Assembly (NCBI GenBank): GCA_019096065.1
Contig: JAGUCH010000008.1
Span: forward strand, 2,361,001 to 2,425,000
Length of the DNA: 64,000 nucleotides
Direction of reading: 5' to 3'
From: Paracyclopina nana
Taxonomy: Eukaryota; Arthropoda; Copepoda; Cyclopoida; Cyclopettidae
Shown here: piece after piece, positions 1 through 64,000 of the stretch
Numbering within the stretch: the stretch's first letter is position 1
Layout of the letters: each line of letters opens with the position of its first letter
Translations under genes and position numbers: made by a program
The notes under the pieces: generated by a model
Databases searched by the model: none
The model's input: the letters and a program-made list of their open reading frames with translations, nothing else
What the model was told of the DNA's origin: nothing

Positions 1-410
1 TATGGCTGAGTAGAATTTACAAGGTAGGGAAAAATCAGCTAGATGTCTCTGGCAGTCCCTGTGCTCCACTAATCTAGTAAAATAGTGCCAAAGAAAGCTT
101 CTGCTTCCTTATTGCATCTCCCCCAGGAGACATTCTCCTTCCATCTCAGTGTAATGGCTTCCAAACCCCTTTTGCTTCTTGAGGGAACAAAATTCCTCAA
201 TAGCTGAATGGGGGCATGATGGCAATGGTTGAAAGAGACCTTTTATTTGAATTTGAATTACCTCCACAACTGCTCCTCAAACACCTCTTGACTTGTGCAA
301 GTAATTGCTATTGGAGAAAGCACTAATTGTCCTAAGTAATGAGTCATAAAAATGTCTACTGTGCCATAGTATGCTGAATGTATTTTTTCATGTATGGTAT
401 GTGGGGAATA
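1..410. other. non-coding flank, nothing recognised
   Basis: AT-rich sequence without a convincing ORF, splice pattern or repeat. It may be intergenic or part of a large intron. Confidence 0.4.
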
Positions 411-570
411 AGGGCGTTCTCATATTGGACTTTAGCTTACCAAAACTTGATTTTGGTTAACCAAAAACCAGTTTTCGGTAGGTAGCCACTACATAGAGCT
501 TTACTAAAACCAGTTTTTGGTTAACCAAATTCAGGTTTTGGTAAGCTAAAGTCCAATATGAGAACGCCCT
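411..570. repeat. 160 bp MITE-like inverted repeat
   Basis: The two halves are inverted copies of each other. Both ends start with AGGGCGTTCTCATATTGGAC read inward, and about 36 bp match almost perfectly before the arms become imperfect around a short centre. ATA flanks both ends, which fits a 3 bp target-site duplication. There is no coding capacity. The length, terminal inverted repeats and short duplication fit a non-autonomous DNA transposon. The superfamily cannot be assigned. Confidence 0.8.
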
Positions 571-765
571 ATATTCTTCGGCTGGAAAAATGAGGAGCTC
601 AGCTGAGCACAAAAATGTAAATTCTTGACAGAAACTTGAACAGCAGCAAGCTCTCGTGTACTATGTAGTGAAATAAAAGCGAGGGGTTCACAGTAGATTG
701 GGTCGAGAAAACATCTAATGAAATTCAGAGCTGAAACAATTCCACAAGCAATTTGCAAACCCTTC

Positions 766-797
<32 letters not shown>

Positions 798-3700
798 TCT
801 TCTCTCTCAAGTCGAGAAAATTGCCCCACCATGTGACCAAAATCTAATACTCTCTCGGGGACTTTGATATCTAAATTGGATGCAGTTTGAGCCAATAGCA
901 CGGGCGTGGGAAATGCAAAGTGCGCGCACATATCGAATTTTGAGCACACAACTCTTCAAGAAAATGCGAAATTGAAAAATTGCCATTTCATGCCTGAAAA
1001 TAGTAAGCAAAAGCATCTTTTCGTTACGCGGAAGCAGCTGTGGTAATAGGAGTAGGCGTGTCATTTCAATTAGTCAAATGTAAAAACAACTTCTACAAAG
1101 AACACTTTTCGAAAACGAGGAGCCACACACATAAAAACATGCCATACTGAGAGCAGTAATGCAGTTTTTTTCCCACAAAAATAATTACTGTGAGTGAGCA
1201 CCAGTCGTAAAAAATAACTTGACACGTTCTTCTTCTCCATATTCACAAATAATGCTACTACTATTACCAAAGCTGTTCTTCATCTGCATGCCAAGAAGAG
1301 AAAAAACGGATGACAAGTGCAGGCTGACATAAGAGTGATTAATTGGCATCCGATATAGTAATTGAGGGGCCCCCAGAAAAAAGCCTATATAAATAGTGGC
1401 TTGATGACGTCACAACTTCCCATTCACTCTATTTATATGGAAAATAAACTTGAGCTTGGCGGGGTGAGAAAAAGGCGACGAAGCACGCGATTTGTGATAT
1501 TTGCAGCGAGAAGGTGAAAAGGGTCTTTAAGCAAATTTGCGTGCATTATAAAAAAGTAAAGGTCAACGTTGAATAATAGAAGCACAAAAAACGAGGCTTA
1601 TTTTATGCGTGGCTGGTGAAATTCGACTGTTTTGTTGGCGGAGAGCAATTAGCCACCTTTTTTAAGTGCACGAGGAGGAGGAAGAGAAGAAGTGTGAGAA
1701 AAGGCTGAAATTTGCGTGTCAACTCTCACTTTGTAGTCCTTCTTTCTCAGCTCAGAATATATTTGTTGCTTCTTTATTGTGTGCCACTTATTTTAGACCC
1801 TCCATCTGGTTTCCCCACCCTTCGAATGAATCAAGCGTAGAATTGAAATTAAGGCTAAAATCAAAAATGCTTATCAAAATCATCATTTGAAGAATTTCTG
1901 TTTGCAGGCAAAAGCTTGAGTAAACAAGGTCAAAGTCAAACGTTGCAAAAAGGCTGAAGAAACTTGTAATTTGAGGCGAAAACAGCCATTTAAAAAAAGC
2001 AAGGGCTGGAACTTGTTTTTGATGGAGGAAACTTTTGCAAAAAAATCGCATAGCCAACAGCAAAATGGCAGCTCAAACGCATTATACAATAATTGGCATG
2101 ATTGATCGCACACATTTCCTGCGTAATGGATGGTTTTTTGCATAGAGGAAAAAAGGCCAAAACTGCGGTGGATAGCTAAATACCTAATTACCCCGCCAGT
2201 TAGCATTCTTTTGAGTCACACACGAGGTGAAATTCAAGCAAGCATTGAGAGAGAATTTTCGGCCCAGAAAAGTCATGTTCTATTTCACAAACAAAGAGCT
2301 ATAGTTGGGAAAACAATTTTACCGATGCATTTTTGCATCATTTTCGCAGGGCTAACCAGCAGAGGAGTGGTCAGAAAGTTTGCCAAAACTGATACATACC
2401 ACCCATCCATTTCGCGTCAAGGAAAATGCATTATTTCCCCCCCAAAGCAAAGATTCCACGCTGAAAATCAGCTGTTTTGAAACAAAGATCCATCAGCAGC
2501 AATTCATTGGAATTTTTACTGCTCTCGCTAGATGTGTCATAAAATGGGGACGAGCAGCTAGCTCACTTTTTTCTTTCTGAGAACAGCCTACAATGATTCA
2601 CCAAACGTTGGCAAGCTTTTTATTGAGATTTCTGCCTCTCATAAAACGAGCTATTTGTCCAAAGGCTCGTAGAAGTAAATCGCAATTTTCCCTCTCTTTC
2701 CCCAGTTGCAGGCGGCTTTCTCTGGCTCGCGAAGAAAGAACAATAGTCTTAAAAGCGATTTATAATGCGGCAATATCCGCTACTGCTGCTGTACGCAAGG
2801 TACAACAGCAAAGTGTGGTTTTTTGGCAGCTAACGCAAAATAATGTGATATAACCAGGATTTGCACCCTCGTTGTATCTATTTATCAGGCAGGAGAGAAA
2901 AGTGAGATTTTGGCAGTTACTCTGTGCCCATAAAGACTTTGCTTATTTTTCCAAGATTTGAAACGTCTGCTTTTTCTGCTGCTTTGAGAAATGTCTAGGA
3001 ATTCCTGCAAGTTCATCTGAGCAAACAGCATTAAAATGACCCCATGTGCATCATTGAATTCTTGACATTACTTGTGTTATATGTCCATATGTGGAGATGA
3101 TCATGAATAGGTTAACAAGCCGATATCAAACCGATCCATCAGCTGATGCTTATCATCATGCTTCGTTGAACTTTCCAATTGTGTTTGCTACATATTTGCA
3201 GCCTTTTTTCCCCCAAAGAGTACTTTTAATGCAAGAGCAAGGGCAGAAATGCAGACTGGGTGGGCTGCGCAGCCCAAAAGGTGTAAAATTCGGCTCTCGA
3301 GACAAGCTAAACTGACAAAATTCGAATTCCTAGCTCAAATTCCAGCTTTGGAATGAAATAACTAATTGATCACTGCATGCTAAACACACATAAAAGACCA
3401 ATTTTGAGAATTACAGAAAATAAAGTGCTTACCCAGCAGGATATGTTTTCAATAGCCGCAAAGTAATGATAATCAGGGATTGGAATCTTGTTCGCACCCT
3501 CAAAGCCTGCAAGGGACTAGATAACAAAATTCAAGTCGCGAAGAAAGACAAACCAAGAGTGAGACCCGCGTCATCTGTTTGCTTTTTCTCATCCAGAATT
3601 GTTTACTCAAGAAATGCGCGAGTTGACAAATCGACTCGCGATGATTTTCGAGCCAAAAGCTAACAGGAAAAAAGGAGAATGGCGAGAAAAATGACACTGA

Positions 3701-6700
3701 GAAACACAATATTTGCTATTTTTTCAGCTGCTGCCTTTTTTGAAAAAATAGTGGCAAAATGGCGGATTTCTCTTAGATTCCTTTGCAGTGATTAAAGGTG
3801 ATGAAAAAGCCAATCAGAGATGGAATTGAGGCACAAAAACTCAATCAAGACCTGTATTCCACACAATAAGACTCCATTAGGATCGCGCATGAAAAATTGA
3901 TTCCGGCCCGGCTGTCGTCAGCTGACGAGGGCCAGTTAGTAGCAGCAGCTCAGCTGCGAGCTTATACACCGTGGGCTAAAAGTTGCACCCCGGCGACGCG
4001 AGCGACCCAAGTTAGCTTAGACACGAGGATGGCCAACTGGATGATGATGATGATAGACTTGGTTGCCTCACGATACCTCAACCTTGTGCCGAAGGTTTGG
4101 CGGAGCACAAAATTCAACATTTTCGGCAACAGGAGGTCTGTCTGAGTATACCTTGTGCTACCAACTTGAGTTTTGGCCCAGAGTCACACTGGGCGATCCC
4201 GTACGAAAAATCACCCTATTTTGACACATTTTGTCTCCCAGGGAATTCCACAAAATTCCAAAGAATCCACCCAGGAATTCATAGCCATAAATTGGCAAAT
4301 ACATGTGTCTCAATGTGCACTGCCATTAGCCCCACTTGAATTGGTATTCAGCCAGGGAAATAATAATGGTATAATGACTTGTGGCTAAAATGCTTGCATT
4401 TTTGCGCCTCAAAAATCCCATGAATTATCATTAACTGACTAATTGACGTTCGCGTCGGCGTGAGCAAAGGCGAGGAGTGAAAATCCAGAAAATTGATTCT
4501 TGCCACCTTTTGTGGCAAATAATAATGGATCATTTCTAATTTCGAGCAGCTAGTTGGTATATACCACCAGGTACACCGTAATAGCCCATGCTTTAAGCGT
4601 TAAATTGGAAAGTGCCATATTTAACCATGAAGGGTGGAGGATTCATTGAAAACAACCGAGCTCGCTGCTTTTAGCTACGCATGAAATACAAGCAATTTTC
4701 AAATTTTATGGCCTATAGATAGCCGAGCTTATCTGGGCAGCAAAAAGCTCTCATTTCACCTGTGGAATATCTCTGGTGGCATTTTTGGCCTTTTTGGGAT
4801 CATTTTTCTTTTTGTCAATTTAGCAGTTTTCAACACAGTAGTAGTGGCTCTTATCATTTTGAGACGGTGATTTCTCACTGCCAACTTTACAATTTCACGC
4901 GCTTTGGTCGGCGTATAACAACACTCCATTGAAAGAAAGAAAATGTGTCCCAAAATGTCAATTTAGTCAAAGACACATTATTCAGGTGAGGTCCAACCTC
5001 AGCCACAGGGGGCAAACTTTAGGGCATGACCGTGCATTCTTCCCACTTTTAAAGGAATATTACGAGAATTAGGCGCTAACGAGCAATAAAATGTTTGTGT
5101 TCTTGTTGGTTTCTCCTCCGGTGAGCACAGTGGGCAAAACTGGCTAAAAACCGGCTCATCGAGCTCCAGTACTCATCGAAAAGTGGCCCACGGTGCACAG
5201 TGGATCTTAAAAGTTTCCGAATGGAATTTGGAGGCGGAGCACAAGTTTCTTCGGGTTAAACTGTAAAGATGATTATCAACCCCCTTTCTTGGTAATTAAA
5301 GTGTAGTAAAGTCAAGTAGTATACACTAACAGCCAAGCTCCAAGGGAAGCCAGCTTCCAATTTGCACTTTTGATTTATGCCACTCTTTGATATCATAGAT
5401 CAGATAATTTTTATATAGAAGAAGCTGAGCCCTTTCTGAACGAAATTCCTTTCGCTATCTGCGCGTGGTCACGGTCAATTATCAATGAAGTGGGTGCAAA
5501 ATTACAAGAATGTCGACTTTCTGATTTATTGGAATTAATCGGGATTTAATGGGAGTTTCAGCGGTAATTTCCTGCTAATAGGAAATAAACCTGGCTCGTT
5601 TTGCAATATTATGCATAATATTGTCCATGCCTTGCACAGAAGGTTTAGGTCACATTAGTCCTTTTTTGCCACTGTGGTTTCATTACATCGCGTGCTTCAC
5701 CCATTATTTATTATTTCCCTAGTGTAGTTATCGCTCCTCATTGTTCCCCCAGATTGCATCTATTGTGTGGCCGTTAAAGAGAGAAGAAAAGCAGTTTTCA
5801 CTATTATACATTATTCTATGCATCTGAAGGTGAAATGAATGGAGCAATTTTAATTTGCAAAGCCAATTTAAGGCATGGATGGGCTCGGCCCAAATTGCTG
5901 CATATTCAATTAAGGAAGAAAAATATTGAGGTCATATTGGTCTGATCGCAGATGAAAAACTAATTAAACAAAGACTTGGCCACTTTTTATCGCATCTCAG
6001 CTGCTGGCTTTGTGGCACGTCAAGTTTGGCAAAAAATGGCATACCATAAAACATGATCAGATTGTGTCATAAGGTCAGTCAGGATTTGTTTATGGCCCTT
6101 CGCAGATGATCACCATCGTGCAAATCCCACAATCAACTTTTATTGCTACGAGTTGCCCTTTTTTCAGCCTCTCACAATTGCCCCTTTTCACATCCTTTTT
6201 AATAGCAGTTGCAGAAATCTTCCCTAGCATGGGGAAAAATGGGTTGGAAGATGGCGGGCTCTAAATGTGTCATTTTCAGGCTCGCCAGGAAAATCCTGGC
6301 CATGATGATGATGTCCTAAGGCTCGCGCTTTTCATTTTTCCCCATGTACTGTATATAGTAAAACATGCTACAGCTGTGGAAGCCATAAACTAGCGAGTGT
6401 GTTTTTTGCTAGGGCTCCTAATGTCCCCTCCTAGCTGCTTCTGCTGGTTCCAAATGATTTTTCCTTCCTCATCATCACGAGACAAGATATTAAAAGGCTG
6501 TACTTTAAAATGGGGCCTCCAGACAAATGGTAAAAAGTGCATAAAGTCATAAGCTCATGATGCATCATCAAAATATACTATCTATTTATATTACAATCGG
6601 TAACGTAAAAACGGGGCGTAAAAAGTGTGAGTTTGAGAGTTTCTACTGGGAAAACCCAAGTGAAGCTTCGCTAAGCCTTCAAGGTCGGTAATTTTACGAG

Positions 6701-8823
6701 AGTTTGTCTATCATAAAGGCTTGGAATTACATTCCCGCGCGCGCATTTATGCAATATTTCATATTCATTTAATGCGACTTTTTGAGTTTTTAAAGAAGTT
6801 ATCGAGCTTAAAACTGAGCCTTAAAAAACGCAGCTCGGGAATTCCTGGTCATGGAACAAACATAGATTCCTGCAAAATCGTCCAGAATGCTTTTGGCATA
6901 AAAATCTTGGTCAAATCGGGAACTGAATTATAGCACGAGGAAATCACATTGAAGCTCGAGATCGAGAGAGTGACAAAGAGCTTAATAATTTACGTACGAA
7001 TGGATTGATAATACCAACTGAGGAGCTTAATGGTGCCATTAAGATCTGATCAGATAACTTCTCGGTAGCTAGCATATGTTCAGTAGAGCTCTGATGCTGA
7101 TAGATCAGATGACAAAATTCGACGATAAACGACTACTACTACGACGCGCGAGCCTAATCGAGCTTGACTACAAATAACTAGCTGAGGCAAGAAGAAAAAC
7201 AAGCAAGTTTGAGGCCAGCTCATTGTTCTTTGGTGGCTCAAAAGAGCAGCAAGAGTCTTGCCAGGCATCATGGCTGAAGAAGGAAACTTGGGCTTCACCA
7301 CGAGGGCCATACATACAAAACTTGACAAGTGAGCATAATTTTGTTTTAGAAATATTTAACATATTTCTCTAAAATTGATCTGGCAACACAAAAAAGTCAA
7401 AAACCAAATGTAGCGTAAAAACCCTAATAAATGGCAAATAATTAATTGTTCACCCAAATTAAAATGGTTTAAATATTGGTTATTTTTCATATCTTTAATA
7501 GAAATATAGCGAAGAATTTCTCTGCTCTTGGACAATTTGTCTCGCGCGGCGGCGTCGGCGACAAGGCGAAAAATAACGAGAGCGTAGAGGAAAAATGAGC
7601 AACAAACGAACATTTTTGCCACAAATGTCATTTTTTATAGCCTGTCACTCCTATTAGGCGAGTATGAGGAAAAAATCACGGCCGGCCTTCATAAATCTCG
7701 ATGAGAAACGACGCGAGAGCACTTTGCTAAAAACATCTTTGTGTGTGTCACCCCTTGGTAGCTAAGCCTCGTTCTGTTGACATTAAAAAGTGGAGCACAC
7801 GCGACGAGAGCCTTTTTGGTGAATTTTTCATATGCGCAAACTTTGGTCGCACAAAAAGTAGGCTAGGTCCCAAATATTCATACATATCCGAAAAAAGTTG
7901 TCCAACTTCCACGATTACGAAATATAGGTCGACGATGGAGAAAAGGCCAACATTTGGCGTAGATACCAGACAGTTATGGCTGTATTGAATGGGATGACGA
8001 GGCTTTTGGCGAAATCTCCGCGAAGAAGAAGATGATCTCGGTGTAAGCCCACTTTATATCCTAACCCCAATATCCGCGCGACCAGAAGAGCATCACAATA
8101 GACTGCCACTATCTTTTATGCAAGCAAGGATTACAATGTCAACGCTAAAGTGTAATTCTCCTTTCCCGTTCCGTGGAAAATGCGTGGAATCAGAGCACTT
8201 GATCAGCTGCGGAAAAAAGCTGTCTTCATTACGCATGCATAGCTACCTAATCCCAATTTCGCCAAGGCAGCTCTACGAGTGTGCAAATCTCATCAATCCA
8301 TCTACTTGAAGAGTTATTTGAGCGGAGCGGAGCGGAGCGATCGGCGAAGCGGAGCGTTTTAGTGGGATCTACACAATCGCTTTAGAATAGGGAAAAGAGA
8401 TAACCCCACTGTGCAATTTTACGCAAAAATGTCTCAATTAAAATTAATTCTCCCTTGTTTAAATTGGATTTGACTTCTTCCTTGACTCCCATTTAAATTT
8501 GTTTGCTCCGCTCAAATAATCCGAGGCGGCGACCAAACGCCTTGGACACTCAGCTAGCGTAAGCGAGCAAATCCTTCTTCTGCCATCACGAAAAATCCCC
8601 AATATTCCGCGGAAGTAAATCACCCGATATAGCAGCACACAGCATATTGCAGATGTTCATCATCGTCATCATTATGGATGAGGTCATCTATGTGCATTTT
8701 CAAAAAGCATTTCGCATACTAGCAAAAAAGCATCTACTTAAAAATATTCCTTCAATGTTGACTTATGGAATACTGTACATTATATAGATCAAGACATTTA
8801 GTACGTTTTTTCACCACCACTAA
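571..8823. other. 8 kb without a recognised gene
   Basis: I see only short chance ORFs on both strands. There is a (CAG)n-type tract at about 771-797 and an inverted repeat near 8311-8522 (listed separately). No exon of a known family was recognised. The 5' exon or exons of the downstream PLP-enzyme gene probably lie somewhere in or before this stretch, because its first visible exon begins in mid-codon. Confidence 0.4.
8311..8522. repeat. inverted repeat with GAGCG iterations
   Basis: TTATTTGAGCGGAGC near 8314 is repeated in inverted orientation as GCTCCGCTCAAATAA near 8504, about 175 bp apart. The left arm runs into tandem GGAGC/GAGCG pentamers. The AT-rich interior is non-coding. This could be a small MITE-like element or a hairpin-forming regulatory site. 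No target-site duplication was defined. Confidence 0.5.
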
Positions 8824-8948
8824 GGATGGCGCCACCGTAGCGTTGTGGGAAAACCGGAATCCCTTTTTTAGCTATGCAGGCTTTTTTGGCGTTTTTGCCA
8901 ATTGCCTTGCACAATTTCCACGTAAACAAACCGCAACTCCATCTAGCG
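8824..8948 (-). repeat. dispersed CCATCTAG repeat, copy 1
   Basis: Diverged copy of a ~145 bp element found at least eight times in this window. It starts with GGATGGCGCCACCGTAG and ends with CTCCATCTAGCG. The internal AAAATGCC-type motifs are degraded. Confidence 0.55.
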
Positions 8949-9019
8949 TATAAGTAAACATGCTTCACATGGTTTCTTGTGGCAGATGATTTTACCCTAT
9001 ATGTTATTGCCATTTTCAG

Positions 9020-12000
9020 GCGAGAATGGGATTGCAGCTTGGGCTTGATGCCGGCCATCACGACAGCCGCAACATTCGTCATGTCTGGACCAGGGGAGAT
9101 CCAGGGCCAACCATTATACGGCCGTTATGGCAATCCCTCGCGAAACTCGGTGGAGGCAATTCTAGCTAGCTTAGAGGGTGCTAAGCATGCAATGTGCTTC
9201 TCTTCGGGTCAGTCTCTAAATATTCCCTACAAAACGTGGCACGTCTAATAGCAATAATTTTTCTCTCTGCCTTCATTCATATATTGAGCTGCTGTCTATT
9301 ATTTTGCCAATGCTATTCACAAAAATAATGGGCAGGTCCTAGCTTCAAACAGGAAGCAGCTGATTCAAACAAAAGATGGCTGCCATTATTACAGTAACGG
9401 AATTCTTTAAGAAATGCTACGTACGGTGAAAGCAATAGCATGTCCGTCCAATAACGTGTCGAAAACAACATCAAGTATATCGGAAAATATTATTAGCCCA
9501 AATAATTTCACATGTCTGTCTTCTCCTGTCGACTCGCTCCCTAACTCGCCTTACACTATAACTACTTCGCTAATGGACAAAACGCTTCTAAGAATGCGCC
9601 GGCAATTTTCTCCCTCCTCTTCTATTACTATATTCCTTCAAAGGAACCCCAAATCTGGACCGAATGCTTGCTACACCCAATCAAGAATAGACATACCGAG
9701 AAATGCCACTAATTTTTATATCACATACTTTCTGGGGCCCAAAAGCAGTTCACTGAACTTCTTTGATTCATGAGAAGATGGCAAATGTGAATTTTTTCTC
9801 ACAAGATGCCTTGAACATATAGTGGCAAAATGGAAAACCCCAAAATGTCACGAAATCACGTTTGTCACTTGTCTGTTTTAGGGGGTGTAATGTAAGAGGG
9901 AACCAGCCATTCATCAAAATCGCATTTTCACACATTTTCTGCTGTCTGTCTGTAGGAATGGCTGCCATCAATGCGGCTTTTGAGACGCTGCAATCCGGCG
10001 ACCACGTGGTGGCTTCAAATAAAGTAAGTCAGCTTTGTGCAAAATATCCTACCATACCACAGTACTATAGTAGACATGTATGCAGTGATAAATTCGAATT
10101 ATTTCACACTTCATGTCCCCTTTTGAATGCGAAATCCAGGCCGGGGAAAAGTCAAGATAGTATATAGGTCATCATGCTTTTATGAAGCTTTATGGCCTGA
10201 AATTCAAAGCTCCTCAGAAAAAAGATTATCATTTGACAATAAAAAAAGAAGTGTGACTCGTAAATCTTTTCCCCTCCTACTTCTTCAAAAATCTGGAATG
10301 AAGGAAAATCTTGAGGAAAAACAAGGGAATGTCTTCTAGCAGCAAATGCCTAATTAGTTGCTGTATACAATTGCCAATTAGCAAGAGTAAAGGTGTGACT
10401 ACTGGACTACTGCTATTTGGTCTCTCTGGGGTCCAGTAATCTCAGACATCAGTCAAGATTTACGATTTCTCCCGTTAGGGGTGGGAAAACAGGGTTAATC
10501 CCCCTCCACCCCCATAAAGGTTTTCAGGCCAATCTCTTCACGTTAGACACACTTCAAAATTTGCCATAAATCGACCACGACTCAAAAGCTGCTTAAATAT
10601 TCAAGTTCACGAACGAGAAACCCTACGAGTTGCTTCTATTTTCAGCTTCAGATTATTTTCCATGGAAACCAATCATCTCTTTTCAAAAAAAAGATTAAAA
10701 ATGCCTCTTTTTGAAATTTGATACCTGTGTACCAAGGGGAGATAGAGGCTGGTGTATTAATATGCAAAATTTCATCTAAAAATAGCTGATTCTTAGCCAT
10801 ATTTAAGGACGCAAAAAAATATTTAGCTTGCTCTCATACCTAAAAATTAGACTATGGATTAATGAGCCAAAAGAGCTGTAAAAACGGCCAAATTAGCTGT
10901 TTCAAAATGCTTTCCGGGAAAGAGTTTACCGGAATGCAGGAAAGCATTTTCGCTCCGCGCATATATTTATCTTTAACACTGGCAATGACCCAGAATGCTT
11001 CGCGTACAGAAGAAATTTTTGACAGACAAAGACGGACGATCCAGGCATAAAACGGAATTAACGACCCCCACAGCAACAGAGCAGCAGCAGAAGTGAAAAC
11101 TGCACCAGACTTTTTATTGCAATGAAAACGAGTCCCAAGGGAGGGCAGCGAAGAATTACTGTGTTTTCATTTCACTAATGATCTTGATGATGATGACGAG
11201 ATTTTTGCCCTCAAAAACAGCACTAAATAGAAAGCACAGCTGGCCAAATACTAATATGCTAATGCTTCTAGATCATGATCGGATAAAAATCTCATTTGTT
11301 GTAGCTGAAATTGATGACTGGCCACATTTGGTGCTAGAAAGCCTTTTTTCAAAAAGGAAGACGCGCTTTGTAACAAATTGTAGTGAAAGTGTAGTTTTCT
11401 TCTCCCACAGTGTGGTGGTGAAAGAGAAAGCTTACAGCAAAGTGTCGTCATTACGGGGGAGCCACACTCGAAATTCACCACTCATAATCGATCCAATACA
11501 AAAACTGGAGACTCTCCATCCCCATAAAGATATGTGCCACACATATAGCAAATGAAGCTTTCTACTCACCCGTCGAAGCATTATGTAGTATGGAGGCTCT
11601 CCAGGACTCTCCAAGGGGGACAAGGGGTTCAGCAATGATTAATGGTCTCCTTATTCAGTCATTTTGCTCCACGCACAAATTAAATAAAGGACTGGATGAA
11701 AGCATCAATTGATCATGTCCAATTTCATCCGGTTGAGTGCTGATGATCATCTCTTTTTATCCAGCTTTATGGTGGCTCTTTCAACCTCATCCGAAGTGGA
11801 TTGCCAAGAGTTGGCATCCAAGTGTCAATGGTGGACTTCTTTGATCTCGACAGCCTCGGGGCCAGTTTGCAGGCAAATACCAAAATGGTGTGGTTCGAGG
11901 TCTGCTCCAATCCCCACAACATGCTGGCAGATGTCAAGGCCATTGTTTCAGCTGTCAAGAGCTTCAGCCCAGAAATCCTGGTGGGCGTTGACAACACCTT

Positions 12001-12746
12001 TCTCTCCCCTTGGGTGTTGGTAATATGCATTTTTTCAGCTTTTTTGACAATCATGAAAGCAAAGCTGCTTTCTAATTTAGAGGCCTCTGGAGTTTGGCGC
12101 AGATTTGGTGATGCACTCAGCCTCCAAATACCTCGGAGGCCACTGTGACCTTGTGCTTGGCGTATTGGCAACCAGTCAAGACAATCTGTTCAGCCAGCTC
12201 AAAACAATCCAGCGTTCCAGAGGTGCCACACCATCCCCCTTTGATTGCTATCTTCTGGAACGATCCCTGCACACCCTCGAGGTGAGCATCATTCATTTTT
12301 CTACATTGGAAGAATTAAATCAATGAATCTTCTCTCAGGTCAGAATGGAGAGACACAATTTGTCCTCCCTGGAGGTTGCCAAGTACTTGGAGACTCATCC
12401 AAAGATCATTAAGGTCAACCATCCTCTGTTAGAGTCCAGTCCTTTTAGGAATTTGGCCCTGGCTCAAAATAATGGCCGACATTCGGGCATGATTGGCTTC
12501 TATTTGAAAGGAGGCAAGGCTGAGGCTGTCCACTTTATGGATGAGGTCAAAATCATCACGAGGGCTGCCAGTCTAGGGGGATCTCATAGCCTGATATGCC
12601 ATCCGAGCAGCCTCACCCATGTCCAGCTCACCGAGGCTGAAAAGGAGGCCAGCCTTGTGACAGATAACCTGATAAGGCTGTCAATTGGCCTCGAAAATGT
12701 CCAAGATCTAATTGCTGATTTGGAGCAAGCACTTGAGCTGATTTAA
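9020..12746 (+). CDS. cystathionine gamma-lyase family PLP enzyme (5' end not found)
   Basis: Trans-sulfuration enzyme of the Cys/Met-metabolism PLP family. It most likely splits cystathionine to cysteine, 2-oxobutyrate and ammonia in the cytosol. Five exons join in phase: 9020-9207, 9956-10023, 11765-12019, 12081-12281 and 12339-12746 (TAA). Visible family motifs are YGRYGNPSR (PLP-phosphate and substrate Arg region), SSGMAA, LYGGS (stacking Tyr), SNPH, VDNTF (Asp for the pyridine N) and SASKYLGGH, which holds the PLP Schiff-base lysine. The C-terminal domain has ASLGG and ends in RLSIGLE, as in gamma-lyases. The first exon begins one base into a codon, so the N-terminal ~40-50 residues come from an upstream exon that I could not identify. 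Related beta-lyases or methionine gamma-lyases cannot be excluded, but the overall match is to cystathionine gamma-lyase. Confidence 0.85.
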
Positions 12747-13005
12747 CGTTATACCAAATACAAGCTCGAGCTTGCATTTGTGCCCAGAAAGAAATCCAAT
12801 ACTTCGTTCATATTTCACCCTTTTTACGCTTTCAAGAACAAAAGTTATGATTTATTTGCAAAACTTCAACACAGCAAAAGTATCCTTTTCTCTTGTGATT
12901 CAACTTCGATGGAAAAAACTACAAAAAGCACCTTAGAAAGTGAGAGTCGCATTCGTAAACAAATTGCTTATGCTCTCAAAGTGAAATATCGAGTCCATGA
13001 AACAA

Positions 13006-16000
13006 TTAGTGAGCGTTGTACTTTTTCCGGTATCTTTCTTGGCATTTTCTCTCCTCGTCATCATCCCAGACAATCGGTTTTTTGCGGTTCGCTTCTTGGC
13101 GTTGGCGAATTCGCTCACGATGGTCAGCCTCTGCTTTTTGCTCATCCCATGAGGCCGCGGCTTCTTCTCGTTTTCGCTTTTTCCTGTAAGAAGCAAGAGA
13201 GGATTTTCATCATCAATTTCTCCAGACTTGGCCGCATACGCCAGTAATAGTACTTTACTGCATTGTAGTCAATTTGTAAACCCCAACTTTTGTCAGTTTA
13301 TAGACATGGCTGGGTTGTAAAATTGCTTTCACCTTTTAGACCCTGCGGCTTTCACCGCGCATCAGAGCTTTTACATTTAGGCATTTTTGGGGCCATAAAT
13401 CATGGTGCTGCCAGGTTTATCTCAGTTCACCCACCTCTTTAGCATCTTTAACGTCAATCAAGAAGGTCCGGAAGGAAGCCAAGGGATCCTCAGGAGGAGG
13501 GAGGACACCATGGCAATATTGCTTTCCCCCATACTCTGTTTGTTTTATTAAAACTCAATGTGGCCTCCCTGCTCTGTTGATCTGATCAATTTAAAGCTCC
13601 ATGGGACTCCTTCTTCCCTAGCTTCTTTTACCATAGTATATTCAGTAGCAGCAAACAAGTCTTGGAAAGTGCCACTTTATAAAAAGAAAGCAAAGGGTCA
13701 AAATGTCCCTTGGGAGCTTGAAATGGCTTCCATTCGATAACATCACAATAGCGCACACGTGGAGTTACCTTAAAGTTCTAGCCCTTGATAGAGAGTGCTA
13801 TGGAAATTGGTTGAATGACCTGGTTTTTCTGGTGGAGAGAAATCGGTTACAGCAGCGAGGAGAAGCATCGTTATTACATCTAGAGCAACGGGAAGTAGAT
13901 GTAAATTTGACGCCCCCTCGGGACTATGGAATAAAGGAAGACTTTTTGCAAATATTACTCTCAGTGGGAAACGCACAATAGACTACCAAAAAAATGAGAG
14001 AGAGAGAGCTTTGGAAAATGAATGAGAGCTGCATTAGGATTTTCATCTTGAAAAAAAAGCATGAAAAGCCTTTGAAGACTGATGAGGTCCAATTCATGAT
14101 CATTAAGCTCCCCAAAAGGAGCTTCCCATCTTCCCAACTATATGGTATAAGAGCCTTATAATCAAAAAGATGTTCGATAATATCCTCCAATGTAGTAGCA
14201 TCATGATCAGCTAAAGAGGCTTAACTCGTCAAATCGATTGGAAGCATTGATCTATTTGGTATCTTTTTTCTTTTTCGGGTGACTTTGGCAATGAGATACA
14301 ACATGTTAGCACAATTGAGGTCACCAAGCAAGCGTTTCTTATTTATGAGATTGCAATACACTTATTTTTGAGGGCAAACAGGGAGCAAATATACTACCAT
14401 GCTTTTTTCTCCCATCCATTTCGTATTAAAATCTAGCTGCTGCAGCCAAGGTTTGGAGTGGGGCTTTCTAAAACAAGATTCTGCTGTCTTGTTGTCCCAT
14501 GAGACGGTTGCAGTTGATGCTATCACAAAGTTCATGCTGCTGTAGGCATCAGAGTTGCAGTAGCATAATCAAAGTAGACAACAGTGTATGTGTGCATTAG
14601 CCAAATTATTTTGCGAAAAATGTTAGAAAGCATTGCAGACATATTGCCAACAGAAAAAGCTGGCTCAATTTGATGAATTACGAGTTTGCACGATTAATCC
14701 TGGCAAAATCTTGATTTGCTGAATTTGAAAAGATTCAGCAGAGGAAACTTTTGCGGGCTTGCACATTTTGCTCTGAACGATGATGATGAGACATTCCATT
14801 TTCATTCCAAATGACATGGCTATGCTGAGTAAAGTGCATCATTTCTCTGCAAGAAGACAGGCAAAATGCTATTCAATATCCAAGGCTTTCTAAACTGCTT
14901 CTATTGTCAGCCCAAAAGTGAAAGGTGTAGCACAATTTTGGGCCGATTTTCCACTCAGTGCATTTTCTGCTACTCATCTTGGAAATTGCTTTAGTCGTCA
15001 CGGATCTCTGCTTTTTTCGTATAAATAGAAGATGCAAAAATGGAAATATTCCCTCTGAATTGATGAATATCATTTCACAGCTCATTTAACATGTACAGTT
15101 AGGATATAGTATGTAGTATTTTGTGCTGCATGTAACGCAATTGTCAACAAGAAGACACATTTATGTCCGTTTTATGTCTACACTCACACTGACTTTTTTG
15201 GCGGTAAGCGTGCGAGCTTTTTGCCACCAGATCTAATCCTAAAAATGGTACATTATCACTTTTTTCCAACAAATAATAGTTATTTTTCCTCATTTATCAG
15301 CAGCCATCTCATGGTACAGCATGAACAAAAACTGATGCTACGATTGTTGCCAAGAAAGCAGTCTGTTTTTTGGCTGCTTTGCTGCAAGCTTATCATCGTT
15401 CTGGACATTTCTATGGAAATAAGCTATATGGCAGATCTCCATGTCATCATTTCGCGGAAATGTGTAATAATGCACTGTGCAATAAGGGTTTTGGGGATAT
15501 ACCCTGATTATTGTCCTGACCTGGCCTCCTATCGTATTTTATCGTACACAGTCAAGGAAATGATCTGTATTCAGTAAGGAAACGAGTTATCCTACGTAGC
15601 ACGACCATGTGACATACTATAAAACTGGCCCAAAAATATTGTATAGAACTAGATGGCAAAAATCTTGTACTTCTACATGGTTTTACGACTCTACTTTTTT
15701 GGCAACATTGCAATAAGAGTGCTTTTTGCAATAACTAATGGGGAAGGGATATACTAAGGATTTTTTCTGCGAAATGACAAATAATGTATTGCTTTTTACC
15801 CATAACAGCTGCTGGGGAAGAAAATATCATCTGGAGAGCATCAAGCAGCTGATGATGTCCATTCGTAGTCCATATACATATGCACGAGATGATAATTTTG
15901 GGTCTACTATTGATGGCTCGCGATGGCATTTTCTGGATCATTGTTCCCTTGGGAAGGTTTTGATCATCAAATGAAAGGATGCACATAATATATAGAACTC

Positions 16001-17549
16001 CACACTACAGACCATCCTTTGGTAAAGGCTGTATAAAAAATTGGGGCAGAAATCAAGATGGAGCAGCGATCTACATAATCGGAAATTACGTAAACCTATA
16101 CATTTTAGCCATTCTATTCCCAAAAAGGCCAAAATTCATTTATAATAAAAATAACAACCTCTGGTATTTCTCCTATTTCGCAGTGGCGCCATCTTTTGAA
16201 AAAGGTAGCGTAAAAACATCTGAACTGAGTAAATGAGCAAGCTTTTGCCACCCACTTACCCCAGTGTGGAAATTTGACAAACACAATGATGGATATGCTG
16301 TTTCGCGCGCGATCCTGGCAGCCGTAATCAAATTGGCCACATGACAAAGAAAAGATCTGTCATCTGTCCAAACAAGGGCTGTCACATTTTTATTTTCTCA
16401 CCAAATACGTTTGGCAGCCATGCAGCTAGCTAGCCACAGCAAAAATGACCCTTTATTCTGGTGCAAAAGCCATAGGAAGCGGAAGTGGGGAGAAAATGGC
16501 TTAGAGACAATGGCAAATGTCATTAAAAATGCTGCCAAGGCAATTTCGCTGTCGCAAATGTCTACTACATTTGCCTAGCACAAACCCCCCCAATTTTGGC
16601 AAGAAATGAAGCATGCAAATTGAAGTTGTCCCCACTTTTCTTCTGGTGGCCTGACAAGACCACACAATACACTATGGAAGCTATAGGGGATCAGTGAAAC
16701 CCACCGCCGATAATGGTATAAGCAGGGCAAATATTTGCCCAACTTCTAAGTAGATATATGGCTGGAGACAGCATCCCCTTTTCTGGTCAACCCGTCAATG
16801 CACAGTGGGAGTTATGCTTCCATAAAAAGCCCACTAAACCCAGATTTGATGTACTTACATAGTCTATAGCATAGTAGGAGTATAATGTGAAAGCCCAAAT
16901 TGCTCACTTTTTGCGGCGAGCTGAATAAAATTTCGCAGTGTGTCCGAAGCACAGTGTATAGTATCTTTTGAGCAGACAATACGTCCAAGTAGAACATGGA
17001 AAAGTCCTCAACTAGATTGGCTTTCAGTGAAGACAAACTTTTTTCTCCCCTTCTTAGCAGCACAGAAATAAAAAGTGGCTTGCTTTCGAAAACAGTAGAA
17101 GCTAGAGGATCTTAGGGAGTCTGTGGTGGAATTTTCTCCACATGAATGGAGCCAAAGATGTGTTCTTTCAGCCATTAACAAATACTCAGATGAGATTAGA
17201 AAGCAGCCAGCAAGGGCTGACTCATATTTTTCAAGTACCTCAAATCGATGTACTTTTGCCGCAAGATTTGCTCTTTTTCGTCTTCCCATGCGATTGGAAT
17301 GGCTGAATTGGCCTCCGTTTCGCATCTCAGCCTTTCGCGGTAGGCAATTTCCGACTCGAACTCCTGCCAATTGAGGTCGTGCTGAGGTCGAGAATCTTGC
17401 ATTTGTCGGATCCACAGTCGGTAATTTTGCTCCTCATTGTCATCCCATGCGAGCTGAATTGTACGAAAATCTGAATTTCGGCCATCTTTTGTTTTAGAGT
17501 GATTTAAGGAAAATAAGCACAGCTCCCAAGGGACTTGCATTTCAGCCAT
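13006..17549 (-). CDS. small charged protein with repeated W-D/E-D/E modules
   Basis: No known family recognised. Two exons join in phase: 17549-17239 and 13183-13006 (TAA), separated by a 4 kb intron that is long for this window. The product is ~162 residues and rich in E, K, R and Q. A short module recurs about four times: LAWDDNEEQNYR, IAWEDEKEQILRQKY, ASWDEQKAEADHRER and IVWDDDEERKCQERYR. Each has Trp, an acidic patch and then a basic/aromatic run, which suggests tandem helical or coiled-coil repeats. The start at 17549 (MAEMQV) is the first ATG. Acceptor-like sites after 17453 and 17470 could instead mark an internal exon. The splice phase and the shared repeat make the exon pairing convincing. 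Confidence 0.55.
13184..17238 (-). other. 4 kb intron or spacer, no exon recognised
   Basis: Lies between the two exons of the W-D/E-D/E repeat gene. No coding exon or clear repeat was recognised on either strand, apart from part of a dispersed repeat at 16108-16212. Confidence 0.4.
16108..16212 (+). repeat. dispersed CCATCTAG repeat, copy 2 (partial)
   Basis: A degraded partial copy. It has an AAAAAGGCC motif, then CCTCTGGTATTTCTCC, and ends with GTGGCGCCATCTTTTG. The 5' end with CTAGATGGAGC is not preserved. Confidence 0.45.
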
Positions 17550-18152
17550 TATTTACCCATTTAAAAATGCTGAGCAATTTTGATACTTCCTCGAGAGAAG
17601 CTACTGAAATGACATCTAAGAATGCATTGCATCAAGGATTTTCTCTTTATTAGCCATTTGTCTTGGGAAAATCCGACAATTCTGCTGTGCACAGTGTGAA
17701 AGCCTTCCTTTGTTGACTCGTTTCGCCGGAAAAGCTTAGCTGCAAATCTGTCCAAGTTCCAAAACAAAAGTTCTCCAACTGAAGAAGGCTTATTAAACAT
17801 TATTTTCAAATTGCCAAAACTTCCCACTCATTACCAATTTAAAACTTCCCTCAACAAATTTAGTAATGCAGCAAATCGGGTTGAGGAAAACTTTCAGAAA
17901 AAAGGTTGTAGTAATATTTTGGCATTTCGATAAATATAGACGCGCACGTGGCATTTCTTTCCCAAATCCAAATCGATTTGAAGCTACGTATACAGCAGCA
18001 AATTCCCCTTCAAACTCGAAAATGCCATTTATGCTGTAATGCTAAGTCATTCAAGAAAAGCAATAAAAAAGTCCTCAATTCCTTGAAAAAGCACTCGAGG
18101 ACATATATGGCATAAGCTGGAAAAGTTTCCCTCCTAAAAGGGCAAACACATT

Positions 18153-18883
18153 TCATACTTCATCGGAGTAGTCCTGGTCCTCAGGCACTGTTGACAGAAG
18201 AATTTTCGAGGCTGCGGCCTCCGCGGCCTCCACTCCCGCGGCCACGCCCCCTGAAGAGAGAATGCTTCCCATGGCCATTGCGGAAAGGCCGTCAGAAATG
18301 GACCTTCGTTTCTCAGACATTTCTTCTTGTGTCAACACCTTTTTTCCCTGAAAGTATGGAATTTTTTTTGCTTCACGTGATTTGACGCGCAACTTGTAAA
18401 TGACGTGCTGCAATGGCACAATTTTGAGAAAAAAAATGGCTTTTGTTGCCGCCAGAGTTGGCTTCTTTGCAGCGAAATGTCGCAGTATGCCAAGATTGAT
18501 CAGCATTTCTGAATGGCAAAAGCCATCGCAGTTTTTCCAAGTCTCTTGGGAGCCATTTTTAGCATAATCGTGAGGGAAAGCAATAATTTTGCAATTATGA
18601 AGGTCAAAAGTAGGCTGAACAAGCAACTATGGGAAGCCATAGAATGACATCTGATTTTCGTGGACGACCGACGCATAATAAGCTCAGCAATTTGCCTGAT
18701 GTTTACTTAAAAAGGAAGAATGAATCATGAATTCGTAAAGTTCAAGAAAAGAATTCCTCTTACCTCTGTTTTTTCTTGGGCTGCGGACGATATCTGGTGA
18801 ATTCGAAATCACTCTCAAAACTGAATAGTATTGCTTGGGCTTGTTTATACACAGTTTTTGGCCTCCACTCCAAAGAGTGAAAG
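18153..18883 (-). CDS. 3' part of an unknown gene (unresolved exons)
   Basis: The last exon ends at 18153 with a Ser/Ala/Gly-rich, then acidic tail (residues ...PEDQDYSDEV). Its body reads KKVLTQEEMSEKRR followed by an Ala-rich stretch. Possible acceptors lie just after AAGTATGG at ~18350 and near 18410 (GCCATTGCAG). A probable upstream exon at 18883-18764 has a clean acceptor and GTAAGAG donor, and one frame gives an acidic/aromatic then Lys-rich peptide (FEFTRYRPQPKKKQ). None of its frames joins the last exon in phase, so an exon is missing or an alternative site is used. No family recognised. Confidence 0.35.
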
Positions 18884-19263
18884 CTGCAAAAAGTGGGCTG
18901 AAATCATAGCATATGAAAGCATCCGCGAGCTTCACACTTTGATATAAGATGCTTTCTTATTTGCCTCAATTTATTACTGGTGACAGGCCTACAAAAACAC
19001 TCGTTTCAATGTAACAATTAATTTTTCAGTAGAGTTGTAACAACGAGTCGATGATGCTCATGTCAAAAACATTCAACATCGATCTTTTCAATCAGCCAAT
19101 TTTATGTAATGAGTAGTTAGCAAAAAATGCGTTGATGATGATTTCTTTTCATAAGGGAAGCTCCGATGGGAATTATGAAGAATGTAAGTTTTTTTTCCAC
19201 TTTTTTGCTTGCTTAAAATGGGGGAGGGGAAAACTTCAAAATCACAGCCATATATAGTAAAGG

Positions 19264-20577
19264 TTATTTTCTTCTCAAAATTCGCTCCGGATTGGACAAT
19301 AATACGTTCTCCCACTTCCAATCTTGAGCTCGGGTCGTTCTCATTGAAGCATCGTTTGATCTCATATTGCGACGCAGATTTCTCTTCATTTCCTCGGAGG
19401 AGACAGCAGCAGTCGAAGCTGGGCTCGGGGTTGGGGGCTCCTGCTTGGCCACCTTGGGGGGTCGACCCCTGAGACTGCGGGTATTGGTTGCAGCAACATC
19501 CTCCACAGTTTGAATACTTTCGATGAAAACTTCCTCAGGGATCGAGCTGAGCCTTTTGGCATTGTTTGGCAGCGGCTTGGATTTGCTCACCTTGGCCTTG
19601 GCAGTCTTTCGGCCTTTCTTTCTTCGCCCACGCTTGGCAATCGGCTCTTCTTTGTCACTGGGCGAATCCTTGTTACGTATAGGCGTCACGTCATTCTGAA
19701 TCGAAATTCGTCTCCCCTTGGACTTCTCCTCAGCATTAGTGGTATTCACAATGTTCAAGCACGAGCGGTAGTTGCCAATGCTCTCAGATTCAATTTGGTC
19801 CTCCTCGTGGAACTCGAAAGGATCCACTGCGACGGCCTTTCTGGCCAATTTGGCTCGCTTGGCCTTTGGTTCCTCCGCCACGTGATGACGGTCTTTTTTG
19901 CCTCCAGCCACCAAATTGGCCTTTTTGGCCGCCTTGGGAGGGACATACTCTTCGTCCTCAGAGGAATCCGACTCGTCCTCCGAGTCTGAAGGCTCAGGGG
20001 TAATTGGAACGTCGATCTCCACCGAGATCCGCTTTTGCCTCATTTTTATCACTTCCTCCATGGCTGGTGTCAACGGGTTGTTGAGGGGCTCGAACACGTG
20101 GACCTTGTTGAAATGCTGGAGCTGCTGTTGCCACGTCATGTTTTCTCGCTCCTTCTCGCGTTGCTCGATCCTCGCCATGATTTCAAGCATGGCGTCCGTG
20201 GGGTTTTTGAGGGACTCGCGCTGCAACCTTTCGTCCACGATCCGATGCTGGAGAGCGAGCGGACTTTCTTCTTCGTTTTCAGACTGACGAGAAGCCTGAC
20301 GTATGAGGAGTTCGGGGTCGGAGCAAAGGACCTTTTCCCAAGACCACTCACTGATCCGAGCCATGTCCTCCGGGGTCGGCGAGGCTGCAGGCGTTGGATG
20401 CGGAGCGATGCGACCATTGGGCATTGAGACGGAGTTCTCGCTGTTGAGCTTGCTCAGGTTCCGCATGGATTTGCGACAAGACGAGTTCTCCTCGCTAAAG
20501 TCGAATATCGTATCCTCAAACTCGGACTTTTTGCGCTTGCGGCCCTGAAATGCATCAATATTCAGGTTAATTTTCAT
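19264..20577 (-). CDS. disordered nuclear-type protein with duplicated W-W-E motif
   Basis: Open frame of 437 residues from the first ATG (MKINLN), rich in K, R, E, S and P with several nuclear-localisation-like clusters (GRRKKGRK, KRAKLARK), an acidic run (SDSEDESDSSEDEE) and an AT-hook-like RGRPPK. A short motif occurs at both ends: SWEKVLCSDPELLIR near residue 80 and WKWENVLLSNPERILRR at the C-terminus. This terminal duplication is probably a binding module. An acceptor-like TTTCAG precedes GRKRKKSE, so an upstream exon could replace the first ~15 residues. It is just downstream of the kinase gene on the same strand, and a chromatin role is inferred from composition only. No family recognised. 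Confidence 0.6.
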   Translation of the reverse strand: MKINLNIDAFQGRKRKKSEFEDTIFDFSEENSSCRKSMRNLSKLNSENSVSMPNGRIAPHPTPAASPTPEDMARISEWSWEKVLCSDPELLIRQASRQSENEEESPLALQHRIVDERLQRESLKNPTDAMLEIMARIEQREKERENMTWQQQLQHFNKVHVFEPLNNPLTPAMEEVIKMRQKRISVEIDVPITPEPSDSEDESDSSEDEEYVPPKAAKKANLVAGGKKDRHHVAEEPKAKRAKLARKAVAVDPFEFHEEDQIESESIGNYRSCLNIVNTTNAEEKSKGRRISIQNDVTPIRNKDSPSDKEEPIAKRGRRKKGRKTAKAKVSKSKPLPNNAKRLSSIPEEVFIESIQTVEDVAATNTRSLRGRPPKVAKQEPPTPSPASTAAVSSEEMKRNLRRNMRSNDASMRTTRAQDWKWENVLLSNPERILRRK

Positions 20578-20836
20578 GGGCAGCAAACAGAAGGCCAATG
20601 CTATGAAGAATGGCTTGGCCGAGCAAAAAAGAAAAAAAAACGAAATACAAAGGGATCCAAAAATTATGCACTTTTTATTAGTATCGTCGTGAATTCTTAT
20701 AAAGGATCAAATGAGGAAAATTGTCAGATTTTGCAAGGCCAAGCCATATACGCACTAATAAAATGTGAAAGTAGAGCAAAAAAGGCCGAAAGATGCAATT
20801 CATACAAGGAAAGTGCATAGAGCTTGGCAATTTCGA

Positions 20837-22388
20837 CTACTTTCGTTTGCGCTTTTTGGCACTATCGGTTTCAGCTCTTTTAGCCATCAATGCCAACATG
20901 GCAGGGGTGGGGTTAGAGAGGCCATTTTCAGAGTCTTCCTTGTCAGAGTTGCTCTTGGCTGCTGCTTTGGCCGACTCAATGGCCATTTGGGCAAAATCGT
21001 CCATTTCCGGATTTCTCGCTCTTAATCTGGCCTTTGCGGCCTTTGCCGCTTTGACAAAGGCTGGACTCGTTTGACAGCCCTGATCTTTCATAGCAACGGC
21101 AGCAGCCTTTGTTACTTTTTTTTCAACTCTGGCCTTTTTCGCGGATCCCGACTGCTCGCTGCTGATCTCGGCCATTCTCACTGGCCTTTTCACGGGGCTG
21201 CTCGAAGTACGAACCTTTTTGGCTGCTGCTGCCGATTTCTTCGGGGTGGCAAAGTCGATTTTCCCGTCCAGAGGATATTTGGCCTTGGTAAGGCCGTTCT
21301 GGAAAATTTTCCTGCACTTGTCATAGTCGGGCTCATCGTCGAACTCAAGCTTCACCACGTAATTTAGGAACTCTTCAAGAACGGCTGAAAATACGATTAA
21401 ATGAGCTGATAACCAAAGGGACATTATTGAAGATTAATTATCTTACGAGGATAATCGTCTGACTTGAAGCAGCGCTGCAAAAATGCCTTGATGTCATTCA
21501 TGTAGCCCTTCTTTTGAGCATGAACATATTGAGGGTTGGTGAGATTGTCCATCCAAGGGAGATCTCCAGACATCCAGTGGACCAGGTTGTAGGCCAAGAT
21601 CTCGAGGTCGGATCTACGGGCGTGGGCTCCAATGTGAGCATCTCTGGAAGTGTACTCGATGGTGCCATCGTGAGCCTTCCTCGCGTCTGGCTTGTACTCG
21701 TGATGCACGCCATCACGCAAGTACTTGGACACGAGTCCAAAGTCAACCAGGAATACGTCGTTCTCTTTGGTCCGCCCATAGCCCAACAGCATATTTTGGG
21801 CCTTGATATCGTTGTGAACGTATCCTTTGCTGTGAATGTACTCGAGCACGTCAATCACTTTCAGCGCAAGATTGTAGGTGACCCTGCCAAAAAAAAAGCC
21901 AATGATGATGCCAAGGATTTTAATACTGATACAAATACGCACTTGTCCGAAAATAGCTTTTTGCCGGACTGGAAGATCTTCTGCAAGTCTTTACCATATC
22001 GGTCCATCAGCAAAAACCGGTACTTTTCGCCTTTGTGCACATGGCTGCCATTGCCCCTCAAGCAAGGCATGCCAAAGCTCTTGAGGCCACGAGCTTTCTT
22101 GAATTCCTCAACCATGTGAGGCTGAGCCACTCGGATGTAGAAATTCATCTCGACGAACAGTGGCCCATTTTCGTGAGGCTCAATTTTGAGTGCCAGATGG
22201 GCGTCATCGCGGACGGGCCGGTCAGTGTCTTCGGAGGCCAGATAGATTTCTCCGAAGCCTCCGAGGCCGATGGACTTGCCCAAACGCCATGACTTTTTCC
22301 CAGTGCCAGTGACAATGAGGCCTTCTGGCAAGGGATCGGGCAACTTGTACCCATTGGCAGCTTTGCGTTTCGAGGATTTCGGTGGCAT
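20837..22388 (-). CDS. VRK1: VRK-type serine/threonine kinase
   Basis: Vaccinia-related kinase, a nuclear CK1-clade kinase that phosphorylates chromatin and nuclear-envelope proteins such as BAF. Three exons join in phase: 22388-21943, 21883-21447 and 21384-20837, giving 476 residues. Visible parts are the Gly loop GLGGFGEIYLA (residues 41-51), catalytic-domain Lys in LALKIE (68), HNDIKAQN catalytic loop, VDFGL metal-binding loop (often DYG in vertebrate VRK1), and the VRK signature SRDAHIGAHARRSDLEIL then LPWMDNLTNP. The C-terminal ~140 residues are Lys/Ala-rich and end in KKRKRK, a likely nuclear signal. The start is MPPKSSKRK. An acceptor-like CAG about 30 bp upstream indicates a 5'-UTR intron. 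The protein is longer than human VRK1 (396 residues), mostly in the basic tail. Confidence 0.9.
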
Positions 22389-24898
22389 GTTTAGGTCATT
22401 ATAGTACAAATCTGCAAACGAAGGAATTCTTCAAGTTTCAAGTCCAGAATTGTTTTAGCCGCACCGATAACACAAAGACATGTTGTTACGCAATTGTTTA
22501 GATGCTGGAGAGCAGCCAGACAAGCTTTTTATGCACCTTTTTCCCGCCAGTCAAAGTTATTCCTACACGCCCCAACTAAGTTATATGTCGCGCTGGGTAT
22601 GGAGCAAAATTGACCTGGTCCGGAGCAGTAAGAGGAAGGCGTGAGGCACAACACTTATATCTGGTATGCTCTACAGGAAAATGCTCAAAACCGTTGAGAC
22701 CAAATAAGGGTGGTACAAAAGAGAAATTCTCCATGCTAACATGAATGACACTTTCTGAACATTATTCACAAAACTTATTTCACTTATATCAAATCAGCAC
22801 ATTTAATTGAGAGGACTAGTAAATTTGTACTATGATCATTAGACTGTTCGTTGAAAAATGCTCATGAGTAAGCGAAGGCTTCAAAAATTCTGCTTCAGCA
22901 ATTCTTTTTACTTCTAATTTAGATTTTAGAGAAAAAGAAAAAAATTTGGCCATGAAAAGTACGTTGATGCAATGCACGAATAACGGTTGAGTGAGAGTAA
23001 CATCAGCTGTTATGCACACACATAAATGACATTTGCCAAAATCATATGACCTTCTTATTAATGTTATAGTTAAGCCTTTAAGCCTGAACTGCTGCAATTT
23101 CAAGAAGCGAAATTGTGCGATTTTTGATCCAAATGAATCCAAGCATCGACCCCGCCAAGGAAATTGATTTACCCCTTCTTACCTCGCAAATGTTGAGTAT
23201 TTCTAAAGGCCAGGAAGGTGACTGGAAAGAAGGGTGCTCAGAGGCTCTTTCGGCCTCAAACTAAGTGAGCACAAGTAATACGGGACCTTTTACGTAGCCA
23301 GATAAGGTCAAATGAATCACAATTGATCGAGAAGTGAATTTGGACGCTCCATTGAAGCAATGACGACGAAGTTGATCCGCGCCGAGCCAAGCTAGAGATC
23401 GGACCGGCTCGTCTAGACCGGCTTCCCCTCCCAAATCACCCAGACATTGCTCTCTGCCTACCGTGGAAATAGTCGAGTTGGCAACATAAATGAGTGTAGC
23501 TACATACGACATGGAACATACAGCAAGGTACATTAATGCTGCAACAAAATGCTGCCTCTATTAATCCACCAGGAGCTGTAATCTGTTTCATCGGGAATTG
23601 TGTACGAGACCAATCGAACTCCGCCATTCCACGGTCAAAAATGCCAATTATAAATATAAAGAAAAAAATACACTTCTGGCATTTTCTTCTCCAACTACGG
23701 CGGCTCCATCTAGAGCGATGATGAATAACGCCTGTATCAGACTAATTCAACCGAGATTGATCCTCCCTAAATATTTCTTCATTTTGAAGTCCACAACGTG
23801 TGCTTCCAAATCAAAAGGTGAGGCTCCTAGCAAAGACGACTTCCCCTGTAGATTCCCAGCTGTTGTGGGCTTGCAGGCAGGTGTGGGCGAATTTCGGCCT
23901 TGCAGCTGTGCAGGCCGGTCTGGGCCGTCTGGCGATTTTTGCATGAATCCATGTTTCTCCTACTGCTCCTCCTGCCTTGCTAGCTGGCTCGACAGCCAGG
24001 GAAACTAAGCAACATTCTTTCCTAGCTGTGTGAGTGTGTTTGAGCAAAGACAGCAGACACAGGAGAAAGGAAAAGGACGGGCTCGTAGATCTGGGTGGGA
24101 TGCTCAAGCACATCGATTTCACAACTCATAAAATATTCACAACTTCTTGCCGTTCAACTCCGACTACTTAATTTAATTGATGTTCGCTTCCCATCCTTAT
24201 TAAATTAAATCAACAATGGAATTGCTAAGAAATTGCAAAATACCCAAGCGTTCAAAAACTTTAAAGGCCTAACTTTAACCATTAGCTAGAAAATGGCCGT
24301 AAATGATTTTTAAAGCAAAGTAGCCGCTAACCGCAAGACAATCGATAAATTCAAGAGTAAATGAACTTACGAGAATTTGAGAGGTGAGGACGGTTTTGAA
24401 AAACTGCGCTGAGAAACCGGCGAGTTTGTTGTCTTCACTTTGACCGTTGGGATTTGGTGGAAAATTTAAACTCGCTTTAAAAAGTTCGTCAACTCGCCGG
24501 TCTCGATCGTTCTCCTTGGTCAGATCTTGTTACAGCTTGTGAGCTTGAACCCCAGCCAGTGCAGTTGCTACAAGTAATGGAAGCAACCAACAAATTTTGA
24601 GGCTCAAATATTTAAGTAACTATTGATTAAAATCAAAGATATATCGACATATAAATAATGTCGAAGTTGTTTTAAGTCATGACAATTCAGTTTTATCTTA
24701 TAATTAGTTATTTTTTGAAATAATATTAAAATAAGTAGGAGTTTAGAAATATTATGCAATACGAGAAATAAAGTCGACTTGGCAAGTCGATCCTATTTTA
24801 ATGTCGCGCGTCGCCGTAAATTACTTGAAATTGTAAACAAACTTTCGCGTACTCGAAAAGCCTCGTTACATCTCTGCGGAGATTTTTATTCGCTACAA
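22389..24898. other. 2.5 kb divergent intergenic region
   Basis: Lies between the kinase (-) and zinc-finger (+) genes and must hold both promoters and the kinase 5'-UTR exon. No ORF is supported. It contains one dispersed repeat (23565-23720). Confidence 0.5.
23565..23720 (+). repeat. dispersed CCATCTAG repeat, copy 3
   Basis: Carries CAGGAGCTGTAATC, GAGACCAATCGAACTCCGCC, TCAAAAATGCCAA and CACTTCTGGCATTTTC, and ends in CGGCTCCATCTAG. The motif order matches the other copies. Confidence 0.7.
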
Positions 24899-27800
24899 AT
24901 GTCTTCTCTCGCTTCCAAAGACGACAAGGAGGCTGCCATAAATGCCAAAATTGCTGCCATTCGAGCGGCAAATGAAGCACGCGAGCGGAGACACAGAGAA
25001 GTGGAGGCCGACCGGCGAGAGGCGGAAAAAAACAAATCTGCTGTGAACATCAAAAGCCTCGATGAAGAGGCCGAGGATTTCGAGGATGGACGATTCAGAA
25101 ACCCATACGAGGCTTCGGGGAAAGTTTCCAAAAAGCCCGAGAGGCCAATGGCCGCCAGTGCTCCTAAGCCTGCCTCCAATGACCAAGCTCGAAGAAGTCG
25201 AGGTCGTTTGGCGGACGACGACGGGCCACCTCCGGACCCTGGCTACAGTTTTTTAGCTGACCGCATGCGAGATGGTAGCCCAGAGGACGACGAAGACTCT
25301 CCGAGACAGCAGAAGCCCGCTGTAAGTAGGCGAGATTCCAAGCCAACGAAAAAAGAAGTGGCTGGCCCAAATAAGCCAAGAACTAGTGGAGGAAACTACC
25401 GACAGACATATCAGGATGAAAAGTAAGTTAGCATACTTTTGATTTAAGAAGCTGAAATGCTATTTTATGAGTTTTGAGTGGCGTAAGTTAAAGTATTATC
25501 ACGATTGATTGTAGCTTCCTCGTGGGCTCTGTATTTCAATACTTTGTTGTCAATCAAGTAGTGGTTTTGACGTAATTTTTACAACTAACGTCATTTAAAA
25601 GTATTGGTGTGATACCATTCAGGCCTAGATTAGTTTTCTTGTTTGCATTTTAGAGCAGATCTATTGGTGTTTGACTTAATTGGCAAAAGTTTCTTGTGTC
25701 GAAGTTTCTTCTTGACAAAATCCCTTTGCACTGGAAAACCGACTCTAAAATGAGCTGGATTTAATTGAGTGTCAAACTTAAAGCAATATAAAATGTATTG
25801 ATAGGCATAAATGTCGTACTTGAAATATGAGACTAAAAAATTGCATTTCTAGCTCCTCGCCCAAGCACCGAGCCCCTCGAAATCGACTAGAGGACCGAAT
25901 TGGACAGAATATCCGTGACATTCGCGAGCAGGAAGCTTCAAAGTCCAATACTGGAAATATTCGACCTCTGATGCCGGAAGGATTCACACCAGCCAATAAG
26001 GCCCACTCTGCCAAAGCTGGATCGACAGCTCAGGCAAGATTAGACCGGACTCGTCAACAGCAGAATGGTTCTGAACACTTTCCAACAGAGCCTTGGACTT
26101 GTCCGGATCCGAGTTGCAATTTTTCAAACAGGCCCCGTGTCATGCGTTGCTCCAAATGCGGTCTGGATTGGTCCCCGCATGGCCAACAAGCAGCTACTCG
26201 ATCTGTGGCTAATAATGCCAACAGAAAAGTGATAGAAACTGGCAAGAAGCAAATCACTGTGAAGGTTCAATTTGATCGCTCTGACGAGGCGGCCGTTGAA
26301 GCTCAACCAGAGCCTATTCAACAAGTGCAGCAGCCTCTGCCTCAACAGCAGCCTCAGCTTGTTGCGACCACGCCCAGCTGGACCCCCGCTGCTGCCCAAC
26401 CCCAAGCCCCTGCTGACAGCCAGTGGCAACCCATGCCAATCAACCAGTGGGTGGATCATCCTGTCCAGCCTCAACAGCAGCCGCAGCAAATGGTCATTGG
26501 CCACTGGGAGAATCCTCATCCGCAGCAGATTAGCTGGCAGCCCATCCAGGACTGGAGTCAGCCGGCTCCAGAAGCTACTTTGGACCAGGATTCCAGTTGG
26601 ATCCAGCACTACCCGACCGGCCAATTTGTGCACATTCCATATCAAGATGCTGGCAACCCAAACCCAATGATGATCCCCATTGGGGCGCCTCAGGAGTATC
26701 AGTACCATCATCACCACCAGCCAATTACGCAACTCACCCATGCCACCCAGCATCATATGCCAATCATGGCCACGCAACAGTTCGTGCCCAAATCCTCAGA
26801 GACCACATACTACAACAATGGAAGACCATACATGAAACCAGCCAAGCCAGCCTCATCCTCATGGCACTCGAGGTCAAATCCGGACAAGGAGGTCACCCGG
26901 ATTCCCCCGAGGTTTCAGAAGCAACGGCCTGTCGTTCAACAACAGCCCAACAGCGCTGAAAAGAAGCCTGACGCCAAAGATCTGCCAAGGGCCACTTCAT
27001 CCATATGCCCCAAGTCAGCCAGAAGATTGACCATTTTCGGAACTTCCAATGTTGTCAACAATCTGTCTGAGTCTGATTTGGCGGAGGCGCTGAATATTCC
27101 GGTGCGACTCATACCAGCTATGAAGTTGGAGAATTTCAAGGAAAAAATTGACATGGTCGACCCTGAGTTGGACCGCATCGTTTTGATCCATGGGCTGGGA
27201 AATGACGCTCGCAACGTCTCTCTGAAGGCGAATTTGTCTGACGTTGACAAGGGAGCAGAGTCTGACAGCATGGCCAATGAATTTGCTGACATAATTTTAG
27301 ATTTGATAGCTCGCATTCCCTACATCAAGGTGCTGATTTCCACTTTGCTGCCAAGATTTGACAATGAAGAGATGCTGAACATGGCCAACCCTAACAACGT
27401 GCGAAAAGTGATGAACGTGGAAATCTCGATGCGGTTGCAGGAGAAGCCAAATGTGGAGTTTATCAACAATGACGCCGTCCTGGAGTGGTGGAAGGACGAT
27501 GTCAAAAAGATGAGGCTGTTCAGGCAAGATGGCTACCACTTGTCAGCCTACGGCTTCAGCATGATGCTCGAGCATTGGATGAAGACTCTGAAAACAACTG
27601 TGGACCAATTGGAATTGTCTGATGGTGAGAACAATTTTGATACTTTTGATAGTGCCACCAAAAAAATTTGTGGAAATTCCTTCTAGAATTTTTTTCTGTT
27701 TTTTTTCTGTAGCCTATATCACATTTTTTATACTTTTCAGATTCTTCGTCTGCTTCTCCTGAGACAGAGCTGCCACCACCTCCACCAAAATCCCCGGTTT

Positions 27801-28170
27801 TGGTTTCACCCTCAGCTGTCAAAAGTGAGCCACCAGTTACTGTTGAAGAGCCTGATGCTCCTCCACCACAAGAGAATGGCGCCAAACCGGCTGAGGTAGA
27901 AGAGCCAGCATTAGACAAACTGACAATCACTGAAGATAAACCTGCAGCGGTGGAAGACGTGGCGTTGCCTCCAGCAACTTCTGACGAAGAAGAATTCCAC
28001 GAAGCAAGCGAATCGGTGAGGCTGAAATTCTTGACGTGACTGATTGACTGATTAATTGTCTCCTTTTTTATCCCCAGCCTGCTCCCAAAGAGATTACGAC
28101 GACGACGACGACGGATGAAAATGAATTCAAGGAAAAAGAAAATGAAGAGAAAATGGAAAAGGAATTATAA
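24899..28170 (+). CDS. RanBP2-type zinc finger protein with SGNH-hydrolase-like domain
   Basis: Four exons join in phase: 24899-25422, 25853-27624, 27741-28015 and 28078-28170, giving 887 residues. The N-terminus is charged and coiled-coil-like. A RanBP2-type finger (W-x-C-x4-C-x10-C-x2-C) lies around residues 256-279, with Cys 258, 263, 274 and 277. A Gln/Pro/Trp/His-rich region with repeated W-QPI-type units follows. The region from about residue 555 looks like an SGNH/GDSL fold: FGTSNV (block I Ser), IHGLGND (block III Gly-Asn) and DGYHLSAYG (block V Asp/His). The tail is acidic, Pro- and Glu-rich. The finger suggests RNA or ubiquitin binding. Esterase activity is only inferred from the retained catalytic positions. 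The start is the first in-frame ATG. I know no animal family with this domain order. Confidence 0.75.
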
Positions 28171-28307
28171 AATGACATCCTGGATCCGGCCTGATTTGCA
28201 GTATTACGTATAAGAAGCAGCATTGTGTACTCTGACTTGGCATACATAACTGGTTTTGTTTTTATTTGACCGTTGAATGAAAAGTATTGTTTTACTACTA
28301 CTCAATT

Positions 28308-29872
28308 TTATGGGCATCTTTCTCCGCACTCGGCTACGCACAGTCCGAAAGCCACCTTATGGAATCCGGGACAGACGTCAATGCAGGTCTCAAGATCACC
28401 TCCAGGACAAGCTTGTTCAGGCTGAAGATTGATGGCTGCAGATCTCAGCTCGTAATCCTCTTCCAAGGGTAGCAAGGGTACTTGCTCATAATCACTGTTG
28501 ACAGCCTCATTTTCATAATCGTCGATGACAGCCTCATTGCTGCTCCCATAATTGTCTTCTCTTGGAGGTGACCTGGTAGTCTTGGGAGCCTGTGTGGTTC
28601 TGGGTGTTGTCATTGGCTTTTGGACAGGGCTCACTGGTTTTGGCCTTTGGGCTGCTGTTGCCTCTTCGTTCGGGCTGCTTCCAGCTGCATACTAGAACAG
28701 GAATCAAATTACATCCATCTAGCTTGGAAGGAAGTATGTCATACTTGGTAATCATATTCGTATTCTTCCTGCGGGCATTCCGGAGTGCAAGTCAAAGTGC
28801 TTCCATCATCGGCAGCATTTTGTGAAACCTCAATCTGGTTGGTCTCCTCCACGTTCTCTCCATTGATAGTGATGGTCATGGGCGATCCTTTGGAAGCACT
28901 CTGAAACATTGATTGAAAATACTGAAGCCACTCAAAACTCAAACCCAGGACCTGGCTGCAGTGGATCGAGTTGTCAACCGGATCATTGATCTCCACCTCC
29001 ATGGGGCTGTTGAAGGGCACGTTTTGGCTCACGTGGATCTGGTTCATCTTGGGCTTGTCCATCATCAGCTTGACTGAGGTCGTGCCCGGATTTTGAAAGC
29101 TGCATTCAAGTTGTAATCACGATAAATTGTAAGCATTTTGAAAACTCGCAAATCAAAGTAGTAAGTGGACAAAATAAATATGCTCTTATTTGCAAAAGCC
29201 ATTTTCACGAGCATGAGAAACTATGCTTAGTTGCCAAACTCTCATCACCAAAAAACAAAAAAAAAACTGCAATACCCGGTTCCATAATTGAAAATTTGAG
29301 TATATATGCCAAAACTAATGATTTCACTAGCAGTGTAAAGCACTAAGTGAAAGCAATTTGTTTGAATTATGAGTGTATTAGAATAATTGCTGTCACTTCC
29401 ATTTTTTTGCTGTGTGCGGTATTTAGTAGTGTGCGTTGCGTTGCGTTTGTGTGCGGTATTTAGTATATACGTAAATGGCAATTACGATGAAAATTTACCT
29501 CAAGTGGACAGAGCAATTAAATGCATTGTTCATCACAACTGCAACCTCGCTCATTCTGGCATTGCTCAAGCTGACATGCAGCACAGAGTTGACTGCGTCA
29601 GACATCTCGACCTTCACCTTGCAATCCTTGCCAATATTCAGCGAAATGTGCACAGTGGTGTTGTAGGGGCTCTTTTGCTTCACACTGATATCACTGCCCG
29701 TTGGAATATTGTGGGCCACATGAATGGCATTACTATGTGGGCTATCTTGGTCTATGCTCACAACCTCGTTTTGAGGCTGCTCTTTGGCATCCTCAATATC
29801 CTCGAAATTGGGCTCAATTGCTTGGCCTCCATTGGGGCATAATAAAGCAATAAGTAGGATGATCCACTGCAT
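28308..29872 (-). CDS. secreted protein of unknown family
   Basis: Four exons join in phase: 29872-29499, 29099-28952, 28900-28745 and 28691-28308, giving 353 residues. It begins with a clear signal peptide (MQWIILLIALLCPNGGQA). The ectodomain has loosely repeated ~25-30 residue units of the form HVSxN followed by a small polar stretch (IHVAHNIP, VHISLNIG, LHVSLSNA, IHVSQNVP, IEVSQNA), suggesting a beta-rich repeat fold. A Thr/Pro-rich linker (TTPRTTQAPKTTR) and acidic Tyr-rich segment follow. The C-terminus holds six cysteines (CPGGDLETCIDVC...CVAECGERC). There is no transmembrane helix. Probably extracellular, function unknown. Confidence 0.7.
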
Positions 29873-30100
29873 ACTTATTATAATATGGTATATAGATGCC
29901 TGGACCCCTGGATCAGTCAATAAAAACTGGCTTCTAAGTAGCATAAAGGGACCAAAAAGAGGGTGCGCCCATGTAGGGCTGACATTTTTTCAATAATTCT
30001 TTCAGCATTGAAACACATTTTTTCAATATTTCCTTTAGCATTAAAATACATTTTTTCAGCTTTTTATTTTTCCAATTTTGAAGATGCACTATTTATTCCC

Positions 30101-30238
30101 TAGATGGAGCTACAATTTGTATTTGCGGAAATTATGAATGAGACCAAACTATTTTCGCCGGTCCATCGTCAAAAATGCCAAAAAACCATAAATAGCTGAA
30201 AAAACACTTCTGGTATTCCATGGGGAGCCATGTTAGTA
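30101..30238 (+). repeat. dispersed CCATCTAG repeat, copy 4
   Basis: Well-preserved copy. It begins CTAGATGGAGCTACAA, continues GAGACCAAACTATTTTCGCC, GTCAAAAATGCCAAAA and AACACTTCTGGTATTCC, and ends near GGAGCCATGTTAG. Confidence 0.75.
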
Positions 30239-30263
30239 TAAATGCGTAAATGAAGTATGTTGC

Positions 30264-30266
<3 letters not shown>

Positions 30267-30331
<65 letters not shown>
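30267..30331. repeat. (TA)n microsatellite
   Basis: About 32 uninterrupted TA dinucleotides followed by a run of T. A simple-sequence repeat in non-coding spacer. Confidence 0.95.
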
Positions 30332-30338
<7 letters not shown>

Positions 30339-30550
30339 GGACCAACACTAGCTATGGTATTATTATGATAAAGGAGCCCCCCGTCCTGATAGTGCATCCA
30401 TCCAGAATAAAGATATAGTATATGTGCTTTGAAAAACGCGACTATCGTCGTTTTTGTGGACCGCAGCAACAGAGAGTACAAAACGCGACATTATTTTTTG
30501 TGGTTTGAAAAATGTGGGAATCAACTGCAATAATTGAAAAAGATGATTTG

Positions 30551-31546
30551 TCAAAAAACGGTGTTCTTAGAGCGAATTGCATCCATTTCGGATTTTCGTA
30601 TTGCATCCATTAGCCTCTCCATGGAGATTAACCTTTTGCCATAAATCATCATCAAAAGCTGATTTTTGGCACTGCTGCAAAATCGATGATTTAAAAACCG
30701 AGGCAAGCCTCTTGAGGAACTTCCAATCACAAGCAAGGGAACTCTGGCTATGCCCAAAACCTATAATGTATATAGTATAAGTTGTGCAATGACTTTAAAA
30801 TGCGGAAGTGAAAAAAAAATTTTTGCACCTCTAGGCCAAACTCTTGGGAGTGAAGGAAATTGCGCTCAATGGCTAAATACTCGGTTTCTGTCACTTCTTT
30901 GGCAAATAAGTATGAGGTGAGTTTTTCCTTGAAATGCGCCATCATGAAGTCAGCATTTTCGACTTGTATGGAAGTTCCCAATTCCTCAGTGATTTCGCGG
31001 TTCAAACCCTTTACTGGATGCTCACCAACTTTGACAAATCCCCCTGGAAATCCAATTGTTCCATCCCACCTCAACTGTACCTTGATATTGGAAAACTATT
31101 CTAGGGCTTTTCTTATGTCTCACAATTGGATAATAGTCGCGTACTAAAACGAGAGGCTTATTCAAACTGGTTCTTGCATAAATCAGGCAATGAGCAGCCC
31201 TCCTTGATGATGGCCTATTTTTGTCAGCCTCCATGGCCGCATTGAGGTCGTAGGAAACCTCAGACTCATCAAATGAAAACAGAGTTTCGATAGATTTGCT
31301 CGGTGGCCATTGCACTATTTTTTAAAGCACATTTTTAAAAGTACTTTTTCTGTAATCAAAATATTATTTCTTAGCCTTACCAGAGCCAATCAACTTTTTG
31401 TAAAGCGAGCTTCTCTTGTATCTCTCTCTTCCTGTCAGTGAAACATATCTTGATTCATGGAGATCAGTTGCAAAAATTGTATCCAATTGTGCAAAAGTTG
31501 AGGTGATACTAAGAGAAAGGCAGAAAAGGAGCAAGCCAATTTCCAT
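30551..31546 (-). CDS. NUDT16-like Nudix hydrolase with N-terminal signal peptide
   Basis: Four exons join in phase: 31546-31381, 31314-31124, 31074-30829 and 30760-30551, giving 270 residues with introns of 66, 49 and 68 bp. The Nudix box is complete: GGFVKVGEHPVKGLNREITEE matches GX5EX7REUXEEXGU and is preceded by RWDGTIGFPG as in NUDT16, the U8-snoRNA decapping/(d)IDP hydrolase. The last exon matches the family tail (RVPLLVIGSSSRGLPRFLNH). Exon 1 encodes MEIGLLLFCLSLSITSTFAQ, a textbook signal peptide, then a basic RERYKR site. Without splicing exon 1 could read as a 60-residue secreted peptide ending in GKAKK, and an internal ATG at 31234 would give a 188-residue cytosolic form close to the normal NUDT16 length (195). 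The matching phases favour the fused model. Confidence 0.75.
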
Positions 31547-31719
31547 GGTTCTTTTATATTCAATCTGTCAGATATGCTTAAATAAGTCAACAAACGATAG
31601 AATTCGGTGCATGCTACGCATAAAACAAAGCACATATGGTATCAAAAATATTTTTGAAAGCTGATTTTAAAAGCCTCTGATTTGATCAAAAACTGGTCAT
31701 ATCCTATGTAAAAAAGCAT

Positions 31720-33748
31720 TCAATAGTGATATTCTTCCAATTTGCAAGATGAGTCAAAGCAAAATCTTTTGGCCTTTCTGCCCAGCCAAAATTCTGCTCT
31801 CTTTTCCAGCCAGTTAGTCCAAGCTTTCTGCTTGTCGCACTCTTCAACAATGGAAACCAACTGTTTGCTACACTTAGCATCAGCTTCTGTGACAAAGTAG
31901 CGAGTGTAGCCACTTTGGGCGAGGGAAAAACTGTCAGCATAGTTGAGGCCACAAATTTTCACTTTAGGATCACTGCAAAAAGGCTGAGAATCAACTTTTT
32001 TCTCTGTCAAAGCACCTAGCCAATATGATTCATGAGTCCTATACTGAAAGCCATGAAGAAACTTTCCACCTTTCATCCCTTCCATGCACATTTGTCCACT
32101 GCTGCATTCAAAGTCAGTATGAATATCTTCTAAAGTGGCTGTAATAAGCACTTCAATCTGGTCGTCTGGCATCTGAAATGCAGTACAATTTTAGCCAAGA
32201 TCAGCTGTTGCGCGCGCGGGTTTAAAAGCGCGCAATGTTTACACTTACCAGCAGCCAATCAGGTTGGGTCACCTGCATCACCATGTAATCTGATTGGATG
32301 CTTTCTTGAAATGGGCTCGCAGGCAAATAAAGGGAATCCATCTTGAGCAGAATAAGGATTAAATTGGGAAATTCCCAAAGTTGAGCCAGGCTGCCTTCGT
32401 CCTCGATTTTCAATACTTTGATGAGAGACTTGTCAAAAGTTGAGATGCTGGAATTTTCCATCAAACTGCTCATAGTCCCAGAAAGAATTTGCCCCTCTGG
32501 CCTCAGATTGACATTTGGTGTGGAGAGAACGGCTTTTATGGAAACCGTGTGGTTGTCAGCTCTTTTGTAGCTGACAAAGCCAAATTTTGCACTCTTTTTC
32601 TCTTCATGCATCAAAAGGCTGCAAACCGCGAGGTAAATCAAGGCCAGGTTGATTATGGCCAAAATGGCCCTTGACCAAGAGTCAACTTTGCCCACCAGGT
32701 CTCCAATGAGGACCAGTAAGCCAGTAGCAACCAAGCAGCAAATCAGCAGATTGGCCTGGTAGTTGCTAAAAATAGTGAGTTGGCCATACTTGAAACCAAT
32801 CAAGTTGAAAGGCAGATTAATCACCAATTGGCAAGTCACTAAGCTTGTGGCAATGATGAGAGTTCTGAAGGCTGATTCAAGGCTTACACTTGGACTGGGT
32901 AGAGTTGTAGCTATAAGAGCAGGCAAAAAAACTGGTTGACTGGGATGCTTTCTTCTTTTGATTTGAGCAAACAAATTCACCAGGAAAATGAGGCATGGCA
33001 ACGCCAAGGCAAAATCATTGAGATATGTGAGGCTTACAACCATGGAGCCCAAGTTGAAGAAAAGTGAGCACAAAGTTGCCGGGAGATGCAACAGAAAGTC
33101 TTCGTCAGGGTGATGAGTTAGAGCATGTGACTTGAGAATGGAGACTAAGCTGAAGAACATTGAGCAGGGAACCAGATATGGAATGAAAAATGTGTTCCCC
33201 TCCCAATCTGTTAAACTTATGGTTGAATGTTGCACAGCTTTCATATCATTAAGGCCATAAGTGATGAGCCAGCACTGAAAAAAGTAAACTTCAGCCAAAT
33301 TCAGTACCTAAAAAAGGCTATTTACCTGGATGACCAGTTGGACAGGAGATTCAAAGCATCCTCTAAGGAGCAAGAATTTGCAGATAATGCCATCAAAAGA
33401 GTCTGATTGGTACCAAAACCGTTTGAATTGGTACCAAGACAGGCTAAAGGGGTAAACTATGAGCACTCCAGCCTCACAGGCTGGGATGTTGATGCAAATT
33501 GGCGCTTGTTGGCAGCATTTTTGCTCAATGTACCAGTACACCCCTGGTAGCCATTTGAGAGCCAGACAAATGAGCCCAACATAGAAAGTTTCCACTCTGC
33601 AGCAAAGAGACCAAGCCTGTTGAAATAAAAGTTATGCTATTAACAGAAGGTGTATAAGTTTTTCTCGTACTTGTAGCAGGTCGGTCAGGGAATCTGAGAA
33701 AGTGACCAAAATATCCAGAGTTTGCGTTAGGGCGAGCAGCCACGACAT
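31720..33748 (-). CDS. XK-related-like multispan membrane protein
   Basis: Four exons join in phase: 33748-33671, 33616-33326, 33274-32249 and 32172-31720, giving 615 residues. About eight hydrophobic helices are visible. The N-terminal part has a pattern typical of XK-related phospholipid scramblases: an early helix starting TQTLDILVTFSDSLTDLL, then LLLRGCFESPVQLVIQ, resembling the family's ESAPQLVLQ. Exon 4 encodes a Cys-containing soluble tail (CSSGQMCMEG, FCFDSSC). The gene is divergent from the tetraspan gene, with 366 bp between their starts. Family assignment rests on topology and the one motif and could be another polytopic family. Confidence 0.55.
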
Positions 33749-34114
33749 TTCTTGCTTGAATCTTGGACTGCAACTACAACTTCTGAATAATTCCCACAAT
33801 TTTTGCTCTTGTATACAAATTTTCGGCTGTCATCATCTTCATTTGTATGCTAGCATCAAAATTCAAAACTTAAAAAACAACAACAAAGCTCAGTTATAAA
33901 CAACCCGAGTCGGGTGAAATTTGATATCCATTAATTAATGCTGCACACTTCTTCATCATGAAAAGGCAAAGCAGGAAACCCACTTTGAGCATTAGTTGAC
34001 ACAAACATAGCTATTGATTAGCTTTATCTGGGTGCTGTATGATTGCAGCAAACTTTTAGTCAGTTGACAGCACAAAGAGATAAAAAAAACAGAAGCTGAT
34101 AAATATTGCTTAAA

Positions 34115-37100
34115 ATGAACAAAGGCTTTTTGGGAATCAGCCTGAAGCTTCAAACGTTTGTGATTGCCACCAGTCAATTTGTAAGCATTCCAAATACTCA
34201 TTTAAGAACTGGTGTGCGACGGTCACACCCTCTGAAGCCTAGGATGGTTAGCATCGGCTTCATGGTCACGGTACCGTTCGCAGCCTCCGGGTGCTGGCCG
34301 GATGTCTACCCGCCTTGGACCCAAAGCCGCAGCCTCGGTGCTCCAACTATGGCGAGGTACATCACATGGCAAGCTTCAGTGCTGTAGACCAGTGGTTGGG
34401 CCTCCTACCCACGTCCTCAATGGCCTCAACGGCCTCGGGCTAGGGTGCATAACTGCCCAGGAAACCTCTATACAAGTTATGGTCGAACAAAGTCAAACAA
34501 GGTTGTCTTATTCACTACGCTTTTAACACCACACAAATTAATGGCAGCAAATACAAAGAAATAAGTACTGCAGTAATTATTCTTGTGGCCATCTTCTTCA
34601 TGCCTCAGCACACTTTGGAGAACTTTGGTGGGACAATAGCAGGGCAGAGCTCACTCAATGGGCCATGTGCACTTGGTCCATGTCTTGCTTCTCTGAAGTC
34701 CCCCATCGAACTCCCCGACTCTTCTCCTTCTTCTCCACTCGTTGCATTGCAGAAAGTTCCATCAGCTTCCATCTGCTTCTCTCCGTTCTTATGCAGCTGC
34801 AGGTCCTCTTCTATGAAGCAGCTAGCAACTCCTCCACACAATGGCTAGCGACTTCTCCACTCAAGGTCAGGTGAATCGCATAGGTAGCAGCAGCAGCAGC
34901 AGCAATAATAAGAGAGTTGGAGGAGATGAAAAAGGGTGTATGGAGTGGTTTTGAGTAAGGAGGTTTTGTGATTTTGAGGTAGTGATGTAGCGGTGAATGG
35001 GCAACCTTCCGGACTTCTGGTGGCTCCACGGGTTCCACGGTTTCCACAGGTTCCACTGGAGGGGTCCAATCAAGTCCTATTCTGGTCGTAACGTGCACCA
35101 GAGACATGATGTACTTATTGCCCATCATTCCCCGGCCCTAACTTTTTCAGCTTTTGAAATATTTTAAGCTCTAAAAATATAAAAAAGGTGTCATTGATCG
35201 CTTACATCACATTAAGGTTGATACAGTTATTATACTAACGTTGCGCCTCCCAGGCCACTCATTCGCACAGTAAGGCGCTGATTTTGGTCAGCATCTTTCT
35301 TGCGATCTCCTCTATTGTAGCGAAGCCGTGAGCGGGATGTATTAGGTCTCACATAGCCTCCATCATCATAACATCGGCTGCATACTCGCCGCCTTTTCCA
35401 AATCAATATGCCCATACACGTGAATCCCAGTGCTGCAGACAATAGGCTCACCGTCAGGATTATTTCCCAATTATTGAATAAACCTCCAAGTTCATCTTCA
35501 GGGAATTTTGTAAAGAACTTCACCATATCACTTTCCCAAGGAGAGTCCTCGTATCCAGTACTTTGAGTTCCAAGGGAAACCTTACAATTGCTAAGGATCT
35601 GATAGGATCCTGGTTCCAATACCATCGAGTTCTTGAAGTCATTTAAACAAGTCCTATTAATCATTGCACTTGAGACCAAATTTAAGAACCCTTTATAATT
35701 AGCACATCCCACATCAGTGAGCGTGTTAGTTTTGAGTGGCTCTAATTCACAGGCGTCAAAAGGGTCACCCAGAGCTAGCCCTAAAAGTACTTTAGCACAG
35801 TGTTGGACTCCTTCTGTCAAGTCAAAGTCCTTGTTTTCACACACGGTTAAATTATGGTCATGAACGAAGCAATCACTATAGATGGGTATTTCCCGAGACA
35901 CAAACACTAGATCATTTCGGCGGGTCAAATACCTATCATGCAGTAAGAATCCGTTTTTGCTTCGTGACACAATATGATATGTGACCTCAGGGGTAGGGTC
36001 CATTTCTTTATACCCAACTATTCCCTGAGTGACAAAGTCTCCACTCTGCTCAGTGTTCGCCAACGGTTCATAAACATTAGTAATGGTGGCCGCATTTCTG
36101 TCACTATTATGCGCCAGAGTTGGTAAGCTGAACCGTGTGCCTGCCTGCCCAAAATTTCTGGCAAATTGCACAACTGTGTCAGCATATGACAATACTTGCT
36201 GCAGATCATTTGGTAATAATCCAGACTTCAAAAATACCTTGCTAAAACCTTTCAGTAGTCGAAAGGCCAAAGAAACTTTCGGTGGTACTCTCAGTGGAGT
36301 GGTATTTGCTATCATGCCATCGGTGAATTTTGTCGATTTACCTGATTCTGCTAGGGCCATCACGGCGTTGTAGGCCTTTTCAAGGAAACTTTTCCTCCCA
36401 GACAATTCAGATTTGACAAAGTCCTTATGGGTGATGACAAAGTCATTTTGGACACATATCGTTGCCTTCCCATCACTGTGTGGTGCATGGGCTTTAACTG
36501 ACGTCATGGTCCTCGGCCCTTGTCCCACAGTGAAATACCCCGTGATACACGGGTAACCTGCAATTATCTCATCATCTGGTTTTTTCTCATACCCCACTTG
36601 AGGAAATGTGGTTTTCCCATCCAAGGACATAGGTACCTCATTGACAATTCGAAACTTTGCACATAAAGTCACCTTAGTGGCAAGAGGGCTTTCCTTTGCC
36701 GTATAACGTAATAGTTCTAGAAAAACGTCCATGTCTTCATAAGTTTTAGGGGCAAATGGTACAAACCCTTGACGTTTGGAGCAAGCTTTGTCGATGGTGT
36801 TAGGGGTACTCTCTTCACCAACTGCCAACATATTCCCAATATGGACCAAGTCCTCCTTGTCCTTAACTTCTTTTACCACGGTGTCAATATTATTCAGGAC
36901 GCCAATTGTTGATTGCAAAAGGCCACTGTAATCCTTCGTATCTAACACCATAGCCTTTTTCACCATTCTAGGATGGTGGACCACTCTAACTGGAACTAGG
37001 GCATGTCCGGAATGGCAAAGTGCCTCATCCAGTACGAACTGAGTATTTGGGTAGTTGGACAGGCCCCAAGTGCCAGATCCCAAAAGGGTGAGTATGAAGA

Positions 37101-40100
37101 CCAATTCAAACAACATCTTACCAGCACAAATTCTGATCAGAAACTATATGGGCCCCAAGACCGCTAACTTTCCTTATAAACCCAGACAAGTGTGGGCACG
37201 CCACCTTACTATGTCTAGACACTCTTTGCTTTTTTCCATTGGTTTTTTATTATCATAGCATGTCGACATGTATGGTAAAAAGTTAAGAGTATTGGCCCAC
37301 AACCAAGTATTTTATCAATATGTACAATTCGATTCTGAAGGGTAATTTCATTTTTTAGAACTGCCCGACAAATCCATTAATCGCCTCAGTGAATACCTTG
37401 ATGTCGCTGGGGGTCATTTCCTCCATTTTAGCCTGGAGGAGATAGTTCACACGCTCCTTATTCTTATCGACTTTGGAGCGCTTAGCGTGCAAAATGTCTG
37501 GTCCATTCGTTCCTGCGCCAAAAGGGCGCCCGCGCGCTACATCGGCGTACAGTCTAGGTCCTCGCCTTGGTTTTTGTTGCCAAGACTTCTCCACGAACGC
37601 GGCTAGTTTTTGGGGCCTGGCCCCGGCTGTGTACCTAACGCATTGCGGATACGTTCCAATGGCTCGATCCACAAACTGGGCTACCATGGTAGGCAGGAGT
37701 GCGGTCATATCGATCTTCACGTCCAATTTTCGTGGTGCTTGGGCCACGCCATTGTTAAGGCAGGACGGCGGTCCCACATACAGTTGCAAGTAAGGCGACG
37801 TCAAATCATGGAACATCCGCGGATCCCAAAATGATGAGTCCAATGTTGGCATGATCTGAATGCAGCCTCGCTTGGTATAATGTTTGGAGACTACTACAGG
37901 GAGTTGAGCTCCACCCTGTCCACGGATTCCATGGACATAATACCCAACAGCTGTTGGGCTCTGGACGGCAGACCAACTTCTGACATTGGCCAACTTATGG
38001 ACATTCTCGTCATATTCCATCTTGTCAGGCAAATTGTAGACTGGTAGATTGTCTAGCATCGGAAATATAACAAGAAAATCGGGAATCTCCCCTCCTTTAC
38101 TCACTGGCTCGATAATCAATTCAATGCAGTCAAAGTTTTTCACCTTCAATGGCCTACGAGGCTCGGTCCGTTCATAGGGTTCTCCATTTATCCTAATCGT
38201 TAGGTCAAAAGGCACCTCCTTTCCAACAGTCATGACCTCTTTCGTAGCTATCTTCAACAGGCTTGCATCATAATGCTGCTGTATAGTAGCTCTGGTCCGG
38301 CTCGCCTCCCTCGCATAGGCCTGTAGACCCTCCATGTGGGGAGGCCTGATCAAATCCTCAAATGGCAATGGGTACCCCAAACTGGAGGATACCCTTTCCA
38401 ATGGGACCTCGAGGGGTTCCTCTTGGTCCTGGTGCCTAGTCGTCTGATTCTGGGCTTGGTTCTCAATATTGACAGCAGGCATGTTGCGATCCATAACTGG
38501 CTCATCATCCTTTAGGAGCTCACTAACCTCTTGTTCGTTGAACTCTCCAGTCTTATCAGTCTCCATCATAGAGACCAATGCAGATTCTCCTTCCATGGAT
38601 TCGGTGATCAGAGACATCCTTAGATTATCGAGGCTATTCAAGCTATCGCTCATTTCCAGACTGTTGCTGTAAGGCCGTAACCTGCCCTTTTTATACACAT
38701 TTTTACAGGTATGCCCCACACTCTCGGGCATTTAAATGCGTGGGTTGTCCCTTTTAAAAAACCCAAGGTCATTTTTTGTCTAGGTAAAAAAGAACAAGTT
38801 AACAGGACTTATACCACTTCCTTATAAGATGGGCGCGTGCGCGCACGCTCATCGTCGAGTTGCACGGACATTTTTGACTTCCTAGGTCGAGAAACGTAGC
38901 GAGGGTGCAACAGGCAGTTGCAACTCTCAGCTTTCACTTAATGTTGATCATTCTCCCATCGGACTTCGTCCAAGCTGGTCACTTTTCTAGAGATATTCCA
39001 ATCCCAATCAACTCGCGATGGTCATTTTAGCCTGGGTTTCTCTAACTCCAGAGGGCAGCTCTACAGAGGCTCCCACTGAGGTTCCAATCCAGCCATCAAT
39101 GGTGGATCCTGCGCTAGTGGATTCTCAAACCACGGGCCCAGTAGGTCCTACTGTTGCTATTCCTGAGAGTGGCATTTCTGAAGCCGAGGGTGGACCTGGA
39201 TTTGGCCCAGCTCCTGTCGACCCCTTTGAAGTGGAGGTGTTTGACCCCCGAGATTTAATGCCAGCGGTACCAAATGGTTATCGTCCCATTGCCCCTCAGA
39301 GGGACTGGATCGATGAGGTTTTCAATTACCACCGATACGGTGTAATGGGATGGATCGGTCTTGGAGCGTCCATTGGGATGGCTTTGGTAAGTTCAACCTT
39401 ATAACTAGTTTTGCAACTATGGCCAAACTTTTACTTACCACCTTCTTTCTTACAGATTTTGCTTGGCATGTTGGTGTACTTCTGCGTGTGGACGTCACGA
39501 TGGTGCCGAAGGTTCGTGGCCACGTTTCGAGCTATCCGTACGGAATCAGCGGCTGCCAGTGGGGAAGCCATGCAAATGCTTCCAACAAAGGCCCCATCAG
39601 AGCATGCAGCGGTATTTCACTGCTGTGCCCCAGAGGTCCGAGCTTTGCCACCAGCCCCGATTATGCGTGACCCTGATGTCCATTCGCTCCAAATGGCAAT
39701 GGCTGCCATGGACCCCTATGGAACGCTACGCCGGAATCCCAGCATCATGTCAGGGCTGGCCCACATCTATGACGTCCCTAATCCCAAGGGCTGGGTAAGG
39801 GCCTATCAATTTATGAACTGTAAACAGGTTACTCATGTACTCTTTTTTCATGCACCTTTTCAGGTACCTGTTAATGAAGGATGCGGGCCGCGAACTTTGA
39901 AGAGACGATCTCGCCGGGCTCGAGCCCGAGATAACCGTCGCTTGGATTCGGCAGCGGGGTCCATTCCGGACAAAGGCGAAGTCAACGAGGCTGAACCTCT
40001 CTCCATCGAAGATGAGGACCAGGAGTCAGCTGAATCAAAGGCTTCCCAAGACGTCAACAGCGATGCCAATTAGGATCGCCACAAACTTATTGCAAGACGA

Positions 40101-43100
40101 AGGACGCTTTCTTTTCGCACGTATTTAAGCGCGTTTTCTGTAACTTTTCGCACTTTATAACTCGCACTTTTCCGCCGTCTTCGCGGACTTTTCCACTTTT
40201 TCAAGGACTTGCAGACTTTTCGAGGCCTCGTAGACTTTTCGAGGCCTTGCAGGCTTTGTTAAAGCCGGCTTTTTGCACTTGCACTCGTCTTGTTTTTATT
40301 TTGATCTCAAAGCTTCCAATATACTCGAGTATATACTATAGTACTTGTATTCTATATATATGTAATAAAGAGTTCGAATTCAAGTGGGGTAGTAGGTATT
40401 AGCGAAGCCGTTACCTTTCATCGAACAGCGCTCCCAGACTTTACGTAGATGTGCGTAATAAAAAGAGGCTTTTTCACACGTAATTTGGCCGATTTCAGAC
40501 CGGATTTGTCTGGTAGCGCGCCTTGTTTACTAAAAAGTCCAAAACATGGCGGGCTTTCTCCACGGCTTGTTCGTAAGTTTTTATTTCGATTAAAATCCGG
40601 TGAATCCTTTCGTTAAACTGTATATTTTTCATTGGGAATGCAGAATCCTTCTACCACAACGGTGGCACCGGCCACCGAGGCTCCCGTAGGCGCCCCCGCG
40701 GCCGAAGTCCGCGGCGGGGTGGCCCCAGCCACCTGCGGCCCGCCCGCAGCCCCTTTGGGCCATCAGGGGCGTGCCCTCCTGCCCCGTTCAGGGCTTCGTA
40801 AGTGCACTTATTCGTTATCTATGTGATCAAAGCTCGACTTTTTCTCGTATTACAGGCCGAAGAGATCCTCTAGGGCGTGGCCCTGAACGTGGCAGGCGGC
40901 CACGTATTACGTGGTGGTGCTCCCCGCCCTCGTATGGGTCCATCGGACCAGGCCGCGAGGCCTTTATCGGCTCGTCAGCCGCGTGTGGGCGGAGCCCGAG
41001 GACCTCCCCCGCATTTCTGCGTGGGTCCTCCGCCTTTTGGGCGTGGCGGAGGCGGACCCCCTCGAAGGAGTCGTCTAGTAAGTCTAACTTATTCACTTAA
41101 GCTATCACAGCTTCACTATATTCATCTTATCTTTTGCAGAAATCGTCTCGTTATCGGTAGGCCACCGCACCGGCCAGGGCTGGCCCCTACGTGGCCCAAG
41201 GCCAGCCCACCCCCACCAGCCAGGAGGCCTCCCTTATGGGACAATAAAAGTCCACGTCCTTTGTACTTTTTGTGTCTACTGTGTTTGCCGCAACTCATTT
41301 CGCGTTTACCTCAGTAGATAGCTCAGCAGCTCAGCATAATCCAACAGAACTTAGCTAATTATCTCAATTAGTTTACATTACACGGCCAAGAGGACCGCGA
41401 ATAACAAGTATCAGGTGCCAAGAATTGCATCTTAGTTGCATAATTAATCATTAGCGGCCCAAATCCACAGATTCGGGCCTGTAAATAAGCTAGCATTCCA
41501 GCTCGACCTTGACGGCCTTGACTCTGCAAACGATGCTTCAATGTTCAAGAACAGTCTCATGAGGACTAATTATAGCCCTGCATTCCAGCTCGGGCTTGAT
41601 GCAGCACCATACTTGAGTGTCTGCGATTACTACCGGCCGAGCGTTGGTGCTTATGGGGTATCAATGCTTTTTAGCAGCATTTTTTCCATTGACATTCCGG
41701 CTCGGCCTTGATGCAAGGGAAATTGTCCCGCATTCCAGCTAGGCCTTGAAGGTGGCTTGGGATTCGTATCATCCCCACAGGACTGGAAAACCGGCCGTAT
41801 GTCATTGCACATAGCAAAAGCAAGCTCAAGCACTAGGCAATGGCACAATATTCTTTTCCATATCAAGCTAGAAGACGTGTATTTTTCATTTTCTCACATG
41901 TCAGTCTACAATTTGTGCTGACCTAGCTTGTTTTGCTAGTGCTGTGTTTAGCATAACTCAAATTCTCCATCAAAAAAGAGGGGAGTCATGTGGCGACTGC
42001 AAGATAGCCGAATTTCATCACTTATTTTATTTAACAATATGCCTAATCTTTGTGCACTTTGAACCTTTTCATCTGTTGGTCCATCTGGCGGTCATTAGCG
42101 GTATCATTATAACATTAGTCATTTTGATTCTCTTGACTTTAATGCAACGTTTTATTTTATTCCTTGTACTCGCATAATAAATCACGGAATTTGAATCACC
42201 ACTCGAGCCGAGTGTGGCCATAATTTGAGTTTAGCTCGGTTCAAAAACCTTCCCAGGTGAATTGTAGGTGCACCGGCGGTTCCAATCTTCATTGTTCGTT
42301 TTAGCCTTGGGCAAAACGTTTTTAGTTTGTGGTTAGGCGCATGGTGGCGCCACCATTCTACGTCTCCAAGCGAAGCCGCTCAAACTAGATTTTTCTAGTT
42401 TAGGAGCGTCTCTGGATCTTTTGTTCCATAACAACTTTTTGCCCCCCTTGGAGTCGGGTATCTGTTCGACAAAAGCTGGCTCAGCGTCTTTGCGCAATGC
42501 AACTCACATTTCAGTTGATCTTGCTCAAAAGTTTTTTGTCTAGCCATATTGAACAGACTCATGGGTTATTTTTTTATCTGTTATCACTGAATTGCACCGC
42601 TATTATAGCTCTGCATTCCAGCTCGGTCTTGATGCGTGCATCAAGTTCGGGTGCTCGTAACCGAAATTGATTTAAAAGATTGAGGTTATCAGCACCAATC
42701 TTTTCAGCTAATTTCGGTTAGCACTAATAATAATATATGAAGCAGATTTTGCGACATTTATGTGCTAGTATTCCGGTTCATAGTTTTGCCATTTCCAGTT
42801 TTTTCTAGAAATTTTGTTTACAATACTTTCTCAGAGCACGAGGGCGCTCAAATTTTGTGAAATTTTTGGGGCGCAGGCTGCATTTCCTGCGGCTACGTAT
42901 ATATACTCCCCCCCCCCGCCACAATTTTCTTCATTTTGTGGGAACTGTAGTGAGCAGTCACACAAAATTCAGGTAAGTATGTTTTCGAATCTTTAACTAT
43001 AAAAGATCTTAGCGGTTAGGCTAATTTTATTCAATTTTATTTAATCGATGGCGCCTGCGGGCACCATCCATGATGTCAATAACTAAATCGTGCCTTAGTA

Positions 43101-46100
43101 AGAAGAAAAAGGCGGCATATATTGAACTTTATTTTCTTTTATAATTACAATTTCGTTTGCCACACAAAAAATGTTTGGGCAAATGAAATGTAAAATGGTA
43201 TTTTATGGGGAAACACTTGTTCTCCTCCAAGATATTCCAGTTGTATCCAAAGCTGATGGTTTCACCAGCATATGGGCATTTTTATTCATCCAAGCATAAA
43301 AAACTGTGTTAAGTATTTCATTCAAAATCCCTTTTTAGGGAGATGAATCCCATTTTTGTACAGATTTCCATGTTCCATCCTTCTCAAAGTCTGGAGGCGT
43401 CACGACTAGACCTGCGTTATGCAACCAGGTCATGGTCGAGACACTCTGATATTATAGGCACAGTAGTCGTTGCAACAGAGTTTGTGTTTTATGGCATATA
43501 CTACTGTGGTATCGTTTCCATGCCAGAACTTGTGTGATTTATAATCATTCTTTTTTTTCTATGCCCACTCCTCATTTCAGAGGGTGTGCAACTTTTCGTC
43601 AGCTCGTTTGAGAGTTTTTCAATATCGTTCCAAGATTTTATACAATAATGCGGCCAACACAAGTCCTCTTACGTATTGTGAGGGTTATTGTGTCCCACTT
43701 GCACAGTGCCTAGTGCCAACTTTTGCTGTACTTAGGTACGAAAGTCCCAATAGCTATCAACCCACGCGAGGCATGGAGTGGATAGCAGTTCATTTGGACA
43801 TAGCTCAGTGGAGCTTTAACCATAGTTTTCAAAACATAACTTATTCAGAAGGGGCATTCGCCCCTCTGGTATGACGCCCATCTGCAACTTCCCTCTTGCA
43901 TGGCGTGTTCATATTATTTTCTTTATATAACTTATATAACACTTAACTTTATTCAGGCCAATCGGCCCATTGTTTATCGTAAGCTTGACCTCCTACTATA
44001 GTAGTATGGGGCAAGCACATGCAAGTACCGGTCAACGCGTGATTTGCATCGGTATTTGTCAGGAAACAGGACAAAATTATTTGTCCCATCAATATCAATA
44101 CTGTAAAAAGAACCTACACAAACTTCATTTATTTTGTCAAAACAAGCGAGGTTTGGTTTGTTGAAGGGTTGAACAAGCCTTAGAGGAAGTCCAAATCCAA
44201 TGCCTTGTGGCATCCATCATTTTCCATCATTTTTATACATACTTTTAGAACCGTTAACGAACTGCAAAAAGTATGTTTCGTTAGTCGTTTTCTTGCTGTC
44301 AATGTATTTTTCAGCGACTTATCATTACCTTTATGAATATCGTAAATTACTGACGGGCATGCGAAGTTATATTGCCCGTTAGTATTGTATGATCTTTTTG
44401 TCAAGCGAACAACTTGAAGTCCGCATGACGTATTACATAATATAATTTTGGGTGCACTTGGTTGGTAAAACGGTGCGCCCATTTTGGACTGACAAAGTAA
44501 AGGTAGTTATCCCATAAAATTGAACTACGATTACCGTCATCACGTCCTTACTTACAAAACTTCTATTTAAACTTCTTAAAAGCTAGCTTGTATAGTTCAT
44601 CATAGGTGAGACGCAGCTTCTTCATTTCATTTATGTTGCTATCATCTTGGTGATCCATGCCAGTCGCTTTGAGAAACTGAATATAATCATGGACTGCAGC
44701 CATGTTTTTATTCAGTTTCCAATTAGGAATTACCTCTTCTAGTAACTCTCTCTTTTTGGTCTGGCCTTTGGTTCGTATTTGTAAACCTAACACGGGCGAA
44801 TTCCTTTTCCTCCCGATCTAAAGGAGCTATTCGTGGAATATTAGGAAAGTATTTTTGTGCTTTACCAGCTTTGCTCTTCTCTTTCCCATACTTTCTTATG
44901 CCCGCTAACTCCCTGTAATCTACAGTTTCCTTTCTCTCCCGCAGTTGTCGTCTGGGAAGGATCCGTATTGGAGTGGGCTCACTAATCTCGGGTTCAACTG
45001 TTGGTTGGACAGCGGCCGAGGATTCTGGTTCCTTTGATCCGGCAATTGGTGTGGCTGCCGAGCTACTAGGCTGGTCAAGAAGCTGTTGAACATTCTGTAA
45101 AGGACTTGTATTCTGTTCAGCTGTCAATGCTGCTTCCGGACGAGTCAATGCTTCCAGGGGATCAGGCTGAACAATCGCAGGAGGACCCGCAGGTACGTTA
45201 TTTTTATTATACTCTCGAAACCCTGCCAGGGAGCGATAGTTAACGTTTTTTCTTCTCCTTAGGTTATGAGGAAGAAAACGTAATGGAGACAACTTTTCTG
45301 GTTCATACGGAGCTCGTACAGCAGCCTCAGGTGGCTTCTGAGTACCCGGTTGTGGAACTACCGGGCTGGTTAGCCTGACAGTGGGGTGTGTAACCTCAGG
45401 AGTAGATGGATGAGCAAGGTGCTCATTTTCAGTCATAGCCAGGTCACCCAAAGGTGTAACCTTTGCCGAAAAGTGCTCAAGTACGTTTGTGCTTGGCACA
45501 GTTTGTGGTACTCCCGCATTTGGTAACTCACTATTTCTTGGTTGCAAATCAGGTTTTCTGACCGGACTTTTCATTATAGTATACCGAACTTGAGGCTCCC
45601 CTCCTTCAGCTCCATAAATCTCCGGTTTCGGGGCACTGGGCCCTTCCATAGGATTATCGATTGGTGGAGAGGGAGGCCGTTTACGTGGTGAGAGTTCTAA
45701 CTGGCGTCGTACAATATCGATTGCTTTTTGAACATTCTGTTTAATGCTTTTTGTCAGCGGTGTACGCCGCAGATTTTTACGAGCAGTATAATAAATTGTA
45801 GTTGTGTCATCACTATCACTACTTTCATTTTCATCATCGTGTGTATTTCCGCCGAATGGATCAGTAGGCAGTGCTAATTGCATACTTTCCAGGCCAGCAG
45901 ATAAAGATTCTAGGTCAGTGTCAAATTTGGAAGGTGCGATGAAAGATGCTGCTTTTTCAACAATCTCCTCTATATTATCATTGTCCTTATTAGGAGTTGC
46001 AGACATACTTTGGTCAGGAGTGTGATATTTCTCCGGACTTTCAGGTATATCTGGCACACGTTGATCACGGTATTGGCCACGAAAGGCCCACTTTACAGGG

Positions 46101-49100
46101 CTGACCCCTGCAAGTGTCCCTTCACTGACGTTCGAGCGATCAGGAGTACTAATATGGTCAGGTTTGACACTTGGTAAATTCGGGTATAATCTTTCTTGTT
46201 GGGCCATTTCAGCAAAAGTAGGAGGGCCACGTTGGCTCAAGGCCAGCATGTCCTCATAAAATGCTTCATTGGGCCCTGTATTTGCACTTAGTGCAATTGC
46301 TTGTTCAATAAAATCATCAGTGCCAGTGTCAGACAAAGAATCACTTGCTTCTTTGTGGAGAATATTATTACCAGCATTGTCAGCTAGGTATTTTTCTTCT
46401 AACTTCTTACGGTCATATTGTTCCCACTGCTTTTGCACGAGTTGTTTATTTTCCTCCTGTATTCGCAAAATATCTGAGGGCTTAAACAAGCTCGCTGCCT
46501 TTTGCATGAGGATAGAACCAGAGCGCTTATAGGTTTGGTGAATCGCACTTGGCTCTGTGTCCATTGATGTGGACTGTGAAATCAATGAACTTTGCGAGGC
46601 CACTATACTAGAGGCCTTTGTATGACCCCGCAAACTATAATCATGACTTTCAGGGGCTGCCCCTTCAAGAAATTCGATAACCTCATTCCTTGCTTTTTAC
46701 GTAGAATTTCTTCCGGAGTGTAAGGTCGTTTCAAGAGGTTGGACAACTTTTCCGGAAGAAATCTATATAGTTCATGGAATCGATATAACTTGACATGATC
46801 TAAGCTTACTTCACGAGTAAGCCCATCATAAAGGTATGGCTTTACAGTCACAGTCGAATGCTGTCCAATGTCAATAACTTCAAACAAATCATCCATAAAT
46901 TTATACCGTTGTTTATTTATGGGATGTTTTATAACTAACACTAATGATCCAATCTCTGGTTTAAAGGAAGGTCTTTCAGTAGCCTTCATTTTTTCTAAGT
47001 GGAACTGTTCTTCTAGATCATATTCACGCATGCGTTGACGCCATTCGGCTTTATGAATTTTGTCCTCGCTTTCACTAAGTATTTCAAATACATCCCGTCC
47101 TAAATGATAGAACGGCATTTTATCGAAAAATAACGAAAAGGTGTGGGGGTGATCTTCACCCCTTTATCATCAGTATATGCCAAATAAGTAAGAGGGCGAT
47201 TATTTATTGCGTAAATAGAAGTCTTAAACACATCGCATAACCTCATATTGTATGAGTTAGAGTTTAGGACTAATGCACTCCTTATTATTCGTATAGCATT
47301 TTCAGCGTAAGCGTTCGAATGCTTGTATGGCGATAAAGTTCGGTAATGACATAACTCCTTAATTTTATAACGATCAACAAGGCGTTGAAGGGCCTTATTA
47401 GTCGTTAGCTGGGCACCATTATCTGCAAGTAATGTTTTTGGCACCCCAAACAAAGAAATTACTTCTTCCATAGCATTCGCTACCTGCTTATATTTAGCAT
47501 CCAATAGTGGTTTAGCAATTATCATCTTAGAATAAACATCGACAAATACTAACAGGTCTTTTGCGGAAGACCCTTTGACTAAAGTGTCATCGAACTTGGC
47601 CAAATCAATCATTACCAATTCCCATGGCTGAGTCGGGATGCGGAAACGCCCCTTCCCAACAAACCTAGTATTAGCTTGGCGGTATAAAGCACAATGCATG
47701 CACGCACCAATAATAATACGACTGATTCTGGCTGAGTAAGTTGAATACATAGATTGGGTAAAAAGAGTATTAGTCTTTTTACTTCCCAAATGGTTATGTA
47801 GCAAATGAATACATGCCATCAGGTACACACAGTTGGGCATACTCATATATACTTTCGTATTGGTCGCAACGCTAAAAGGTAACTTTACATTCTTGCGAAT
47901 GACCAACAGGGCACCGTCAAGGACACGATATTTTACCGCAACATCTAGTGGTACTTTCTCTGGAGGCGAAAGCATAATTAGATTTATTATCTTTTGTGTT
48001 TCTTCACAATTTTGTTGCAACTTAATGAGTAGGTTGCGTGTAATTCCTGGTAAATGTGGCGATATTCGCCGTTTAACAGTGCACAAATGGCGGCTTCGTG
48101 CCGATCATGTCAACCCATTTGTCATTTAGGCAATGCAACCTTTTCTGGAGTAGAGTCTTACTCATAGTTCCAGAATTCACAAGTGTATCATACACATGTG
48201 TAAGTAATTCCTGTGTCGTTAGCACCTTATCTTTGATTGCATCGGGCAGAGGGTACTTATTTGCATAAATATCCTTCGTAATCTGCCCCGCAATAGAGTA
48301 GGGCGCATAAAATATAGTTTCACCTTCTGGCGTTTGATGGTACTTATTTAATAATACATCAACTACTTCTACCTCTGTGCGAGGTACAGCTCTCAATTTC
48401 CATGCTACAGGCAGGGAATAAATACGAGCTGCTAGTCTATGAGTGAAAGCATCTTTACCAGTAAATGAACTAGCCAGCACGCTGGCTATTGATAGACAAT
48501 CCGTAACTATGACTAGTCGCTCATAGGCGAATAGTATGCTTTTAAAATGGTTTATCATTGTTAAAACTCCTAATGCTTCACGCTGAAACGAGTGGTACGA
48601 GAGGCAAACTGATAAAGGAAAGCGTGCGCTGTGTGCACCAACACACACAGCTTTACCATCCTCATTCACCTCCATTAATAAAGCTGAGGTGCTAATTACC
48701 CCAGAATCAACCACTAAATAACCTTCTTTAAAACGTGGCAATGCCAGTGACATACCTGTTTTAATCTCGTCTATTACTTTATAGAAACATTTTTCTTGGA
48801 AAGCAGTGAAGGTGAACTTTCCTGTTTTCCCTTGCGCTGTTTGTAATACATCTAGCAGTGGAGCTGTGTATGTAGCCATATTAGGACAGTACTGGCTTAA
48901 CCAGTTTGTCATTCCAATAAACTTTTGCAGCTGTTTCTTGGTTGTGGGAATAGGGAAATCATCAAATGCAGACCTGAATTTATCGGGCATTCGCATAGTC
49001 ATAATCCCATTTTCGTCAATAGATATTAGGTGCCCTAAGACTGTAGCTTCTTTAACACCTAATTGTGTCTTTTTAATTTGTAATAGGGCATTTAAGTCCT

Positions 49101-52100
49101 TGAGGCTTTGAAACAACTTCCTCAGATCACCTAAATGTCGTATGTAATCATCCAATGTAGCAGGCCTAGGCTTGCCAGGGTTCTTACAGGCCACAACCAA
49201 ATCGTCTACATATACACATGTAAAGGGCAATATCTCAGGGTTAAGGGCCTGTTGGAGGAGCTCTGCGAACATTCTCGGAGCAATGGCGATCCCTTGTAGG
49301 CATGACTTACTTTTCAGAAAGACTGATCTATATATACTGCGAGGGACGTTACTGCAAAGCAGCACATATCAGCACTATCAGAGTCCACAGGTAAGTTATC
49401 GTATCCGGATGTTACATCGAAAGATGACATTAAACACGAATTAGATAACATCCCTAGCAAGGTAGGGATAGGTGGCACTATGTGCTCCGAAGTCGTAAAT
49501 ATCAGATTTTTATTAAAAGATGTTAAGTCAACTAGTAGCCGAGGCTTGCGTTGCTTCATAGGCAGCTTTTCATCATTTGGCCTTGAAGTCAAGAAACAAG
49601 GGCAAGCCGAGTACCTATTAAGTGACTTATCCACAATTTCAATTAATCCAGATGACAGCATTAATGCTATTTTACGGTCAACCTGCGTAGTTTCATACTC
49701 CGACATGTTAAATACTTTTGGCACTAATGGTTTATCATCCTTTAACTGGAACTTCATGGGTTCGACATTCCATAGCCTATATGATCTAGGATCCTCCGAG
49801 AATATAGTCTTATATTCTATTAAGAGGTCCCTAAAGTCTTCTCTGACCTCATCCGGAATGTGTTCTAGATCCATGTTCAGGATCGTTTCTGGTTTCAATG
49901 GAAATGTATAACCTGCTACTCCATTTAAAACACGGAGGGGTCAAATTCACTTGGAAATTTCAAAAGGAGATTATAAACCTCATCATATAGTTTTTGGTTA
50001 TTTCTCTCATCTTTAGAAAGCTCCAGGCTAGCTGATACGAGGTCTAGTTCAGAAGGACTTTTTAGAACTGTTTGTCTGACACTGGTATCCACAATAGGAC
50101 CTTCGTAAATAGTAGTGAAGCTCTTAAGTGGCACTTTGATGCCCATGTTCTTTGCCAAGCAAGGCTTGCACGAGCAACCATGTGGTTCAAGTACAAATGG
50201 TATAAATTTACCAAATTTTGTCTTTATATCCTCTTTGGTAAGGTCATCAGGGTACATTTGTAACCCAGATAACACTAGCAATGCAGCGGTGGTTGCCATA
50301 CAAAGTGGGTCACCTACATGCACATCGCCATCCATAAGTGTTCTGATCCACACGTCGTCGGCCACATTTTGGTACCGTAATTGACCAATTATTATGTACA
50401 TAAGCGTGGTTAAGTAGCCAATATTCTCAGCATGTTCGCTAGGGACATGGAATATTAACTCAACATTGTTGGACAACTTAAACATGATACCATGAGCTCC
50501 AAGAACATTTAGTTCAAAATACTTATCTAGTTCATTTCTTTGATAAGCAAGGGGGTAATTCTCATACTCATGTATCATCATAGTTATTATGACCCTATCC
50601 ATCCCATTGAGGTAGGATTCAATAGGACACAAGGCAATGGTCATGCATGGTGGGCAAATATACTTATATTTTAGCCATACTACTTTGAGTTTATCCACCA
50701 TCATATTCATCTTTATTACAATGCGCTTTTGTTCGCCAGACAAAAGTTTATGCCCTGGGACAATAACAGCCCACGGTAATTCATCCCATTTTTCTCGTTT
50801 CATAAATTTGCTAATTATCACATCAGTTATCTCTTCGTAACCATCACTTTGGTTAGCTGAGATAAATACGTAATTTCCTTTTCTACTAATCAAGGGCTTG
50901 TGGCTTCACCTTAATGGCTCATAGGCATTGAAAAATGCATATCAGTAAAAGAAAGACCATTTATATCCGTAAACTGCACAATTACGTGCGAATCCAAATA
51001 ATTGCAGTAACATGACTCCATTTCATGCTCCAGGGCCTTTAAACTAATGTTAGCCACATGGGCTGCAACCGTACTCTTAAATTTCTGTTTCTTGACAATC
51101 CTGGCTCGCCCAATCACTGCATGTGCATTTAAGTAGATGGGATCCTCAGTATTATTCCCAATATTTACTGGGAAAGTACCTTTACGAGTGACAGCAGTAA
51201 GTGCCCCCTCAGAGGTCACTCCGCGGTACTCGTTACTAGGCATAAAGTTTAAGTACTTATCCACCAATCCGGAATAAACATTTTTCTGGTGATGGGTACG
51301 ACCAAGGTCGTCATCTTCGTCAGAGTCAGAATCTATTTGAATGTCATTACTGATGACAGGTAAATCATGAGGTAAACTAGCCATGGTGGTCACTTCTTCT
51401 CCAGGGAGCAGAGTGATCCCTTCATTTATTGCCACTGGGTAGAAAGCCTCTTTTGATAGTAAGAGTGGAATTTTCTTATGTTTAGATTTTCCAGGGAAAT
51501 CCATAAAGTGCTTTCCATCTTTACTAGTCATCCGGACATTGTTGTCCACTAATAACGAGTTTCCTATCATTAATAGTGTATCACAATCAGATACAAGGAA
51601 AACAGCCTGTCTGATTAAAACACGATTTCCAAATGCAACTTGAATAGAGACAGCTTCATTCCCTGGGAATTCTTCTCCATTAAAGTTCTTAATTACATAA
51701 TTAGTTTCAACTCGAGGTAGAGTGTAACCAATCTTGTCTTCGATCAGTTTTACAAGGGTGCGTGATATTATCTGCACCATTGCTCCACTGTCAAATAAAG
51801 CATGCAAACGTATTTTTCCAGTTATCTCCACTGGTATAAAATACCTTTCACAAACATTGTGTAGCTTTAATGAGTATATACTCAGCATGTCATCTTCAAG
51901 TTCCGGATTCGGTAAAGGTTCAAAATGTGTTACTGGCTCTGCTTCATTAGCATTTACCGAGGCCAGATGTGTAACGATACCATCATTACTACAAGTTTTT
52001 TGCTCATCACTCGTGCTACCTTTTACAAAGTAGTACCATAAAGCTATTATTGCTCCACTACAGATTACTGTAATTGGCCAATAATCCCAACCAAATAAGC

Positions 52101-55100
52101 AATATTGACATATTGTTATTGCAAACAGTATTATGCTAATCTCAATTACAGTCATAGTATGCTGATGGACAAACCGACTTTTTCTACCCCTTATTGCAAG
52201 GACCAGAGCCTTTTTGTCCTCACTTCCACGAGTCATAATTTCGGCATTTTTCACAGATTTCTCCTTTAAATAATCAAAGTAAGCTCGTCCTACTTCTTTG
52301 TTACATTCTCCCATCATAAATGAAGGCAAGATGTAACTATCTTTATCATTCTTATTGGGAGTTTTTGTACTTGGTCCCATTATTGTTTACGAGCAGGTCG
52401 TGTCTTCCAACACTGTTCTCCCCTAAACTCAAGGTGCAATCCTTTACACAACGGGCACAATGTGCCATCGTTTCTAATTGAGGTCAAATTCGTGTTTGGG
52501 TAATTCGTACACTGTGTAGCGTAATGCATTTGGTTGCAGAACAAGCACCCATTAGTCTGAAGAGGGTTTCCTTCAGGCAACTTAGATGTATCTATGTTAA
52601 AAGTTTTTCCCAGCCTATTTATTTTCTCGGATGGTGATTCAGCTTTCATCATAGCTACTTCAACAGCTTGCCTACTCAATTCAAAATTTGCTCGAGCCAA
52701 CTCGCTTTGTAGCTCATTTATTATTTTAGCACTTCGTTGACTACGGCCAGAGGCTGCCGACATAGTGCTAGCACTGTCTAACACCTCTTCTTCAGTAGCT
52801 TCAACCATAGCAATTCTAGGTTTGGCACGCATATTGGGTACCATTGGCAGCCTCTCCTCTTTATGAGCCCTATCCAGGTCCCTTGGCACATAAGTACCTA
52901 GGTCACTACCAATTAGGTTCATCATGATATTGTAGGCGTGCAAACTCCTAGCAGGTATATTCGCTCTCAGCAGATAGTCGTTGTATTTGTTTACTAACGA
53001 CTGGTAATTCTGAGGCCAATGACGTCCTAGGAGTGCAAAACCATCAGAGATGGCTTCAGAGACTGCATGAGCATCTCCGCCATCTCCAATGGTTGTGCTA
53101 TGTATCTTCATTCGTAGTCGAAGAATTGCCTTAAGTGTGGCAGTGAAGCACTCAGTAGGCTTCCGGATCATCTCCTGAATGAGGAAATATGGATCCTCTT
53201 TACGCACAAACTGCGTGTAGTTAAAGATATCTTGCCATAGCAATTCCATACCATCTTTTCCTTCTCCAGCCATCCCCTTAAAATACTCACTAGTATTCTG
53301 GGATGAAGCCTCACACATGGCTGTTAACAAAGCTGCATGAGACCAATGCTGTCTGCCAGCCTCGTTCGCCATATAGTCCAGAAAATTTATTATATTCTCA
53401 GCAGTTAATGAAGAACTATGTAAATCAAACTTTTTAGTATATTTGTGCCTAATCTCCTTCATTGACTGTGAGCTTGCATACTTAACATGGCCATTCGTAG
53501 GTGCAGCGATGTAACCTCTCATGGTAGTCGGATCATAAATGCTCCTAGAAGTGTCAGCTGATACTCCAGCGGCCACACTTATTTCAGGGGTCTTCAAGTA
53601 GCCCTCTGCCAGTATCTGCTTTTGGAGAGAAGTAAACTCGTCCCTCGTGCTAAGTACACTAAAGAGCTTCTGCATCTCAATCAATTTCTTTCCTGAGGAT
53701 AAGTTTGGGTCAACCATCTGAAGGATTACTCGTCTGGCTGATTCCACATCCTTAATCTCGTCGGTGTTAATTAACTTCAGCCTCTCTGAAATCGGAGCAG
53801 ACTCATCGTAGATGACGTCAGTTTCCGGCACCATTCTTTCCTTCGTCGCAGCATCTACTATGCTTAAGGTTCTTTCTAAATTCTTACTGAAGATAGACTC
53901 TACTTTTGCCCCAACCATGTGCTTAGCCGTGATTTGTGCAGAGGCAATGATTTTATTTGCCGTGCTTGCATCATGCATTTTCGTGTAGTAAGCTTTTACC
54001 GTGTTCAATTCCTGAATATTCAAATGGCCTCCTGACAACATCTTTTGTACCATCCTATGTACAACTTTCATTGGAGGAAGCGTGACAGAATTAGTCAAGT
54101 TGTGCAAATCACGAGGATTCATTTTAGTCGAGGTTAGGACTGACTTATTTTGGCCATTCAGATCAACACCTGTAGTGAACTCATGATGGTTAGTCCCAGG
54201 TGGACTTGCTATCGAAGACATATCTGGAACAGCATTACTCGTCTCATTGTTTGGGAAATGTACACTCTGGCCTGAAGTTTTCTGTGGCTTCAGGTTAAGC
54301 GGCTCATTTAGGAAATAATCGATTTGTAGGCCATAAAGCCTCGCTACAATGGAAAATCCATCTCCAAATGCCCGTATCTTTAGCCAATTCCTGGATATCA
54401 ATGTCGCAACCATTTCATGCGTCCCTGACATTGCGTAGGTCATGGAGCTTCCATCAACTTCTTGGATACGCTGCAGATCTTTCTTTTCCTCAATACGAGT
54501 TAGGAACTCATCCAGACCAAAACAAATGCATAATAAAGCACAGGTCGTGCTTGTCAATGAATTAGGTCAAGTGCATCAATATATTTAACCACATTTACAA
54601 CCTGGCCTACTGGATCTTTAAGAGGCATAGTCCTAATGATTGCCGTAATATGATCATCCAACGGTCTAATTGGCTCCCTAGGAACAATTACTATCCGAGT
54701 CCTATCCCAGACAGCTGCTATTTGTGCTGGGGTTACCGTAACAAACTCTAGTGCTTCAGGGTAAGCAACGTGTGGCAGAAATCTTTGCAAGGCAGTCCTG
54801 CTGGTCCCATTTGGGTGGCATTGGGATAAGTACCCTTGAAAAGTGTCCTCACTAATCCCAAGATGTTGCAACAATCGATCCTTTACTTTCGTAACTTCCT
54901 CAGCCAGAGTAGGTCCAGTGATCCTAGAATCCTGATTAGCCATTCTTATCTTGTAAAAAGCGTGACGGAGTCACACGAAGTATTTCTTATCTCTTAGAGG
55001 TGCAACGGAGTCACACGCAATATTCTGGTCTTAGTACACTACTGTGTGTACTAAATTCGGTAATACCGAATTAAAAGCTATACGCTGTTCAAAGCACAGG

Positions 55101-57840
55101 GAAGCTTGTCCTAATTACTACGCCGCGTCAAGTGACACAGAGAAAAAGGTTGCAGTTGCTAAGCTCGTTTATTTATTTTTTGTCTAGGCTATGAGCGGCC
55201 AAGACAAAACACACACACAAACGCACGCACAAATACACACACTCACTTATTACAATATAAAAGATGGAGTAAAATTTGGCACTACTGGTGCCAACAGGTG
55301 TATGGATGGTAATTTCTTCTAAGTCTCTGAAACAAAGGTGCATCAACTTTTTACGCAAAAAAGGTATGCCACTTCGCCAACCAGTGTCGACTCAGTGAAT
55401 GAAAAAATAAAAGTTTGCCCACTCCTCCTCGAGTTGCGGGCCGGCCAACCTTCCCTGTGCCCTCGGCAACTTGTCCAAGGTTAGCCAGTTTTTTGGGCCC
55501 CAAACACGCATTTTCCTTTGTGGCTCCCACTCTGGCTCCACGCGTGGCCTATTTGGGGTTCATTGACTCGCAGGTCATAGATTACATCATCTTCTTCCAT
55601 CTGTGTGGCCAAACCCACGGACGAGACCCACTAGTGTCGCAACACTCTTGCGCTCACTCGCCCCATTATGGATAGGCAACAGAGGCTCAGGTCGCAACCT
55701 GCACCTTGGCTGGCTTTCCGGCTGCCATGGCACCCATACTCCAAGCTATGCCATGCGGAGCCTGCACGCATGCATTCACCTCCGGGAAAGACAGTGTCAT
55801 TGTTACTTTGTGTAGGCCCATCATCATAACAATGGTCCATGGAAGACATCATCAACGGGCTGGTGGTACGTCACGGCCTGTACCTTCTTGCACTCCCCGC
55901 GCGCCAGTTCCAACCCGCCAACGGCATCAATGCGCAATTTGGGTCTAAGGGAATCTAAAGCCTACGCACCACATAGGCCCAAATGCCATCGGAGTGACCC
56001 CCATCGGCTCGTCAGCCTTCGGGATTTTGCTTTTGTACTGTAGTAGACACACCCTGATCGCAATCAGCATGCGGCCCAACCTGCGCCGCAGAGCAGGAAT
56101 CCTGATCCACACCAAGACATTTTCCGGGACTTCATGGGGTTTTGGTTATCAAACCTTTAGGAGAGAGAGTGGCCTTCAATCCCTCCGGGGCCTCCAAAAT
56201 GGTGTGCGACGGTCACACCCTCTGAAGCCTAGGATGGTTAGCATCGGCTTCATGGTCACGGTACCGTTCGCAGCCTCCGGGTGCTGGCCGGATGTCTACC
56301 CGCCTTGGACCCAAAGCCGCAGCCTCGGTGCTCCAACTATGGCGAGGTACATCACATGGCAAGCTTCAGTGCTGTAGACCAGTGGTTGGGCCTCCTACCC
56401 ACGTCCTCAATGGCCTCAACGGCCTCGGGCTAGGGTGCATAACTGCCCAGGAAACCTCTATACAAGTTATGGTCGAACAAAGTCAAACAAGGTTGTCTTA
56501 TTCACTACGCTTTTAACACCACACAAATTAATGGCAGCAAATACAAAGAAATAAGTACTGCAGTAATTATTCTTGTGGCCATCTTCTTCATGCCTCAGCA
56601 CACTTTGGAGAACTTTGGTGGGACAATAGCAGGGCAGAGCTCACTCAATGGGCCATGTGCACTTGGTCCATGTCTTGCTTCTCTGAAGTCCCCCATCGAA
56701 CTCCCCGACTCTTCTCCTTCTTCTCCACTCGTTGCATTGCAGAAAGTTCCATCAGCTTCCATCTGCTTCTCTCCGTTCTTATGCAGCTGCAGGTCCTCTT
56801 CTATGAAGCAGCTAGCAACTCCTCCACACAATGGCTAGCGACTTCTCCACTCAAGGTCAGGTGAATCGCATAGGTAGCAGCAGCAGCAGCAGCAATAATA
56901 AGAGAGTTGGAGGAGATGAAAAAGGGTGTATGGAGTGGTTTTGAGTAAGGAGGTTTTGTGATTTTGAGGTAGTGATGTAGCGGTGAATGGGCAACCTTCC
57001 GGACTTCTGGTGGCTCCACGGGTTCCACGGTTTCCACAGGTTCCACTGGAGGGGTCCAATCAAGTCCTATTCTGGTCGTAACGTGCACCAGAGACATGAT
57101 GTACTTATTGCCCATCAGAACTAGAATATGTATTTTTTGTAGATTTCCTCCACCAGTTTGGCATGCCTTGCTGCAATTATGCTTCATTCACCAGAAAACT
57201 TCATCAAGGACTGGGCCAACATCCAGAAATCAGAAAACGCTAAGATACACTACATCAATGAAATTGGGGAAAATGCAGTAGAATGTACTACAAAGAAAGC
57301 CATTAAGAAGATACATGATTACCATTGATATTTTTTGCATTATTTATTTTAGTGCTGGTTGGTGCTCTCACAATTTGGTTGGCTTCAATTTTGCTGATTC
57401 TGGGCATCAAGAAGAACTCGACTGGTTTGATATTACCTTGGGTTGTCATAAATATTGGTGATCTTGCTGGCGGCATTATTGTTTTCATATCGAAATTGTC
57501 GTCACCTAGGAGTCATCTTGGCCCCTCGAAGATAGGGGCTTCTATCTGTTATTTTTTGCTCAGCATCTATTTCATAAAGTCTGTTCATGCATACTACAAG
57601 AGCCTAAAGAGGCAGAAGCAATTCTCGAGGGAAATGCTGCAGCTGTCTACCACAACCTTAAATTCTGGTAAATAGGTGTACTTCAAGAAACTTCTAATCT
57701 CTAATTTTGCTGATTTATTAATAGAGCTCTCCATTTCCACGACTACAGAGCTGCGAACATTTCCTAGCTCTAGGCCACAAAGCTTGAAAAGTCAGAAAAG
57801 CTCCGATGATGATGATGATTTCATTCTATATGAGAAATAA
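34115..57840 (+). CDS. DUF4728-like four-helix membrane protein, intron 1 carries the LTR element
   Basis: Four exons join in phase: 34115-34180, 57143-57284, 57353-57667 and 57725-57840, giving 212 residues. The second donor (GTACTA) is weak but keeps the frame. Exon 1 encodes MNKGFLGISLKLQTFVIATS. Exon 3 encodes three strong helices with KNSTGLILPWVVINIG, a pattern typical of small arthropod tetraspan proteins of the DUF4728 type. The C-terminus is polar and ends DDDDDFILYEK, with AATAAA overlapping the stop. Intron 1 is 22,962 bp. Removing the LTR element and one target duplication leaves about 50 bp, normal for this genome. Splicing across the element is inferred. If it fails, the gene is disrupted. 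Confidence 0.65.
34210..35127 (-). repeat. 3' LTR of the element (left copy)
   Basis: 918 bp, starting TGGTGTGCGACGG and ending TTGCCCATCA on the + strand, so TG...CA in either direction. Same length as, and apparently the same sequence as, 56200-57117. Contains a short CAG repeat near 34887. Confidence 0.93.
35128..35140 (-). promoter_or_regulatory. polypurine tract next to the 3' LTR
   Basis: On the minus strand GGGCCGGGGAA immediately precedes the LTR start (TGATGGGC). Its position and purine bias fit the plus-strand primer of reverse transcription, although two pyrimidines interrupt it. Confidence 0.55.
35230..37116 (-). CDS. env-like type I membrane glycoprotein
   Basis: 628 residues from an ATG. 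Signal peptide at ~1-19 (MLFELVFILTLLGSGTWG), a large Cys-containing ectodomain with several N-glycosylation sequons, one transmembrane helix at ~552-574 (IILTVSLLSAALGFTCMGIL) and a basic ~54-residue tail with CSRC near the membrane. It occupies the env position, just before the polypurine tract and 3' LTR. I recognise no specific fusion-protein class and see no obvious furin site. A TATA-like TTTATAA at 37174-37180 (minus strand) lies ~58 bp before the ATG, so it may be transcribed from its own promoter. The frame is intact. Function in cell-to-cell transfer is inference from topology and position. Confidence 0.65.
   Translation of the reverse strand: MLFELVFILTLLGSGTWGLSNYPNTQFVLDEALCHSGHALVPVRVVHHPRMVKKAMVLDTKDYSGLLQSTIGVLNNIDTVVKEVKDKEDLVHIGNMLAVGEESTPNTIDKACSKRQGFVPFAPKTYEDMDVFLELLRYTAKESPLATKVTLCAKFRIVNEVPMSLDGKTTFPQVGYEKKPDDEIIAGYPCITGYFTVGQGPRTMTSVKAHAPHSDGKATICVQNDFVITHKDFVKSELSGRKSFLEKAYNAVMALAESGKSTKFTDGMIANTTPLRVPPKVSLAFRLLKGFSKVFLKSGLLPNDLQQVLSYADTVVQFARNFGQAGTRFSLPTLAHNSDRNAATITNVYEPLANTEQSGDFVTQGIVGYKEMDPTPEVTYHIVSRSKNGFLLHDRYLTRRNDLVFVSREIPIYSDCFVHDHNLTVCENKDFDLTEGVQHCAKVLLGLALGDPFDACELEPLKTNTLTDVGCANYKGFLNLVSSAMINRTCLNDFKNSMVLEPGSYQILSNCKVSLGTQSTGYEDSPWESDMVKFFTKFPEDELGGLFNNWEIILTVSLLSAALGFTCMGILIWKRRRVCSRCYDDGGYVRPNTSRSRLRYNRGDRKKDADQNQRLTVRMSGLGGATLV
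37174..37180 (-). promoter_or_regulatory. TATA box of the env-like gene
   Basis: TTTATAAGG on the minus strand, ~58 bp upstream of the env-like ATG. That is a suitable distance for a TSS with a ~30 base leader. Confidence 0.45.
37355..38653 (-). CDS. element-encoded protein of unknown function
   Basis: Intact frame of 432 residues from MSDSLNSLDN. A 26-residue longer version starts at 38731. I prefer the inner start because a strong TATA box (TATAAAAAGG) lies only ~35 bp upstream of it, downstream of the outer ATG. The first ~120 residues are acidic and Ser/Met-rich. The middle (about 150-340) is a folded domain with beta-strand-like segments (VPFDLTIRING, CIELIIEPV, IPDFLVIFPML, GYYVHGIRGQGGAQLPVVV). 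The end is basic (KSWQQKPRRGPRLYADVARGR) then helical. There is no signal peptide or membrane helix. A structural (matrix/tegument/capsid-like) role would fit beside an envelope gene but is not shown. No family recognised. Confidence 0.6.
   Translation of the reverse strand: MSDSLNSLDNLRMSLITESMEGESALVSMMETDKTGEFNEQEVSELLKDDEPVMDRNMPAVNIENQAQNQTTRHQDQEEPLEVPLERVSSSLGYPLPFEDLIRPPHMEGLQAYAREASRTRATIQQHYDASLLKIATKEVMTVGKEVPFDLTIRINGEPYERTEPRRPLKVKNFDCIELIIEPVSKGGEIPDFLVIFPMLDNLPVYNLPDKMEYDENVHKLANVRSWSAVQSPTAVGYYVHGIRGQGGAQLPVVVSKHYTKRGCIQIMPTLDSSFWDPRMFHDLTSPYLQLYVGPPSCLNNGVAQAPRKLDVKIDMTALLPTMVAQFVDRAIGTYPQCVRYTAGARPQKLAAFVEKSWQQKPRRGPRLYADVARGRPFGAGTNGPDILHAKRSKVDKNKERVNYLLQAKMEEMTPSDIKVFTEAINGFVGQF
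38688..38695 (-). promoter_or_regulatory. TATA box of the 432-residue gene
   Basis: TATAAAAA on the minus strand, followed by GGGCAGG, 35-42 bases before the ATG at 38653. It implies a very short leader. Confidence 0.55.
38732..39017. promoter_or_regulatory. divergent intergenic region inside the element
   Basis: About 290 bp between the minus-strand unknown gene and a plus-strand spliced gene. It contains a perfect 14 bp palindrome GCGTGCGCGCACGC within 38829-38848. A short upstream ATG frame at 38941 overlaps the plus-strand start. Probably a bidirectional control region. Confidence 0.45.
39018..40073 (+). CDS. antisense spliced gene: single-pass membrane protein
   Basis: Lies on the opposite strand to gag-pol. 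Three exons: 39018-39386, 39456-39794 and 39864-40073, giving 305 residues. Introns are 69 bp each with GTAAGT/TTACAG and GTAAGG/TTTCAG sites. The second can also be read through in frame. The N-terminal ~105 residues are acidic and rich in Pro, Thr, Ser and Val. One hydrophobic helix at ~109-134 spans the first intron (GWIGLGASIGMAL, then ILLGMLVYFCVW). The C-terminus is cytosolic-type: Arg-rich next to the membrane, a second RRSRRARARD cluster and an acidic tail. An AATAAA at 40364-40369 closes the unit. No family recognised. A type III or I membrane protein is inferred, since the N-terminus lacks a good signal peptide. Confidence 0.6.
40364..40369 (+). terminator. poly(A) signal of the antisense membrane-protein gene
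   Basis: AATAAA about 290 bp after the stop codon and upstream of the next plus-strand gene. Confidence 0.55.
40546..41321 (+). CDS. antisense spliced gene: Arg/Pro/Gly-rich protein
   Basis: A run of good splice sites supports a plus-strand transcript: exons 40546-40572 (MAGFLHGLF), 40644-40797, 40856-41077 and 41140 onward, with three 58-71 bp GTAAGT introns. The joined frame is Thr/Ala/Pro-rich, then strongly Arg-rich (RRDPLGRGPERGRRPR), ~194 residues if the stop at 41319 is used. An AATAAA at 41243-41248 lies before that stop, so the last exon or frame may differ. In another frame exon 3 is also open and Gly/Arg/Pro-rich. This block is far more GC-rich than its neighbours. A TAATAAAAAG box near 40454 could be its promoter. 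Function unknown. The basic, low-complexity product might bind nucleic acid. Confidence 0.4.
41243..41248 (+). terminator. poly(A) signal of the Arg/Pro-rich gene
   Basis: AATAAA inside the last predicted exon. If used, it would cut the transcript before the stop at 41319. Confidence 0.4.
41322..42890. other. non-coding part of the element with interspersed 23 bp repeats
   Basis: No convincing ORF on either strand. It contains most of the five copies of a short GCATTCCAGCTCGG motif (next entry). Confidence 0.6.
41493..42635 (+). repeat. five interspersed copies of a 23 bp motif
   Basis: GCATTCCAGCTCGGNCTTGA and close variants occur at 41493, 41580, 41692, 41730 and 42613, all in the same orientation and usually followed by TGC. 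Two copies share an upstream ATTATAGC. The spacing is irregular (16-860 bp), so this is not a tandem array. The copies may be protein-binding sites of an enhancer or packaging region. Confidence 0.75.
42897..43874 (+). CDS. possible third antisense spliced gene
   Basis: Weak model. TATATATA at ~42897 and a C-run precede a possible leader ending at a good donor (TTCAG/GTAAGT, ~42972). A polypyrimidine acceptor (TTTTTAG) ends just before an ATG at 43343. CDS 43343-43531 then joins 43581-43874 in frame after a good acceptor (CTCATTTCAG), but its donor GTGTGA is poor. The product would be ~160 residues with several Cys and sequons (NHSF, NITYS). No family recognised. The frame could be chance. 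Confidence 0.22.
43875..44562. other. non-coding stretch between pol tail and antisense genes
   Basis: AT-rich, with only short chance ORFs. It probably holds the 3' end of the pol transcript and the end of any antisense transcript. Confidence 0.5.
44563..44793 (-). CDS. last segment of the pol tail
   Basis: About 76 codons in a frame shifted relative to the long tail ORF and overlapping its end. Charged and helical (KRELLEEVIPNWKLNK ... YDELYKLAFKKFK). Probably the natural C-terminus of the polyprotein, separated by a frame change near 44723-44790. Confidence 0.5.
   Translation of the reverse strand: MLGLQIRTKGQTKKRELLEEVIPNWKLNKNMAAVHDYIQFLKATGMDHQDDSNINEMKKLRLTYDELYKLAFKKFK
44723..46633 (-). 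CDS. ~636-residue C-terminal extension of pol
   Basis: Follows the integrase and overlaps the preceding frame by 30 bp. No enzyme motif is seen. It is largely disordered, rich in Ser, Pro, Glu and Thr, with Pro-rich stretches and an Arg/Lys block (RRQLELSPRKRPPSPP). Near its end a ~30-residue module occurs twice: LRFLPHNLRRRKNVNYRSLA and IRILPRRQLRERKETVDYRE, each followed by G-(F/I)-R-(E/K)-Y. Many gypsy elements have a short chromatin-tethering domain after integrase. This tail is much longer, and the duplicated basic module is a candidate tether. It might also be a separate protein released by proteolysis. Confidence 0.55.
   Translation of the reverse strand: MRGHTKASSIVASQSSLISQSTSMDTEPSAIHQTYKRSGSILMQKAASLFKPSDILRIQEENKQLVQKQWEQYDRKKLEEKYLADNAGNNILHKEASDSLSDTGTDDFIEQAIALSANTGPNEAFYEDMLALSQRGPPTFAEMAQQERLYPNLPSVKPDHISTPDRSNVSEGTLAGVSPVKWAFRGQYRDQRVPDIPESPEKYHTPDQSMSATPNKDNDNIEEIVEKAASFIAPSKFDTDLESLSAGLESMQLALPTDPFGGNTHDDENESSDSDDTTTIYYTARKNLRRTPLTKSIKQNVQKAIDIVRRQLELSPRKRPPSPPIDNPMEGPSAPKPEIYGAEGGEPQVRYTIMKSPVRKPDLQPRNSELPNAGVPQTVPSTNVLEHFSAKVTPLGDLAMTENEHLAHPSTPEVTHPTVRLTSPVVPQPGTQKPPEAAVRAPYEPEKLSPLRFLPHNLRRRKNVNYRSLAGFREYNKNNVPAGPPAIVQPDPLEALTRPEAALTAEQNTSPLQNVQQLLDQPSSSAATPIAGSKEPESSAAVQPTVEPEISEPTPIRILPRRQLRERKETVDYRELAGIRKYGKEKSKAGKAQKYFPNIPRIAPLDREEKEFARVRFTNTNQRPDQKERVTRRGNS
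46603..47118 (-). CDS. integrase C-terminal domain segment
   Basis: 171 codons from MPFYHLGRDVFEI. Contains an SH3-like GSLVLVIKHPINKQRYKF ... FEVIDIG unit, as found in gypsy integrase C-terminal domains. It overlaps the end of the core-domain frame by 19 bases at a T run, so it is read only after a frame change. Its own last residues diverge where the next frame takes over. Confidence 0.65.
   Translation of the reverse strand: MPFYHLGRDVFEILSESEDKIHKAEWRQRMREYDLEEQFHLEKMKATERPSFKPEIGSLVLVIKHPINKQRYKFMDDLFEVIDIGQHSTVTVKPYLYDGLTREVSLDHVKLYRFHELYRFLPEKLSNLLKRPYTPEEILRKKQGMRLSNFLKGQPLKVMIIVCGVIQRPLV
47100..48086 (-). CDS. integrase core segment of pol
   Basis: Inserts the element cDNA into host DNA. 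The zinc-binding N-domain (His 94, His 97 or 99, Cys 129, Cys 132) is followed by the catalytic core with Asp 161 (VMIDLAKF), Asp 222 (LLADNGAQL) and Glu 262 (AYAENAIR). The D-to-E spacing is 39 residues, slightly more than the usual 35 of Ty3/gypsy. No ATG start: the frame begins inside the RNase H frame, so a frame change separates the two. Confidence 0.85.
   Translation of the reverse strand: MCTVKRRISPHLPGITRNLLIKLQQNCEETQKIINLIMLSPPEKVPLDVAVKYRVLDGALLVIRKNVKLPFSVATNTKVYMSMPNCVYLMACIHLLHNHLGSKKTNTLFTQSMYSTYSARISRIIIGACMHCALYRQANTRFVGKGRFRIPTQPWELVMIDLAKFDDTLVKGSSAKDLLVFVDVYSKMIIAKPLLDAKYKQVANAMEEVISLFGVPKTLLADNGAQLTTNKALQRLVDRYKIKELCHYRTLSPYKHSNAYAENAIRIIRSALVLNSNSYNMRLCDVFKTSIYAINNRPLTYLAYTDDKGVKITPTPFRYFSIKCRSII
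48073..49365 (-). CDS. reverse transcriptase palm/thumb and RNase H segment of pol
   Basis: Copies element RNA into DNA in a cytoplasmic particle. Contains the RT LQGIAIAP motif, the catalytic YVDD (residues 52-55) and the gypsy-like HLGDLRKLFQSLKD ... LGHLIS ... FIGMTNW connection. The following RNase H-type domain has YLVVDSG, then a Glu in FQREALGVL and VTDCLS as likely metal ligands. It has no ATG start and overlaps the preceding RT segment in another frame. The YVDD arrangement and connection place it in Ty3/gypsy rather than BEL/Pao, whose RT motifs differ. Confidence 0.88.
   Translation of the reverse strand: MLLCSNVPRSIYRSVFLKSKSCLQGIAIAPRMFAELLQQALNPEILPFTCVYVDDLVVACKNPGKPRPATLDDYIRHLGDLRKLFQSLKDLNALLQIKKTQLGVKEATVLGHLISIDENGIMTMRMPDKFRSAFDDFPIPTTKKQLQKFIGMTNWLSQYCPNMATYTAPLLDVLQTAQGKTGKFTFTAFQEKCFYKVIDEIKTGMSLALPRFKEGYLVVDSGVISTSALLMEVNEDGKAVCVGAHSARFPLSVCLSYHSFQREALGVLTMINHFKSILFAYERLVIVTDCLSIASVLASSFTGKDAFTHRLAARIYSLPVAWKLRAVPRTEVEVVDVLLNKYHQTPEGETIFYAPYSIAGQITKDIYANKYPLPDAIKDKVLTTQELLTHVYDTLVNSGTMSKTLLQKRLHCLNDKWVDMIGTKPPFVHC
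49314..49898 (-). CDS. reverse transcriptase N-terminal segment of pol
   Basis: Fingers and first palm half of RT. LLVDLTSFNKNLI matches the gypsy RLVVDYRxLN motif, and MSSFDVTSGYDNLPV holds the first catalytic Asp. It ends at a stop just after VYIDQSF in a short T/C run. The continuation is in the next frame (49365-48073), so this is a single-base frame change within RT. No ATG. The frame is open upstream into the preceding segment. Confidence 0.85.
   Translation of the reverse strand: MKPETILNMDLEHIPDEVREDFRDLLIEYKTIFSEDPRSYRLWNVEPMKFQLKDDKPLVPKVFNMSEYETTQVDRKIALMLSSGLIEIVDKSLNRYSACPCFLTSRPNDEKLPMKQRKPRLLVDLTSFNKNLIFTTSEHIVPPIPTLLGMLSNSCLMSSFDVTSGYDNLPVDSDSADMCCFAVTSLAVYIDQSF
49925..50893 (-). 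CDS. unknown segment between protease and RT
   Basis: 322 codons without an ATG near the start. No family recognised. It contains Cys pairs (CPPCMTIALC, and HGCSCKPC near the end) that could bind a metal, and a mixed alpha/beta composition. Its last ~50 residues (SELDLVSASLELSKDER ... FPSEFDPS) look like the linker that precedes RT. It ends at a T run where the frame changes into RT. An extra ~250-residue domain at this place is unusual for gypsy pol. Confidence 0.55.
   Translation of the reverse strand: MISRKGNYVFISANQSDGYEEITDVIISKFMKREKWDELPWAVIVPGHKLLSGEQKRIVIKMNMMVDKLKVVWLKYKYICPPCMTIALCPIESYLNGMDRVIITMMIHEYENYPLAYQRNELDKYFELNVLGAHGIMFKLSNNVELIFHVPSEHAENIGYLTTLMYIIIGQLRYQNVADDVWIRTLMDGDVHVGDPLCMATTAALLVLSGLQMYPDDLTKEDIKTKFGKFIPFVLEPHGCSCKPCLAKNMGIKVPLKSFTTIYEGPIVDTSVRQTVLKSPSELDLVSASLELSKDERNNQKLYDEVYNLLLKFPSEFDPSVF
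50911..52380 (-). CDS. aspartic protease ORF with two membrane helices
   Basis: 489 residues with an ATG that overlaps the gag stop (TAATG), suggesting reinitiation or frameshifting as the gag-pol switch. The N-terminal ~75 residues are polar. Two hydrophobic helices follow at ~78-98 (EISIILFAITICQYCLFGW) and ~101-120 (PITVICSGAIIALWYYFV). The retropepsin domain begins ~190 with LHALFDSGA (catalytic Asp 197) and continues with a flap-like region and LLMIGNSLL. A second domain (~300-489) is unassigned. It cleaves the element polyproteins. Membrane anchoring is inferred from the helices and is not typical of retroelement proteases. Confidence 0.75.
   Translation of the reverse strand: MGPSTKTPNKNDKDSYILPSFMMGECNKEVGRAYFDYLKEKSVKNAEIMTRGSEDKKALVLAIRGRKSRFVHQHTMTVIEISIILFAITICQYCLFGWDYWPITVICSGAIIALWYYFVKGSTSDEQKTCSNDGIVTHLASVNANEAEPVTHFEPLPNPELEDDMLSIYSLKLHNVCERYFIPVEITGKIRLHALFDSGAMVQIISRTLVKLIEDKIGYTLPRVETNYVIKNFNGEEFPGNEAVSIQVAFGNRVLIRQAVFLVSDCDTLLMIGNSLLVDNNVRMTSKDGKHFMDFPGKSKHKKIPLLLSKEAFYPVAINEGITLLPGEEVTTMASLPHDLPVISNDIQIDSDSDEDDDLGRTHHQKNVYSGLVDKYLNFMPSNEYRGVTSEGALTAVTRKGTFPVNIGNNTEDPIYLNAHAVIGRARIVKKQKFKSTVAAHVANISLKALEHEMESCYCNYLDSHVIVQFTDINGLSFTDMHFSMPMSH
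52380..54557 (-). CDS. Gag, main segment with zinc knuckles
   Basis: About 725 codons. The main particle protein that packages element RNA. Residues ~100-620 are mostly helical and acidic/basic, capsid-like. A coiled-coil-like stretch precedes two Cys/His knuckles at the C-terminus: CLFCNQMHYATQC (671-683, CX2CX3HX4C) and CPLCKGLHLEFRGEQC (701-716). CX2CX3HX4C spacing is more usual in BEL/Pao Gag than in gypsy (CX2CX4HX4C), in contrast with the gypsy-like RT. The frame has no ATG at its beginning and overlaps the end of the preceding segment. A single-base frame change near 54556 joins the two. Confidence 0.75.
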   Translation of the reverse strand: MTSTTCALLCICFGLDEFLTRIEEKKDLQRIQEVDGSSMTYAMSGTHEMVATLISRNWLKIRAFGDGFSIVARLYGLQIDYFLNEPLNLKPQKTSGQSVHFPNNETSNAVPDMSSIASPPGTNHHEFTTGVDLNGQNKSVLTSTKMNPRDLHNLTNSVTLPPMKVVHRMVQKMLSGGHLNIQELNTVKAYYTKMHDASTANKIIASAQITAKHMVGAKVESIFSKNLERTLSIVDAATKERMVPETDVIYDESAPISERLKLINTDEIKDVESARRVILQMVDPNLSSGKKLIEMQKLFSVLSTRDEFTSLQKQILAEGYLKTPEISVAAGVSADTSRSIYDPTTMRGYIAAPTNGHVKYASSQSMKEIRHKYTKKFDLHSSSLTAENIINFLDYMANEAGRQHWSHAALLTAMCEASSQNTSEYFKGMAGEGKDGMELLWQDIFNYTQFVRKEDPYFLIQEMIRKPTECFTATLKAILRLRMKIHSTTIGDGGDAHAVSEAISDGFALLGRHWPQNYQSLVNKYNDYLLRANIPARSLHAYNIMMNLIGSDLGTYVPRDLDRAHKEERLPMVPNMRAKPRIAMVEATEEEVLDSASTMSAASGRSQRSAKIINELQSELARANFELSRQAVEVAMMKAESPSEKINRLGKTFNIDTSKLPEGNPLQTNGCLFCNQMHYATQCTNYPNTNLTSIRNDGTLCPLCKGLHLEFRGEQCWKTRPARKQ
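54554..54943 (-). CDS. Gag N-terminal segment
   Basis: 129 codons from an ATG (MANQDSRITGP), the first start after the leader. Helical, with no known motif. It ends in a TGA that the next frame overlaps by a few bases, so it is probably the N-terminus of Gag separated by a frame change. A separate small protein is also possible. Confidence 0.55.
   Translation of the reverse strand: MANQDSRITGPTLAEEVTKVKDRLLQHLGISEDTFQGYLSQCHPNGTSRTALQRFLPHVAYPEALEFVTVTPAQIAAVWDRTRIVIVPREPIRPLDDHITAIIRTMPLKDPVGQVVNVVKYIDALDLIH
54944..56174. other. 5' leader of the element
   Basis: 1.2 kb between the primer site and the first gag ATG, without a supported ORF. It has two copies of ACGGAGTCACACG (54966 and 55007), a palindrome TTCGGTAATACCGAA near 55053 and a CA-rich tract (55207-55242). 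RNA packaging signals would be expected here. Confidence 0.6.
56175..56196 (-). promoter_or_regulatory. primer binding site (tRNA 3'-end complement)
   Basis: Three bases from the 5' LTR. Read on the + strand it looks like a tRNA 3' end: T-loop TTCAATC, stem CCTCC, acceptor GGGGCCT and terminal CCA. The minus strand therefore offers TGGAGGCCCCGGAGGGATTG to a tRNA primer. One base seems missing against a standard acceptor arm. The tRNA identity is unknown. Confidence 0.7.
56200..57117 (-). repeat. 5' LTR of the element (right copy)
   Basis: Direct repeat of 34210-35127 at a constant offset of 21,990 bp with no indel. On the element strand it starts TGATGGGC and ends CACACCA. It should hold the main promoter. 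I could not place a TATA box with confidence. Confidence 0.93.
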
Positions 57841-57904
57841 ACTGTATTTGCTATGAGTCTACTAATTTGTAGAAATTTTTTTTAAAAAAAATTCGAACAG
57901 CTCC

Positions 57905-58045
57905 GCAAGATGGCGCTACTTTTTCTTTAGGCAGCTGTTGCGTAGGAGACCAAACTCTTTTGCGCCATTCGACCGTTAAAAATGCCAAAAAGTTATAATA
58001 ACAAAAAATCCACTTCTGGTATTTTTGTCCTCTTTTACAAAGTGA
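57905..58045 (+). repeat. dispersed CCATCTAG repeat, copy 5
   Basis: Contains AAGATGGCGCTAC, GGAGACCAAACTCTTTTGCG, CCGTTAAAAATGCCAAAA and TCCACTTCTGGTATTTTT. The end is degraded. Confidence 0.7.
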
Positions 58046-58115
58046 TAGGGAAAAAGCGGCTTTACTAAATCTCTTGATTAATGCATCTATAATGCAACTA
58101 TTCAGTGTGGTAATT

Positions 58116-58836
58116 TCACAGAAAGTGTTCCACTGGTCTGATGGATTGGATGTTGTTGCTAAAGCTGCCTAGAGTGTCTGCGTTGTATTGGCCTCGACAA
58201 AGCCGTAGCATTCGGCCTTCAAAGGCTGGCCTTAGAAAAGCTTCCCAGCAGCACCGTCCTTCTATGGTCACAGATCTTGTCAAGGCCTTCGACGAAAATC
58301 TCCCAGAAGATGACAACCTTCTCACCTCAAAGCGAAGTTCCAAGGGTCGGTTCACGGAGGAATTCCACTCAAAGTTGTCCTCTGGATACATTGTGGCTTT
58401 CGATTCGGGGTCTAGACAGGGCTTAAACTGCCTATTGAGGCTGTTTGGCGTATCCTCAGCCTCGTCAATTTTATCATTGCTCACAGAGCTTGAGGCCACC
58501 TGATAAAACAGCATTTTTGTTAGGTGATCTAATTAACTGCCAGCATTTCTGATATTTATAGATGAGCCTCCACTGTTATGTCAATATCATCCAAATGAAA
58601 TTCCACGCTTGCTACACCAACAAATGCAGCCTAATTGGCCTTTATGGAAATGAAAAAAAGCCACTTGCCTGAAACTCTGCAATGATTTCACCTGTTCTTC
58701 CTATGGGTATTCCTCTGAGATCTGGAATCCAGACATCTTGATCTGTGGGAAATCCGCAACAGATGGGCAGAAAAAAGCAGAGCACAGAAGCTGAGATGAG
58801 TTGGAAACTTCGTCGTATGGGGCCCATTTTTGCCAA
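58116..58836 (-). CDS. secreted protein of unknown family with a GC-AG intron
   Basis: Two exons in phase: 58836-58669 and 58499-58116, giving 183 residues. The N-terminus MGPIRRSFQLISASVLCFFL is a signal peptide ending before a CC. The intron starts with CAG/GCAAGT, the usual form of a GC-AG donor. The mature part is Ser/Arg-rich with four Cys (one NSS sequon) and several basic sites (LTRSVTIEGR, FEGRMLRLCRG) that could be processed. A peptide-precursor role is possible but unproven. The first ATG (58836) and a second nine bases on are both possible starts. Confidence 0.55.
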
Positions 58837-59025
58837 ATGTTCAACTTTGGCTGATGCTCAAGAGAAAGTGTGGATCATGCAAGAGGAGAGGAGGCAACCT
58901 CAAAGTTGAGCATAAACCTGCTACAGTGACGCGCACCTTCAAACCTTTAATGTATTTTCGAAGTCGCACAATGCATAAATGTAGCCTCAATCAGGATATT
59001 ATGTTCAGGTTTTTAGTCGCTACCA

Positions 59026-59182
59026 CTTTGGATGGCGCCACCATGGCCATGGAGCGATACAAAAATGCCAGAAGTGTTTTTTTCGCTATTCTTACTTTCT
59101 GGCTTTTTTTACTGTCGAATGGCGAAAATAGTTCGGTCTTCCTCGCATTTTCTGCTAAAAAAAACTAAAGCTCCATCTAGCG
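59026..59182 (-). repeat. dispersed CCATCTAG repeat, copy 6
   Basis: Opposite orientation to copy 4. It begins GGATGGCGCCACC, has AAAAATGCCAGAAGTG and TCGAATGGCGAAAATAGTTC, and ends AGCTCCATCTAGCGG. This is one of the two best-preserved copies. Confidence 0.75.
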
Positions 59183-59566
59183 GGTTAGTAATGCACGTAT
59201 TTTATTGAAGCCTTTTACATATTGCATTGAGCATAAAGATCAAGTTGCTTAAAGGTGCAGAGCACTGTAGCACAAAACGAGTTTTTTATTTTTTTCCCCA
59301 ACGCCACAACCATTAGAATTCTCTTGTCATGTGGCACAAAGGGGAGAGATGTTGTTTGACTTTTAAAAGGTATAATATGCACAATAGGCCGAAAATTGCC
59401 AGTTTTAGTCACTCCCATATATAATAGAACAGACTGGAGAATCAAGGGCCCAGAATGTATTGTTGGGTGACGAGGAATTGCCATATCCGAAGGAACTCCG
59501 TTAATTGCTGGCAAAGAAAGCCTGTTCCATTTGCTGAGATTAACCGGGCATGGCTGATAATTGTGG

Positions 59567-60268
59567 TCACGAGAGCCAAATGTGAAACGAGAGCAAATAA
59601 ATGGAAATGAGGATGGTGATGAGGAAAAATGCAAACACCAGGATGAACACAGATGTCAGCAGCTTCTCTTCTTTCATAGCCTGCGAATTTGCCACCACAA
59701 CTAGAAGCCAAAAAAAAATAATTTTTAAGCCAGATTAAAAAGTATGTGTTTTTTCCCACAGGAAGCCTTTAGCCAGCCTCAACTTCAGCACAATAATAGA
59801 ATTTGCATTCATGGGAATGAGGCTGTTACCTAGTAGGTATCTGGAGGGGAACGCTGAGGTCCTGGTAGAATTGGAGGCTGAAATGGTTGATCTTGAGCCT
59901 TTGCTGGTCCCCGTCAATTCCGTGTGCTCTGTGGCCCTGGAGTTGATCGTTGCCTCCGTGGTGCATATGGATGAAGTAGCAGTATTCTTGATGCATGGCT
60001 TTCCCATCCAGATGACATGAGAATCAGCTCGGGCACTGCCAAAACTGACGCTTTTGCTTCGCGTCGACTGATTGCTGCACTTGGAGTGAAGAAGCTTATT
60101 ATTCCTCTGATTGTTGCTCATCTTGACTTTGATCCAGCACTGAATACCTTGGCTCCACACCGACCTGCTTTTATAGGCAAAATAATTGCTGCTGCTGCTC
60201 CACGTGATTAGTGCAAGCATCTGATGTATCCAAGGTATCACGTTGGTTATTTGTCGCATGAGCCTCAA
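59567..60268 (-). CDS. Ser/Thr-rich protein with C-terminal membrane helix
   Basis: The last exon 59700-59567 encodes a short linker and a membrane helix (LLTSVFILVFAFFLITILIS) ending FHIWLS. Its acceptor GGCTTCTAG is good. It joins in phase to the frame ending at 59830 (donor GTAACA), which is Ser/Thr/Asn-rich (e.g. STISASNSTRTSAF). The 5' limit is unsure: the frame is open to 60268. The C-terminal tail resembles the end of the neighbouring gene (FHMWIFR), suggesting tandem duplication. A tail-anchored or type II membrane protein is inferred. No family recognised. Confidence 0.4.
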
Positions 60269-60833
60269 TTACATGCCAATGCTCTCGTGGAGGGCACACA
60301 TGATACATGCCAATGTGTGCCATTTTTGGCTGCCCTATTAATAGCTACTGGCATCGAATTGCTGCCACTTGTTCCTATTTTTAGCTCTCGTCACCTTGAA
60401 ACTACGCAGAATTGAAGAGCAGAGCTGCTCTTAGCAGACAATTTGAGAGGATTTCAAAATTAGATTTCCTCTTAGAAAGCAAGGGAAAAAGTCATACATT
60501 TGCTATAACATATGTAGGTTACCACCATCAAAATAGAAAAAAAGATGGATGGATCGCATACCATGAGATTGAGCTAGGGATTTTCCTAAAAGCATTCTCC
60601 AATCATAGCCGAAAAGCTACCAAAGCAGATAAGGCCACTGCAAAGTGTATATGGTGAAAATAGCCTGGCACAAGCTAAGCCAAGTTGCCTAATGTCTTTA
60701 TTCTGTTTAGGCTGAGTAAGAGCAAAGTACGTGTGTGTTTTTTGCTGTCGTACCAAATAAGTTAGTTTTTTCACACACATAGTGGGACATCCAAGTCGAG
60801 CGGTAGAAACACTGATGTACGGTACATTTATCT

Positions 60834-61850
60834 TCATCTAAATATCCACATGTGAAAGCAGAGCAAAACAAGTGCGGTGAGGATTCCCAATGCGTATATC
60901 AAAGTCACCAACAGGAGCAGAAAGAAAAAGCATCGCTCTGACGGCGAAACAGTTCTCGCATAAATGGTCAGCTCTGAAACGCGACGATACTTTTTCTGCC
61001 CTAGCAATGAAGCCAAGGCTGAATTGGGAGTGGAGAAATCGTGGCCTCCACGACGACCTGAAAGGCAAAATATTTTTTTTTTTTGCTTGCCTTTTCAGTA
61101 GGGATTTCTGCCATATAGTACGTTTCCTCAATCTACTTTTGGCAGAGTTGCAAAAAACGCTCTTACCCGAAAGCCCAGTGGTCCAAACGTTGAAACCATC
61201 ATCGGTATTTGAGGTTGCGGCCACGCCGAATAAGAGGCCAGCCGAGGCCAAAGAAACACCTATGGCCGAGGGTGGTGACATCGGCGTGCCCACCTCAACA
61301 TCCGACTGCAATTTAAAAAGCAATCAAAAATGAGCTTAAATAGGCGGCCAAGGCCTTTTTTGGCTTTGATGAATACCTGGGAAATTCGAGCGAAGCTTTG
61401 TGACCATAGATGCGAAAAAGTAACACTTATGCTTTTTTACAAATTTCATGCGTTTTTTCACTGTCACTTTGGATGGGCGTCAAGTAGTAGATTTTTCTGC
61501 TATTTTCATTTTTTGGCATATTTGCCTATTTTAAAAATCGCACAAATTGATAGCTTTTTTCGCAAATTCCGCTAGTACTTATTGCTGCTCCATCTAGTGG
61601 ATTTCAGTACATCAAGATACCCAACACACACTGGCCTTCGCCTTGGCGCCGCTCCGCTCGATATTTATAGCATGTAACAGATTAAAGTTACCTCGCGATA
61701 AACGAGGACGGACTCATCTTGGGACTGAGAGGGCGGATCGAAAAAGCTGACCGAGGACGGCTCGTGAACTGGTTGAGGCCGAAATAGCAAATTTGAGGCT
61801 GCCACTGGATTGACACCGACACTTAGTTGCGTTTCTTGATAGCCGAACAT
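60834..61850 (-). CDS. small membrane protein with C-terminal helix
   Basis: Three exons in phase: 61850-61692, 61305-61167 and 61057-60834, giving 173 residues. The N-terminal ~145 residues are polar, Ser/Pro-rich and without a signal peptide (MFGYQETQLSVGVNP...). They lead to KKYRRVSELTIYARTV and one hydrophobic helix (FFFLLLLVTLIYALGILTAL) close to the C-terminus, ending FHMWIFR. This topology is that of a tail-anchored or type II protein. All splice sites are GT-AG with good acceptors. No family recognised. The neighbour at 59.6 kb shares the C-terminal layout. Confidence 0.6.
61465..61600 (-). repeat. dispersed CCATCTAG repeat, copy 7
   Basis: Diverged copy, from TTTGGATGGGCGTC through TTTTTTGGCATATTTGCC to GCTGCTCCATCTAGTGG. 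Confidence 0.55.
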
Positions 61851-63227
61851 AATAGCCGAACCAGCAATGACCTCAGATGGGCCTCAGCGCGGCCTCCTCC
61901 GCCCAAAGAGGACAGCTCATTTTCAGCTCTAATTTATGCTGACTTTCATTACTGCTTCTTCATATTTGCATATTCATCACTTTTCGCCCCTCTCTCTTTA
62001 TTCCATCAAAAGCGAGTCTTTCCGAGTCAGCATTTTCCCATATCTGGATAATATTCTGGAAAAGAGATTCGAATGAGGACCGAAGTACTTTATTGTCCAG
62101 GAAAATGCACTAGTTTTATGTCAGACTTCACTTCTTTTTCAGTAAAAAAAGAGATATAGGTGACAAGATTCCTCCATTTAGCCAATGTATTCGGATGTAT
62201 TCCCTTCCTATACCATAATAAATCTTGGTGGCAAAGATTGGGTATTTACGAGCTAGCTATTGGTTTTTCCTCCCTTGCGCTTTACACAGTTCCAAATGCA
62301 CTGTGGTATCTGATTTAAAATCATAATCATAGCGTTGTAATACAACTCTCACAGTAATTAATTATGGAAGAACCTTCATGCGCCGAAAGCAATTAATACG
62401 AGGCTACATGAAAATTACCATATACGCCAATCAAAAGAATGATAATGATTAGGTAATTCCTCTGAGCATTGTAATTACATGATTATGCAGCATTACTATT
62501 TTTGATAGGTAATGAAAGTTCCAACTTTAAAATTATTACTTACGTACTATTTTCTAAAAATCCCTTAATCAAAACATCGAAATTCATTCTCAAATATATT
62601 TACTATAAAATATTGGAAATAAAAGAGGGAAAGGATTGCCAGATTTGTTGCATGAAAATGTAGCATTTTCCCAATAAGAATAATACGAAAACGTGCAAGA
62701 AAGGGACAGTAAATACAAAACTGATTCTCACGTGGTGGTACACAAATCTGAAGGCCAAATCGAATAATTGTTTATGAAGTCCAAGGCCAGAGCTTAATGC
62801 TCGTGCCACGAAACGTTGCTGGCCATTTTCTCTCAAAACGCGGCTGGTCAGCGCGACGACTTTGGTTAAACTGAGCTCTCCAGCTTTCGTATGAATTAAG
62901 GTCTGCTACTGAGTAAAAGTAGAGTTCTCTTTTTCCGTCTGGAGCGGCCGTCGGTCGATAGCTGAGCTTCAACAGGGTTGTGCGAAATTGCTAACTTTAA
63001 CTTTGCTCCGATTTTTGCTACGCGTCGTGGAATTAATAGGATCTGTTCTAATACTTTGTATCATGATGATTGCAAAGTCAAAATGTCAGACGCCTTCAGA
63101 ATGATTTAATTTGACAATGTGCTTGACATTTTCAAGAGAGAAATTTTGCAATATGATCCAGGCTCAAAGAGGTAACCAGGAAAAAACCGGCTTTATTGCA
63201 TTTGCATTTGGCTACATAAAAAAAATC
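61851..63227. other. mostly non-coding, one possible exon
   Basis: AT-rich. A minus-strand frame at 62972-62772 (e.g. DGKRELYFYSVADLNSYESW) looks coding-like, with a faint pleckstrin-homology flavour, but I could not connect it to other exons or a start. Nothing else is supported. Confidence 0.35.
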
Positions 63228-63378
63228 CGGTAGATGGAGCCGCAATATGTTTATCTATTTTTTTGCAAACTATTAAAGGCTAATTTCGCCATAATACCGC
63301 CAAAACTGCCAAAAAGCATGAATAGTGAAAATATCCCTCTCTGGTATTTATGTCACCCTCTACCGTGGCGCTATCGAA
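63228..63378 (+). repeat. dispersed CCATCTAG repeat, copy 8
   Basis: Begins GGTAGATGGAGCCGCAA, has TTCGCCATAATACCGCCAAA, ACTGCCAAAAAGCATGAATA and CTCTGGTATTTATG, and ends CGTGGCGCTATCG. Confidence 0.65.
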
Positions 63379-64000
63379 ATATGCTGTGAACAACGCCTGA
63401 ACTAAACTCTTGAACCAAGCATGTATGAGTCAAACATTTTGTTATACGAAGTTGTGCACTAAATTGCAGCCATTTAAAATTTTAAACTGTGCGATAACCA
63501 CAATGAATTGCTAGCTAGGCATTAATGGGCTATTTGTCTTCACAGGGGAGTAGTTAGCTCTAGCAGAAAGTTGCTTTGTTGGCAATTTAAATGACTCCTA
63601 ATAAATGCATCCTTTGATCTGCTCTCTTGAATTCTCAAACCAAATGCTAAAATGATCTTTGTAACCTAATGCAAGCTTTTTGCTCATTCATAATCTTGTA
63701 TTTGGAACGACGCAGAATGCTGTAATCACATCAGATTAATCATCAAGAGCTGCTTGGGTAAATTGATCAAATGTGATGACTAAGTATCCTAGGATAAAAA
63801 ATGATCATTGCTCAGAAAAACTATGCATAATGACATCAAGGAAGTAATATTTCCCTTCCTTGGCCTGATACTACTACATTCAGCTGAACTGAAGCTGCCT
63901 TTTAGCTCGATACGCAGAAGAACAGAGGAGAATTATTGGCTACTGCTCGCCTTTGTGGAAATGCTCCTACAAACGATTCTTCAACTTCAGTTTCCAGCAT
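63379..64000. other. non-coding flank, nothing recognised
   Basis: AT-rich sequence with no supported ORF or repeat. Confidence 0.4.

What the first reader, a model, noticed from the sequence alone, without database searches (positions are those of the whole stretch)
34210..57117. Giant 22.9 kb LTR retroelement with a complex gene set
Two 918 bp direct LTRs with no visible difference, a GAAC(T) duplication, a tRNA-like primer site and a polypurine tract define one unit. Gypsy-like pol is joined by an env-like gene, an unknown gene and plus-strand spliced genes, giving at least 10 kb of non-gag-pol sequence. I know of no described family with this layout. Giant gypsy elements exist in some animals, so size alone is not new.
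Basis: partly seen in the sequence, partly recalled or inferred. Interest (0 to 1): 0.93.

Follow-up and report, generated by a model that had tools for sequence, protein, structure and literature searches.

The report
Giant virus-like LTR element family
This is a young, 23-kilobase retrovirus-like mobile element of a small animal-like genome that carries, besides the usual replication genes, an envelope-like gene, an unknown gene and two spliced genes on the opposite strand, and much of this set is kept in dozens of copies and in older subfamilies.

Summary
Window 34210-57117 is one LTR element on the minus strand: two 918-bp LTRs identical at 918 of 918 positions, a 4-bp GAAC duplication, gag-pol, then about 9.4 kb of other genes. 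It is not a nested insertion. I count 18 LTR pairs among 41 LTR rows, 15 of them 22.9-23.4 kb apart. Of 46 close RT matches, 42 have antisense gene 1, ORF458 and env in the same order and strand. More distant subfamilies, RT down to 50% identity, keep env (C 7 of 7, D 7 of 7) and, in the one copy each read, ORF458. The extra genes are under purifying selection (env dN/dS 0.115, ORF458 0.055, gene 1 exons 0.06-0.19). Antisense gene 2 has a conserved 18-nt cassette ending in an in-frame TAG that is probably skipped or read through. In the window copy env, ORF458 and gene 1 are open; gag, pol and gene 2 are broken, while 14 of 46 close copies show a pol frame of at least 2,640 aa. RT is distantly Ty3-like on a long branch. 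Env and ORF458 have no detected relatives outside this genome. New variant of a known kind.

The parts
34206..34209 (.). target-site duplication GAAC, left copy
34210..35127 (-). 3' LTR (element reads on the minus strand), 918 bp
35128..35139 (-). polypurine-tract-like stretch next to the 3' LTR (interrupted by CC)
   Evidence: inferred role
35230..37116 (-). env-like gene, 628 aa: N-terminal hydrophobic (signal-like) stretch, one C-terminal transmembrane stretch, conserved cysteines; open in this copy
37355..38731 (-). ORF458, protein of unknown fold; open in this copy
38732..39017 (.). head-to-head intergenic stretch between ORF458 and gene 1; candidate two-way promoter
   Evidence: inferred, TATA-like words read by eye, not aligned between subfamilies
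39018..40073 (+). gene 1, antisense to gag-pol: exons 39018-39386, 39456-39794, 39864-40073; 305 aa with one transmembrane stretch (residues 116-134); AATAAA at 40364-40369
40546..41248 (+). gene 2, antisense: exon 1 40546-40572, exon 2 40644-40797, exon 3 from 40856 (or 40874) to 41077, exon 4 from 41140, AATAAA 41243-41248; frame broken in this copy, open in 5 of the 8 copies read
40856..40873 (+). 18-nt in-frame cassette AEEIL-TAG between two AG acceptors, 17 of 18 identical between subfamilies A and B
44560..52600 (-). pol: protease-RT-RNase H-integrase and a long C-terminal tail; split into several frames in this copy, one frame of 2,646-2,669 aa in 14 of 46 close copies (boundaries approximate)
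52380..54970 (-). gag, two overlapping frames in this copy; C-terminal Cys/His knuckle-like motifs (pattern recalled)
   Evidence: no Pfam match
56176..56196 (-). primer-binding-site-like stretch beginning TGG, 3 nt inside the 5' LTR; tRNA not identified
56200..57117 (-). 5' LTR, 918 bp
57118..57121 (.). target-site duplication GAAC, right copy

Best explanation
A recently inserted copy of an old, recently spreading lineage of giant Ty3-like LTR elements with a retrovirus-like, complex gene set. Shown: copies arise by reverse transcription and integration (identical LTR pairs within copies, different LTRs between copies, own 4-bp duplications); gag-pol, antisense gene 1, ORF458 and env form one conserved unit; these extra genes are under purifying selection. 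Inferred: the 5' LTR drives a genomic RNA of about 22 kb on the minus strand; Gag and Pol come from it by a frame change; env and ORF458 come from subgenomic RNAs (spliced or from internal promoters); genes 1 and 2 come from internal promoters on the plus strand and are spliced. Their introns survive the RNA cycle because in the genomic RNA they lie in antisense and cannot be spliced. Env, gene 1 (one clear transmembrane stretch) and gene 2 (a probable one) most likely act in membrane passage (budding, cell-to-cell or germ-line entry) and in host interaction, like envelope and accessory proteins of retroviruses. In gene 2, use of one or the other of two AG acceptors 18 nt apart would give a short protein or a longer one with a hydrophobic stretch.
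For: LTR pairs 918/918 identical in 4 of 4 copies, 899-912/918 between the three copies compared in the same orientation, 4-bp duplications in 4 of 4. 15 of 18 LTR pairs 22.9-23.4 kb apart (pairing mine). 42 of 46 close copies with gene 1, ORF458, env in order. Env beside RT in 7 of 7 C and 7 of 7 D. ORF458 of A against the C and D copy read: E 7e-11 and 3e-13 for single comparisons. dN/dS: env 0.115 (25 copies), ORF458 0.055 (26), gene 1 exons 0.062, 0.075, 0.193 (medians, few pairs); the shifted frames of env and of gene 1 lie above 1 (frames 1 and 2 of ORF458 gave no countable copy). GT/AG kept at both introns of gene 1 in 7 of 7 rows. AATAAA of gene 1 in 7 of 7 rows. Post-TAG part of gene 2: pN/pS 0.11-0.33 in 10 of 10 pairs within A (no shifted-frame control run).
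Against: No transcript data, so promoters, splicing and frame changes are inferred. The window copy's own gag, pol and gene 2 are broken, so this copy could have moved only with help, or the breaks arose later or in assembly: in the RT piece compared, 2 of 2 length differences are gaps in runs of one base in the window copy. Env has no sequence relative of known fusion function, and the structure models are useless (mean pLDDT 32), so 'envelope' rests on architecture alone; D's env does not pass my threshold for an N-terminal hydrophobic stretch. Gene 1 is recognisable by sequence in A, A' and weakly in B (E 2e-7 over 61 residues; its second exon not at all), and not in C; in C and D only an antisense ORF with a hydrophobic stretch lies at that place. 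Gene 2 was seen in A, A' and B only; its cassette words are absent from the C and D pieces. One antisense frame of env (control) also gave a low ratio, 0.197, though with 45 new stops: a low ratio alone is not proof. The primer tRNA was not found.
Confidence: 0.85

Rival explanations
1. Nested insertion or misassembly: another element or host genes fell between pol and the 3' LTR of one copy.
For: Genes on both strands and introns look like host DNA at first sight. Three of 18 LTR pairs are 27.7-30.0 kb apart and may be copies with later insertions.
Against: Same order in 42 of 46 close copies, different flanks, and env persists beside RT in subfamilies with RT as low as 50% identical.
Confidence: 0.02
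2. A purely intracellular retrotransposon that captured host membrane genes; env is not an entry protein.
For: Env and ORF458 have no detected viral relatives. Gene capture by this lineage is likely: subfamily D has two DUF5662 genes between pol and the antisense ORF, with a separate single copy elsewhere in the genome.
Against: Env has a C-terminal transmembrane stretch, in A, B and C a signal-like stretch, N-glycosylation motifs and conserved cysteines, sits where retroviral env sits, and evolves under constraint.
Confidence: 0.3
3. The endogenous form of an infectious, enveloped reverse-transcribing virus lineage distinct from known families.
For: Divergent RT clade with long stem, only 5 hits at E <= 0.001 among the 7,992 candidates scored, at 21-25% identity; complex gene set; young copies.
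Against: No relative outside this genome was found, but close records may be left out of those collections and related animal genomes were not available. Infectivity cannot be judged from sequence.
Confidence: 0.4
4. The in-frame TAG in gene 2 is bypassed by stop-codon readthrough rather than by a second splice acceptor.
For: The 18-nt cassette with its TAG is 17 of 18 identical between A and B and the frame continues after it.
Against: The cassette ends in TAG followed by G, a usable AG acceptor, and starts after CAG, so tandem acceptors explain it without a special mechanism.
Confidence: 0.25

Closest known systems
Ty3/gypsy elements (Metaviridae), incl. yeast Ty3
   Same: Order protease-RT-RNase H-integrase; RVT_1 and rve above cut-off, RNase H and Ty3-peptidase models below cut-off in the window; Ty3 is the best solved match of the RT profile, E 3.5e-24.
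   Different: RT only distantly related and unplaced; 23 kb; long pol tail; about 9.4 kb of further genes.
Errantiviruses (gypsy, ZAM of Drosophila)
   Same: Env downstream of pol; 4-bp duplication (recalled for gypsy); arthropod host possible (inference).
   Different: Env has no Pfam match better than E 0.15 in the 5 members scanned; antisense spliced genes and ORF458 are, as far as I recall, not part of errantiviruses.
Burro giant gypsy elements of planarians (PMC6431247, passages read)
   Same: Gypsy-like, giant (internal part up to 25 kb, total above 30 kb), env-like part.
   Different: Burro has env inside a giant polyprotein between gag and pol; here env is a separate gene at the 3' end and two genes run antisense with introns.
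Retand, Grande and Ogre of plants (PMC11963269, PMC7264820 and PMC6431247, passages read)
   Same: [quoted passage not shown] Grande's antisense gene has its own promoter. Ogre is giant.
   Different: Plant elements; 57 of 104 antisense ORFs of Retand carry TRP28, none found here; no sense ORF with a transmembrane part in that region of Retand; here antisense genes are spliced, gene 1 is a membrane protein, and env is present.
Antisense genes of retroviruses (HTLV HBZ; PMC8622228, listing only; PMC11963269 and PMC7264820, passages)
   Same: Antisense gene in an LTR element.
   Different: HTLV's antisense promoter lies in the 3' LTR (passage of PMC7264820); here the antisense genes are internal and gene 1 encodes a membrane protein.
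Bdelloid LTR elements with extra ORF3s (PMC5408684, abstract)
   Same: Extra genes after pol, some with transmembrane stretches; env-like in one lineage.
   Different: The abstract names several ORF3 types but no antisense spliced genes.

Membership tests
LTR retroelement | Identical direct LTRs, TG..CA ends, target duplication | tested here: met
LTR retroelement | Primer-binding site matching a host tRNA | tested here: inconclusive
   site conserved at the right place, no matching tRNA gene seen with up to 2 mismatches in 19
Ty3/gypsy (Metaviridae) | Pol order PR-RT-RH-IN with matching domains | tested here: met
   (RVT_1 and rve above cut-off; protease and, in the window, RNase H models below the curated cut-off)
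Ty3/gypsy (Metaviridae) | RT falls inside the Ty3/gypsy clade | tested here: inconclusive
   tree of 13 rows: own clade 99/97, long stem with a long-branch warning, placement 63/59; Ty3 best solved match
BEL/Pao | Peptidase_A17 domain and similarity to BEL RT | tested here: not met
   no Peptidase_A17 match in the window's pol frames; the RT profile does not find 3 of 3 BEL elements of the same genome at E <= 100. The unsupported tree does put BEL next to the clade (63/59)
Errantivirus | Env related to baculovirus F / gypsy Env | tested here: not met
   5 env members scanned against Pfam at E <= 1: only DUF1265, E 0.15, in one. Sequence-level test only
Burro | Env within a gag-pol polyprotein | tested here: not met
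   env is a separate 3' gene
Retand (plant) | Antisense ORF with TRP28 domain | tested here: not met
   no Pfam match at E <= 0.1 in the two plus-strand frames that hold the gene 1 exons, 38991-39401 and 39405-40070; gene 2's intact protein was not scanned
Retrovirus-like infectious agent | Particles that pass between cells through env | not testable with these tools
   sequence only

The most novel reading that the evidence does not exclude
These elements are the endogenous genomes of a new, family-level lineage of enveloped reverse-transcribing viruses of an invertebrate, among the largest retrovirus-like genomes known, with an envelope protein and two further likely membrane proteins made from spliced antisense genes, one of them with a built-in switch (tandem acceptor or readthrough) between a short and a long form.
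Probability: 0.35. Interest if true: 0.88.

Novelty: new variant of a known kind. Interest (0 to 1): 0.68.

Why it matters
Giant LTR elements are known, but in my searches I met none in animals with a separate env, a further sense gene and two spliced antisense genes. It tests how large a retroelement genome can grow, shows how introns can persist in an RNA-copied element (on the strand opposite to the genomic RNA), and offers a lineage with several subfamilies and dozens of copies in one 92-Mb genome in which retrovirus-like complexity in invertebrates can be studied.

Tried and rejected
Introns in pol: my first reading of the overlapping pol frames in the window was short introns; rejected because 14 of 46 close copies have one frame of at least 2,640 aa (12 of these without a stop in the match).

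Nested insertion: rejected. BEL/Pao: rejected, although the weakly supported tree joins BEL to the clade. Nematode host: first guess; the spliced-leader family search gave nothing, but its control also rang nowhere, so it decides nothing. A paper search on an oribatid mite genome gave nothing that I could use for naming the host.

Relatives: protein database searches for env and ORF458 gave none at E <= 0.001 (7,995 and 4,291 candidates); viral contigs none. Structure prediction without an alignment gave mean pLDDT 32 for both proteins; no fold search was made on them. Pfam chance-level matches: SgrT (0.015) in a plus-strand frame overlapping gene 1, DUF1265 (0.15) in one env, DUF3736 (0.035) in one ORF458 member.

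The first selection count found env frames in 16 of 30 loci only, because of a fixed anchor word (median dN/dS 0.076 over 96 pairs); it was replaced, to which 29 copies were given: 25 counted for env and 26 for ORF458; the rest had fewer than 4 synonymous differences or no usable match; the window's own locus was left out. In one search, 6 copies were given for gene 1 and 4, 6 and 5 were counted for exons 1, 2 and 3; ratios could not be computed where synonymous sites were saturated (1 of 4, 3 of 6, 0 of 5). Comparisons of A with A' and B were mostly saturated and are not used. In one search, the RT list typed in had 83 of the 98 rows, the ORF458 list 76 of 96 and the gene 1 list 56 of 110 (the rest, mostly second pieces of the same copy, left out); env 71 of 71. 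The 10 RT fragments outside the four groups gave 9 of 10 with all three genes. In one search, 84 RT rows were used.

Full report
Setting. The window is part of a contig (C8:2361001-2425000) of a 92-Mb genome in 10 contigs. Inference from recall, not tested: a gene beside one D copy (L049, 6822-7699) resembles arthropod Dpr immunoglobulin proteins, and nine large contigs at about 92 Mb would fit an oribatid mite; treat this as a lead.

The element itself. LTRs 34210-35127 and 56200-57117 are identical. It reads on the minus strand. The duplication is GAAC. Four copies were checked with both LTRs and flanks: each pair is 918/918 identical and each has its own 4-bp duplication; three of them compared in the same orientation differ at 6 to 19 LTR positions between copies (the fourth was stored on the other strand and was not compared between copies). 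This is the signature of recent, separate retrotransposition events. In the LTR search 41 rows came back (40 of 128 candidates scored). By my pairing 36 rows form 18 pairs, 15 of them 22.9-23.4 kb apart and 3 of them 27.7-30.0 kb apart; 5 rows are unpaired.

Genes in sense. Gag (52380-54970) and pol (about 44560 to 52600) are broken into overlapping frames in the window copy. In the search with the RT part, 14 of 46 close matches lie in an open frame of 2,646-2,669 aa, two of these with a stop noted in the match. So intact-length pol frames exist and the breaks belong to this copy. In the 2.1-kb RT piece compared with another copy there are 3 mismatches and 2 single-base gaps, both gaps in the window copy and both in runs of one base; real decay and assembly error cannot be told apart here. 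Pol matches RVT_1 and rve above, and RNase H and retropepsin models below, the curated cut-offs. ORF458 (37355-38731) and env (35230-37116) are open in the window. In the genome, 35 of 71 env rows cover the query nearly end to end without a stop, and 35 of 96 ORF458 rows do so (the rest are pieces, rows with stops, or the more distant subfamily). Env has an N-terminal hydrophobic stretch, one transmembrane stretch near the C-terminus (residues 552-570) and N-glycosylation motifs; B and C have both stretches, D only the C-terminal one at my threshold. Invariant cysteines are shared by the five members A, A', B, C and D.

Genes in antisense. Gene 1 has three exons on the plus strand (39018-39386, 39456-39794, 39864-40073), giving 305 aa with one transmembrane stretch. 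Donor and acceptor dinucleotides are kept in 7 of 7 aligned rows, including A' whose exons are only 53-59% identical. Frame 0 shows median dN/dS of 0.062, 0.075 and 0.193 in exons 1-3 (4, 6 and 5 copies, some saturated); the other two frames are above 1, and no new stop occurs in frame 0 of any counted copy. Its AATAAA is kept in 7 of 7 rows. Its tail holds tyrosine motifs in A and B (read by eye; role unknown). Gene 2 (from 40546) begins MAGFL in A, with introns of 70-71, 56-65 and, in the window, 62 nt. Its third exon starts with an 18-nt in-frame cassette that ends in TAG, after which the frame continues for 67-69 codons. The cassette is identical in the 5 A copies compared, the window and A', and differs at one base in B. 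The part after TAG has pN/pS 0.11-0.33 in the 10 comparisons within A and 0.37-0.53 in the 5 against B (no shifted-frame control), so it is very probably translated. The simplest reading is two alternative AG acceptors 18 nt apart; readthrough is the rival. Its hydrophobic stretch scores 1.57, just under my threshold of 1.6. Of the 8 rows, exon 2 is in frame in 5; L044, L046, L047, L048 and B are open throughout, while the window copy, L045 and A' are out of frame somewhere.

Is it one unit? For 46 RT matches of at least 92% identity, 42 have gene 1 on the opposite strand and ORF458 and env on the same strand downstream, at median distances of 8.5, 9.6 and 11.2 kb; 3 lack env in the list and 1 lacks all three. 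These are lower bounds because only the best candidates are scored. In B (RT about 75-86%), 10 of 13 have ORF458 and env; the other 3 have ORF458. For C and D the env query of A did not reach their copies among the rows scored, so their own env was used: 7 of 7 C and 7 of 7 D RT matches have env downstream, some in pieces or with stops (my reading). The env relation across subfamilies is sure: D env finds A env at about E 1e-72 and C env at about 1e-63. One copy each of C and D was read between pol and env. Both have an ORF458 relative (single-comparison E 7e-11 and 3e-13) and an antisense ORF with a hydrophobic stretch at the place of gene 1. That ORF shows no sequence similarity to gene 1 in C (second exon only) and was not compared in D. 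In B, gene 1's first exon is similar (E 2e-7, 61 residues) and its second is not. Gene 2 was seen in A, A' and B; its cassette words are absent from the C and D pieces. Pairwise protein identities: RT 83 (A-B), 67 (A-C), 50 (A-D); env 44, 26, 28; ORF458 about 41, 21, 21.

Gene capture. D carries two neighbouring sense ORFs of 211 and 240 aa after pol, both DUF5662. The genome has 16 DUF5662 matches: 14 in the seven D copies, one at C7:5693318 in a D-like fragment, and one at C2:11424858 outside these copies; 0 of 14 control genomes rang. This suggests that this stretch of the element can take up genes.

Selection. Env: dN/dS 0.115 over 25 counted copies; shifted frames 1.36 and 1.80; antisense frames 1.24, 0.197 and 1.61, the low one with 45 new stops. 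ORF458: 0.055 over 26 copies; shifted frames gave no copy with enough changes.

Relatives. The RT profile finds Ty3 best among solved structures (E 3.5e-24), then entries named enzymatic polyprotein (8r0s, by recall a caulimovirus) and foamy-type RT (by recall). In 5.8 billion proteins, 7,992 candidates were scored and 5 passed, at 21-25% identity. A tree of 13 rows puts A-D in one clade (99/97) on a long stem and leaves its place open (63/59, next to BEL, with a long-branch warning). BEL elements, abundant in this genome (at least 150 Peptidase_A17 matches), are not found by the RT profile (3 of 3 missed). Env and ORF458 have no relatives in the protein database (none at E <= 0.001 among the candidates scored), in viral contigs, in solved structures (chance-level only) or in Pfam (chance-level only).

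Literature. The review of giant transposons (PMC6431247, passages) sets Burro at over 30 kb with env inside the polyprotein and says that LTR elements can capture ORFs after pol. PMC7264820 and PMC11963269 (passages) describe conserved antisense ORFs between pol and the 3' LTR in plants. PMC5408684 (abstract) describes extra ORFs in rotifer LTR elements. None of the papers listed shows in its title or the start of its abstract an animal LTR element with env plus spliced antisense genes; the library holds open-licence papers only.

How it works. Shown: copying by reverse transcription, one conserved gene unit, constraint on the extra genes. Inferred: transcription from the LTR, frame change for Pol, subgenomic or internal-promoter RNAs for ORF458 and env, internal plus-strand promoters and splicing for genes 1 and 2, and a membrane-passage role for env and the antisense gene products. 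The introns are a telling detail: in an element copied through RNA, introns are expected to last only on the strand that is not the genomic RNA, and that is where they are.

Noticed in passing
L043:2993-4517: Two tandem DUF5662 genes in the D subfamily, with one separate copy elsewhere in the genome (C2:11424858): likely gene capture by the element.
   Followed up: partly
window 40856-40873: 18-nt in-frame cassette ending in TAG between two AG acceptors, almost unchanged between subfamilies A and B while the flanking exons diverge.
   Followed up: partly
window 40644-41077 against L047 and L048: Gene 2 differs much more between otherwise similar copies than neighbouring regions do; possible recombination between copies or fast evolution.
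   Followed up: no
window 41340-44560: About 3.2 kb between gene 2 and pol with a TATATA-like word near 42900, a possible 5' exon and short ORFs on both strands (e.g. 41872-42177 and 43545-43874, plus strand); unannotated.
   Followed up: no
whole genome G000: At least 150 Peptidase_A17 (BEL/Pao) matches, many in open frames of 2,000-3,100 aa: a genome rich in BEL elements with long open frames.
   Followed up: no
G000:C4:9131359-9133086: Two LTR copies of the family lie directly head to tail without an internal part between them.
   Followed up: no
window 411-570: 65-nt inverted repeat, 94% complementary, 30 nt apart; possibly a small DNA transposon or hairpin.
   Followed up: no
window 44963-45043: ARAGORN calls a tRNA-Asn on the plus strand inside the pol tail; probably a chance call.
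   Followed up: no
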